Assembly (NCBI GenBank): GCA_017505725.1
Contig: JAFVOR010000096.1
Location: 1-45,075 of the forward strand
Direction: 5' to 3'
Source of the DNA: Alistipes sp.
GTDB taxonomy: Bacteria > Bacteroidota > Bacteroidia > Bacteroidales > Rikenellaceae
DNA length: 45,075 nt
Part shown: positions 1 to 45,075 of the stretch, in pieces
Layout of the letters: every line of letters begins with the position of its first letter
Numbering within the stretch: position 1 is the stretch's first letter
The notes under the pieces: model-generated
What the model was told of the DNA's origin: nothing
Databases searched by the model: none
The model's input: the letters and a program-made list of their open reading frames with translations, nothing else
Made by a program: the position numbers and the translations under genes

Positions 1-405
1 ACCGACCTGATTTGAAGATGGTAATGGATATGATGCACTCGGCAAAGCGAAAGATTAAGTATACAAGCGGAGTGATACTGCACTCGGATCAGGGGTGGCA
101 CTATCAGCATATGCAGTACCAACAGACGCTGAAAAAGTATGGCATAACGCAGAGTATGTCGAGAAAGGGAAACTGCTTGGATAATGCTGTGATGGAAAAC
201 TTTTTTGGCATTATGAAATCTGAATTGCTATATTTGCAGCAGTTTTCGGATATGGAAGTTTTCAAACAAGAGTTGCGAAAGTATATTAACTACTATAATA
301 ACGACCGTATTAAACTAAAATTAAACGGAAAGAGTCCGGTGCAATACCGAACTCTTTACCAGTAAATCTATTTAATAATCAGTCCAACTTTTTGGGGTCA
401 GTACA
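1..405 (+). mobile_element. IS3-family insertion sequence, right part
   Basis: The transposase C-terminus is followed by a terminal sequence at 381-405 that reads, on the minus strand, TGTACTGACCCCAAAAAG and then TTGGACT. This is the kind of TG...CA end seen in IS3/IS150-group elements, so the element's right boundary is placed at 405. The left end and first ORF lie outside the window. The target duplication cannot be checked without the left end. The element stops 37 bp before the stop codon of the convergent oxidoreductase gene, so it sits just beyond that gene's 3' end without breaking it. Confidence 0.85.
3..365 (+). CDS. IS3-family transposase OrfB, C-terminal fragment (cut by window edge)
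   Basis: This is the catalytic (rve/DDE) integrase domain of an IS3-group transposase. The frame is open to the first full codon at position 3, so the start lies upstream of the window; a TTG at 12 is not a credible start. The second catalytic Asp is in HSDQGWHYQ and the catalytic Glu in DNAVMENFFGIMKSE. The C-terminus with YYNNDRIKLKLNGKSPVQYR is typical of the family end. The fragment reads through to a TAA at 363-365 without frameshift, so the copy may be intact. In this family the full enzyme is usually made by programmed -1 frameshifting from an upstream OrfA, which is not visible here. Confidence 0.93.
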   Translation, partial: RPDLKMVMDMMHSAKRKIKYTSGVILHSDQGWHYQHMQYQQTLKKYGITQSMSRKGNCLDNAVMENFFGIMKSELLYLQQFSDMEVFKQELRKYINYYNNDRIKLKLNGKSPVQYRTLYQ

Positions 406-442
406 CATTTGCTCGGCATTTATCATTCTGTTTGTCGTTGGG

Positions 443-2389
443 TTATTTCACATCGAATGCGAAGATGTGAGCCTTGTCGGCACCCCAAATCTTGTCGACT
501 ACGATACGAACGCCATCGGTCTCGACTGCATCGAACGATACATTTACAAGGCGACGGAAGTTCTCGTCAACGGTTGCTACGGTCTTCCACTCGCCAGCCT
601 CAGGGTTCGCTGCATACTCCTTCTGCTGCTTCTTGTTGGCGGCAGGTACGCGCACCTGAACGTGGAACTTCTTGACCATCTCCTTTGGCATAGGTACGCG
701 GTCGGTGGTCTCCTCCAACTTACGCATACGCTTGCCACGCACCTTGAAGTCCGAATCGAAGATAAGGCGCACAGCCGAAGCCTTGATAGGCTTATCCCAG
801 GTGTAGGCGAGGTGAGTCTCACCAACTGCGGCATAGACACCATTGTCCTGACCTTCCCACTCGCGGTCGATGCCGTTACGCATAGGCTCGTTCTCGGCCA
901 ATGTCTTTGCTGAAGCGGTGAGTGGTGAAATCTTGCGCCAGCGATATGGCAACATACAGTCGTCGTCCTCGAGCTTATCCTGCAACTCCTTGATGTGGTT
1001 CTTGCGAAGCTCGGCAGGGGTGATGCCCTTGTCGATGATCATATCGGCAGCAGTACCCACAGCCTGACCCATAAGGGCGCAAGTTGCCATAACACGAACT
1101 GCCGAGAATGCCATATGCGAAGCCGAGATATCACGACCTGCGAACATAAGGTTTGGAACATTAACCGAGTAGAGGCAGTCGAAAGGAATACCATAGCCCT
1201 GTGGAATGTAGTACTCAATCGATGCCAAACCCTTGTTGTGGAAACCATTCGAGTCGTGGTTATCGAGGGTCCAACCTCCGTATGCCACTACATCCTCGAA
1301 GTGTCCACCCGAGAGAACATCCTGCTGGGTGAGGGTGTGAGGAGCGACATAGCGAATCGACTCACGCTTGCCAGGGATAGAGCCTGTCCATACCAGCTCG
1401 TAGTCGCGGCAACGACCATCCGGATGGTTCTTCATATACTCCCAAATACCGTAGCCAATCTTCTTGAGCTCGTACTGAATCTCGTTAGCATCAAAGATGG
1501 TGTCAAACTTGATACCTGAGCACTCAACCCACCAGAAGTTGTTGTCGTGTGCACGCCAGATAATCTTGTAGTTGAGCTTCTGGTTTGGAAGTGTCGACTT
1601 TGGAGTCTCGTAGTTGAAGTCGTCGTCGGTGAAGTGGTATGCCCACTCTGGAGCGTGGAATGGGTGGTGCTCCGAGGTCTTGCGCAACTGCAAGAGGATA
1701 GAGTTACCCATTGTGTGGTTGGTTGACTCCTCGTTGGTCACATACGACTCGTTATAGGTGCTCTTCGACTCGGTACCACGACGATACTCTGCTCCCGAAA
1801 GACGGAGGATACCATCACCGGTACAATCCAAGAAGAGCTTACCCTTGATGGTGTATTCGGTGTAATTGTTACTGTTCCAGCATTTTACCGCTGCTATCTC
1901 CTTGCCATTCATCACAACATCGCGTACCGATGTGTTGAGCAAAAGACGGATGTTCTTCTCCTCCACAACAGTCGAGTACATCACATCGTCCCACAATGGG
2001 TAACGCTGCAATGGGTTGTAGTAGAAGTTGCGGCACTGCATCTCCTCCATAATACCGGCCTCCTGGCACTGGTCCTCGCGAACACCCACGATACCCATAC
2101 GCATCTCGCTCGAGGTGTTACCACCGAGCATTGGTCGGTCCTGAATGAGGATAACCTGCGAGCCGTGACGAGCTGCAGCAACTGCTGCGCAGAGTCCCGA
2201 AAGACCACCACCGCATACTACGATTGGTGCATCCATCTCTACTTGGCGGATAACTTGGTCATTCTTGTTTGTCTGGAATGCCGAGCCCTGCTTCTCGCGC
2301 ATAAGCTCTACACCTGTAATCTGAGCCGACGCGGTTGTCGAGACAAGCATAGCTACGAATATCGACAAAACTGAAAAGAGTTTTTTCAT
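443..2389 (-). CDS. Secreted FAD-dependent oxidoreductase, copy 1
   Basis: A 648-residue protein with a Sec signal peptide (residues 1-22, ending TTASA). A Rossmann dinucleotide-binding motif follows (VVCGGGLSGLCAAVAAARHG from about residue 57), then MLGGNTSSEMRMG, fitting the FAD_oxidored family. DCTGDGILRLSGAEYRRG is the usual second conserved block. The last 150 residues look like a beta-sandwich of the F5/8C or galactose-binding type, with strands such as VRLIFDSDF and VRIVVDKIWG; that is an inference from pattern. The substrate is unknown. It lies 42 bp downstream of a close paralog and appears to be the last gene of a glyA-led run. Relative to the paralog it has a Lys/Gln-rich insertion of about 14 residues near residue 600. 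An electron-transfer role in the periplasm is plausible but unproven. Confidence 0.85.
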   Translation of the reverse strand: MKKLFSVLSIFVAMLVSTTASAQITGVELMREKQGSAFQTNKNDQVIRQVEMDAPIVVCGGGLSGLCAAVAAARHGSQVILIQDRPMLGGNTSSEMRMGIVGVREDQCQEAGIMEEMQCRNFYYNPLQRYPLWDDVMYSTVVEEKNIRLLLNTSVRDVVMNGKEIAAVKCWNSNNYTEYTIKGKLFLDCTGDGILRLSGAEYRRGTESKSTYNESYVTNEESTNHTMGNSILLQLRKTSEHHPFHAPEWAYHFTDDDFNYETPKSTLPNQKLNYKIIWRAHDNNFWWVECSGIKFDTIFDANEIQYELKKIGYGIWEYMKNHPDGRCRDYELVWTGSIPGKRESIRYVAPHTLTQQDVLSGGHFEDVVAYGGWTLDNHDSNGFHNKGLASIEYYIPQGYGIPFDCLYSVNVPNLMFAGRDISASHMAFSAVRVMATCALMGQAVGTAADMIIDKGITPAELRKNHIKELQDKLEDDDCMLPYRWRKISPLTASAKTLAENEPMRNGIDREWEGQDNGVYAAVGETHLAYTWDKPIKASAVRLIFDSDFKVRGKRMRKLEETTDRVPMPKEMVKKFHVQVRVPAANKKQQKEYAANPEAGEWKTVATVDENFRRLVNVSFDAVETDGVRIVVDKIWGADKAHIFAFDVK

Positions 2390-2431
2390 AATTTTTTTGT
2401 TTAAAGTGTATATGTATTAAAAGTTGATTTC

Positions 2432-4336
2432 CTACTTAACATCGAATGCGAAGATGTGAGCCTTCTCTGCACCCCAAGTTTTATCAACAACAATACGTAC
2501 AGCGTCGGTCTTAACAGCATCGAAATCCAACTTAACCAAACGACGATAGTTCTCCTTTACAGTCGCAACGGTCTTCCACTCGTTTGTACCCGGTATGCGT
2601 ACCTCGACGTGGAAATCTTTCGCCATCTCGGTAGGCATCTTTGCTCGTTCGGTAGTCTCCTCCAACTTACGCATACGCTTGCCACGAACCTTCAAATCCG
2701 AGTCGAAGATGAAACGAACGCCCGAAGCGGTGATTGGCTTATCCCAAGTATATGCGAGGTGAGTCTCGCCAACACCTGCGTAAACGCCGTTATCCTCGCC
2801 ATTCCACTCGCGGTCGATACCGTTACGCATAGGCTCGTTCTTTGCGAGAGTCTTTGCGGCAGCAGTGAGAGGGTATATTTTGCGCCAACGATATGGCAGC
2901 ATACAGTCGTCATCCTCCAACTTATCCTGCAACTCCTTGATGTGGTTCTTGCGAAGCTCGGCAGGGGTGATGCCCTTGTCAATAATCATATCGGCAGCAG
3001 TTCCGACGGCCTGGCCGATAAGTGCGCACGTTGCCATTACGCGAGTGGCCGAGAATGCCATATGCGAGGTCGAGATATCGCGACCTGCAAACATCAAGTT
3101 TGGAACATTTACTGAATAGAGGCAGTCAAACGGGATTCCGTAGCCTTGTTTTACGGCGTAGTCATACCCCGCAGGACCTCTGTTGAAGAATCCGTTAGGG
3201 TTGTGGTCATCAAGTCCCCAACCTCCGTATGCAACATTGTCCTCGAAGTGACCACCCGAGAGAATATCTTGCTCGGTGAGGGTGTGAGGTGCAACATAAC
3301 GAGTAGATTCACGCTTGCCCGGGATAGAACCAACCCATACCAAATCGAAATCACGAGCCACGCCGTTTGAGTGGTTTTTGAGATACTCCCATACGCCGTA
3401 TGCAATCTTCTTCAACTCGAACTGAATCTCGTTTGCGTCGAAGATAGTGTCGTAGCCCTTGCCCGAACACTCAATCCACCAGAAATTATTGTCGTGTACC
3501 TGATGGAGATATTTGTAGTGAATCTTTACTCCCGGAATTGTCGATTTCGGAGTGTCGTAGTTGAAATCTTCGTCTGTGAAGTGATAAGCCCAATCGGGGG
3601 CCTTAAATGGGTGATGCTCTGTTGTTCTGCGCAACTGCATTAAAATAGAGTTACCCATTGTTGTATTGTTTGCAACTTCATTTGAAAGATACTTCTCATT
3701 GTATGTTCCCTTAGCCTCGGTACCACGACGATACTCCGCTCCTGAGATTCGAAGAATGCCATCGCCTGTACAATCTACAAATAACTTTCCCTTGATGGTG
3801 TACTCGGTGTAATTGTTGCTGTTCCAGCACTTTACAGCAGTAATTTCCTTACCGTTCATCACTACATCGCGTACCGAAGTGTTGAGTAAAAGTTTGATAT
3901 TTTTCTCCTCGACAACGGTAGAATACATAACATCGTCCCAAAGTGTGTAGCGTTGCAATGGGTTGTAGTAGAAGTTGCGGCATTGCATCTCCTCTAAAAT
4001 ACCGGCCTCTTGATATTGGTCCTCTCGCGTGCCGACGATACCCATACGCATCTCACTCGAAGCGTTACCACCAAGCATCGGACGGTCCTGAATAAGGATT
4101 ACCTGCGAACCGTGACGAGCAGCCGACACCGCAGTACAGATGCCTGCAAGACCTCCACCACAAACTACAACTTGCGACTCTATATCGACATAGCGAATTG
4201 GTTGGTCATTCTTGTTTGTTTGAAATTCAGAGCCTTGTTGCTTGCGAGCCAACTCTACACCTGTAATCTGTGCAGATGCAGTTGTCGAGACAAGCATCGC
4301 TACCGCCATCGACAAAATCGAAAATATCTTCTTCAT
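2432..4336 (-). CDS. Secreted FAD-dependent oxidoreductase, copy 2
   Basis: A 634-residue paralog of the neighbouring gene, about four fifths identical by eye, with the same order: signal peptide (1-22), GGGLAG FAD-binding loop at residues 60-65, a GGNASSEMRMG block, DCTGDGILRISGAEYRRG, and a C-terminal beta-sandwich-like region. I chose the ATG at 4334-4336. The frame runs open for 12 more codons to 4372, but that would overlap glyA and bury the signal peptide, whereas MKKIFSILSM... is a clean Sec leader. The gap to glyA is 25 bp, so co-transcription from glyA is likely. Tandem duplication followed by divergence explains the pair. Substrate and electron acceptor cannot be read from sequence. 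Confidence 0.85.
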   Translation of the reverse strand: MKKIFSILSMAVAMLVSTTASAQITGVELARKQQGSEFQTNKNDQPIRYVDIESQVVVCGGGLAGICTAVSAARHGSQVILIQDRPMLGGNASSEMRMGIVGTREDQYQEAGILEEMQCRNFYYNPLQRYTLWDDVMYSTVVEEKNIKLLLNTSVRDVVMNGKEITAVKCWNSNNYTEYTIKGKLFVDCTGDGILRISGAEYRRGTEAKGTYNEKYLSNEVANNTTMGNSILMQLRRTTEHHPFKAPDWAYHFTDEDFNYDTPKSTIPGVKIHYKYLHQVHDNNFWWIECSGKGYDTIFDANEIQFELKKIAYGVWEYLKNHSNGVARDFDLVWVGSIPGKRESTRYVAPHTLTEQDILSGGHFEDNVAYGGWGLDDHNPNGFFNRGPAGYDYAVKQGYGIPFDCLYSVNVPNLMFAGRDISTSHMAFSATRVMATCALIGQAVGTAADMIIDKGITPAELRKNHIKELQDKLEDDDCMLPYRWRKIYPLTAAAKTLAKNEPMRNGIDREWNGEDNGVYAGVGETHLAYTWDKPITASGVRFIFDSDLKVRGKRMRKLEETTERAKMPTEMAKDFHVEVRIPGTNEWKTVATVKENYRRLVKLDFDAVKTDAVRIVVDKTWGAEKAHIFAFDVK

Positions 4337-4361
4337 ATATATTCTCTGTTTTGTAGTTTTT

Positions 4362-5642
4362 TTACCACGCAAAGAGAGGGTAGCTCTCCATCAGAGCGTT
4401 GACATCCTTGCGTACTGCTGCGATGTTCTCCTCGTTCTCGGGATCGCACAAAACTCGGTCGATGAGCTCTGCGATATACTCCATCTTATCCTCCTTCAAA
4501 CCACGAGTGGTGATGGCCGGAGTTCCGAAACGCAAGCCCGAAGTCTGGAATGGCGAGCGCGAGTCGAATGGCACCATATTCTTGTTGGTGGTTATGTCTG
4601 CTGCAACGAGGGCCTTCTCGGCAACCTTACCTGTCAACTCAGGGAACTTGGTGCGAAGGTCCACAAGGATGAGGTGGTTATCTGTGCCGCCCGATACGAT
4701 GTTGTAGCCGCGCGAGAGAAGTGCTGCTGCGAGTGCCTGCGAGTTGCGTACCACCTGCTGCTGATACTCCTTGTACTCTGGAGTGAGAGCCTCACCGAAG
4801 GCTACAGCCTTGGCTGCGATAACGTGCTCGAGTGGACCTCCCTGAATACCTGGGAATACTGCCGAGTTGAGAATCTGCGACATCTTCTTCACCACACCCT
4901 TTGGAGTGGTCAAGCCCCACGGATTGTCGAAATCCTTGCCGAGCAAGATGATACCACCACGAGGACCACGCAATGTCTTGTGAGTGGTTGAGGTTACGAT
5001 GTGGGCATACTTTACAGGGTTCTCCAACACGCCTGCCGCAATCAAACCTGCGGTGTGTGCCATATCAATCATAAGCAATGCGCCAACCTTGTCGGCAATC
5101 TCGCGCATACGCTTGTAGTCCCACTCACGCGAATAGGCCGAAGCACCACCCACGATAAGCTTTGGCTTGTGCTCCATCGCCTTGCGCTCCATCTCGTCGT
5201 AGTCTACACGACCATCCTCCTCGCGTACCGAGTAGTCTACTGCGTTGAAGTACATACCCGACATATTCACTGCCGATCCGTGCGAGAGGTGACCTCCGTG
5301 CGAGAGATTCAAACCGAGGAAGGTGTCGCCTGGCTTGAGTACTGCGAAGAATACCGCCATATTTGCCTGTGCGCCCGAGTGTGGCTGAACATTGGCATAC
5401 TCTGCGCCATAGAGCTGGCAAAGACGCTCGATGGCAAGACTCTCCACCTTGTCTACAACCTCGCAACCTCCGTAGTAACGAGCTGCTGGGTAGCCCTCGG
5501 CATACTTGTTGGTCAAAACCGAACCCATTGCGTTCATCACTTGCTCGCTAACAAAGTTCTCCGAAGCGATGAGCTCGATGCCTCGCATCTGACGGCTGCG
5601 CTCCTCGGAGATAAGGTCGAAAATCTGATTGTCCTTTCTCAT
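4362..5642 (-). CDS. glyA: Serine hydroxymethyltransferase
   Basis: A cytosolic PLP enzyme that interconverts serine plus tetrahydrofolate and glycine plus methylene-tetrahydrofolate, the main source of one-carbon units. The 426-residue length is normal for the family. Family hallmarks are clear: [13 protein letters not shown] near the N-terminus, [17 protein letters not shown], the glycine/His-rich [10 protein letters not shown], the Asp-His pair in [12 protein letters not shown], and the PLP-binding lysine in [13 protein letters not shown] (Lys222). The ATG at 5642 is the first credible start. It is divergent from fabG across a 137-bp region that contains a perfect 7-bp inverted repeat. Two secreted oxidoreductase genes follow closely on the same strand. 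Confidence 0.97.
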
Positions 5643-5703
5643 TTTAGTAACTATTTTGTTTGTGTTTTTATTCGTGTTTTATAGCTGCCAATGTTGTTGA
5701 AAC

Positions 5704-5720
5704 ATTTCGCTGTGCGAAAT
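5704..5720. promoter_or_regulatory. Perfect inverted repeat in the glyA/fabG divergent region, possible operator
   Basis: ATTTCGC-TGT-GCGAAAT is a 7-bp perfect dyad with a 3-base spacer. It lies 61 bp upstream of the glyA start and 59 bp upstream of the fabG start, and just upstream of the fabG -7 box. There is no T-run after it, so it is not a terminator. A binding site for a dimeric regulator is an inference from position and symmetry. Confidence 0.4.
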
Positions 5721-5745
5721 TACTACATTTTTCAGAAATAATCAC

Positions 5746-5753
5746 TATATTTG
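5746..5753 (+). promoter_or_regulatory. Putative fabG promoter, Bacteroidetes -7 box
   Basis: TATATTTG matches the Bacteroidetes -7 consensus TAnnTTTG and ends 26 bp before the fabG ATG. The same octamer precedes plsY and yitT in this window. A TTTG at -33 is not evident, so only half of the promoter is supported. Confidence 0.5.
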
Positions 5754-5779
5754 TCCTAAACTTATAAACATTTTACACA

Positions 5780-6523
5780 ATGAAACTACTTGAAGGAAAA
5801 GTTGCACTCGTTACAGGTGCAACCCGTGGAATAGGTCGCGCCATAGCTTTGCGCTTTGCCGAGCAGGGCGCAAATGTCGCTTTTACATACCTCTCCTCTG
5901 TTGCTGCTGCCGAGTCGCTCGTAGCCGAAATCGAGGCTTTAGGCGTGCGTGCAGTGGGTTTTGCATCGAATGCAGCCGATTTTGCCGATGCGCACAAAGT
6001 GGTCGAGCAGACCATTGCCGAGTTTGGTGTGCTTGATATTTTGGTGAATAATGCTGGTCAGACCAAGGATACACTTATGCTCCGTATGAGCGAGGAGCAG
6101 TGGGACTCGATTATCGACACCAACCTCAAGTCGGCATTCAACTTTACCCACGCGGTAGTTCCTGCTATGATTCGTCGTCGCTCGGGTGTGATTATCAATA
6201 TGTCGTCAGTGGTGGGCACAAATGGAAATGCGGGGCAGTGTAACTATGCCGCTTCGAAGGCGGGTTTGATTGGACTCACTCAATCGATTGCCAAGGAGGT
6301 CGGCTCGCGCAATGTGCGTGTCAATGCCATCGCTCCGGGCTTTATAACCACCGATATGACCGACAAACTGAACGATGCCACCAAACAGGCTATCATCTCC
6401 TCGGTCTCACTTGGCCGTATGGGTGCAGCCGACGAGATTGCCAATGTGGCGCTCTTCCTCGCAAGCGATATGTCCTCCTACATTACGGGAGAGGTAATCA
6501 AAGTAACAGGAGGTATGCGATAG
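5780..6523 (+). CDS. fabG: 3-oxoacyl-[acyl-carrier-protein] reductase
   Basis: A 247-residue short-chain dehydrogenase that reduces 3-oxoacyl-ACP with NADPH in fatty acid elongation. The cofactor loop TGATRGIGRAIA is at residues 12-23, NNAG at 90-93, and the catalytic triad is Ser143, Tyr156 and Lys160 in MSSVVGTNGNAGQCNYAASK. The segment VRVNAIAPGFITTDMTDKL and the end SSYITGEVIKVTGGMR are typical of FabG rather than of other SDRs. It stands alone on the plus strand between a probable promoter and a strong terminator. A paralogous SDR function cannot be excluded, but the match across the whole length is good. Confidence 0.92.
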   Translation: MKLLEGKVALVTGATRGIGRAIALRFAEQGANVAFTYLSSVAAAESLVAEIEALGVRAVGFASNAADFADAHKVVEQTIAEFGVLDILVNNAGQTKDTLMLRMSEEQWDSIIDTNLKSAFNFTHAVVPAMIRRRSGVIINMSSVVGTNGNAGQCNYAASKAGLIGLTQSIAKEVGSRNVRVNAIAPGFITTDMTDKLNDATKQAIISSVSLGRMGAADEIANVALFLASDMSSYITGEVIKVTGGMR

Positions 6524-6542
6524 AAGGTGAGATTCCAATATG

Positions 6543-6581
6543 AAATAATCCCAAGAGTCCGAATGGCTCTTGGGATTATTT
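6543..6581. terminator. Bidirectional intrinsic terminator (fabG and GH genes)
   Basis: A 15-bp stem (6543-6557 with 6567-6581) around the loop TCCGAATGG, followed by TTATTT on the plus strand and by A/T-rich sequence on the minus strand. It lies 20 bp after fabG and 43 bp beyond the stop of the convergent glycosidase gene, so it can serve both. Confidence 0.85.
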
Positions 6582-6623
6582 TATTTGTATGCAATTATGG
6601 TGTTACCTGCTTTGATAATTAGT

Positions 6624-8060
6624 CTATTTTAAGGGCAATATATCTACGAGCGACTTGTCGCAGATGACCATAGGCGAGTCATAGTAAGGTACGCTCTTGA
6701 ACTTGAAGTTCTCACCGAACTTGCGGTGTGGAAGGTCGTAGACAACACCTGTTAACAGGTCGATGCATACAGGCTCCTTGCAGTTGAAATTCTTGATAGA
6801 AATCTCTGCATATCCGTTGCACAAGGTGTAGTAGGGGATATTTCCGCCCTGCCATACAACAAGCGAGTGCAACGCGGTCTCATCATCTTCGAAGAGGTAG
6901 TGCACCACCTTCGACTCGGCATTGTAGATAGGTGCAGAGATCTCGATGCCCGCACTCTTGCACACCTTGTTGAGGTTGTCGAATACTGAAACAAAGTTGC
7001 GAATTGCAGAGTATGCCATCTTAGGTCTTCTCACCTTGTTGTCATTGCTGGTTGCAAGAATACCCTTGAGGTTCTTAATCTTGATAGCGTCATTGCCACC
7101 ATAGTTCATATCGGCAATCGAGAATATGCTTGTACGAACACCATTTCCGTGGTCGTTCATCATCTTGCGGATATCCCACTTCGCTTGTGTCTGCTCGTTC
7201 CAATCGCACTCGGAGAGCGCGCCGCCCATATAGCCAACCGAAGGGGCTCCACACTCGCCCTGCCAAATAGCAACATTGTAGTCGTGGCGCTTGAGAATTG
7301 CACGCAACGAATCGCCATCGGTGAAGTAGCTCTCCTCTGGGATATACTGATAACCGTGATAGGTAATCCAATCGATGAGGTGCTCCTCGTTGTTAGCCTT
7401 CAATTTCTTTGTCAAGTCGGCAATAATAGCCTCGTTAGATGCCACACGGCGAGGTCCCGCCAAACCAAATGCAGCAATCTTTGCCTCAGGGTCAACCTCC
7501 TTGATGATTCGAGCCGAAGCAATTGTCAAATCGACAATTTCGGAGGCGATTCCGCCGCCCTTGCGAACAACATTGTCAGGCTCGTTCCATATCTCCCATT
7601 GATGAACTTTGCCCTTATAACGCTCGGCGCTAGCTCTAGTCCAACGCAACCAAGCAGCAACCGCCTCTTTTGAACGAGGCCAGCCACCTTTTAGAAATAT
7701 TGTTCCGCCACCAGGGTAGATAGGGTTGCCATAGGAGAGCTCCAGCCAAGGCTCCAAACCACGAGATACGGCATCATTAATAATAGCATCGAGCCAAGCA
7801 AAATCGTAGACACCCTTCACCTTCTCGGTCTTTGCCCAGCCCGCCTGCAAGCGGATATAGCGCATTCCAAGTGGCTCGAGATACTCTTTGTATTTGTGGT
7901 AATCGGCATAGTCGCGGTCGAGGGTTTCACAACCGATTGCCAGATCGTTATGTACCTCCGAGAGCGACTTCTGACGCAATGCTCCAATCTGCTTTGGAAG
8001 ATTGTCCGAGCAGGATACGAATGTGGTAATTACCACCAAACAAACCATTAATTTTTTCAT
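6624..8060 (-). CDS. Clan GH-A glycoside hydrolase lipoprotein (GH39-like)
   Basis: A 478-residue lipoprotein with a lipobox ending in Cys17 (FVSC), so it is probably anchored in a membrane facing the periplasm or outside. A TIM-barrel of the retaining clan GH-A is suggested by MRYIRLQAGW, WLELSYGNP and the acid/base motif WEIWNEPDN (Glu160). A candidate nucleophile is in VAIWQGECGAPS (Glu269). The spacing and the N-E-P motif resemble GH39, but subfamily and substrate are uncertain; GH5 or an unassigned clan A family is possible. The last ~100 residues look like a small beta domain. It follows the GH3 gene by 27 bp and is the last gene before a bidirectional terminator, so the two enzymes probably act on the same glycan. 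Confidence 0.75.
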   Translation of the reverse strand: MKKLMVCLVVITTFVSCSDNLPKQIGALRQKSLSEVHNDLAIGCETLDRDYADYHKYKEYLEPLGMRYIRLQAGWAKTEKVKGVYDFAWLDAIINDAVSRGLEPWLELSYGNPIYPGGGTIFLKGGWPRSKEAVAAWLRWTRASAERYKGKVHQWEIWNEPDNVVRKGGGIASEIVDLTIASARIIKEVDPEAKIAAFGLAGPRRVASNEAIIADLTKKLKANNEEHLIDWITYHGYQYIPEESYFTDGDSLRAILKRHDYNVAIWQGECGAPSVGYMGGALSECDWNEQTQAKWDIRKMMNDHGNGVRTSIFSIADMNYGGNDAIKIKNLKGILATSNDNKVRRPKMAYSAIRNFVSVFDNLNKVCKSAGIEISAPIYNAESKVVHYLFEDDETALHSLVVWQGGNIPYYTLCNGYAEISIKNFNCKEPVCIDLLTGVVYDLPHRKFGENFKFKSVPYYDSPMVICDKSLVDILPLK

Positions 8061-8087
8061 AATTGTTTGTGTTAGCGTTGCTTGTGC

Positions 8088-10373
8088 TTATTTCTTTACT
8101 TCAAACTCGGCCGTTAAGAGGTCTTTGTTGCGCGATGAGCCGCCGACCATCACTTGGAATGTTCCAGGCTCGACCACACGCTCCATTTCGAGATTGTAGT
8201 AGCGCAGGTGTTCTGGTGTAAGTGTGAAGGTGATGCGCTTGCTCTCGCCCGCCTTCAACGCAACGCGCTCGAAGCCCTTCAACTCCTTTACGGGACGAGT
8301 TACATCCGAGATGCAGTCTCGGATATAGAGCTGTGCAATCTCCACGCCCTCGCGCGCGCCCGTATTCTTTATAGTTACGCTTGCCTCAATATTCTCGTTT
8401 GGTGCAATCTCGCTCTTCGAGAGCTGAAGGTCCGAATACTCATAGGTGGTGTACGAAAGACCATATCCAAACTCATAGAGCGGCTTTGTCGACATATCAA
8501 CCAATCGATAACGCTTGATGGACTTCTTTTGGTTGTAGTACATCTGAATTTGTCCCTCGTGGCGTGGAATGGTGATAGCCAACTTTGCAGAAGGGTTGAC
8601 CTCGCCGTAGAGAATCTCGGCGATAGCCTTACCGCCAAGCATACCAGGTTCCCAAGCGTAGAGTATGGCAGGGAGATTTTCATCCTCCCAAACAAGGCTG
8701 TTCGGACGGCCCGTTACGACAACGAGAATTGTCGGCTTGCCACTTGCTGCAACCTTGCGTACCAAATCCTTCTGCAAGCCATAGAGGTCGATTGTTGCTC
8801 GGTCCTGATTCTCACCACAGGTCTTGAATCCCTTGCGAACGCGAAGGCTTGTCTCTCCTGCAACAACGATGTTGAGGTCGGTTGTGCGAGCAATACGCGC
8901 AGCCTTATCCACATTCTCCTGCTTCATTCTTTTTGGAGTATCGCCCTGATTTACAAACACGAACTCTGTCTTTGGAGCCACCTCGCGTAAACCCTCGAGA
9001 ATAGTTGTGATATTCTCAGGCTGCTGCGGTGCTGACCAATCGCCCATAATGTTCTGATCATCAGAATTGATGCCCGTTACGAGTACACGCTTATACTTCT
9101 TTGTGTCGAGTGGAAGAATACCATTGTTCTTTACGAGTACAATCGAGTTGCGTGCTGCCTCCAATGCTGTTGCACGGTGCTCCTCGCACATACGCACCTT
9201 CTTGCCCTCCTCGATGTCGCAATAAGGGTTCTCGAATAGACCGAGACGGAACTTGGCGGTGAGGATGCGGCGTACCGAAGCATCAATTCTGCTCATAGGG
9301 ATACGGCCCTCCTTGACCAGCTCGACAACCTCCTCGTTCCAATAAATGCCGTGCATATGCATATCCATACCCGCCATAATCGACTGGTAGAATGCCTCCT
9401 TGCGGCTCGATGCTGTTTCGTGGCGTGAGTGCAGACGCTCTATATCCATCCAATCACTTACTATGAAGCCGTCGAAACCATAATCCTTTCGCATCACATC
9501 CTCCATAAGCCACTTGCTGCTATGGCAAGGTACACCATTGATTTCGTTGTGAGCCATCATCAATGTACCAACTTTGCCGCTGCGAACAGCAAGTTCGTAT
9601 GGTGGTAGGAATATTTCGTGGAGTGTGCGCTCCGACACATCAGTTGCAACCGAATTACCTCCGTTTATCGACTGCGAGCCTGCAATAAGGTGCTTTGCAC
9701 AGGCCAGCACATCATCTCCGCCCTGCATATCTCCTTGATAACCCTCTATGAGTGCCAATCCCATTTGACCTACCAGATACGGGTCCTCGCCAAAGGTCTC
9801 GCCTACTCGTCCCCAACGGGCATCGCGAGCAACATCGATATTCGGGTTGAAGGTCCAATGCATATTCATTGCACGCATCTCTTTGGCGGTCTGACGAGCA
9901 ATCTTGTATGCCATCTCGGTGTCGAACGAACAAGCCTGACCAATGCTGGTAGGGTAGGAGGTGTTGTCAGGTGCAAGGCAGTTTCCGTGAATCGCATCGA
10001 TACCCAGAATCAATGGAATGCCGAGTCGCGACTCCATTGCCAAGTGCTGCAATTCGTTTGCCTCCTCGGGTGTCAATACGTGGAGGTACGAGCCTATAAG
10101 ACCCTGCTTTGTCCACTTGCGCAGAGTGTCAGCATTGATGCCTGGGTAGTAGCCCTGTGCATCCTGATTGTCTGCCTGCGCCTTCTTGTCCATATTCGAT
10201 ACGTGAACAACACCGCAGAACTGATTCATCTGTCCCACCTTCTCCTCGAGGGTCATCTGCGAGAGCAAGCTCTCAACACGCTTCTCGATAGGGGCGTTAG
10301 GATCTTTGTAGTCAACTTTGCTACACGACGAAATAGTGATAGCAACAAGGGCTAAAAGGATGAATTTCTTCAT
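8088..10373 (-). CDS. Beta-glucosidase-type GH3 lipoprotein (BglX-like)
   Basis: A 761-residue exo-acting glycosidase that removes beta-linked sugars from oligosaccharide ends. Signal peptide II with Cys17 (TISSC). The N-terminal GH3 barrel includes RDARWGRVGETFGEDP, AKHLIAG, and the nucleophile Asp307 in GFDGFIVSDWMD. The C-terminal GH3 domain follows from about residue 390 (NSIVLVKNNGILPL), and an Fn3-like domain closes the protein (VTIKNTGAREGVEIAQLYI). This is the BglX architecture and length. Sugar specificity cannot be fixed by sequence; BglX-like enzymes are mostly beta-glucosidases or beta-xylosidases. It is 18 bp downstream of pheT and 27 bp upstream of the second glycosidase. Confidence 0.93.
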   Translation of the reverse strand: MKKFILLALVAITISSCSKVDYKDPNAPIEKRVESLLSQMTLEEKVGQMNQFCGVVHVSNMDKKAQADNQDAQGYYPGINADTLRKWTKQGLIGSYLHVLTPEEANELQHLAMESRLGIPLILGIDAIHGNCLAPDNTSYPTSIGQACSFDTEMAYKIARQTAKEMRAMNMHWTFNPNIDVARDARWGRVGETFGEDPYLVGQMGLALIEGYQGDMQGGDDVLACAKHLIAGSQSINGGNSVATDVSERTLHEIFLPPYELAVRSGKVGTLMMAHNEINGVPCHSSKWLMEDVMRKDYGFDGFIVSDWMDIERLHSRHETASSRKEAFYQSIMAGMDMHMHGIYWNEEVVELVKEGRIPMSRIDASVRRILTAKFRLGLFENPYCDIEEGKKVRMCEEHRATALEAARNSIVLVKNNGILPLDTKKYKRVLVTGINSDDQNIMGDWSAPQQPENITTILEGLREVAPKTEFVFVNQGDTPKRMKQENVDKAARIARTTDLNIVVAGETSLRVRKGFKTCGENQDRATIDLYGLQKDLVRKVAASGKPTILVVVTGRPNSLVWEDENLPAILYAWEPGMLGGKAIAEILYGEVNPSAKLAITIPRHEGQIQMYYNQKKSIKRYRLVDMSTKPLYEFGYGLSYTTYEYSDLQLSKSEIAPNENIEASVTIKNTGAREGVEIAQLYIRDCISDVTRPVKELKGFERVALKAGESKRITFTLTPEHLRYYNLEMERVVEPGTFQVMVGGSSRNKDLLTAEFEVKK

Positions 10374-10391
10374 TGCATTTTTTGTTTTAAG

Positions 10392-12863
10392 TTATCGAAT
10401 CTGTGCACCGTGCTTGTGCTCGAATGCCGACTGCAGTGCCGACATAGTGCGCTCGATGGTCTTGTCGTTGAGGGTCTGGTTCTTATCCTCGAGTATGAAC
10501 GAGAGGGCATACGACTTCTTACCCTCCGGCAGCTTGTCTCCCTCATATACATCGAACAACGAGACGCTCTTGAGGAGCTTCTTCTCGGTGGCAAATGCTG
10601 TAGCACGAAGCTGGGCAAACGAAACACTCTTGTCAACAAGGAGAGCCAAGTCACGCTTAACCTCAGGGTACTTCGACAACTCGGTTGCGGCAACCTTGTG
10701 CTTGCGTGTAGCCTTCAAGAGCATATCGAAGTCGATCTCTGCGAAGAATATATCCTGCTTCAAATCGAACGCCTTGCAAATCTTGGCATTCACCTGACCC
10801 ATCTGTACAAATGGTTTGTTGTTTACATACAACTCCACAGCATCGCCAAACAGATCGCTATCGAGTGGCTCGGTACGCAGAGCGTAGATGTTCAAACCGA
10901 AACGACGGAGCAACAACTCGACTGCTGCGCGCAATGTGTAGAACGATGCCGGCTCTGCCTTCTGATTCCACGACTGCGGAGTGGCCAAGCCTGTAACTGC
11001 GAGAGCCAGGCGGTAGTTCTCCGAGTAGGATGCCAATGGTGTAGTCTCCTCGCCCTCCTTTGCCTCAGCCTTTTTGTAGAAGTAGCAATTTCCGAACTCG
11101 TAGATCTTCAAGTCGCCATTGCGGTGGTTTGCGTTGAGCTGCACAGCCTCCATTGTGTTGAACAACAGGGTCTGACGCATAACACCCAAATCAGCCGATA
11201 GCGGATTCATAATCTTCACGCAGTGCTCTACGGGGTAGCTCGATAATCCCTCGTAGTAGGCGGTCTTGGTGAGCGAGTTCGACATAATCTCGGTGTAGCC
11301 ACGAGCTGTGAGCATATCGGCTACGAGGTTTGTCAAACGGGTCTTGTCCGGCTTCTGCACATACGAAAGGGTAGAGTTCACCTTGTCCGAGACCTCTACA
11401 TTGTTGTATCCATAGATGCGGAGGATATCCTCGATGAGGTCAGCCTCGCGCTGTACATCCACACGATATGGCGGTACTGCAACGCTCCATACATCACCCT
11501 CCTCCTTCTCAATCTTAACCTCCAATGCCTCGACGATGGTGCGGAATGTCTCGGTAGGAATCTCCTTGCCGATGAGCGACTTGGCGCGTGTAATCGAGAA
11601 ATCGAAGCGGAATGGAGCAACAACCTCTGGGTTCGAGTCGAAAATCTCGCTCGAGATAGTTCCGCCGGCCAACTCTTTGAAGAGAAGAGCAGCACGCTTG
11701 AGTGCATATATCTGAATATTCGGGTCGATACCACGCTCGAAACGGAACGACGAATCTGTGTTCAGACCGAAACGCTTTGCGGTCTTACGCACCGATACAG
11801 GGTTGAAGTATGCCGACTCGATGAAGATGTCGGTTGTGGTCTCGCTTACGCCCGAATCCAAACCGCCATATACACCAGCGATACACATAGGACGCTCTGC
11901 CGAGCAGATCATCAAATCTGCTGCGTTGAGTTTGCGCTCCACACCATCGAGGGTTACAAACGAAGTGCCCTCGTCGCAGTTCTTGACTACTATCTTGCCA
12001 CCCTCAATCTTTGCTGCATCGAATGCGTGAAGAGGCTGTCCGAGCTCGAAGAGTATGTAGTTGGTGATATCTACCAGGTTGTTCTTTGGGTTGATGCCTG
12101 CGGCACGCAACGAGTTCTGCATCCACTCTGGTGACGGAGCAATCTTGCAGCCCTTGACAGTTACACCTGTGTAGTGTGGGCAAGCCTCGGTGTTCTCCAC
12201 CTCTACCTCGATGTTGAGGTCGTGATTATCAACCGTAAATGCCTCTACGCTTGGCAACTTGAGCTCTGCCTGCTCGCCGCGAGCACGAAGATATGCCACC
12301 AAGTCGCGAGCTACGCCGATGTGCGACGCTGCATCGATGCGGTTAGGAGTGAGGCCAATCTCGATGAGGTAGTCATCGGTGATGTTGTAGTACTCCTTTG
12401 CGGGTGTTCCCACAACTGCGTCTGCTGGCAACTCGATAATGCCCGCGTGCGACGAGCCAATGCCCAACTCATCCTCGGCACACAGCATACCGAGCGACTC
12501 CACGCCACGAATCTTCGAACGCTTGATCTTGAACTCCTCGTCGCCACCATCGGGATAGAGTACTGCGCCAACTGTAGCGCACATAACCTTCAAACCCTGA
12601 CGGCAGTTTGCTGCGCCGCAAACAATCTGCAATGGAGCCTCGCCACCTACATCAACGGTGGTGATGTGGAGGTGGTCCGAATCGGGGTGATCCTCACAAG
12701 TGAGTACCTCGCCCACAACAACACCTGCCAAGCCTCCACGAATGGTCTCAATCTTCTCGAAACCCTCGACCTCCAAGCCGATGTCTGTCAAAACCTTCGA
12801 TATCTCCTCAGCCGAGAGAGTCGTATCGACATAATTTTTAAGCCAGTTAAATGAAATGTTCAT
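10392..12863 (-). CDS. pheT: Phenylalanine-tRNA ligase beta subunit
   Basis: The 823-residue large subunit of the alpha2-beta2 enzyme that charges tRNA-Phe. Domain order is complete: N-terminal MNISFNWLKNYVD, an EMAP-II/OB-type tRNA-binding domain (about residues 40-150, with ADLVxxxDHPDSDHL-like HPDSDHLHITTVDVG), B3/B4 editing domain (HYTGVTVKG, GQPLHAFDA), B5 domain, catalytic-like core (ERGIDPN, FRFERG), and the FDX-ACB domain at the end (YPEVKRDLALLVDKSVSF). pheS is not in the window, which is common in Bacteroidetes. The upstream 330-bp gap carries a palindromic element and a heptamer repeat. Two glycosidase genes follow at 18 and 27 bp, an unusual company for a synthetase gene. Confidence 0.97.
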   Translation of the reverse strand: MNISFNWLKNYVDTTLSAEEISKVLTDIGLEVEGFEKIETIRGGLAGVVVGEVLTCEDHPDSDHLHITTVDVGGEAPLQIVCGAANCRQGLKVMCATVGAVLYPDGGDEEFKIKRSKIRGVESLGMLCAEDELGIGSSHAGIIELPADAVVGTPAKEYYNITDDYLIEIGLTPNRIDAASHIGVARDLVAYLRARGEQAELKLPSVEAFTVDNHDLNIEVEVENTEACPHYTGVTVKGCKIAPSPEWMQNSLRAAGINPKNNLVDITNYILFELGQPLHAFDAAKIEGGKIVVKNCDEGTSFVTLDGVERKLNAADLMICSAERPMCIAGVYGGLDSGVSETTTDIFIESAYFNPVSVRKTAKRFGLNTDSSFRFERGIDPNIQIYALKRAALLFKELAGGTISSEIFDSNPEVVAPFRFDFSITRAKSLIGKEIPTETFRTIVEALEVKIEKEEGDVWSVAVPPYRVDVQREADLIEDILRIYGYNNVEVSDKVNSTLSYVQKPDKTRLTNLVADMLTARGYTEIMSNSLTKTAYYEGLSSYPVEHCVKIMNPLSADLGVMRQTLLFNTMEAVQLNANHRNGDLKIYEFGNCYFYKKAEAKEGEETTPLASYSENYRLALAVTGLATPQSWNQKAEPASFYTLRAAVELLLRRFGLNIYALRTEPLDSDLFGDAVELYVNNKPFVQMGQVNAKICKAFDLKQDIFFAEIDFDMLLKATRKHKVAATELSKYPEVKRDLALLVDKSVSFAQLRATAFATEKKLLKSVSLFDVYEGDKLPEGKKSYALSFILEDKNQTLNDKTIERTMSALQSAFEHKHGAQIR

Positions 12864-12906
12864 AATCTATATTTTTGTTTTTGTTATCTATTTGCTCGTT
12901 GCACTC

Positions 12907-13028
12907 AAAATCGTTCCGATTGGCTCTTTTTGCACTGCTCTTCGGATAACGAAATGCTCACATAGGCTTACTATGCTCCGCTTTCGTTCCCTCGCTTAGC
13001 ACAAAAATAGTTCAATCGCCTCCGATTT
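12907..13028 (+). repeat. Interspersed palindromic element, copy A
   Basis: A 122-bp imperfect palindrome beginning AAAATCG and ending CGATTT. Inner parts: TTTTTGCAC paired with GCACAAAAA, the mid stem AACGAAA/TTTCGTT, conserved internal-loop sides TGCTCA and CTCCGC, and the apical stem CATAG/CTATG with a 5-base loop. It lies between the pheT start and the end of the preceding minus-strand operon. The family has seven copies in the window. Confidence 0.85.
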
Positions 13029-13079
13029 CACCCTCTGGGAATTTTGCTATTCGCCAATAATCGGACAAAGATACTAAAA

Positions 13080-13112
13080 TAAACGGAAAACGGAAAACGG
13101 AAAACGGAAAAC
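13080..13112. repeat. Heptamer tandem repeat (AAAACGG)
   Basis: About 4.5 perfect copies of AAAACGG in the gap upstream of pheT, followed by an A/T-rich stretch. It does not encode anything. Other 7-bp-period repeats lie between parE and parC and just after parC. Confidence 0.9.
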
Positions 13113-13140
13113 TTTTAATTCTAATTAAAAAGCAAAAGAA

Positions 13141-13169
13141 AAGAGTTGAAAGCATTGCTCCCAACTCTT
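13141..13169 (-). terminator. Intrinsic terminator of the yitT-to-symporter operon
   Basis: An 8-bp stem AAGAGTTG/CAACTCTT (13141-13148 with 13162-13169), with a loop that can pair internally (AGC/GCT). Read on the minus strand it is followed by TTCTTTTGCTTTTT. It lies 25 bp past the symporter stop codon. Confidence 0.75.
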
Positions 13170-13193
13170 AACTTTGAACTCTCCACTCAGGGA

Positions 13194-14402
13194 TTATTCC
13201 TTCTTACCAAAGATGCGGTCCATTACGATGGCGATGGCACCATCGCCCGAGACATTGCAAGCTGGGCCATAGCCATCGAGTGCCAAGTAGATTGCCATCA
13301 ACAAGGCGGTCATCTCTGCAGAGAAGCCCAAAATCGAGCCGAGCAGACCAACAGATGCCATCAGCACGCCACCCATTACACCCGGCGACGAAACTGCTGC
13401 TATAGCCTGCATCAAGGCGAAGTTTACGAAGAGTGCCAACGGAATATCAACACCAAACATATAGGCAACTGCCACCGATGTAGTGACCAACTTGATGGTC
13501 GAGCCGCACATATGAGTATTCGAGCAGATAGGAATAACAAAGTTTGCAATATCCTCGTTGACGCCACTCTTGAGTGTACACTTTGTGGTGACAGGAATAA
13601 CGGCTGCCGATGAGCAAATTGAGAATCCTGTGAGATAAGCAGGGAGAATGTTGTAGATAAGGCGCAACGGATTCTTGCGTGCGATAAGTCCTGCAATCAA
13701 ATACTGCAAAACGAGATAGAGAATCGAAAGCACAACGCCCGTGCCGATAACCTTCGCACCTGTGCCCAAAACCACATCGATAACGCCCTTTGCGCTCATC
13801 TCGCAAATCATAGTGAAGATGTAGATTGGCAACAAAGGTATGATGGCGCTTTCGATAAACCACTTTACAATTTCGCCAAACTCTTCGAACCAACCCTTAA
13901 CAGAGTCTGCTTTGAGGAAGATGCATCCCAAGCCAATTACGAACGAGAGCACGATGGCGGTCATCATATCGCAAACAGGCGGAATCTTCAACTCGAAGAA
14001 TGGCGCAAACTCCTTCTCCGAAAGAGCCTCTGCCGACAACTCTCCGACATCGAGGATGTGAGGGAAGAAGTTTGTTGCACAAGTGTAAGAGAAGAGCGCA
14101 CCACCTACGGTTGAGATGTAGGATACTGCAATCACAAAGAGGAGCATTTTGCCTGCGCCCTTGCCCAAGTTCGCAACAGCGGGTGTTACGAGTCCGAGCA
14201 CCAGCAAAGGCACCGAGAACTTCAAAAGTTGTGCGAACAAGACATTGAAGGTCTTTAAAACACGAATGAAACCATCGAAACCGCTGTTCATCCAATCGGA
14301 ACTTTCTGGAATGATTTTGCCGACCAGACCGAGTACTGCACCCACCGCAATGGCTATTACCACCTTCGGGAAGAGTCCGAGTTTAATCTTTTTTAACTGC
14401 AT
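13194..14402 (-). CDS. Dicarboxylate/amino acid:cation symporter (DAACS family)
   Basis: A 402-residue inner-membrane transporter of the glutamate/aspartate/dicarboxylate or Ser/Thr symporter family, driven by Na+ or H+. Hydrophobic segments run through the sequence. The family's re-entrant hairpin HP2 and TM7 regions are visible around GFSICSSAAVIPVTTKC and NTHMCGSTIKLVTTSVAVAY, and SSPGVMGGVLMASVGLLG fits the conserved HP2 turn. Substrate is not readable; the Ser-rich SICSSAAVIPVT loop resembles SstT as well as GltP. It is the last gene of the seven-gene minus-strand run, 18 bp after the EamA gene, and is followed by a terminator. Confidence 0.88.
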   Translation of the reverse strand: MQLKKIKLGLFPKVVIAIAVGAVLGLVGKIIPESSDWMNSGFDGFIRVLKTFNVLFAQLLKFSVPLLVLGLVTPAVANLGKGAGKMLLFVIAVSYISTVGGALFSYTCATNFFPHILDVGELSAEALSEKEFAPFFELKIPPVCDMMTAIVLSFVIGLGCIFLKADSVKGWFEEFGEIVKWFIESAIIPLLPIYIFTMICEMSAKGVIDVVLGTGAKVIGTGVVLSILYLVLQYLIAGLIARKNPLRLIYNILPAYLTGFSICSSAAVIPVTTKCTLKSGVNEDIANFVIPICSNTHMCGSTIKLVTTSVAVAYMFGVDIPLALFVNFALMQAIAAVSSPGVMGGVLMASVGLLGSILGFSAEMTALLMAIYLALDGYGPACNVSGDGAIAIVMDRIFGKKE

Positions 14403-14420
14403 AATTTATTGATCTTTAAG

Positions 14421-15317
14421 TTATTTTGAACCAATATAGAGGAATATCATACCTATGAGTATCAGTACGAGGTCGAGAGCCTTGGCCTTGAGGTTGCGCT
14501 CGCCAAACAACACTGCGCCACAAGCGAACGATACCACCACCGACGAGCGTCGAATCATCGCAACCACTGCAATCATCGCTGCGCCGTCACGCAAGGCGTG
14601 GAGGTAGGCCATATCGCCGGCGGTGAGCAAAATCGAGATCATCGGTATCGCCCACGACCAGTGGAACTTCTGCTCGTGTCGTTTGGGTAGCCATAGTGCT
14701 GCCACGATAATGCTCATCAGCAAGAATTGATAGAGTGTGTACCAGCTCTGCACAAATACCGCATTCATCGAGAACATAATATGTCGGTCGTACAATCCGC
14801 AACCCACGCCGATAATGGCGGCTGCGGCTACGCACAATATCCAACGGTTATGGGCAAAGTCTACGCCCTCATTCTTGCTTGAGCGGCTCAAGAGATAGAG
14901 CGAAACAATCGCAAGTATGACACCCACCCACTGATAGCCATTGAGTCGCTCCCCAAATATCAGCATTGCACCACAAAGTGTCAATACGGGGCGAGTGGCG
15001 TTTATTGGACCTACGATGGTCAATGGCAGATGTTTGATGCCGAAGTAGCCAAATATCCACGATGAAAGCACCATCACCGCCTTCAGAAATACTCTTGCGT
15101 GGTCGTGGAGTGTGCCACTTGTGGTCTCGAGTAACGAGCCATCGAGCCACCCTCCGCCAAATGCCGAGTCGAGTAGTGCGGGCAGAAAGATAATCGACGA
15201 GAACAGGGTGTTGAGCCACAGTACGGGCAGCACGGCGTTATCCTTCAGTGAGCGTTTCTTCGCCACATCGTACAAGCCGAGCATCAGAGCCGAGAGAAAT
15301 GCCAACGAAACCCACAT
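14421..15317 (-). CDS. EamA/DMT-superfamily transporter
   Basis: A 298-residue membrane protein with about ten hydrophobic helices in two EamA-like halves: MWVSLAFLSALMLGLYDVAKK opens the first and WILCVAAAAIIGVGCGLYD the second. Such proteins export or import small metabolites across the inner membrane; the substrate is unknown. Conserved features include the turn IVGPINATRPVLTLCGAMLIFGE at the end of half one and a matching VVSFACGAVLFGE in half two. The start codon is 4 bp from the stop of the prenyltransferase gene, so the two are translationally close and co-transcribed. Confidence 0.85.
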   Translation of the reverse strand: MWVSLAFLSALMLGLYDVAKKRSLKDNAVLPVLWLNTLFSSIIFLPALLDSAFGGGWLDGSLLETTSGTLHDHARVFLKAVMVLSSWIFGYFGIKHLPLTIVGPINATRPVLTLCGAMLIFGERLNGYQWVGVILAIVSLYLLSRSSKNEGVDFAHNRWILCVAAAAIIGVGCGLYDRHIMFSMNAVFVQSWYTLYQFLLMSIIVAALWLPKRHEQKFHWSWAIPMISILLTAGDMAYLHALRDGAAMIAVVAMIRRSSVVVSFACGAVLFGERNLKAKALDLVLILIGMIFLYIGSK

Positions 15318-15321
15318 ATGC

Positions 15322-16188
15322 CTATCCGAATATCAAGATGTTAGCAATGACAAATAGAGCCAATGTCAGACTCGCCAATCCATTGAGCGTACCGAATGCG
15401 ATGCCGATAGAGCGCTGCTTTTTAGGCGTGACAAGTATATGCTCTGCCACCAGAATAGCCGAGAAAAGTGCCACGCCGCACCACAAGAGCCATCCCTGCG
15501 GAAGGTACATCGAAAAACCAATCAACGCCGCAATGCTCACGCAGTGCAATGCGATGCTTATGTAGAGCGATGTTGCCACCGAGAATCGTGAAGGTATTGA
15601 GTGTAGACCTCTCTCACGATCGAAGGCGGCATCCTGTAATGCGTAGATAATGTCGAAGCCCCCACACCAGGTGAGCACCAAGAGCGAAAGCAGACAAGGC
15701 GCAAAGGTGAGAGTTCCCGTCACAGCTATGTATGCCCCCGCCGGAGCGATACCGAGCGAAAGACCAAGCACCAGGTGGGCAAGCGAGGTGAATCGTTTGC
15801 AATAGCTGTAGAACATTATCACAGCCAATGCTACGGGTGAAAGCAGTGCGGTAAGCAGATTTATACTACAAGCGGTTGCGATAAAAAGAGTAGCATTTAC
15901 CACAACGAAAATCATTGCATTGCGCGGAGAAATTGCCCCAGAGGGAATCTCTCGGTCTGCAGTGCGAGGGTTATCCTTGTCAATATCGCGGTCTGCCCAG
16001 CGATTGAAGCCCATAGCAACATTGCGGGCAAAGACCATACACAGCACTACCTGCAAGAGTAACCACCACGAAAACTCCGCTTCGGTGCTCCATAGCGCAT
16101 AGACAAATGCCATCAGTGCAAATGGCATAGCAAAGATGGTGTGAGCAAACTTTACAAGTCGAAAATATTTCGATATCTTTTCAAACAT
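15322..16188 (-). CDS. UbiA-family prenyltransferase (MqnP-like)
   Basis: A 288-residue polytopic enzyme that attaches a polyprenyl chain to an aromatic acceptor in quinone synthesis. The first Asp-rich motif is NRWADRDIDKDNPRTADRE, and the second is YALQDAAFDRERGLHSIPSRF. The second motif, with QDxxFDRxxGLHSIP, is closer to the MqnP/UbiA-like enzymes of the futalosine menaquinone route than to MenA, so a menaquinone role is likely. That is inference; no other menaquinone gene lies in the window. It sits 3 bp after the beta-mannosidase gene and 4 bp before the EamA gene. Confidence 0.85.
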   Translation of the reverse strand: MFEKISKYFRLVKFAHTIFAMPFALMAFVYALWSTEAEFSWWLLLQVVLCMVFARNVAMGFNRWADRDIDKDNPRTADREIPSGAISPRNAMIFVVVNATLFIATACSINLLTALLSPVALAVIMFYSYCKRFTSLAHLVLGLSLGIAPAGAYIAVTGTLTFAPCLLSLLVLTWCGGFDIIYALQDAAFDRERGLHSIPSRFSVATSLYISIALHCVSIAALIGFSMYLPQGWLLWCGVALFSAILVAEHILVTPKKQRSIGIAFGTLNGLASLTLALFVIANILIFG

Positions 16189-16191
16189 AGA

Positions 16192-18762
16192 CTATCTGCA
16201 GTTACCGAGATGCTCGATTTTGAGTTGCTTCTTGAATCCCTCAACCGAAAGTGCGGTGTTAACCTTTATCTTGCGCGAAGAGTTTGGCAAGAGGTCGAAA
16301 TAGTTATCCTCGAAGAAGTTGTCGATACCATCCACCGAGAGGTAGACCGCGCGAGCAAAGTTGTCTGCCGAAAGCGTAACCTCTACACCTCCGTCGCACT
16401 TTGTAACTTCTGCCTTAATATTTGTTTTAGGGAAGTTGAGCGCACCTTGCTTTACGAAATAGTTGTGGCTCGAGTACTCCTTGCCATCGACCTTGAGTGT
16501 TGATACAATAACCACATCGTTGGCATCAGCCCCCGCCAAGGCGCTCTCGACAGTCTCATCATACATCACAGTAGAGGTGTTAGCAGGTACGGTTACACCC
16601 TTGTGGAAATGGGTAACGACTTTGCCTGTCAGAGTCATCACCTTGAGGTCGAGCTCGGCTTTTACATTCTGCTGATTGTCCGATACGACAAAGAGACGCA
16701 GACGACCATCACGGCTATATGCCGAGAGGAGATACTTATCGAAGAAGTAGCGGGCGAAGTAGTGCTGTGCCTTCCAACGACCATAGTAGTCGCGGCTTGC
16801 CCACGACGCTACGGGCCAGCAATCGTTGTGTTGCCAGAAGAGCGAACCTTGGCAGAACGGCATATCGCGACGATGGGCCTCGACTGCCAGCTTGATGGCA
16901 TCACCCTGCAATACCTGTCCCATATAGAGGAACTTCTCAAAATCGGTCTGCTCCCAATACTCCTGCTTCATATAGTCGTTAATCTTGCTGTTGGCACTCT
17001 TGCCGCCACGCTGATGCGACATCATAACCTCGGAGTGGATGTTCCAATCCTTGGTGTTCGGAGCATAGAGTTTAACCGAGCCAAACTCGGGGAACGATTG
17101 GAATCCGAACTCCGACATAAAGCGGGTGCGTGTAGTGTTGTAGTTGTCAATCGGATGACGATTGCCCCAAACACCCCAGTAGTGGAAGTCACCCAGGTTC
17201 TTGGCTTTTGACGACTTTACATCCTTGGCTGCCCAAGGCGACATAGGGTGGTAGTAGCGCATAGGATCGTACTTGGCGCATACCTCAGGCAGAAGTTCGT
17301 AGTATTGGAAGTCGAACTGCGCCTTCATTATGTCGTAATACTTCATATCGATACCCTTCTTCTCGAACGAACGCTTACCAGCCACCAATGTGTCGTAGCA
17401 CTCGTTGTTACCACACCACAAGGCGATACAACCATAGTTGCGGAGACGCTTGATGTTGTCGATAGCCTCCTGACGGATATTCTCGATCATTGCACCCTCG
17501 ACAGGGTAGAGCGCACAGCCGAACATAAAGTCCTGCCATACCATAATACCGTTCTTCTCGCACTCCTCATAGAACTTTGCGTTCTCGTATATGCCACCGC
17601 CCCAAACGCGAAGCATATTCATATTTACTGCAACTGCGTCGGCTATAGTCTTTTCGTAAACCTCGTCGGTAACACGAGTGAGGAACGAGTCACAAGGGAT
17701 GTAGTTAGCGCCCTTGGCGAACACACGCTTGCCATTGAGCTCGAAGTAGAATGAACGACCATCCTTGTCCTCCTCGCGAATGACCTTCAACGAGCGAACG
17801 GCAATGTCGTGGTGCTTGCTGTCGACAATGGAGCCATCCACCTCCACCTCGGTACGGAATGCGTAGCGATGAGCCTCGCCCAAGCCATTCGACCACCACA
17901 ACTTTGGCTTTGCGATGCTTATTGGTACAACAGCCTTGTTCTCGCCCTTTGCGAGGGTTGTTGTGCTCTTTGCAAGGGTCTTGCCTGTATTCTCATCGAT
18001 TACGCGGAGAGTGGCGGTTGCCTCCTTCTGCGAGAGAATCTCAAACTCCACATCTATGTCGGCACGCTTGGCAGTGACGCTCTTCTGGTTGTAGAAGATG
18101 TCGTTGATGCGGTGAGCGTTCCAAGCCTCCAGGTATACAGGTCGCCAGATACCAGATGTGACGAGGCGTGGTCCCCAATCCCAGCCGTAGTGGTAGCCCG
18201 CCTTGCGGCAGAATACGCTGATCTTGCGATTGAGCAGACCTCCGTTCTCGGATTGGTCGTTCCAGCGGTAGTATTGGAATGGAAGAGCCTCCCATTTTGG
18301 CATATCGATCTTTACGACCGAATGAAAATAGACCTTGAGCGTGTTCTCCCCCTCACGAAGATGCGGTTTTACATCAATTCGCCAACGGCGGAACATATTG
18401 TCCGCCGAGAGGAGCAGCTTGTCGTTGAGGTAGACATCGGCATAGGTGTCAAGGCCCTCGAATACAAGTTCGATACACTCCTTGTTGAGGATGTCGCTCT
18501 TGGCGGTGAAGGTTGTTTTATAGACCCAATCCTCTTTATCTACCCATTGAACACCACGCTCGTTGAGGCGGAAGAATGGGTCCTCAATAATCTCGTTTGC
18601 CATCAAATCGGTGTGAACAACACCGGGTACGGTGGCACTAAACCAATTAGTTCCTCGATTCTGCTTGAACTGCCATCCCTCGTGAAGCTGTTGCTGCACG
18701 GGAGCGGCGAAGGTCAATGTCGCAAATAGCAGGGTTAAAGTTGAAAGGAGTAATCTCTTCAT
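16192..18762 (-). CDS. Secreted GH2 beta-mannosidase
   Basis: An 856-residue exo-enzyme that removes terminal beta-mannose from manno-oligosaccharides. Signal peptide of about 20 residues (TFAA). A jelly-roll sugar-binding domain is followed by an immunoglobulin-like domain (about 200-320), the TIM barrel (from FYFELNGKRVFAKGANYIPCD, residue 338 on) and C-terminal beta domains. The acid/base is Glu454 in LWCGNNECYD and the nucleophile Glu551 in TRFMSEFGFQSFPE; the GNNE and MSEFG forms, with WGGGIYE, fit beta-mannosidase rather than beta-galactosidase. It is 5 bp after the LRR lipoprotein gene. No SusC/SusD pair is near, so it is not in a classical polysaccharide utilization locus within this window. 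Confidence 0.93.
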   Translation of the reverse strand: MKRLLLSTLTLLFATLTFAAPVQQQLHEGWQFKQNRGTNWFSATVPGVVHTDLMANEIIEDPFFRLNERGVQWVDKEDWVYKTTFTAKSDILNKECIELVFEGLDTYADVYLNDKLLLSADNMFRRWRIDVKPHLREGENTLKVYFHSVVKIDMPKWEALPFQYYRWNDQSENGGLLNRKISVFCRKAGYHYGWDWGPRLVTSGIWRPVYLEAWNAHRINDIFYNQKSVTAKRADIDVEFEILSQKEATATLRVIDENTGKTLAKSTTTLAKGENKAVVPISIAKPKLWWSNGLGEAHRYAFRTEVEVDGSIVDSKHHDIAVRSLKVIREEDKDGRSFYFELNGKRVFAKGANYIPCDSFLTRVTDEVYEKTIADAVAVNMNMLRVWGGGIYENAKFYEECEKNGIMVWQDFMFGCALYPVEGAMIENIRQEAIDNIKRLRNYGCIALWCGNNECYDTLVAGKRSFEKKGIDMKYYDIMKAQFDFQYYELLPEVCAKYDPMRYYHPMSPWAAKDVKSSKAKNLGDFHYWGVWGNRHPIDNYNTTRTRFMSEFGFQSFPEFGSVKLYAPNTKDWNIHSEVMMSHQRGGKSANSKINDYMKQEYWEQTDFEKFLYMGQVLQGDAIKLAVEAHRRDMPFCQGSLFWQHNDCWPVASWASRDYYGRWKAQHYFARYFFDKYLLSAYSRDGRLRLFVVSDNQQNVKAELDLKVMTLTGKVVTHFHKGVTVPANTSTVMYDETVESALAGADANDVVIVSTLKVDGKEYSSHNYFVKQGALNFPKTNIKAEVTKCDGGVEVTLSADNFARAVYLSVDGIDNFFEDNYFDLLPNSSRKIKVNTALSVEGFKKQLKIEHLGNCR

Positions 18763-18767
18763 ATCTC

Positions 18768-19925
18768 TTATTCGGTTATAGGTTCAATGTCGGTGGCATA
18801 TTTGCTCCACTGCTCCTTGTAGGCGTTGAGCGATGCGCTCGGAACAAAGAATTTGCGTCCCTCGGCATTGAGGCTGAATACATCGTTGTTGCCAAGCGCA
18901 GGTGGGGTAGTGGCATAACAAGTGAAACTTGCCAATGCTTTGCAATTCATAAATGCCTGTTTGCCTATGCTCTTTATGCCCGCTCCAAGTGATACTGAAG
19001 TGAGGGCAGAGCAGTTACGGAAGCTATCCTTGCCTATGTTTTCAAGTGCGTTGTCCGCCTTGAAAGAGTGGATGGTATCGCAGTTGATGAATGTGTAGGA
19101 GTAGATATTCTTTACGCCCGAAACATCCACATCAGACACCTTTGCGCCGTCGAGGTAGAGGTTGCGTGCCAACGAAAGCGGATTAGCCCACTCGCTCTCG
19201 AAATCGATATTGCACCACGCTTTGATGCTCGAGATGTGCACCTTGTCGATGTTGTCGCACCCCTCGAACGCATCCTTGCCTATAGACTTGAGTGTTGATG
19301 GTATGGTGACATCCTTAATGCCCACTGCGTAGGTGAAGGCGTAGTCATTTATATTCTCAATGCCCATAGGGATGTTAAGCGATGTGACTTTTGTTCCTCC
19401 CACTAGCAGATGCTCGGCAAAGTAGAGCGGATTGGCGTTGCGGTTGGCGAAAGCTATGCGGCACCACGAGTAGATAGAAGGAATGTGAAGAGAGCGAAGA
19501 TTGTAACACCCCTCGAATGCCTCGGCTCCACAACTGCGAATCCCTTCGCCAAGGGTCAGACACTCCATATTCTTGCAGTCGTAGAATGCGTAATCACCAA
19601 TGCTCTGCACCGAGTTCGGTAGCGAGAGATTGAATATGTTGGTGCACTCCTCGAATGCCCCTTCGCCAATGGTAGTCACTTCTCCGGCAAAGCGGATAAC
19701 ATTGATGTCGTACTCGGAGTAGATAACCTCGGCAACAGCCACATTGAATGCGGTCTCGTCGAGGTTGAGGAGTACCTTGCCATCGGTAGTTGTGAACCAT
19801 ATCTCGTTGTTCTCGGGTGTGCCGAGCGAGGCGACGGTTGTCTCTGGCGTTGTGCCATAATCGTGCTCCTCGCAAGCTATGAGAGCGAATGCTAGGAGCG
19901 CAAACAAAACTTTGAATATCTTCAT
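18768..19925 (-). CDS. BspA-like leucine-rich-repeat lipoprotein
   Basis: A 385-residue surface lipoprotein candidate. I took the ATG at 19923-19925 because MKIFKVLFALLAFALIAC is a signal peptide II with lipobox LIAC (Cys18); the longer open frame to 20066 would overlap miaB. The body is a string of LRR_5 (BspA/TpLRR) repeats of the type IGEGAFEECTNIFNLSLP. Two longer units share the pattern WCxIxF...ANPL. The C-terminus AEGRKFFVPSASLNAYKEQW is the usual BspA closing segment. Such proteins bind host or bacterial surface ligands, but the ligand here is unknown. It is 1 bp downstream of the miaB stop and 5 bp upstream of the beta-mannosidase gene. Confidence 0.85.
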   Translation of the reverse strand: MKIFKVLFALLAFALIACEEHDYGTTPETTVASLGTPENNEIWFTTTDGKVLLNLDETAFNVAVAEVIYSEYDINVIRFAGEVTTIGEGAFEECTNIFNLSLPNSVQSIGDYAFYDCKNMECLTLGEGIRSCGAEAFEGCYNLRSLHIPSIYSWCRIAFANRNANPLYFAEHLLVGGTKVTSLNIPMGIENINDYAFTYAVGIKDVTIPSTLKSIGKDAFEGCDNIDKVHISSIKAWCNIDFESEWANPLSLARNLYLDGAKVSDVDVSGVKNIYSYTFINCDTIHSFKADNALENIGKDSFRNCSALTSVSLGAGIKSIGKQAFMNCKALASFTCYATTPPALGNNDVFSLNAEGRKFFVPSASLNAYKEQWSKYATDIEPITE

Positions 19926-19926
19926 A

Positions 19927-21273
19927 CTACAATGCTTTTCCAAAGAGTGTTGCCGACGAGCAACGGGTAATCTCGACATCCACATAGTCGCCCGTCTTGA
20001 CTCCGTCGATGCGGTCGAATACGACCATCTTATTCTGCGATGTGCGACCGCAAAGTTGCTCATCACTGCGCTTGGACTTGCCCTCGACCAGCACCTCGAA
20101 CACCTTGCCTACATCCTTTTGATTGCTCTCGAGTGAGAGTTCGTTTTGGAGTGCAATAACCTCGGTCAAGCGACGGGTCTTCTCCTCCTCGGTTACATCA
20201 TCCTCGAAATGGCGTGCCGAGAATGTGTCGGGGCGTACCGAATACTTGAACATAAATGCCGAAGCATAACCCACCTCGCGCATAAGCGAGAGTGTTGCCT
20301 CGTGATCCTCCAAAGTCTCGCCACAAAAACCAGATATGAGGTCGGTAGTGATGGCGCACTCTGGCATAGCCTTGCGGATGGCCGCCATACGCTCCAAATA
20401 CCACTCGCGAGTATATTTGCGATTCATCTTCTCGAGCTGAGCATTAGAGCCTGACTGTGCAGGAAGGTGAACTGCCTTGCAGATGTTGCGGTAACTCGCC
20501 ATTGTGGCAATCAGCTCGTCGCTCAAATCCTTTGGATGCGATGTAGCAAAGCGCACACGCAAGAGTGGCGAAATATCTGCCACCTTTGCCAAGAGTTTCG
20601 GGAAGTTGACCTCGCCGTCGGCATAGGAGTTTACATTTTGACCGAGGAGCGTAACTTCGCGGTAACCATTCTCGAAGAGTGTGCGAGCCTCGTTCACGAT
20701 GGTCTCGTGCGAGCGACTGCGCTCACGACCTCGGGTATAAGGCACAACGCAGTAGGCGCAGAAGTTGTTGCAGCCACGCATAATCGAGATAAATCCGCTT
20801 ACGCCATTCTTGTCGAGTCGCACAGGTGCAATATCTGCGTATGTCTCCTCGGTCGAGAGCAGCGTGTTGATGCCTTTGCCTCCGCTCTCCGCCTCACGAC
20901 AGAGATTCGGAAGGTCTCGATAGGTGTCGGGACCGGCCACGATGTCTACTCCCGCACCGCTCTCGAGCAACTCCTCCTTGAGGCGCTCGGCCATACATCC
21001 GATAACGCCCACCAGGAGTGTAGGCTTCTTGCGACGCAGACGACGCATCTCGCTCAATCGTCCCCAAATGCGCTGTTCGGCATTGTCACGCACCGAGCAA
21101 GTGTTGATGAGGATGATGTCAGCCTCCTCTATCTTGTCGGTGTAGAAGTAGCCCTCATCCTGCATAATTGAGACCACAATCTCGCTGTCGCCAAAGTTCA
21201 TCTGGCAACCATAGGTCTCAATAAATATCTTTTTGCCCTCTCCTGTGAGAGGTCTCAAATTTGTCAAACTCAT
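19927..21273 (-). CDS. miaB: tRNA-2-methylthio-N6-dimethylallyladenosine synthase
   Basis: A 448-residue radical SAM methylthiotransferase that adds a methylthio group to i6A37 of tRNA. The N-terminal UPF0004 domain holds the cluster cysteines Cys23 (ETYGCQMN), Cys59 (INTCSVRDNA) and Cys93 (IGCMAE). The radical SAM motif is GCNNFCAYCVVP (Cys168, 172, 175), and a C-terminal TRAM domain ends the protein (VEGKSKRSDEQLCGRTSQNK). The QMN and SVRDNA forms point to MiaB rather than MtaB or RimO. It is 17 bp downstream of the yitT-like gene. Confidence 0.95.
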   Translation of the reverse strand: MSLTNLRPLTGEGKKIFIETYGCQMNFGDSEIVVSIMQDEGYFYTDKIEEADIILINTCSVRDNAEQRIWGRLSEMRRLRRKKPTLLVGVIGCMAERLKEELLESGAGVDIVAGPDTYRDLPNLCREAESGGKGINTLLSTEETYADIAPVRLDKNGVSGFISIMRGCNNFCAYCVVPYTRGRERSRSHETIVNEARTLFENGYREVTLLGQNVNSYADGEVNFPKLLAKVADISPLLRVRFATSHPKDLSDELIATMASYRNICKAVHLPAQSGSNAQLEKMNRKYTREWYLERMAAIRKAMPECAITTDLISGFCGETLEDHEATLSLMREVGYASAFMFKYSVRPDTFSARHFEDDVTEEEKTRRLTEVIALQNELSLESNQKDVGKVFEVLVEGKSKRSDEQLCGRTSQNKMVVFDRIDGVKTGDYVDVEITRCSSATLFGKAL

Positions 21274-21290
21274 CTTCTGTTTTCGGAAAA

Positions 21291-22295
21291 TTACATATTC
21301 TCAAGTTCGTGCTTCTCGGGCATTGGCTTGAATCCCTCGCCAAAGGTGTTGTATGCGTTGGCTACCACCATAAACGCCTTCGGATCGTAATCCTTGATAG
21401 CACGCTGAACCTTCACCAACTCGCGACGAGGTACTACCAGGAATATCATCTCCTTCTCCTCGTTGGTATACATACCGCTAGTCTTGATGTATGTGCCACT
21501 GCGGTCCATCTCCTCGAGAATGTAGCGACGGAACTCCTCGTTGTGATGCGATGTGATGATAAATATTATACGGTCATACGATGCACCGTCGAGCATAAAC
21601 GCAAGTATGCGCGACGAGACATAGATAGCTATGAGCGAATAGAACGACAACTGCCAGCCCTGAGGCTCTCCGCCGCCGATACCGAAGCCGATGACAAGCA
21701 AACCTGCCAATACAACAACCGAGTCGGCTATGAGTACACCCTGCGAGAATGATATGTGGCAATATTTTTGAATCATCATAGCCACGATATCCGTTCCACC
21801 TGTGGTGGCTTGCTGGCGGACCACAAAACCTACTCCCACGCCAAGCACTACTGCGCCTACAATGGTGGTCAACATAAGGTGGTCGCTCATATCGAGAATA
21901 CCGCCGAGCATAAGGGCAGGGTCGAGCGACTGCATTGCCTCTTCAGTTGGGTAGGCGAGGCGAGTGAACAGGTTCATCAAACCCGGTGTGAGCAGTGCTG
22001 CCACTACGGTCTTCGAACCGAAGCGAGGTCCGAAAGATATGAATGCCAATACCAACAACACCGAGTCGAACATATATCCGAATGTTCCAATCTTGATCTC
22101 CGGAAAGAGGTTGTGCAATACAATACCTGCACCATAGACACCACCCGGAACAATGTTGTATGGGCTAATAAACAACACATAGCCTGCTGCCAAAAGTGCG
22201 CATCCTAAAATAATCATAAACCACGACCACCACCATTGGGGCGAAGAGATGTTCGAAACGAGTTCGCTGAACAATTTTTTGGTATCGACCTTCAT
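21291..22295 (-). CDS. YitT-family membrane protein
   Basis: A 334-residue membrane protein. Residues 20-45 start the first helix (WWWSWFMIILGCALLAAGYVLFISPYNIVPGG) and several more follow, giving a YitT_membrane region of about 5-6 helices. A soluble C-terminal DUF2179-type domain starts near residue 240 (YDRIIFIITSHHNEEFRRYIL). PGGVYGAGIVLHNLF and TTGGTDIVAMMIQKY are conserved family blocks. Substrate is unknown; the family is a predicted transporter or channel. It is the first gene of a seven-gene minus-strand run and has a good -7 box 30 bp upstream. Confidence 0.88.
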   Translation of the reverse strand: MKVDTKKLFSELVSNISSPQWWWSWFMIILGCALLAAGYVLFISPYNIVPGGVYGAGIVLHNLFPEIKIGTFGYMFDSVLLVLAFISFGPRFGSKTVVAALLTPGLMNLFTRLAYPTEEAMQSLDPALMLGGILDMSDHLMLTTIVGAVVLGVGVGFVVRQQATTGGTDIVAMMIQKYCHISFSQGVLIADSVVVLAGLLVIGFGIGGGEPQGWQLSFYSLIAIYVSSRILAFMLDGASYDRIIFIITSHHNEEFRRYILEEMDRSGTYIKTSGMYTNEEKEMIFLVVPRRELVKVQRAIKDYDPKAFMVVANAYNTFGEGFKPMPEKHELENM

Positions 22296-22324
22296 TTGCG
22301 AAAAGTTTTTGGGAATTAACTCGG

Positions 22325-22332
22325 CAAATATA
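22325..22332 (-). promoter_or_regulatory. Putative promoter of the yitT-led operon
   Basis: On the minus strand TATATTTG matches TAnnTTTG, with TTTA (near TTTG) 19 bases upstream at 22352-22355. The box is 30 bp before the ATG. The -33 element reaches the edge of the palindromic repeat array. Confidence 0.55.
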
Positions 22333-22357
22333 GTACAATTTAATTAAAAATTAAAAT

Positions 22358-22480
22358 AAAATCGATTCTGATTGACTCTTTTTGCACCTTGCTTGCGTCT
22401 CAAATGCTCACATAGCCCTACTATGCTGCGCTTTTAGCCACTTCGCAACGCACAAAAATAGTCCAATCAGAATCAATTTT
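22358..22480 (+). repeat. Interspersed palindromic element, copy B1
   Basis: A 123-bp palindrome starting AAAATCGATTC and ending GAATCAATTTT. Apical stem CATAG/CTATG with loop CCCTA; conserved internal-loop sides TGCTCA and CTGCGC. First of three tandem copies in the yitT/plsY divergent gap. Confidence 0.85.
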
Positions 22481-22606
22481 AGTTGAGCAGAAAGCACCCT
22501 TCGTTTTTTTGCACCTTGCTTGCGTCTCAAATGCTCACATAGGCCCACTATGCTGCGCTTTTCGCCACTGCGCAACGCACAAAAAAGTCCAATCATAATC
22601 AATTTT
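22481..22606 (+). repeat. Interspersed palindromic element, copy B2
   Basis: A near-repeat of B1, 127 bp downstream of it measured at the GCACC landmark. Apical stem CATAG/CTATG with loop GCCCA. The left outer arm is replaced by TTGAGCAGAAAGCACCCTTC, a spacer that recurs before B3. Confidence 0.82.
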
Positions 22607-22720
22607 AGTTGAGCAGAAAGCACCCTTCGTTTTTGCACCTTGCTTGCGTCTCAAATGCTCACATAGGCCTACTATGCTGCGCTTTTCACCACTTCGCAAC
22701 GCACAAAAATAGTCAATTTT
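22607..22720 (+). repeat. Interspersed palindromic element, copy B3
   Basis: Third tandem copy, 124 bp after B2. Apical loop GCCTA, same conserved internal loop; the right arm is shortened (AGTCAATTTTT). The tract 22721-22770 then carries a degenerate fragment of the left arm (TTTGCCCTTTGCACCTTG) before the plsY promoter. Taken together B1-B3 fill most of the 524-bp gap. Confidence 0.78.
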
Positions 22721-22768
22721 TAGGCTGTTGTCAAACTCTATTTTTGCCCTTTGCACCTTGGCTGCATT

Positions 22769-22799
22769 TTTGGAAGTTTAGAAATTATTGCTATATTTG
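22769..22799 (+). promoter_or_regulatory. plsY promoter
   Basis: TTTG at 22769-22772, a 19-base spacer, then TATATTTG at 22792-22799: an excellent Bacteroidetes sigma-type promoter. It lies about 20 bp before the plsY ATG, leaving a very short leader, and rules out the in-frame TTG at 22751, which is upstream of the promoter. Confidence 0.82.
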
Positions 22800-22819
22800 T
22801 CCCCAGATGCATACGTGAA

Positions 22820-23560
22820 ATGGCTATGATCATAACCTATTATTGCATTGTAACTCTGTTTGTTATCGCATATCTGCTGGGCTCAATTCCGAGCGCAGTG
22901 TGGATCGGTAAGCGCTACTACGGCGTGGATGTCCGTGAGCACGGTAGCCGAAATGCGGGAACTACAAATGTGTTGCGCGTGTTGGGTACTCGTGCGGCAA
23001 TCCCTGTGTTTGTTATCGACTTCCTCAAAGGCTTCGTAGCGGTCAGCATCTTTTCTCTTCTCAAATACGATGTAAATATTCCGTCGGGAGCCTGGATTGT
23101 TAATCTGAAGATTTTGGCGGTTTTTGTGGCAGTTTTGGGACATATATTCCCCGTGTTTGCCAACTTTCGTGGAGGCAAAGGTGTTGCCACAGTTTTGGGT
23201 GCAGTGACGGGTATTCAGCCCAACATCGCAATGCTTTGTTTCGCGGTGTGGTGTGTAGTACTCCTGTTGTGGCACTATGTCTCGCTTGCTTCAATTGTGG
23301 CGGGCTGTTCGTTCCCGATATTTGTATCCATTTTCTCGAGTAGTATATATCTCCGTCACGGACTCCATCATACATCCATTTCGTTCCTGGTATTCTCGTT
23401 TGTAGTGGCGTTGGCATTGGTGTGGACACACCGCAAAAATGTCGGTCGACTGCTTGACGGTACAGAGCCGAAAGTCGATGTGTGGCAATATTTTAGCAAG
23501 GAGATAGCCGAGCGGTTGGGCTTGAGTGACGAGCCACAATCCGGCGAGAATAAACAATAA
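22820..23560 (+). CDS. plsY: Glycerol-3-phosphate acyltransferase PlsY
   Basis: A 246-residue inner-membrane enzyme that moves an acyl group from acyl-phosphate to glycerol-3-phosphate, the first step of phospholipid synthesis. The conserved loops are all visible: YLLGSIPSAVWIGK, the substrate-binding REHGSRNAGTTNVLRVLG, GHIFPVFANFRGGKGVATVLG, and the third loop LWHYVSLASI. About five to six helices. I start at the ATG at 22820 because the promoter is immediately upstream; an ATG at 22826 is also possible. The C-terminal tail (EPKVDVWQYFSKEIAERLG) is hydrophilic. It is 38 bp upstream of an acyl-CoA ligase gene, giving a lipid operon. Confidence 0.95.
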   Translation: MAMIITYYCIVTLFVIAYLLGSIPSAVWIGKRYYGVDVREHGSRNAGTTNVLRVLGTRAAIPVFVIDFLKGFVAVSIFSLLKYDVNIPSGAWIVNLKILAVFVAVLGHIFPVFANFRGGKGVATVLGAVTGIQPNIAMLCFAVWCVVLLLWHYVSLASIVAGCSFPIFVSIFSSSIYLRHGLHHTSISFLVFSFVVALALVWTHRKNVGRLLDGTEPKVDVWQYFSKEIAERLGLSDEPQSGENKQ

Positions 23561-23598
23561 ATTGAATTGAAAGAAAACCTAACCAAATTTATATCATT

Positions 23599-25302
23599 AT
23601 GTTAGACGCAAATTTGATTAAAATGTACGAGCAGTCGTTCCGCGAGAATCGCGAAATGTCGGCTGTAACCAACTACTTTACGGGCGAAACCTACTCGTAC
23701 TATGGCTTTGCCAAGGAGATTGCCAAGTTGCATATCCTTTTTGACGAGGCCGGTATTAAGCAAGGAGATAAAATTGCACTCGTGGGACAGAATACGCCAC
23801 GCTGGTGTGCTGTTTATATCGCAACAATCACCTATGGTGCAGTTATTGTACCTATTATGCAGACCTTCACTTCGAACGACATCTCGCATATCGTGAACCA
23901 CTCGGAGAGCCGCTTGTTGTTCCTCACCGACTCCTATTGGGAGGGCTTGGACGAGGAGGCTGTTCCTGAGGTAGAGGCGGTATTCTCGATTACCGACTAC
24001 CACGCACTTTTCGAGCGCAATGGTAATCGCCTCACCAAGTTTGTGAATGCTATGACCGAGAACTATCGTCGTCGCTATCCAAACGGATTTACGGTGGATG
24101 ATATCAAGTATGCAGATGTTCCAAATGATGCTTTGATGGTATTGAGCTACACCTCGGGTACAACAGGTTATTCGAAGGGTGTAATGCTTACGGTCAACAA
24201 CCTCACAGCCAACATCTACTACGCTGTGAATAAGGTGAATAAGACCACCGGCAAGCATTGGTTCCAGAAGGGTCGCCGCACCCTCGCATTCTTGCCTTTG
24301 GCTCACGCATTCGGTTGCGCTTTCGACTTCCTTGCGCCATTGGCTGCCGGAGGTCACATCAACCTCCTCGGCAAGATGCCTACTCCAAAGGTGTTGATTG
24401 AGGCTATGAAGCGAGTTCAGCCAAGCATCATCTGCTCGGTGCCACTCGTGCTTGAGAAGGTCTATCGCAAGCAGATTGCTCCAATGCTCGAAAAGGGACC
24501 TTTGAGCATTGCGATGAAGGTGCCTTTGGTGAACGAGATTGTACGCTCGCAGATCAAGGCAAAGATGCTCGAATCGTTTGGTGGAAACTTGGAGATGTTT
24601 ATCGTCGGCGGCGCTCCTATGAACCGCGAGACAGAGGCGTTCCTCAAGTCAATTCACTTCCCAATCATCGTGGGTTACGGTATGACAGAGTGTGCTCCAC
24701 TCATCTGTGTAACTCCTCAGCCTGAGGAGTACAAGCTCGGATCGTGCGGAAAGTATCTGAAGGAGTTCCTCGATGTAAAGATCGAGTCTGCTGATTCACA
24801 GAATATCCCGGGCGAGATTATGGTGCGTGGCGAGATGGTTATGCAGGGCTACTACAAGAACGAGGCTGACACTGCGGCAGTGCTTGAGGAGGATGGCTGG
24901 ATGCATACCGGCGATATGGGTGTTATGGATGCAGATGGTACCGTATATATTAAGGGTCGCTGCAAGACTATGATTCTGACCGATACAGGACAGAACATCT
25001 ACCCTGAGCAGATCGAGGATAAGCTCAACAATATGCCACTCGTTATGGAGTCGCTCGTGTTGGAGAATGAAGGTAAGCTCTACGGATTGGTAGTGCCTGA
25101 CTTTACTCAGTGCGAGAAGGAGGGTATCTCCCGTGGGCAGTTGGAGGCTATTATGGCCGACAACCTCAAGATGCTCAATCAGCAGGTTGCAGCCTACGAG
25201 CGTTTGGTTTCGATTACTATCCACATCAGCGAGTTCGAAAAGACCCCTAAGCGTTCGATTAAGCGCTATCTCTACGATGTGAAGAGAATGGGTATAAAGT
25301 AG
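23599..25302 (+). CDS. Long-chain acyl-CoA ligase, copy 1
   Basis: A 567-residue ANL-superfamily enzyme that activates fatty acids with ATP and, probably, CoA. The P-loop is in LSYTSGTTGYSKGVM, the adenine-binding motif in VGYGMTECAPLI, the Asp of HTGDMG binds ribose, and the C-terminal catalytic lysine is expected in EKTPKRSIKRYLYD. No signal peptide or obvious membrane segment, so a cytosolic or peripheral-membrane enzyme. It follows plsY by 38 bp and may supply or recycle acyl chains for that enzyme. A paralog lies directly downstream. Exact chain length and acceptor are not readable. Confidence 0.9.
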   Translation: MLDANLIKMYEQSFRENREMSAVTNYFTGETYSYYGFAKEIAKLHILFDEAGIKQGDKIALVGQNTPRWCAVYIATITYGAVIVPIMQTFTSNDISHIVNHSESRLLFLTDSYWEGLDEEAVPEVEAVFSITDYHALFERNGNRLTKFVNAMTENYRRRYPNGFTVDDIKYADVPNDALMVLSYTSGTTGYSKGVMLTVNNLTANIYYAVNKVNKTTGKHWFQKGRRTLAFLPLAHAFGCAFDFLAPLAAGGHINLLGKMPTPKVLIEAMKRVQPSIICSVPLVLEKVYRKQIAPMLEKGPLSIAMKVPLVNEIVRSQIKAKMLESFGGNLEMFIVGGAPMNRETEAFLKSIHFPIIVGYGMTECAPLICVTPQPEEYKLGSCGKYLKEFLDVKIESADSQNIPGEIMVRGEMVMQGYYKNEADTAAVLEEDGWMHTGDMGVMDADGTVYIKGRCKTMILTDTGQNIYPEQIEDKLNNMPLVMESLVLENEGKLYGLVVPDFTQCEKEGISRGQLEAIMADNLKMLNQQVAAYERLVSITIHISEFEKTPKRSIKRYLYDVKRMGIK

Positions 25303-25362
25303 CTGAGAAATTAAAGAATGAAATAAAATCATTTATATATACATCTATCTTAGTATATAAAT

Positions 25363-27060
25363 ATGTTACAGGAAAATCTGATTAAAATGTATGAGCAGTC
25401 ATTTCGTGAGCATCGCGAGATGAGCGCTGTGACCGATTACTTCTCGGGCGAAAGTTACTCCTATTATGGTTTTGCGAAGGAGATTGCCAAGCTCCATATC
25501 CTCTTCGACGAGGCTGGCGTGAAGCGTGGTGACAAGATTGCTTTGGTCGGCCGCAATACACCGCGCTGGTGTGCTGTCTACATTGCTACTATGACCTATG
25601 GAGCGGTGATTGTGCCTATTATGCAGACATTTACATCGACCGATATCCAGCATATCGTCAACCATTCGGAGAGTCGTCTGTTGTTCCTTACCGACTCCTA
25701 TTGGGAGGGTTTGGACGAGGAGGCTTTGCCCAATATCGATGGCGTATTCTCGCTCACCGATTACCACGTATTGTTCGAGCGTCGTGAGGGTAAACTCACC
25801 AAGTGTGTCGACAATATGACCACAAATTATCGTCGTCGCTATCCACAGGGATTCACCGTGAACGACATTAAATATGCCGATGTGCCTAACGATCAGCTCA
25901 TATTGTTGAACTATACATCGGGTACTACCGGTTACTCGAAGGGCGTTATGCTTACGGTAAACAACCTTACGGCTAATGTCGCATATATCAAGACTTTGAA
26001 GCCCCGCAATGGTGGCTCATTCTACTTTGCAAAGGGCCGTCGTACACTCTCGTTCCTGCCTTTGGCACACGCTTATGGTTGTACCGTCGATTTCCTCACT
26101 CCGCTCGCTGTCGGAGGTCACATCACACTCCTCGGCAAGATGCCTACTCCAAAGGTGCTGGTCGAGGCTATGAAGCACGTTCAGCCAAATGTAATCGCTT
26201 CGGTACCTCTTGTACTCGAGAAGATTTACCGCAAGCAGGTGGCACCACTCCTCGAGAGTGGCTCGCTCAGTGTTGCCATCAAGGTGCCGCTCGTGAACGA
26301 GATTGTTCGTGCCAAGATTAAGCAAAAGTTGCTCGATTCGTTCGGTGGCAATGTCGAGTTGTTTATCATCGGCGGTGCTCCAATCAACAAGGAGACCGAG
26401 GCGTTCCTCAAGTCTATCCACTTCCCTATTATCGTAGGTTATGGTATGACCGAGTGTGCTCCGCTCATCTCGGTTACTATCGATCCTACCGAGTTCAAGA
26501 TTCGCTCGTGTGGAAAGATTCTGCAGGGTATGATGGAGGTGAAAATCGACTCTGCCGATCAGCGTAATATCCCGGGTGAGATTCTTGTCAAGGGTGAGTG
26601 TGTGATGCAGGGTTACTACAAAAACGAGCGTGACACCGCTGCGGCTTTGGATGCTGATGGATGGCTCCATACTGGTGATATGGGAACTGTCGACGAGGAT
26701 GGTACAATCTATATCAAGGGCCGTTGTAAGACTATGATACTCACCGAGACAGGTCAAAATATCTATCCCGAGCAGATCGAGGATAAACTCAATAACCTCC
26801 CGCTTGTTGCAGAGTCGCTTGTGCTTGAGAATAAGGGAAAACTCTATGGCCTTGTGGTGCCTGATTTTGCCCTTTGCGAGAAGGAGCATATAACTCGCGA
26901 GAAACTCGAAGAGATTATGAACGAGAACCTCAAAGCTCTTAACGAGCAGGTAGCAGGCTACGAGCGTCTGGTGTCGCTTATCATCTATCCTAACGAGTTC
27001 GAGAAGACTCCTAAGAAGAGTATTAAGCGTTATTTATACGATATGTCCAAACTCGTATAA
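25363..27060 (+). CDS. Long-chain acyl-CoA ligase, copy 2
   Basis: A 565-residue paralog of the upstream gene, roughly three quarters identical by eye, with all catalytic motifs kept (LNYTSGTTGYSKG, GYGMTECAPLI, HTGDMG, EKTPKKSIKRYLYD). The 60-bp spacer is A/T-rich with no clear promoter, so it is probably co-transcribed. The main differences lie in the segment after TVNNLTAN and around the end of the N-terminal domain, regions that can set acyl specificity. A copy of the interspersed palindrome begins on the base after its stop codon, and an intrinsic terminator follows at 27343. Confidence 0.9.
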   Translation: MLQENLIKMYEQSFREHREMSAVTDYFSGESYSYYGFAKEIAKLHILFDEAGVKRGDKIALVGRNTPRWCAVYIATMTYGAVIVPIMQTFTSTDIQHIVNHSESRLLFLTDSYWEGLDEEALPNIDGVFSLTDYHVLFERREGKLTKCVDNMTTNYRRRYPQGFTVNDIKYADVPNDQLILLNYTSGTTGYSKGVMLTVNNLTANVAYIKTLKPRNGGSFYFAKGRRTLSFLPLAHAYGCTVDFLTPLAVGGHITLLGKMPTPKVLVEAMKHVQPNVIASVPLVLEKIYRKQVAPLLESGSLSVAIKVPLVNEIVRAKIKQKLLDSFGGNVELFIIGGAPINKETEAFLKSIHFPIIVGYGMTECAPLISVTIDPTEFKIRSCGKILQGMMEVKIDSADQRNIPGEILVKGECVMQGYYKNERDTAAALDADGWLHTGDMGTVDEDGTIYIKGRCKTMILTETGQNIYPEQIEDKLNNLPLVAESLVLENKGKLYGLVVPDFALCEKEHITREKLEEIMNENLKALNEQVAGYERLVSLIIYPNEFEKTPKKSIKRYLYDMSKLV

Positions 27061-27184
27061 AAATCGTTCTGACGGGCCTATTTTTGTACGGATCGGCGGA
27101 TAGCGAAATGCTCACATACCTCAAGTATGCTCCGCTTTCGCTACCTTGCTTCGCACAAAAATAGGCCCGTCATTTACGATTTTT
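27061..27184 (+). repeat. Interspersed palindromic element, copy C1
   Basis: A 124-bp palindrome with the best outer pairing of the family: AAATCGT...GACGGGCCTATTTTTG against CAAAAATAGGCCCGTC...ACGATTTT. Mid stem TAGCGAAA/TTTCGCTA; apical stem CATAC/GTATG with loop CTCAA. Begins immediately after the stop codon of the acyl-CoA ligase. Confidence 0.88.
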
Positions 27185-27187
27185 ATT

Positions 27188-27310
27188 AGTTCGTTCTGTC
27201 GTGTCTCCTTTTGCACGAATCGGCGGATAGCAAAATGCTCACGTAGGTTTACTACGCTCCGCTTTCATCGCTTTGCTTCGCACAAAAATAGGCCCGTCAT
27301 TTACGATTTT
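27188..27310 (+). repeat. Interspersed palindromic element, copy C2
   Basis: A second copy in direct tandem. The right arm is nearly identical to that of C1, but the left outer arm has diverged (TCGTTCTGTCGTGTCTCC). The apical stem is CGTAG/CTACG with loop GTTTA, a compensated change from CATAG/CTATG. Confidence 0.82.
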
Positions 27311-27342
27311 TTGGAACGCATTGAAAACTCGCTAATTATTTG

Positions 27343-27373
27343 GGCATTCGACACAAAGTCGGATGCCTTTTTT
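27343..27373 (+). terminator. Intrinsic terminator insulating the two-component operon
   Basis: A 10-bp stem GGCATTCGAC/GTCGGATGCC (one T-G pair) with loop ACAAA, followed by six T. It closes transcription from plsY and the ligases. Its T-run overlaps the TTTG -33 element of the next promoter. Confidence 0.85.
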
Positions 27374-27411
27374 GTTTTATTCGAAAAAAGCCCTAACTTT
27401 GTACCAAAGTT
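27371..27411 (+). promoter_or_regulatory. Promoter of the LytS/LytTR-nuclease operon with overlapping palindrome
   Basis: TTTG at 27371-27374, a 19-base spacer, then TAACTTTG at 27394-27401, matching TTTG-N19-TAnnTTTG. The -7 box is half of a perfect dyad AACTTTG-TAC-CAAAGTT (27395-27411), a likely site for a regulator that would block or assist initiation. The start codon is 13 bp after the dyad. Confidence 0.75.
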
Positions 27412-27423
27412 ATACTTCGTTTT

Positions 27424-28485
27424 ATGGAGTTGGGAGGAAAAATAAAAATTCGTAAGCAATTCATTGGTGAGAGTACGCTCTACTTCTTGGTATGGGTGTT
27501 GGTCTTTATCGCTCCATTTATGAACGCAGGTCTGATGTCAGAGGAGATTGTCGACCCGAGAGTTTCGTTGCTTGCGTTGCTGAAGATTTTGCCATTCCTC
27601 TTTATCTTTCTGTTGAACAACCTTGTCCTCTTGCGATATCTGCGTAAAGGGCGTTTTTCCTGGCTCTATTTGCTGGTTGTGGCTCTACTCATCGTGGTGA
27701 TATTCTCGATGATTGATCTCTACGAGAAGCAGAATGCCAAGGCTGCAGGCTTTATCGGATTGGCAGTATTTCCGTGGTGGGGTAATATGATAGCTGCGGC
27801 AATGATGATAGGTGCGAACAATTCAATCTCAAAACTCTATCGCAATATGCAGCGTGATGAGGATGCCGAGCGTCTGCAGCGTCAGAATATCCAGGCGGAG
27901 ATGTACTATCTTAAGCATCAGATCAACCCACACTTCCTGATGAATACGCTCAATAATATCCACGCAATGATCGATATCGACACCGAGGCTGCCAAGCAGA
28001 TTGTGTTGCAGCTCTCGGATATGATGCGTTATGTGGTCTACGAGACAGGAGGCAATGTCATAGCCTTGCGCGAGGATTTGCGATTTATCAAGAACTACAT
28101 CGAGCTGATGCGAATACGCTATACCGACGATGTGGCGATAACCTACAACTATCCGCAGCAATTAAAAGGCAGGGTAGATGTGCCGCCGCTTATATTTATC
28201 GTCTTTGTGGAAAATGCTTTCAAACACGGTGTAAGTTACAATTCCGACTCTTATATCAATGTCGATATTGCAGTTGATGGGGAGTATGTGGTTGGTCGTT
28301 TCGAGAACTCTGTCAACGATAGTAGCCATAAGCAAAGACCTGGCATCGGACTCGAGAATGTCCGCAAGCGACTCGATCTGATCTACGACGAAAATTACGA
28401 TCTCAAGATAGAGGAGAATGACCACAAATATTGTGTAACCATTAAAATTCCGGTATTAAATGGCAATGAGATGCATAGCAATTGA
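27424..28485 (+). CDS. LytS/YehU-type sensor histidine kinase
   Basis: A 353-residue membrane kinase. Four hydrophobic helices occupy about residues 17-34, 50-72, 79-98 and 108-130, and a short coiled region (140-160) leads to the His_kinase domain. The phosphorylated histidine is His170 in LKHQINPHFLMNTLNNI. The ATPase part shows VENAFKHGV (N box) and the G box PGIGLENVRKRLDLIYDE. There is no separate extracellular sensor domain, so the membrane helices are the probable input site. Its last 26 bp overlap the start of the response regulator gene, as is usual for partners. The ATG at 27424 fits the promoter. Confidence 0.93.
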   Translation: MELGGKIKIRKQFIGESTLYFLVWVLVFIAPFMNAGLMSEEIVDPRVSLLALLKILPFLFIFLLNNLVLLRYLRKGRFSWLYLLVVALLIVVIFSMIDLYEKQNAKAAGFIGLAVFPWWGNMIAAAMMIGANNSISKLYRNMQRDEDAERLQRQNIQAEMYYLKHQINPHFLMNTLNNIHAMIDIDTEAAKQIVLQLSDMMRYVVYETGGNVIALREDLRFIKNYIELMRIRYTDDVAITYNYPQQLKGRVDVPPLIFIVFVENAFKHGVSYNSDSYINVDIAVDGEYVVGRFENSVNDSSHKQRPGIGLENVRKRLDLIYDENYDLKIEENDHKYCVTIKIPVLNGNEMHSN

Positions 28486-29209
28486 TGATGAGCCTCTGGC
28501 ATTGCGACAGATTTCAGGCTATATCTCCAAGATCCCATTCCTTGACCTGAAGTCGACCTTCTGCAGCGCAGTATTGGCGCAGGAGTGGCTCAAGGAGAAT
28601 GAAACAGACTTGATATTTGTAGATATTAATATGCCCGATATGACGGGAGTAGAGTTTGTGCAGACGCTCGACACGCCTGCGATGGTGATATTCACCACCG
28701 CCTACGCCGAGTACGCCATAGAGGGATTCAAACTCTCGGCTATCGACTATCTGCTCAAACCTTTCGGTCTAAACGATCTCACCCGAGCTGCGGAGAAGGC
28801 TCTCTCGCTCTATGAGTTGTTGCAGTTACAGGAGGCGCGACAGAGCGAACAGACTCCGCAGGAGGAGACCATCGAGAGTGGCGATGAGGCAGGAGTACTC
28901 TCGGTACACGCCGACCGTAAGACTCACGTTGTGAAGATGTCGAATATCGTCTATGTCGAGAGCGCTGGTGAGTATGTACGATTGCATCTGTCGGATGGTA
29001 CAAAGCTCGTAACACTATTCCGATTGAAGAATATGGAGAGCTCGTTGCAGTCATCGCAATTTATGCGTGTGCACCGCTCCTATATCATCAATCTGAATCA
29101 TATCTCGGGTTATACGAAAGGCCGAGTGTTCCTCTCCAATGACGACTATGTGCCGATTGGTGAGAACTATAAAGAGCAGTTTATTAATTATATGAATAGT
29201 GTACAATAA
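28460..29209 (+). CDS. LytTR-family response regulator
   Basis: A 249-residue regulator. The receiver domain (residues 3-115) has the acidic pair in IAIDDEP, phosphoacceptor Asp55 in LIFVDINMPDMTG, the conserved Thr in IFTTAYAEYA and the Lys in DYLLKPFG. A Gln/Glu-rich linker (about 118-143) leads to a LytTR DNA-binding domain (145-249), with IVYVESAGEYVRLHL and FMRVHRSYIINLNHI. Starts at 28460 or 28466 are both possible. It overlaps the kinase gene and is 6 bp from the next gene, so it probably controls the downstream exported genes and perhaps its own operon. Confidence 0.94.
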   Translation: MAMRCIAIDDEPLALRQISGYISKIPFLDLKSTFCSAVLAQEWLKENETDLIFVDINMPDMTGVEFVQTLDTPAMVIFTTAYAEYAIEGFKLSAIDYLLKPFGLNDLTRAAEKALSLYELLQLQEARQSEQTPQEETIESGDEAGVLSVHADRKTHVVKMSNIVYVESAGEYVRLHLSDGTKLVTLFRLKNMESSLQSSQFMRVHRSYIINLNHISGYTKGRVFLSNDDYVPIGENYKEQFINYMNSVQ

Positions 29210-29215
29210 AAGAGT

Positions 29216-30799
29216 ATGAAGATATTTAAATTTTGTTTGATGGCTGTGGCATTGATGCTTGCCCTGCCATTATCGGCAGCCAAAGTCACCTCGATGCGAG
29301 ATGTGCGCGATATGGTGCAGAAGGCTGGTTCCTTGACCGTAGAGCAGGATTTGTATGTCGAGGGTTTTATTATTAGCAAAGTCAATGGCCGTAACAACGA
29401 GTTTAATGAGCAGGTGCATTTTGCTTCGATTAAAAATCTTGACCTTACAACAGGCTATATCGAGTCGGTAACGGGCGATGTCGGCTTTAGAATTGACTTC
29501 GCTTCGCGTAAGGTTGTCGCAGAGTTCCCTCGCTATGCGAAGGTTGTAATTTCGTTGAAGGGCACGACGTTGGTATGCGAAAAGCCTTGCAGAGTGACCA
29601 TTAAGGGACTTTCCGATACTCATATTGTAAATTCTATCCAATGCTCGGCCGAGGATTTGCCTCGTAAGTCGAAGTATATCCGCGAGATTACGGACGACGA
29701 TGTCTATACCTATGTTACACTTCGTGATTGTGAGATATTGTTCCGCGATGGCTCATTCCTCAATGTCTATGAGCGATATGTCCAGCCATCAAAGGTTAAT
29801 AAGGACTTCTCGGCAAATAAGACTATGGATGGTTGGGCAACACTTATTTGCGATAAGCACGGCTCTCAAATCTACTCTTTGACCAACTCGCTCTGCACTT
29901 GGCGTCGCGACGGCAAAGGTGTTCCGCAGGGAGCAGGAGAGATGTGTGGTGTATTGGTCTATTCGCAGCACCCTCGCTATGGTGGTGATGTCTTTGGTGG
30001 ATATGCTATTCGTCCGGTCGATAAAAATGACTATGCAATGGAGTGGGATGCGTCGGAGGCTATCTACAAGCCTATTGCAGAGTGGAATTGGAATGATAAT
30101 AGTCAATACTTCAATACCGAGGAGGGTGCGCTCAAAACCATTTCGCACGAGCGTGTTTTGTCTGACGTAGGTGAAGGAAAATTAACCGTTGTGCCTGAGG
30201 GTAAGGTTATTCGTGCCAAGGATACCAACAATCCTCGAGTATACTCGCCAAAGGATGGTAAAAACAACGGAAACTATGGTATTGTAAACTATGGAGCGTT
30301 GAGCGTACGAACAGAGTCTCGCAATTGGTGGGATTGGAAGAGCGATTGCGGTAAGGGTATTGTGATTGAGTTCTCGACCAAACGAGTATCGGGCAAGTCG
30401 CTTATCTTCGGATTTAGTTTTGCTGCGGGTGCTATTACGGCAAATACTTCGTACGGATATCCTCTGCTTTGGAATGTGGAGTATTCGACAAATGGTACGG
30501 ATTGGTATGCTGTCGAGGGAAGCAACCCTAAGAAGATGCGTTCGTTGCCTTGGTGGTATGTCAACAATGTGAACGGCTCGAATTATGTGAGCGAGATTGC
30601 CGGAGCGGGCTATACCGAGCATATGGTGAAGCTCCCGAATACGCTCTTCAAGCAGAAGAAGGTCTATGTCAGAGTTGTTCCAGTAGCAAAGCGAATTGGA
30701 ACTTTGGGCTATGATTATAACGAGAATGGCGCATTGCGCCACAACTCGATGAGTGAGTCGGTGGTTAATTTCGGCTCTATAGTAGTACGATATAACTAA
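29216..30799 (+). CDS. Secreted DUF5689-like protein of unknown function
   Basis: A 527-residue protein with a Sec signal peptide (about 1-21, ending LPLSAA). The first third (TVEQDLYVEGFIISKVN, then VGFRIDFASRKVVAEFPRYAKVVISLKG) has the pattern of the DUF5689 OB-like fold found in Bacteroidetes surface proteins. The middle is Trp/Tyr-rich with no recognised family. The last ~170 residues (IEFSTKRVSGKSLIFGFSF, WNVEYSTNGTDWYAVEG) look like a beta-sandwich of the kind seen in carbohydrate- or surface-binding modules. No catalytic motif is visible. It is 6 bp after the LytTR gene and 8 bp before the propeller-EEP gene, so a role with those exported enzymes is likely. The DUF5689 assignment is from pattern only. 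Confidence 0.6.
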   Translation: MKIFKFCLMAVALMLALPLSAAKVTSMRDVRDMVQKAGSLTVEQDLYVEGFIISKVNGRNNEFNEQVHFASIKNLDLTTGYIESVTGDVGFRIDFASRKVVAEFPRYAKVVISLKGTTLVCEKPCRVTIKGLSDTHIVNSIQCSAEDLPRKSKYIREITDDDVYTYVTLRDCEILFRDGSFLNVYERYVQPSKVNKDFSANKTMDGWATLICDKHGSQIYSLTNSLCTWRRDGKGVPQGAGEMCGVLVYSQHPRYGGDVFGGYAIRPVDKNDYAMEWDASEAIYKPIAEWNWNDNSQYFNTEEGALKTISHERVLSDVGEGKLTVVPEGKVIRAKDTNNPRVYSPKDGKNNGNYGIVNYGALSVRTESRNWWDWKSDCGKGIVIEFSTKRVSGKSLIFGFSFAAGAITANTSYGYPLLWNVEYSTNGTDWYAVEGSNPKKMRSLPWWYVNNVNGSNYVSEIAGAGYTEHMVKLPNTLFKQKKVYVRVVPVAKRIGTLGYDYNENGALRHNSMSESVVNFGSIVVRYN

Positions 30800-30806
30800 T
30801 ACGATT

Positions 30807-32876
30807 ATGAAGAAGATTTCGATATTGCTATTATCTATTATGGCGGCGTTTGCTGCCTATGCAGGTGAGGTTGGCTTGAAAGTTACGCCTAATCTCTCGC
30901 CTGATGCAACAAAATATGCGATGGCTAAGCAGGCGTCTACGCAGATTACTGCTCTCGAGACCACTGTAAAGGGTCGTTTGTGGGCCTCTGTGTTGTGTAA
31001 TGGCGATGGCGCCGAAGGCTTTCTCTCGCTCGTATATAGCGACTCGCAGGGCAAGAATTGGAGCGATGCCGTTGTAGTATTGGATGCTTGTGCCGATAAA
31101 TTGGCAGTGCGCAATGGAATATTGTGGCTATCTCCGAAGGGTGAATTGTGGTTGTTCTATTCCGTATTCGACGGTTACTATGATGGTCGTGGCTCGTTGT
31201 GGGCTATGATTTGTAAGAATCCCGAGGCCGCACAACCTCTTTGGGAGGCTCCGCACTATCTCGGAGTCGGCGTTGCTACGGGTCGTCCTATGGCCGATAA
31301 GCAGGGTGTGTGGTACCTACCTTCGGCATTGTGGGGACGTGATGTGATGTACTACGATAAGGCTCCATTTATTGCGAATCGTTGGGATACTCCTCGCTTT
31401 GCATCGCCATACGCAGGTAGCTATTTGGAACTCGACTCAAAACGCGGTGCAGGCGTATATATCTCGACCGACGAGGGTAAGACCTGGAGTGAGAATCTCG
31501 GTGCAGTAAAGTGTCCTAATGAGGTGATTAAAGCGCGTTATAACAATCCTCAGCTCTTCTGCTATGATGACGGTAAGGTGGGTATGGTAGTGCGTGCTTC
31601 GGGTACGGCGTGGTCGTATGTTGCAACAACATCGAATGGCAAGGAGTGGAGTGCCGTCGAGCGATTTGTTTCGGCTCCCGACCAAAACTTTGCCGTACAT
31701 CGTCTTGCGGATGGCAAGTTGCTGATGGTGCGAAATGGACGTTTCGACCATCATCTCCATTGGTTGCCTGAGGGATTGTTCGCTTATCTCTCGGAGGATT
31801 GTGGTCAGAGTTGGTATGGTGGTTTGCGCCTTGCTTCGGATGTTGCTACGATTAATCCTGTAGTGGCAGAGGCAAAGGATGGCTCAATCTATATCGCTAT
31901 GCATAGCGAGCCTGAGGCTAAATGCGAGAACTCGCTTGTTATAACTTCGGTGGCAGAGATTGATGCTGCGAATGCCGACCCTATGAACTCGCCTTCGAAT
32001 AAGAGGGTGGTGCTTACGGTAGGCAATGCTGGTGAGGGTGCTGCCGCCTTGACAAAGGTGCTGACAACACCAAAGACCGATTGGGCGTCGGAGCCTTTCC
32101 GTCTTGCAACGTATAATATCCAATATCCTATTATGGGTTGGCCAGAGAAACGCTTGGAGCCACTCATCGCACTGCTCAAAGAGTATGACTTCGATATCTT
32201 CGGAGCACAGGAGCCTTATCTCCACCAAATTGAGGATATGATGCGTCACATTGGCGACGAGTATGCTTGGGTCGGCACGAATGTCACGGGCGATAATAGC
32301 GATAGAACACACCATTTTAACCCTATATTCTATCGTAAGTCGCGCTTTGAGGTGCTCGATTTCGATACCGTATGGCTCACTGATGAGGCGGGTGTACCAG
32401 GCTATGGAGCACGCTCGTGTCGTCTGTTTGTGTGGGCGAAGTTCCTCGACAAAAAGAGTAATAAGGTGTTCTATCACTTCAACGGACACTACGACCATCG
32501 TGGTATTGAGGCGAGAGTTGTAGCGTCGTATATCGTGCTCGATATGGTGCGTAAGGTGGCAAAGGGTATGCCTGCATTCGTTACGGCAGACTACAATTCG
32601 GACGAGAAATCACGTCCTTACAAGGTTTTGCAGGAGTCGCCTTTCTTGGAGGATACAATGACCGATTCGCCTGTAACAGTAAATCGCGAGTATCAGTCGA
32701 TTAGCGGCTATAAGCCTGTTACGACTCGAGCTGTGAACGGTATGCACATCGATCACGTATTCTACACTCCAAATTCGATTAAACTCAGCCATTGGGAGCT
32801 TATCGTTAAGGACTATAATGGCTATTGGGGCTCTGATCACCACCCAATATTTGTGGATTGTGTGATTGCAAATTAA
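30807..32876 (+). CDS. Secreted sialidase-like beta-propeller fused to EEP-family nuclease/phosphatase
   Basis: A 689-residue exported protein (signal peptide to about residue 19, AYA). Residues 30-400 form a sialidase/BNR-like propeller with Asp-box motifs SDSQGKNW (78-85), STDEGKTW (220-227), a degenerate TSNGKEW, and SEDCGQSW (329-336). Residues 429-689 are an endonuclease/exonuclease/phosphatase domain with Asn437 (TYNIQ), Glu469 (GAQEP), His561 (NGHYDH), Asp595 and Asn597 (TADYNSD), Asp649 and His650 (HIDHVFY) and Asp677-His678 (GSDHHP): a complete catalytic set. The propeller may act as a glycosidase or only as a binding domain; I cannot identify the arginine triad by eye. Possible substrates are nucleic acid, sugar phosphates or phospholipids. 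Confidence 0.82.
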   Translation: MKKISILLLSIMAAFAAYAGEVGLKVTPNLSPDATKYAMAKQASTQITALETTVKGRLWASVLCNGDGAEGFLSLVYSDSQGKNWSDAVVVLDACADKLAVRNGILWLSPKGELWLFYSVFDGYYDGRGSLWAMICKNPEAAQPLWEAPHYLGVGVATGRPMADKQGVWYLPSALWGRDVMYYDKAPFIANRWDTPRFASPYAGSYLELDSKRGAGVYISTDEGKTWSENLGAVKCPNEVIKARYNNPQLFCYDDGKVGMVVRASGTAWSYVATTSNGKEWSAVERFVSAPDQNFAVHRLADGKLLMVRNGRFDHHLHWLPEGLFAYLSEDCGQSWYGGLRLASDVATINPVVAEAKDGSIYIAMHSEPEAKCENSLVITSVAEIDAANADPMNSPSNKRVVLTVGNAGEGAAALTKVLTTPKTDWASEPFRLATYNIQYPIMGWPEKRLEPLIALLKEYDFDIFGAQEPYLHQIEDMMRHIGDEYAWVGTNVTGDNSDRTHHFNPIFYRKSRFEVLDFDTVWLTDEAGVPGYGARSCRLFVWAKFLDKKSNKVFYHFNGHYDHRGIEARVVASYIVLDMVRKVAKGMPAFVTADYNSDEKSRPYKVLQESPFLEDTMTDSPVTVNREYQSISGYKPVTTRAVNGMHIDHVFYTPNSIKLSHWELIVKDYNGYWGSDHHPIFVDCVIAN

Positions 32877-32887
32877 TTGTATCGTAG

Positions 32888-34174
32888 ATGAAGAAGGGGC
32901 TTTTAGCATTATCGCCAATAGTGGTGCTTTTGGTCGCATATTTGTCGATGTCGTTGGCGTCGGGCGACTTCTATCGCATCTCTATTTCGGTGGCATTTGT
33001 AATTGCGGCAATATATGCTGTGGCTGTGTTGCGAGGCATTAGCAATTCGTTGCAGGAGCGTGTATCCGTATTCTCGGAGGGTGCTTCGGACAAGAATATC
33101 CTATATATGATTTGGATATTCATCTTGGCGGGCATCTTTGCAACCTCGGCAAAGGCGATGGGTGCGGTGGATGCTACGGTCTACTTTACGATGCGTTTCA
33201 TTCCTGCCGAGTTTATGCTGGCGGGTATCTTTATAGCTTCGTGCTTTATCTCGCTCTCGATAGGTACGTCGGTGGGTACAATCGTGGCGCTGACACCCGT
33301 TGCTACGGGGTTGGCTACGCAGTTAGGAGTGGATATCGCACAGATGGTTGCTGTGGTTGTGGGAGGTGCTTTTTTTGGCGATAACCTCTCGTTTATCTCC
33401 GATACCACAATTGCCGCCACAATGAGTCAGGGCTGCAGTATGAAGGATAAGTTCCGCACCAATTTTGTGCTTGTGTTGCCTGCTGCATTACTCTCGTTGG
33501 GACTCTATATCTTTCTCGGCATCTCCGATGGTGGCGAGATGATAACCGAGGCGAGTGCCGCCGAGTGGTATAAGGCGATACCATATCTGTTGGTGCTTGT
33601 CTGTGCCATCGTTGGTGTCGATGTGCTTATTGTATTGGTGCTTGGCATTATTGCAACCGCAGTTATAGGCCTGTCGTGTGGCTCGTTGTCGCTTATTACT
33701 CTCTGCGAGGAGGCGGGCAATGGTGTGCTCTCGATGGGCGAACTCATCATAATCACCCTCTTGGCGGGTGGTCTGATGAATATGGTGAAGCAGAGTGGCG
33801 GTTTTGAGTATATTACTCAGGCCATTACTCGCCGTGTCTCGGGTCGTAGAGGTGCCGAGAGTGCTATTGCAGGTCTGACCATATTGGCGGATGTCTGCAC
33901 TGCGAACAATACTATCGCAATTATTACTATGGGACCTATTGCCCGCGACTTGAGCCTTAAGTATGGTATCCCTGCACGCAAAAGTGCGAGTCTGATGGAT
34001 ACAGCGTCGTGCTTCGCTCAGGGCGTTCTGCCATACGGTGCGCAACTGCTTATGGCGGCAGGTCTGGCCGAGATATCACCCATTGCAATTATTACACATC
34101 TCTATTACCCTCTGGCGATTGGTGTGATTGTTTTACTCTCGATTATATTCCAAATCCCACAAATTAAACAATAG
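32888..34174 (+). CDS. NhaC-family Na+/H+ antiporter
   Basis: A 428-residue inner-membrane transporter with about eleven hydrophobic helices. The family motif GDNLSFISDTTIAAT is clear, as are SIGTSVGTIVALTPVATG and the C-terminal block AEISPIAIITHLYYPLAIG. NhaC-type proteins exchange Na+ for H+ or carry organic anions with Na+ (malate/lactate, arginine/ornithine); the substrate is open. ADVCTANNTIAIITMGPIAR is a second conserved block. It lies 11 bp after the propeller-EEP gene, and its stop codon is directly followed by the ATG of the nuclease gene. In a nuclease operon it might import a released product or counter-ion, but that is inference. Confidence 0.88.
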   Translation: MKKGLLALSPIVVLLVAYLSMSLASGDFYRISISVAFVIAAIYAVAVLRGISNSLQERVSVFSEGASDKNILYMIWIFILAGIFATSAKAMGAVDATVYFTMRFIPAEFMLAGIFIASCFISLSIGTSVGTIVALTPVATGLATQLGVDIAQMVAVVVGGAFFGDNLSFISDTTIAATMSQGCSMKDKFRTNFVLVLPAALLSLGLYIFLGISDGGEMITEASAAEWYKAIPYLLVLVCAIVGVDVLIVLVLGIIATAVIGLSCGSLSLITLCEEAGNGVLSMGELIIITLLAGGLMNMVKQSGGFEYITQAITRRVSGRRGAESAIAGLTILADVCTANNTIAIITMGPIARDLSLKYGIPARKSASLMDTASCFAQGVLPYGAQLLMAAGLAEISPIAIITHLYYPLAIGVIVLLSIIFQIPQIKQ

Positions 34175-35695
34175 ATGAGAAAGTCTCTTTTACTATCCTT
34201 AATCTTAGCCCTCTTTTGTGCTTGCGAGCCTTTTGCTTGGCCACCCGTAACACCCGATGATGAGGAAGGTGTCGTAACACCAACCCCGACACCAAATCCC
34301 AATCCTGACCCAACGCCTGAGCCAGCGGAGGTTTCTGCAACATTGACCTACTCGGAGTGCAAGAGCATCTTGGTGAAGTCGTATGGCAATCCAAAGAGCT
34401 ATAACAATTCCTATGGCACTTGGACAATCTGCGTCTACGACAACTCGAATGGTATGCAGATCAACAAGGGTAAGGTGGCATATATAGGTACACCGACCTT
34501 CGAGGGCGATATCAAGAGGATTACTATCGACTTTGCCGAAAGTTATTCGGATGATATCCTTCTTTGTTCGGACAAAGGTACGACATCGGTTGTTGGTCAG
34601 TTCGAGTCGTTCAGTTGCAACGGAAGAGCGCAAGAGTATACCTTGACAAGCAAGGGCGTAAAGAAATTCTTTATTCGCTCGACTGCGTGTGCGCGTATCA
34701 CAAAGATTACTATCGTAGCCGGCGGCGGAGGAGGTAATAGCGGTGGCGGAACAACGCCCGACCCAACACCAGAGCCTGACCCAACTCCTGATCCCGATCC
34801 AACTCCCGATCCAACACCTGATCCGACCCCCGATCCGACTCCGGGTGATGGCACAAATCCAAGCACCTACGCCTACGATTGGGCGGAGTTGCCTGTGATG
34901 GTCGATACAAATAAGGATGGTCGTTTGGATAGCAACACTTCACTCTACTACGCACATCACCTCTGTGCTGGTGGCGAGAAGAATGCGCAGCGCAATGGCT
35001 CGGCGCGCAACTATACAGTCTGCTACTCGGCCGACCATCACTGCCCACTTTGGGTTGCTGCACCTCGCCATCGTTCGTACGAGAGTGGTGCATCGAGAAC
35101 TGACGCCTACGGCAAAGACCCGAAAATTCCGAGCGATATTCAGTATAGTAGTAAAAGTACGGGTGGCGGTTGCAACAAGGGGCATATGCTTGGCTCGGCA
35201 GAGCGCTTGAGCTCGACTGCGACCAACAAGCAGGTATTCTACTACACCAATATCGCACCGCAGTATAGCGATACCTTCAATTTAGGAGGTGGAGCGTGGA
35301 ATAACCTCGAAGACCACGTTGATGGCCTCGTTTGCAGCGATACCTTATATGTAATTATCGGTTGTTATTTCGAATACTTCTCGAAGAATGGGGCTTCGGC
35401 TTCGCCAAAGACCATATCATTTGGTGGTCGTAAAGATGTGTCGTGCCCTACGATGTTCTACTATGCGCTCCTTCGTACCAAGAAGGGAAATACGGGTAAG
35501 CGAGTGCAGGATTGCTCGGCAAGCGAGTTGCAGTGTGCAGCCTTCACTATCTGCCACAAGATGGCCAAAGGTCATAAACCTCAGGCTGCTGATATGATGT
35601 CGATTTCCGATTTGGAGAAACTGACGGGTGTCACCTACTTCCCGAATGTGAAGAATGCCCCGAAGTCTACCTACAACGCCAGCGATTGGCTGTAA
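34175..35695 (+). CDS. NUC1-type DNA/RNA non-specific endonuclease lipoprotein
   Basis: A 506-residue lipoprotein (lipobox with Cys17, LFCAC). A Pro/Asp spacer (25-50) is followed by a small beta domain (about 55-182), a second low-complexity linker of TPDP repeats (185-229), and the nuclease domain (235-506). The nuclease shows the His-containing motif NKGHMLGSAERL (catalytic His337; the usual form is DRGH), then YYTNIAPQYSDTFNLGGGAW with metal-ligand Asn369, and NNLED. The Asp-Arg of DRGH is replaced by Asn-Lys, which occurs in some bacterial members, so activity is likely but not certain. The ATG directly follows the nhaC stop codon. A copy of the interspersed palindrome starts right after the stop. 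Confidence 0.87.
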   Translation: MRKSLLLSLILALFCACEPFAWPPVTPDDEEGVVTPTPTPNPNPDPTPEPAEVSATLTYSECKSILVKSYGNPKSYNNSYGTWTICVYDNSNGMQINKGKVAYIGTPTFEGDIKRITIDFAESYSDDILLCSDKGTTSVVGQFESFSCNGRAQEYTLTSKGVKKFFIRSTACARITKITIVAGGGGGNSGGGTTPDPTPEPDPTPDPDPTPDPTPDPTPDPTPGDGTNPSTYAYDWAELPVMVDTNKDGRLDSNTSLYYAHHLCAGGEKNAQRNGSARNYTVCYSADHHCPLWVAAPRHRSYESGASRTDAYGKDPKIPSDIQYSSKSTGGGCNKGHMLGSAERLSSTATNKQVFYYTNIAPQYSDTFNLGGGAWNNLEDHVDGLVCSDTLYVIIGCYFEYFSKNGASASPKTISFGGRKDVSCPTMFYYALLRTKKGNTGKRVQDCSASELQCAAFTICHKMAKGHKPQAADMMSISDLEKLTGVTYFPNVKNAPKSTYNASDWL

Positions 35696-35818
35696 AAAAT
35701 CGTTCTGATTGGTAAATTTTGCACCAAACTTCAGATAGCGAGCTCCTCACATAGGTCTACTATGCTGCGGGCTCGCTACTTTGTTTCGCACAAAATTCCC
35801 TCAATCATTTACGATTTT
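35696..35818 (+). repeat. Interspersed palindromic element, copy D
   Basis: A 123-bp palindrome beginning immediately after the nuclease stop codon and ending ACGATTTT. Mid stem TAGCGAGC/GCTCGCTA, compensated relative to TAGCGAAA/TTTCGCTA in C1. Apical stem CATAG/CTATG with loop GTCTA. Confidence 0.88.
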
Positions 35819-35849
35819 AGGGTGGGGGCGGTCTGATTGAAAATTGATA

Positions 35850-35889
35850 AAAGAGAAACCGAGCGCAACTCTGCGCTCGGTTTCTCTTT
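35850..35889. terminator. Strong bidirectional intrinsic terminator
   Basis: An 18-bp perfect stem (35850-35867 with 35872-35889) and a 4-base loop, rich in G/C at the apex and ending CTCTTT. It lies between the convergent nuclease operon and HMA gene, and should stop both. Confidence 0.92.
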
Positions 35890-35906
35890 GTTATCCGAGG
35901 TGGCGA

Positions 35907-36206
35907 TTACTTCTTCTCGGCCTTTACAACCTTCACTTTGATGCTCTCGAAGGCTTTGGTAAGCGACTCTACAGAGTTCTTAGCCTCGTCGAACTTTACG
36001 GTTACGGTCTTGGTAGGAACATCTACCTGAACATCCTTGATACCTTTCTCGTAAGGAATTGTGTTCATAACCTTCTGTGCGCAGTGGTGACAATCCAAGT
36101 CGGTTGTGAATACCACGGTTGCAATCTTCTTCTCTGCCTTTGGTGCGGCTGTTGCTACGCCACCAAATATTGCCAATGCGGCAAATAGTGCAATTAATTT
36201 TTTCAT
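35907..36206 (-). CDS. Exported heavy-metal-associated (HMA) domain protein
   Basis: A 99-residue protein: signal peptide (1-20, GGVATA), a lysine-rich linker, then one HMA ferredoxin-like fold with the metal-binding pair Cys39 and Cys42 in DLDCHHCAQKV. The usual GMTCxxC is replaced by TDLDCHHC, and VDVPTKTVTVKFDE is the expected next strand. It would bind a soft metal such as copper, zinc or mercury in the periplasm. The gene is 21 bp after the TonB receptor gene and ends at a strong terminator, so it is the last gene of the metal operon; passing metal on from the receptor is a sensible inference. Confidence 0.88.
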   Translation of the reverse strand: MKKLIALFAALAIFGGVATAAPKAEKKIATVVFTTDLDCHHCAQKVMNTIPYEKGIKDVQVDVPTKTVTVKFDEAKNSVESLTKAFESIKVKVVKAEKK

Positions 36207-36227
36207 AGTTGTATTGTTTTTAATTCG

Positions 36228-38549
36228 TTAATATAAGTTCCATCGTACGCCAATGTAGCCCTTTGTGCCCTTCAATGGTCCCCAGATAAGCGAGGAGTTG
36301 AAAGCAGGGTCGTATGGGTTGTCGGCCATAATTATAGGGTTTTTCTGCTTGTAGTTGAGAATGTTCTCGCAACCTACATATATCTCCCACTTCTTGATGC
36401 GACGCGACACCTGTGCAAAGAGCATAGGGTAGACGGGCGAGAGGGTAGAATCCTTCAAATCGCCACTCTGTGTCGGTATGCGTGCAGGGCCATTGAGCTG
36501 TGCAGTGAAGTCGAATGTCCACTTGCGCATATTTGTTGCGTACTGCAAGTTGATCAACGCCTTGTATCGGCTTACGAGTGGTCGCTCGACCATTGTAGGT
36601 GTGCCGTGGTTGTTGATGGTGTAGCGCGAATCGGTGTAGCGGAATGTAGCGAAGATATCGAATCGTTGGATAGGTGTCCAGGTAAGGTCAATCTGCGCAG
36701 TATGTGTGCGCGACGGGCCATTGTTGTTGTAGATGTCTATCACCCACGGTGAGCCCTCCTGATCTACCACTACAGTGTTGAAAATCTGCGTGTAGAAGTA
36801 GTCTACGCTGATGGTCATATCGCCCGGTGCAAAGGTGGTGATGCTCTGCGAGAGTGAGCCACCGGCTGTGAGAGCACTCTCCATACGGTCGATTTTATTG
36901 TAATCGAGGTTGAGTGTGCGACCTGTTGCCATAATGCCGATATTGTCGGTGATGATGTCGGTAGGGCGGTGTCCCAGACCTGCCGAGCCACGAAGTACTG
37001 TGGTAGGGGTGATGTTCCACCTAATGTGTGCACGAGGAGTTACGAGGTGCTTCTTAAAGTGGAATGCGTAGTCGTAACGAATACCAGCTACCACCGTGAG
37101 TTTATCCTTTATATTATAGGTGTACTCGGTATAGGCACCAACCTCGCTCTCGTTGCGATGAGGCAAGAGTAGATCTTCGTGTCCGCCAGTGCGTGTCCAA
37201 TCGAGCAAATCCTCCTTCACCCAGCGCGATGATGCCGAGATGCCACTATTGAGCGACGATCGTGGTGTGAAGTAGTGAGCGTACATAGCGTTGGCTGTAG
37301 TGAGGTGCTGACGACCACGGTAGGCCTTGTCTGCTCCGAAGTAGGCATCCTCGTCGAAGAAGTCGTAGTCGACAATAAATGCAATATTCGAGCGAAGCTC
37401 CTCGTTGTTCTCCTTGTCGAATACTGCGCCACCCACAGGCTTGCCGAGCTTGAAGTAGGCGTTAGCCTCTTGATTCTTAACCTCCGAACCATATATCTTG
37501 TTCTGGTGCCAACTATCACGCCACGACTTGCCCTCTCCGAAGTAGGAGTCGTTGTGCATCGAAGGCTTGTAGCCCATCTGACCACCAAGGCGGTAGTCAT
37601 TGATGTACTTTGCACCCCAACGCACCTGCATTCCGTTCTCCGCCTGATAGAGCCAGCGGTTGGCGAGGCTGAATGCGCGTGACATAGGCATATCGCGGAA
37701 TCCATCCTTGTTGTGGTCGCTCTCCATCGTGTCCATTGCGGCGTGGGCAAGGATTACGGTCGAGAGTCGCTTGTCCTTCGTTACGGGCATTGCCGACGAG
37801 AGATTTATCTCGGGCTTGAGGTGCGAGTCGAAGTAGAGATTGAGGAAGAGTCGCTCCTCGTCGGTCGGCTTGCGGTGCTCGAGGTTGATCTGTCCGGTGA
37901 TAGCCTCGTGACCCGCCGTAACCGACGATATACCCTTCGATACCTGAATCGACGATAGCCACATTCCCGGAGTGTAGCTCAGTCCGTATGGTGCGCTGAT
38001 ACCGCGCATTATGGCGCGATTCTCGTCGAGAATTTGGGTGTAGGTTCCCGCCAGGCCGAGCATCTTGATCTGTCGTGCTCCCGAGATAGCATCGCTGAAG
38101 CCTACGGTTACTGATGCCGAGTTCTCGAAACTTTCCGCAAGCGAGCAGCAAGCCATCTTGCAGAGGCCGGCAAATGAGATATTTTCGCTCTTGAGAAGAC
38201 CATCTTGTCGGATATAATTACCTGCTGAACTCTCAACAACTACAGCGTCAACAACTACGCCTTCGGCAAGGCGAAACTCCACCTCGCGAACCTTCTGCTC
38301 GACGCGGATGGTGTCGTTTGTGTAGCCCAGAAATGAGGCTACAAGGGCATCATTTCCCTTGACTCTGTAGAGCGAGAAATTGCCCTCGATATCGGTGGCA
38401 ATACCCACCGATGTGTCGGCCCAGTAAACTGCAGCTCCAGGGAGTGGTTTTCCCTGAGCATCAACTACTTTGCCCGAAATATTCTGCGCCGATGCAACAG
38501 TTGCACAGCACATAAAAATTGATATTAATGCTAAGATTTTTTTCATCAC
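36228..38549 (-). CDS. TonB-dependent outer-membrane receptor, probably metal-related
   Basis: A 773-residue receptor with a signal peptide (ending ASA, residue 21), a carboxypeptidase-regulatory-like domain (ISGKVVDAQGKPLPGAAVYW, 24-95), a plug domain (about 115-240) and a 22-strand barrel. The plug begins LCKMACCSLAES, with Cys130, Cys134 and Cys135, then SDAISGARQIKMLGLAGTYTQ and GHEAITGQINLEH. Cysteine-bearing plugs with ARQIKMLGL occur in Bacteroidetes receptors paired with HMA proteins. There is no SusD partner, which argues against glycan uptake. MMKK gives two possible starts. It lies between a Cys/His-rich protein gene and the HMA gene. Confidence 0.9.
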   Translation of the reverse strand: MMKKILALISIFMCCATVASAQNISGKVVDAQGKPLPGAAVYWADTSVGIATDIEGNFSLYRVKGNDALVASFLGYTNDTIRVEQKVREVEFRLAEGVVVDAVVVESSAGNYIRQDGLLKSENISFAGLCKMACCSLAESFENSASVTVGFSDAISGARQIKMLGLAGTYTQILDENRAIMRGISAPYGLSYTPGMWLSSIQVSKGISSVTAGHEAITGQINLEHRKPTDEERLFLNLYFDSHLKPEINLSSAMPVTKDKRLSTVILAHAAMDTMESDHNKDGFRDMPMSRAFSLANRWLYQAENGMQVRWGAKYINDYRLGGQMGYKPSMHNDSYFGEGKSWRDSWHQNKIYGSEVKNQEANAYFKLGKPVGGAVFDKENNEELRSNIAFIVDYDFFDEDAYFGADKAYRGRQHLTTANAMYAHYFTPRSSLNSGISASSRWVKEDLLDWTRTGGHEDLLLPHRNESEVGAYTEYTYNIKDKLTVVAGIRYDYAFHFKKHLVTPRAHIRWNITPTTVLRGSAGLGHRPTDIITDNIGIMATGRTLNLDYNKIDRMESALTAGGSLSQSITTFAPGDMTISVDYFYTQIFNTVVVDQEGSPWVIDIYNNNGPSRTHTAQIDLTWTPIQRFDIFATFRYTDSRYTINNHGTPTMVERPLVSRYKALINLQYATNMRKWTFDFTAQLNGPARIPTQSGDLKDSTLSPVYPMLFAQVSRRIKKWEIYVGCENILNYKQKNPIIMADNPYDPAFNSSLIWGPLKGTKGYIGVRWNLY

Positions 38550-38588
38550 TAATCTACTTGTTATTGTTACATAAATTCGTTGTCGGAT

Positions 38589-38993
38589 TTATGCAATAAC
38601 CGGAGGCGCTCGAAGCCCTCTGCCTTGTAGCGTTGGTGATGGTGGAAGTGGAATTTTGCGTTCGTAATTTCTGTGTGAACGCACTGATACGATATCCTCG
38701 ATGGAGATGTTATTCTCCAGGATTGCTGTGATATTTAGCTCGATAGGTTCAATCGATGCACTATCCTCCTTGGTGGTGTCGTAGAGGATAATCGTGTTAG
38801 AGTGGTCGTGGTGACACGAATGCGGGGTCTCGACGTGGAGTTTCTCGCTTCCTTCGTGATGACACTCGCACGATTTGCAGCAGTGGGTGTGTTGAGCCTC
38901 GTTGGCGTGACAGGATATGGCAATAGCAGAGTTGCCGCCTATCCACATCAGATAGACGAACAATAATACCACTATTTTAGCCACTTTTGTCAT
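38589..38993 (-). CDS. Small exported Cys/His-rich protein, putative metal binder
   Basis: A 134-residue protein with an N-terminal signal or anchor (VVLLFVYLMWIGG). Within residues 28-64 there are six Cys and ten His (for example THCCKSCECHH and SCHHDHS), a dense metal-ligand region. The rest is plain, and the C-terminus is PLPPSPTLQGRGLRAPPVIA, a tail I associate with small Bacteroidetes proteins near metal receptors (possibly the DUF6769 group; not certain). It is 39 bp upstream of the TonB receptor gene and 6 bp downstream of the PqqD-like gene. A role in holding or presenting metal to the receptor system is inferred. Confidence 0.7.
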   Translation of the reverse strand: MTKVAKIVVLLFVYLMWIGGNSAIAISCHANEAQHTHCCKSCECHHEGSEKLHVETPHSCHHDHSNTIILYDTTKEDSASIEPIELNITAILENNISIEDIVSVRSHRNYERKIPLPPSPTLQGRGLRAPPVIA

Positions 38994-38999
38994 TCTCTC

Positions 39000-39266
39000 T
39001 TACTCGGTTAATCCGCTTTCGACGAGTTTGTTGACCCAAGCCTCTGCGTCTGCTGTTGCAATATCGCTCTCAATGGCATACTCCTCGATGAGAATGGCAG
39101 CTACATCTGCCACCTCGAAGTCGCGTCCTTGCAACTTGTTCCACAATAGTAACGATGTCTCGTTCAGCGATATTATGCGGGTCATATCACTTCCCGCTTT
39201 ACCTTGCATTATGACAACATTTTCGCCCGCCATCGAGCGTACTTTATACTCTGCTTTGAATCTCAT
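39000..39266 (-). CDS. PqqD-family small protein
   Basis: An 88-residue protein with the PqqD fold pattern: a short beta N-terminus (MRFKAEYKVRSMAGENVVIMQG), ISLNETSLLLWNKLQG, then a winged-helix-like half, FEVADVAAILIEEYAIE and ADAEAWVNKLVESGLTE. I start at ATG 39266; a TTG two codons earlier is less likely. PqqD-type proteins are peptide chaperones for radical SAM peptide-modifying enzymes, but no radical SAM or precursor gene is adjacent. It is the first gene of the metal operon, so a partner may be encoded elsewhere, or it may have a separate role. Confidence 0.8.
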   Translation of the reverse strand: MRFKAEYKVRSMAGENVVIMQGKAGSDMTRIISLNETSLLLWNKLQGRDFEVADVAAILIEEYAIESDIATADAEAWVNKLVESGLTE

Positions 39267-39285
39267 TATCAATCTAAATTTGGTG

Positions 39286-39293
39286 CAAAGATA
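39286..39293 (-). promoter_or_regulatory. Putative promoter of the metal operon, -7 box
   Basis: TATCTTTG on the minus strand fits TAnnTTTG. It is 20 bp before the PqqD-like ATG. The -33 region is T-rich without an exact TTTG. Confidence 0.5.
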
Positions 39294-39482
39294 GCTATTT
39301 TAATTTTTAATTAAAAATTTTGCCGCCAAAAAGTGTCGTTTCCGGAGTGAAGAGGTGTGTTTGGAGCGCGTTTGCCCGGTGATAGAAACGCGACTCTCTC
39401 TCCCTCTCTATGATTCACGAGTGTCTCCTGTCGAAAAGGTGTGGCGGCTTATAAATTGTTGATAACTATTTCTACGAAATAA

Positions 39483-39512
39483 TTTGCAAAATAAGAAAAA
39501 ATTGTATTTTTG
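39483..39512 (+). promoter_or_regulatory. plsC promoter
   Basis: TTTG at 39483-39486, an 18-base spacer, then TATTTTTG at 39505-39512. It is 67 bp before the plsC ATG, leaving a leader that contains a small GGCGT/ACGCC hairpin. Confidence 0.62.
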
Positions 39513-39579
39513 CAGAGATTGGTAAATTGGCGTAATTTCCACGCCTTCTAATTGAGTGAAAACTTAAAGAATTGAAGAT

Positions 39580-40311
39580 ATGTTTACACTGATTTTTGCT
39601 ATCTACACGCTTGTGATTTTGACATTTTTCTTCCTCTTGTCATTGGTGGCTCTGTTTGTATGCTATCCGTTCGACAAGGGTCGTCGGGTGGTGCACGAGC
39701 TTTCTCGTTGGCTCTGCTTTTCGTGGTGGTATGCTCCATTTACCTGGCGACGCAACATCTCGGGCTTGGAGTATGTCGACAAGAAGAAACCTTATGTGAT
39801 TGTCATTAACCACAACTCGATGGTCGATATCATCTCGCTCTACTTTGTGCCGCTCAACTTCCGATGGGTGTCGAAGCAAGAGGTGTTCCGCATCCCTTAC
39901 ATTGGTCCTATGTTGTGGATGCACGGTGATATTGCCATTCAGCGTGGTCGTGCAACCGAGTCTATGCGTAAGGTGTTGAACGATGGAAAAATGTGGATTG
40001 ATCGCGGTGTGTCGGTGGCAATGTTCCCAGAGGGTACACGCTCGAAGGATGGCGAGATTCAGCGATTCAAGTCGGGCGCATTCGCCTTGGCAAAGGAGGC
40101 AGGTGTCGAGATTTTGCCCGTAGTGCTCGATGGCACAACCAAGCTGTTCCGTCCGAAGAGCTTCTTCTTCAACTGGAAGCACCGCCTCACATTGAAGGTG
40201 TTGCCTCCTATCTCGGTCGAGAAGATTGCAGCAACCGAGACAGGTGATCTCGCGCGTGAGGTTCAGGCTATGATGACAGAGGCATTGGCGGAGATCCGTA
40301 AAGCGAATTAG
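39580..40311 (+). CDS. plsC: 1-acyl-sn-glycerol-3-phosphate acyltransferase
   Basis: A 243-residue membrane-bound acyltransferase that makes phosphatidate from lysophosphatidate. Two N-terminal hydrophobic stretches (4-28) anchor it. Motif I is the catalytic pair His78 and Asp83 in NHNSMVD, motif II is around AIQRGRA (residues 119-125), and motif III is FPEGTRSKDGEIQRFKSGA (149 on). The length and motif order match PlsC. A specialised acyltransferase is possible, but the plain domain structure makes the housekeeping role likely. It is 23 bp upstream of parE, so it may share that transcript. Confidence 0.92.
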   Translation: MFTLIFAIYTLVILTFFFLLSLVALFVCYPFDKGRRVVHELSRWLCFSWWYAPFTWRRNISGLEYVDKKKPYVIVINHNSMVDIISLYFVPLNFRWVSKQEVFRIPYIGPMLWMHGDIAIQRGRATESMRKVLNDGKMWIDRGVSVAMFPEGTRSKDGEIQRFKSGAFALAKEAGVEILPVVLDGTTKLFRPKSFFFNWKHRLTLKVLPPISVEKIAATETGDLAREVQAMMTEALAEIRKAN

Positions 40312-40334
40312 TTGAGAATTGAAAATTAGATATA

Positions 40335-42188
40335 ATGGCAGATTTACTGAAACCGACGGCAGCATACGATGATGATGCGATTAAAACACTCTCTCCGCGA
40401 GAGCATCTTCGTCTGCGCCCGGGAATGTATGTAGGAACTATTGGTGACGGCTCGTTGCCCGACGAGGCGTTGTATGTGCTCATCAAGGAGGTTATCGACA
40501 ACTCCATCGATGAGTTTATTATGGGCGTCGGTAAGCGCATCGAGGTAGAGGTGCGTGACAATGTGGTATCGGTACGCGACTATGGTCGTGGTATTCCGCT
40601 CAAGTCGTTGGCTGCTGCAGTCAGCGAGATGAATACAGGAGGTAAGTATGGTGGCGAGGCGTTCAAGAAGACTGTGGGTCTGAATGGTGTCGGTGTCAAG
40701 GCCGTGAACTATCTTTCGAGTGAGTTTACAGCGCGAGCAGTGCGCGATGGCGAGGCCCGCACCGTAACCTTCTCTCAGGGTTTGATGCAGACCGACGATT
40801 GGGAGAGTGATGTAAAGGAGAAGAATGGTACATTCATTTCGTATATGGTCGATAGCGATATATTCCCTACCTACAACTACAATATGGAGTATATCGAGCA
40901 GCGTATCCGCAACTACTCCTACCTCAATCCGGGACTTACACTTGTGCTCAATGGCGTGAGCTACACATCGAAGAACGGATTGCTCGACTTGCTCAACGAG
41001 AATATGTCGGAGGAGCCGCTCTATGCTCCAATCCACCTCGTGGGCGAGGATATCGAGGTTGTGATAACTCACGGAACAAGTTATGGCGAGACCTACTACT
41101 CGTTCGTTAATGGTCAGCACACCATTCACGGTGGTACCCATCAAGCGGCATTCCGTGAGGCTATTGCCAAGACCTTGAAGGAGTTCTATCGCAAGGACTA
41201 CGATCCGTCGGATGTGCGTACTTCGATTGTTGCAGCCATCGCTATCAAGGTTGAGGATCCGCAGTTCGAGAACCAGCCAAAGACCAAGTTTGGCTCGAAG
41301 GAGATTGCCGAGGGTGTTACCATTCGCCAATTTGTGGGAGAGTTCCTCTCGACCGAGTTGGATAACTATCTCCACAAGAATGCAGACACTGCTCAGGCTA
41401 TCCAGCGCAAGATTATCGAGAACGAGAAGGAGCGTAAGGAGATTGCAGGCGTACAGAAGAAGGCTCGCGACACAGCCAAGAAGGCGTTGCTCAACAACAA
41501 GAACTTGCGTGACTGCAAGATTCATCGCAATGACAAGCACGAACTTGCAGACCAGACAATGATATTCCTCACCGAGGGTAACTCGGCTTCGGGATCTATC
41601 ACCAAGAGCCGTAACCCTCAGACTCAGGCGGTATTCTCGCTGCGAGGTAAACCGCTCAACTCCTTCGGAATGAAGAAGACCATTGTCTACAAGAATGACG
41701 AGTTCAACTATCTGCAGGCGGCACTGAACATCGAGGACGATATGGACAACCTACGCTACAACAAGGTGGTTATCGCAACCGATGCCGATGTCGATGGTAT
41801 GCACATTCGATTGTTGCTCTTGACCTTCTTCTTGCAGTTCTTCCCCGACTTGATTCGTCGAGGCCACCTCTTTATTATGCAGACACCTCTGTTCCGTGTG
41901 CGTAACAAGAAGGAGACCATCTACTGCTACTCGGAGGAGGAGCGTGTGGCGGCTATTGCCAAGTGCGGCTCATCGGCAGAGATTACCCGATTCAAAGGTT
42001 TGGGAGAGATATCGCCCGACGAGTTCGAGGGCTTCATTGGCGAGCAGATTCGCCTGGATAAGGTGCGCTTGACAAAGGATGATCCTATTACGGATATGCT
42101 GACCTTCTATATGGGTAAGAACACATTCGACCGTCAGCAGTTTATCGTGGGTAACCTTCGCATCGAAGAGGATAAGGTAGAAAATTAA
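40335..42188 (+). CDS. parE: DNA topoisomerase IV subunit B
   Basis: The 617-residue ATPase subunit of topoisomerase IV, which separates linked chromosomes. GHKL motifs are [10 protein letters not shown] (residues 52-61), [10 protein letters not shown] and [13 protein letters not shown]; the transducer domain runs from about 215 to 380. The Toprim domain has TEGNSASGS (Glu414) and the metal Asp triad in [10 protein letters not shown] (Asp483, 485 and 487). It ends [15 protein letters not shown]. The usual EGDSA of type II enzymes is EGNSA here, which I regard as typical of Bacteroidetes ParE. The neighbouring parC gene confirms ParE rather than GyrB. A tract of 7-bp repeats follows the stop codon. 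Confidence 0.95.
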
Positions 42189-42265
42189 GAATGCAGAATG
42201 CAAAATGCAGAATGCAAAATGCAAAATTGAGAATTAAGAATGTAGAATGCGAAATTGGAAAATAA
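42189..42265. repeat. Heptamer tandem repeat between parE and parC
   Basis: Eleven consecutive 7-base units starting one base after the parE stop: GAATGCA, GAATGCA, AAATGCA, GAATGCA, AAATGCA, AAATTGA, GAATTAA, GAATGTA, GAATGCG, AAATTGG and AAAATAA. The period is strict while the units drift. The parC ATG is at 42299, 33 bp beyond. Confidence 0.9.
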
Positions 42266-42298
42266 TTTTTCATTTTTCATTATGAATTTTTAATTTCG

Positions 42299-45049
42299 AT
42301 GAGTGAATTTATGAACGAAGAGAAAGATATACAGGAAGAGTTGTTGAATGACGAGGAGGTTGTCGCGTCGGAGCCTGGTAGGTACGATGCCTTGATGGCG
42401 GAGACCAGCACCAAGCGATTGACCGGTATGTACAAGAATTGGTTTTTGGACTACGCCTCGTATGTTATTTTGGAGCGTGCAGTGCCTCACATCGAAGATG
42501 GTTTGAAGCCGGTGCAGCGACGCATCCTCCACGCTATGAAGGTGGTTGATGACGGTAAGTTGAACAAGGTTGCCAACCTCGTGGGACAGACTATGCAGTA
42601 TCACCCTCACGGTGACGCATCAATCAAGGATGCGTTGGTGCAGCTTGGTCAGAAGGATCTCTTGATTGACTGCCAGGGTAACTGGGGTAATATCCTTACA
42701 GGTGACGATGCTGCGGCTGCTCGATACATCGAGGCACGCTTGTCTAAGTTCGCATTGGAGGTTGTCTACAACAAGAAGACTACCGAGTGGATGTTGGCAT
42801 ACGACGGTCGTAAGGAGGAACCTGTGACCTTGCCGGTGAAGTTCCCGTTGCTCTTGGCGCAGGGTGCCGAGGGTATTGCTGTAGGTTTGGCATCGAAGAT
42901 TCTGCCGCACAACTTCAACGAGTTGATTTCGGCATCGATTGCGCACCTCAAGGGCGAGGAGTTCCAGCTCTATCCCGACTTCCCAACGGGAGGTATGATT
43001 GATGTGTCGCGCTATAACGACGGTCTGCGTGGTGGTGCAGTGAAGGTGCGTGCCAAGATCTCGAAGTTGGACAAGAATACTTTGGCTATCACCGAGATTC
43101 CATTCTCGACCACAACCGAGAGCATCAAAGACTCTATCCTCAAGGCTAACCAGAAGGGTAAGATTAAGATTCGTCGTGTCGACGACAATACTGCTCGCAA
43201 GGCGGAGATTATTGTTCAGGTTGCAGCGGGAGAGTCGTGCGACAAGACCATTGATGCACTCTATGCCTTCACCTTGTGCGAGGTTTCGATTTCACCGAAT
43301 GCTTGTGTCATTAAGGATGATAAACCAGCATTTATGGGTGTAAGCGAGATTTTGCGCCACTCGGCAGAGCATACCAAGGCCCTCTTGAAGAAGGAGTTGG
43401 AGATTGCCTTGGCCGAGCATAACGAGGCTTGGCACGCAGCATCGTTGGAGCGAATCTTCATCGAGAATAAACTCTATCAACTCATCGAGGGTTGCAAGTC
43501 ACGCGAAGAGGCTTATGCTGCGGTGGATAAGGGTTTGGATCCATTCAAGAGTCTGCTTCGTCGCGAGGTTACACTCGAGGATGTGCAGCGTCTGACAGAG
43601 CTGAAGTTTATCCGTATCTCGCGTTACGATTCGGACAAGGCCGATAACGAGATTAAGCAGATTGAGAAGGATATCAAGCAGGTGAAGCACGATTTGGCCT
43701 ACCTGACCGAGTATGCGATAGCCTACTTTGAGCATATCCGCGAGAAGTATGGCAAGGGCAAGGAGCGTCAGACCGAGATTCGTGAGTTCGATTCGATTGA
43801 GGCGACCAAGGTGGCTGTATCGAATGCTAAACTCTATGTCGATCGTGAGGAGGGCTTCTTTGGTATCGGCAAGTCGATGAAGGATGCCGAGTATGTCTGC
43901 GACTGCTCGGATATAGATGATGTTATTGTCATTCTTCGTGATGGTCGCTATGTTATCAAGAAGGTTGCCGAGAAGTGTTTCGTAGATAAGAACATATATT
44001 ATATAGGTGTATTCAAGCGCAATGATGAGCGTACAATCTACAATCTCCTCTATCGTGATGGCAAGGGTGGTGCAATTATGATGAAACGATGCGCTATCAA
44101 GGGTATTACACGCGACAAGGAGTATGATCTCACGAAGGGTACACCAAAGAGCGATATTCTCTATCTCTCGGTCAATCCGAATGGCGAGGCCGAGGTGTTG
44201 AAGGTCTACTTCCGCCCACGCCCACGCTTGAAGAAGATGATTGTCGATCTCGATTTCTCGGAGTTGGCAATCAAGGGCCGTCAGTCGCAGGGTAATCTCT
44301 TCTCACGCTATCCAATCCATAAGATTGTCTTGAAGGAGAAGGGTGTGTCGACTCTCGCAGGTCAGAATATATGGTGGGACGAGGATGTGCGTCGACTCAA
44401 TAGTGATGGTCGAGGTCTGCTTCTCGGTGAGTTCAAGGGCAGTGACAAGATTGTTGTGTGGACAGCCAAGAATCTCGCCTACATTACAGGTTTCGATACG
44501 CAGCAACACTTCCCTGATGATACCGTGCGTGTGGAGCGTTACGAGGCAGGCAAGATATATAATGTTTGCTACTTCGATAAGGAGCAGGGCTACTACTATA
44601 TGAAGCGTTTCCAACTCGAGCAGAGCGACAAGACGCAGTACTTCCTCGATGAGGATGGCTCGTGCCGTTTTGAGTGTATCTCGGGAGCTAAGGGAGTAAA
44701 ATTGGAGATTACCTACAAGGGTGCACACGAGAATCGCCCTGCCGATATGGTTGATGTAGAGGAGTTTGTGGGTGTCAAGTCGTGCAAGGCAAAGGGTAAG
44801 AGATTGACAACCTTCGATGTTGCGACATTGACATTTATTGAGCCTGAGATTGTTGAGCCGGAGCCAGCCGACGAGGATTTGGTAGAGGATGTCGAGGATG
44901 TGGATGTGACCGATACTGAGGCTGCAGAGGATGCAGAGGATGTTGCAGAGGATACTGTAATCATCCCCGTAGACAATAGTGGCACTCCAATAGAGATTAT
45001 CCGCCACGATGTAGACGAGAGTGAAACCGAGCAGTTGAATTTGTTTTAG
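42299..45049 (+). CDS. parC: DNA topoisomerase IV subunit A
   Basis: The 916-residue cleavage subunit of topoisomerase IV. It has GLKPVQRRIL (residues 69-77), YHPHGDASIKDALVQLGQ (101-118), QGNWGNILTGDDAAAARYIEARLSK with catalytic Tyr143, and the coiled tower region with YDSDKADNEIKQIEKDIKQ. The C-terminal part (about 520-830) carries beta-pinwheel-like repeats, and the last 80 residues are very acidic (EDVEDVDVTDTEAAEDAEDV) before ending TEQLNLF. At the position matching Ser80 of E. coli ParC this protein has Ala107, with Asp111 at the Glu84 position. The stop codon TAG is the first triplet of a heptamer repeat. Confidence 0.95.
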   Translation: MSEFMNEEKDIQEELLNDEEVVASEPGRYDALMAETSTKRLTGMYKNWFLDYASYVILERAVPHIEDGLKPVQRRILHAMKVVDDGKLNKVANLVGQTMQYHPHGDASIKDALVQLGQKDLLIDCQGNWGNILTGDDAAAARYIEARLSKFALEVVYNKKTTEWMLAYDGRKEEPVTLPVKFPLLLAQGAEGIAVGLASKILPHNFNELISASIAHLKGEEFQLYPDFPTGGMIDVSRYNDGLRGGAVKVRAKISKLDKNTLAITEIPFSTTTESIKDSILKANQKGKIKIRRVDDNTARKAEIIVQVAAGESCDKTIDALYAFTLCEVSISPNACVIKDDKPAFMGVSEILRHSAEHTKALLKKELEIALAEHNEAWHAASLERIFIENKLYQLIEGCKSREEAYAAVDKGLDPFKSLLRREVTLEDVQRLTELKFIRISRYDSDKADNEIKQIEKDIKQVKHDLAYLTEYAIAYFEHIREKYGKGKERQTEIREFDSIEATKVAVSNAKLYVDREEGFFGIGKSMKDAEYVCDCSDIDDVIVILRDGRYVIKKVAEKCFVDKNIYYIGVFKRNDERTIYNLLYRDGKGGAIMMKRCAIKGITRDKEYDLTKGTPKSDILYLSVNPNGEAEVLKVYFRPRPRLKKMIVDLDFSELAIKGRQSQGNLFSRYPIHKIVLKEKGVSTLAGQNIWWDEDVRRLNSDGRGLLLGEFKGSDKIVVWTAKNLAYITGFDTQQHFPDDTVRVERYEAGKIYNVCYFDKEQGYYYMKRFQLEQSDKTQYFLDEDGSCRFECISGAKGVKLEITYKGAHENRPADMVDVEEFVGVKSCKAKGKRLTTFDVATLTFIEPEIVEPEPADEDLVEDVEDVDVTDTEAAEDAEDVAEDTVIIPVDNSGTPIEIIRHDVDESETEQLNLF

Positions 45050-45075
45050 TGAGTAGTGAGTAGTGAGTAGTGAGT
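45047..45075. repeat. Heptamer tandem repeat TAGTGAG at the parC stop
   Basis: Four perfect copies of TAGTGAG plus one base, running to the window end. The first unit starts with the parC stop codon itself. Each unit puts TAG in a different frame, so all three frames are closed within three units. Confidence 0.92.

Follow-up and report, generated by a model that had tools for sequence, protein, structure and literature searches.

A hairpin-shaped mobile DNA element of Alistipes, recurring in unrelated phyla and probably a distant relative of ERIC

Introduction

Several intergenic regions in a 45,075-nucleotide stretch of an Alistipes-like draft genome (contig JAFVOR010000096.1; hereafter the window) carry copies of one palindrome of about 122 bp, and the locus raises the question of whether these repeats are selected as RNA or spread as mobile DNA, and on which strand they act. 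A preliminary description of the window, made from its letters and open reading frames, had listed seven copies with a common covarying fold and had offered two readings, an RNA under selection or a hairpin that moves, without recognising the family. Here we report an analysis of the copies in the window, in the genus Alistipes and in other taxonomic groups, which supports the view that all seven belong to a family of mobile DNA hairpins recurring in unrelated phyla.

Results

Seven copies of one apical module in the window

The apical module was matched seven times in the window, compared with a mean of 0.03 in shuffled sequences, and all seven listed copies (12907, 22358, 22481, 22607, 27061, 27188 and 35696) were recovered within a few bases (Table 1). 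We trained a covariance model on 39 of 41 Alistipes copies (set A3; two with truncated 3' arms were excluded), whose rows leave out the window's own seven yet include many from the same genome. It gave exactly seven window matches with E values between 1.7e-21 and 6.4e-16, the next match having an E value of 1.4. The proposed common fold holds for the apical module, which is present in all seven copies, and not for the complete outer stem, which is kept in only four. The tandem followers, with whole stretches starting at 22483, 22607 and 27187, fold about as well as shuffled sequences and have lost or eroded their 5' outer arm. Fold calculations with long flanks were too noisy for statistics on the ends. 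Copy 1 is neighboured by the genes for a phenylalanyl-tRNA synthetase beta chain and a dicarboxylate symporter, both on the opposite strand, and the array of copies 2 to 4 occupies the divergent intergenic region between a YitT-like and a PlsY-like gene.

Table 1. Copies of the element in the window
Copy	Position	Strand	Fold z	Model E	Remarks
1	12908..13028	+	-4.73	1.7e-21	full single hairpin
2	22360..22476	+	-6.10	1.5e-20	full hairpin, opens direct tandem array of three
3	22505..22586	+	-0.27 (whole stretch)	2.9e-19	tandem follower reduced to apex and mid stem, 5' outer arm gone
4	22629..22710	+	-0.26	1.6e-18	tandem follower reduced to apex and mid stem, 5' outer arm gone
5	27058..27185	+	-11.89		full hairpin, at ORF end
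6	27189..27309	+	-1.38	6.4e-16	follower of copy 5, outer arms eroded
7	35696..35818	+	-7.14		full hairpin, at ORF end

A conserved apex within covarying arms

The internal loop with fixed sides TGCTCA and CTSCGC that had been described at the apex is better read as a bulged T, a short stem and a TCA/CTSC loop. The resulting layout runs from the bulged T through a 2-bp segment (GC/GC or CC/GG) and TCA facing CTSC to a 5-bp stem, which is closed by a loop usually of 5 nt, within an element of about 115-130 bp. The bulged T is invariant (137 of 137 elements), and conservation along the element is highest at the apex and lowest at the termini.

The paired changes first listed are present in the window sequences, and covariation is also present, and strong, in a larger alignment. 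Among 142 Alistipes candidates, three with unrelated stems were removed, and 105 of the remaining 139 entered alignment A2 after a redundancy filter. In a shuffle test of covariation, pairing was observed in 92.0% of cells compared with 66.9% in shuffled alignments, and the covariation score was 0.570 compared with 0.160, with none of 500 shuffles as high for either; two of the five measures in the same test were weak, namely two-sided-change pairs (12 of 500 shuffles as high) and further pair types (126 of 500). The outer arms are copy-specific, with pairing kept even at the fast-changing termini, as would be expected if template switching (quasipalindrome correction) homogenised the inverted repeats, so that the arms covary without any recognition. 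However, arm-to-arm correction would tend to erase both the asymmetric bulged T and the TCA/CTSC loop, which persist, and it leaves the multiplication and the strand bias described below unexplained; we consider this account extremely improbable.

Copy number, empty junctions and cross-phylum spread

The distribution of the element favours the mobile half of the original alternative. The draft genome of the window contains 72 exact cores (control, 0), the genus survey found the element in 27 of 37 genomes with 0 to 72 copies per genome, and the insertion sites adjoin unrelated genes. The orthologous junction of copy 5 is empty in the nearest relative (G005), and no core is visible at the matching junction in six further species. 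Arrays comprise 30 direct pairs and no opposite pair within 400 nt.

The core was also found in several phyla, including rhizobia, enterics, Halomonadaceae, Rickettsia, Firmicutes and others. In the cross-phylum model search, 49 of 52 loci matched at E<=1; these loci were chosen for holding the core and were picked from the 156 viral and genome loci that bear it and whose titles name neither Alistipes nor Rikenellaceae. The Rickettsia model scores were uneven (E 3e-6 to 0.12). Alignment A4, with 66 rows, combines loci from other phyla with Alistipes-like loci and the copies of the window. Because rhizobia and Rickettsia share this core, some of the families known as rhizobial RIME/Bru-RS and Rickettsia palindromic elements (RPE) may belong here. 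No Rfam family reached its gathering score in the window, and among 16 cross-phylum loci there were three Rfam matches, none at the element. The literature search returned no title uniting the ERIC, Alistipes, rhizobial and Rickettsia families among the matches listed.

Mismatches point to one folded strand

Arm mismatches on the TCA/CTSC strand are mostly A-C, with A-C to G-U ratios of 120:42 in Alistipes and 116:41 in the named non-Alistipes copies, and therefore are G-T on the complement. Counting distinct contexts once gave 88:39 and 129:55, and copies of ERIC showed the same bias (20:6), compared with 5:8 and 26:34 in control hairpins. The A-C excess recurs in 17 of 19 informative taxonomic groups (25 groups in all, 6 of them tied or empty), the groups going against it being Halomonadaceae (4:6) and Enterobacteriaceae (1:2). 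The strand test was not significant in viral contigs (67 A-C, 52 G-U) or in the eight copies of f41 (6:8), and the 14 innermost pairs are balanced (15:15, a hand count from the pair table). All p-values are too small, because the copies are related. The bias is independent of the direction of neighbouring genes, being 13:2 and 34:16 in copies with antisense neighbours (23:11 for named copies only); neighbour directions, like the stop-codon counts below, were taken from simple ORF calls, with no gene finder, and copies near a locus end were skipped.

Such a pattern of mutations suggests that it is the fold of one DNA strand that counts, namely the complement of the TCA/CTSC strand. The reading as a selected RNA is thereby weakened, as the mismatches speak for a fold of the opposite strand from the one first drawn, also beside antisense gene pairs. 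A structured RNA from that complementary strand, either antisense or an independent small RNA, would turn the bias into a matter of RNA folding, since G-U pairs are tolerated there; yet the missing Rfam match, the range of 0 to 72 copies among relatives, the unrelated neighbour genes and a promoter scan (consensus only) near shuffle level make such an RNA very unlikely in our view.

Position behind stop codons in Alistipes

The outer stem of copy 5 begins at the TAA stop (27058-27060) of an acyl-CoA ligase ORF (25363-27060), and copy 7 begins directly 3' of the stop codon (35693-35695) of ORF 34175-35695. Of 103 intergenic copies in Alistipes, 39 have their 5' end directly against a sense stop codon, and the mirror case was found in none. 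We dropped this rule outside Alistipes, where the named loci gave 20:13 (p 0.3); all other genome loci gave 35:19 for the stop-codon side, with Alistipes-like loci (among L217-L250) included. Viral loci had no stop-codon preference (10:10), and the rule was not seen in ERIC. As judged by eye, TA is common at the 5' end of Alistipes copies and rarer at the 3' end, and no allelic empty site was seen within a single species. TGA stops are no rarer than in the background, which gives no support for a TA-specific target.

The sense position behind stop codons, together with the covariation, would suit a 3'-UTR RNA element, acting as a terminator, a processing site or a stabiliser of the mRNA, which multiplied as a repeat and is maintained for the fold of the sense transcript, and one study reports that ERIC RNA affects mRNA levels in Yersinia (PMC10969869). 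However, the mismatches break the sense RNA and spare the other strand, independently of neighbouring gene direction; the stop-codon pattern is the same with a T-tract (23:0) and without one (16:0); copies 5 and 6 leave in place a terminator-like hairpin at 27342-27368 (+); and the junction is empty in relatives. We therefore regard a 3'-UTR role as decidedly unlikely.

Relation to ERIC and to transposon-derived repeats

ERIC, also named IRU (MITEEc1; MITEPlu5 in Photorhabdus), resembles the Alistipes element in being an imperfect palindrome of about 125 bp (115-130 in both), in its apex of TCA, 5-bp stem, loop, stem and CTC, with CT(S)C in common, and in its direct arrays with a 126-bp period. 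It differs in having a CTTAC/GTAAG stem with a 4-nt loop, in the lack of the T-bulge and 2-bp segment, and in the lack of the stop-codon rule. When models R1 and R2 were run on 18 ERIC loci, their top matches lay on the ERIC apex in 7 of 8 and 10 of 10 hits, whereas single-model cross-hits with the ERIC consensus reached only E values of 0.14-5. An order-wide ERIC search matched one of 59 genomes, one already in the set. As judged by these sequence comparisons, the Alistipes hairpin is probably distant kin of ERIC. BoxC was dropped as the E. coli counterpart on its published description as an intrastrand triplex motif (PMC4666352).

Two papers file ERIC relatives as MITEs with a TA duplication and IS630-like ends (PMC6267812; PMC2229807), the similarity to IS630 ends being offered as a clue to mobility (PMC6267812). 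A conventional MITE would be an internally deleted insertion sequence (IS630/Tc1 or another TA-targeting DDE element) moved by a transposase that recognises its terminal inverted repeats, with the hairpin as a by-product, and some rhizobial copies with TA-R...Y-TA ends and ERIC copies with TA at both ends agree with it. Against it, the termini are the least conserved part and the apex the most; DDE_3 (PF13358) had no match in the 85%-complete genome of the window, the one genome searched; and the strand bias of the mismatches and the 39:0 orientation would not be expected if the mechanism acted on double strands. The same genome has 54 class A ends, behind which no full-length insertion sequence sharing the terminal repeats was noticed; 25 of these ends (20 regions) were read for 150 nt and led to one exact core, 19 altered apices, four truncated copies and one unrelated sequence. 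In the single-contig genome G237, all four terminal 14-mer matches lie at elements; seven f41 genomes were checked for a partner insertion sequence, with 7 of 12 terminal matches in the drafts inspected. We consider a conventional MITE rather unlikely.

Comparison with REP and attC hairpins

REP elements form hairpins with bulges, which are recognised in the form of a single folded strand (PMC8266576), and their termini often supply a TAG stop to flanking ORFs (PMC3733652). The bulged hairpin and the stop codon at the element end are thus likenesses to REP/BIME with TnpA-REP (RAYT), of the HUH family. The differences are that REPs measure 20-40 bp and carry a GTAG or CGTC foot, whereas the element here measures about 120 bp, has such a foot at near-chance frequency (16 of 137 elements compared with 9.5% of random windows) and lacks inverted pairs. 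The RAYT/Y1 transposase (PF01797) that had been suggested as a partner was absent from all 41 genus genomes, while 5 of 14 control genomes were positive. Membership in REP/RAYT is rejected on foot motif, length and Y1 gene.

Integron attC sites stand directly after an ORF. They are structured hairpins of variable sequence that carry extrahelical bases, and the bottom strand is the one used, in its folded form (PMC8266576). The Alistipes element shares with them the variable structured hairpin with an extrahelical base and the site directly behind an ORF, and differs as a dispersed repeat with no cassette array; RYYYAAC and GTTRRRY boxes occur together in none of 137 elements, and on these boxes attC membership is rejected.

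Discussion

As the best explanation we propose that the element is a mobile but non-autonomous palindrome (about 115-130 bp) whose folded DNA strand is recognised by a putative enzyme, and that it belongs to a cross-phylum superfamily probably including ERIC; we give this proposal an even chance of being right. We hold it to be more probable than either a plain IS630 MITE or a role as RNA. The putative enzyme would recognise the conserved apex of the complementary single strand, with the bulge, the internal loop and the 5-bp stem serving as its address, and the element would be inserted next to TA in a strand-specific manner. TAA and TAG stops could survive the insertion, since the first base of the element, a purine, would complete them again, and templated repair within the hairpin may also help to keep the arms complementary. 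No mobilising enzyme was found with PF01797 in the 41 genus genomes or with PF13358 in the window's own genome. In a broader scenario, which we consider speculative and unlikely, the ERIC, Alistipes, rhizobial, Halomonadaceae and Rickettsia palindromes would form one old superfamily that moves as a folded bottom strand via a putative recombinase and in some hosts docks strand-specifically behind stop codons, and such gene-end tagging could give rise to integron cassettes (a gene plus attC).

The apical module found across phyla, the indication of strand and the docking place in one genus lead to direct predictions on strand, bases and junctions. If the proposal is true, folded single-stranded DNA would be mobile in more systems than REPs, IS200/IS605 and integrons, and a possible origin of cassettes made of a gene plus a hairpin could be put to the test.

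Seven-copy hairpin family and its covariation

The conserved apical pattern of the element, here called the core, occurs seven times in the window against 0.03 expected, and a covariance model built from 39 other Alistipes copies recovered the same seven copies with E-values from 1.7e-21 to 6.4e-16, the next best match being at 1.4. The family and its pairing proposed in the preliminary description are borne out, but the common outer stem was overstated. A full hairpin fold is formed by four of the seven copies (z -4.73 to -11.89 relative to shuffled sequences), whereas the three copies that follow another in tandem (22483, 22607, and 27187) cannot be told from shuffles (z -0.26 to -1.38), their outer arms having been lost or eroded.

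On the strand as originally folded (the TCA/CTSC strand), the outer arms vary by subfamily; by eye, many copies have GCGTT in the 5' arm and GCCTT(G) in the 3' arm. Inward of them lie the mid stem and then a bulged T that is invariant in 137/137 copies. A 2-bp segment is GC/GC in 94 and CC/GG in 39 of 142 copies. TCA stands opposite CTSC below a 5-bp apical stem (among 142 copies, CATAC 76, CATAG 55+1, TTTAC 6, CGTAG 1), and the loop has 5 nt in 115/142. RNAalifold on 105 copies gave 14 pairs, with two-sided changes in 11. In an alignment of 66 copies from several phyla, which had been fitted to the structure, 92.0% of paired cells were complementary compared with 66.9% after shuffling, and the covariation score was 0.570 compared with 0.160 (0/500 shuffles as high in both cases; maximum 0.119 for slid structures), while two other measures were weak (12/500 and 126/500 shuffles as high).

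Outer-arm pairing is copy-specific: own arms pair at -15.7 kcal/mol, swapped arms at -8.5, and the own partner was better than all 30 sampled others in 58/138 copies. In a rhizobial-type subfamily of 16 copies, the outermost 10 bases pair at 86% compared with 62% when swapped, 75% being the maximum of 2000 shuffles. One copy from f41, another Bacteroidota family (locus L315), has the usual inner part and outer arms that pair with each other yet are unlike those of its sister copies, a pattern suggestive of turnover of the arms or of the element having inserted into a palindrome. Separately, the copies at loci L272:469, L274, L276, and L282 are truncated or carry deletions within the hairpin, L282 retaining the 5' arm alone, ahead of an ORF.

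Distribution across genomes and relation to ERIC

The draft genome holding the window (2.36 Mb, 85% complete) contains 72 cores and none in the reversed control. The core was present in 27/37 genomes of the genus and in 0/24 from other families of the order. Scans detected it in 51 stretches of viral contigs and in at least 114 stretches of species genomes, 80 of them listed by name, where Alistipes-titled loci carried the same element classes as the window's own genome, whose host is on this basis presumed to be Alistipes-like. The matches listed include Mesorhizobium, Agrobacterium, Phyllobacterium, Sphingomonads, Halomonadaceae, enterics, and Rickettsia, as well as Desulfobacterota-like and Nitrospirota-like MAGs, Listeria, and Paenibacillus. 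The covariance model R1 matched 49/52 chosen loci at E<=1, 38 of the matches being below 0.001; outside Bacteroidota, the best were MAGs of Ruminiclostridium (1e-12) and Desulfocapsa (1.2e-12), and two Nitrospirota-like MAGs matched weakly (0.005 and 0.02). A second model, R2, at E<=1e-4 matched 31/198 Bacteroidota genomes, namely the own genome, 28 of f41, and two single ones. In E. coli, a relative of ~130 bp was found in 5375/5426 genomes, at a median of 5 places per genome. The elements of different phyla quite probably form one cross-phylum superfamily.

Copies of ERIC, the classical enterobacterial palindromic repeat, were collected by pattern and BLAST. At E<=10, matches lay in register on ERIC apices for 7/8 with R1 and 10/10 with R2, among loci with few distinct sequences; the best single E-values were 0.76 and 0.14, respectively. 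Like the triplet in the window, ERIC occurs as a direct tandem triplet, with a 126-bp period (three copies in locus L322; also L324 and L326). The model matches, layout, arrays, and strand bias together make a common origin of the element and ERIC likely, though unproven.

Located example of the element in E. coli, and further features of the window
Location	Feature	Context	Remarks
L252:3001-3131	E. coli element with core	between pyrH and frr	no annotated feature beneath in the listed records
window 23599-25302 and 25363-27060	tandem duplication	adjacent acyl-CoA ligase-like ORFs	75-78% identical blocks, 1764-bp spacing
window 34281-34836	proline-rich coding repeat	within ORF carrying DNA/RNA non-specific endonuclease domain (PF01223)	

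Probable mobility and search for an enzyme

The two copies at 27058-27309, which lie at the junction of an acyl-CoA ligase and a histidine kinase gene, are missing from the closest relative identified, with which the probe shares 79% identity. In the stretches inspected from six further species, no core was seen at this junction either. The flanking genes examined were ordinary. Of close copy pairs (within 400 nt), 30 were direct, 28 of these 117-153 nt apart, and none opposite. The family is very probably a mobile element. Y1 transposases were found in 0/41 genus genomes, DDE_3 was absent from the own genome, the only one searched, and no IS sharing the element's ends was noticed in the own or f41 genomes. 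MITEPlu5, an ERIC relative, is described with 552 copies, 47 of them polymorphic between strains, a TA target, and IS630-like ends (PMC6267812), and folded single strands with bulges are described as the substrate of TnpA-REP and the integron integrase (PMC8266576).

Orientation relative to stop codons

Among 103 intergenic Alistipes copies, the upstream sense gene has its stop at the 5' end of the element in 39 and the mirror arrangement in none (p 3.6e-12). This ratio was 18:0 in the own genome and 21:0 in other species, 15:0 in class A (one subclass of Alistipes copies) and 24:0 in others, and 23:0 with and 16:0 without a T-tract; a wider window gave 52:7. Two of the four window sites obey the rule (27058 and 35696). 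Stops at rule sites were TAA 38, TAG 11, and TGA 3 (background 77, 62, and 11), so TGA is not avoided. In REPs, GTAG termini often supply a TAG stop (PMC3733652). Since insertion of a palindrome in either orientation would leave the stop codon intact, the orientation rule in Alistipes points to strand-specific insertion or retention.

The rule is not established beyond Alistipes: all other genome loci gave 35:19 overall, but named non-Alistipes loci alone gave 20:13 (p 0.3), and the unlisted loci, several of them Alistipes-looking, 15:5. Ratios were 10:10 in viral contigs and 4:1 in f41, and ERIC showed no clear rule (sense stops within 66 nt 4, mirrored 3, n=25).

Mismatch bias between the strands

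The strand on which a fold matters is expected to tolerate G-U pairs and not A-C mismatches. On the TCA/CTSC strand, G-U:A-C was 42:120 in Alistipes and 62:167 in other genomes (named non-Alistipes 41:116, p 1.7e-9, such p-values being optimistic because the copies are related); the bias was not significant in viral contigs (52:67) and f41 (8:6). The A-C excess survived counting each sequence context once (39:88 and 55:129), and it persisted where both neighbours are antisense (2:13 and 16:34; named only 11:23) and is therefore no by-product of transcription direction. Among 25 named groups, 17 agree, two disagree (Halomonadaceae and Enterobacteriaceae), and six are tied or empty. ERIC oriented by the shared apex gave 6:20 (p 0.009). 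Control hairpins of Alistipes loci had no such excess (terminator-like 8:5, other hairpins 34:26), and the innermost 14 pairs taken alone were balanced (15:15).

We read this mismatch bias as meaning that folding is required of the complementary strand, the simplest form being single-stranded DNA, and give even chances to the folded complementary DNA strand being the working form of the element. The family belongs to a known kind, the bacterial mobile palindromes; its strand signature is unexpected.
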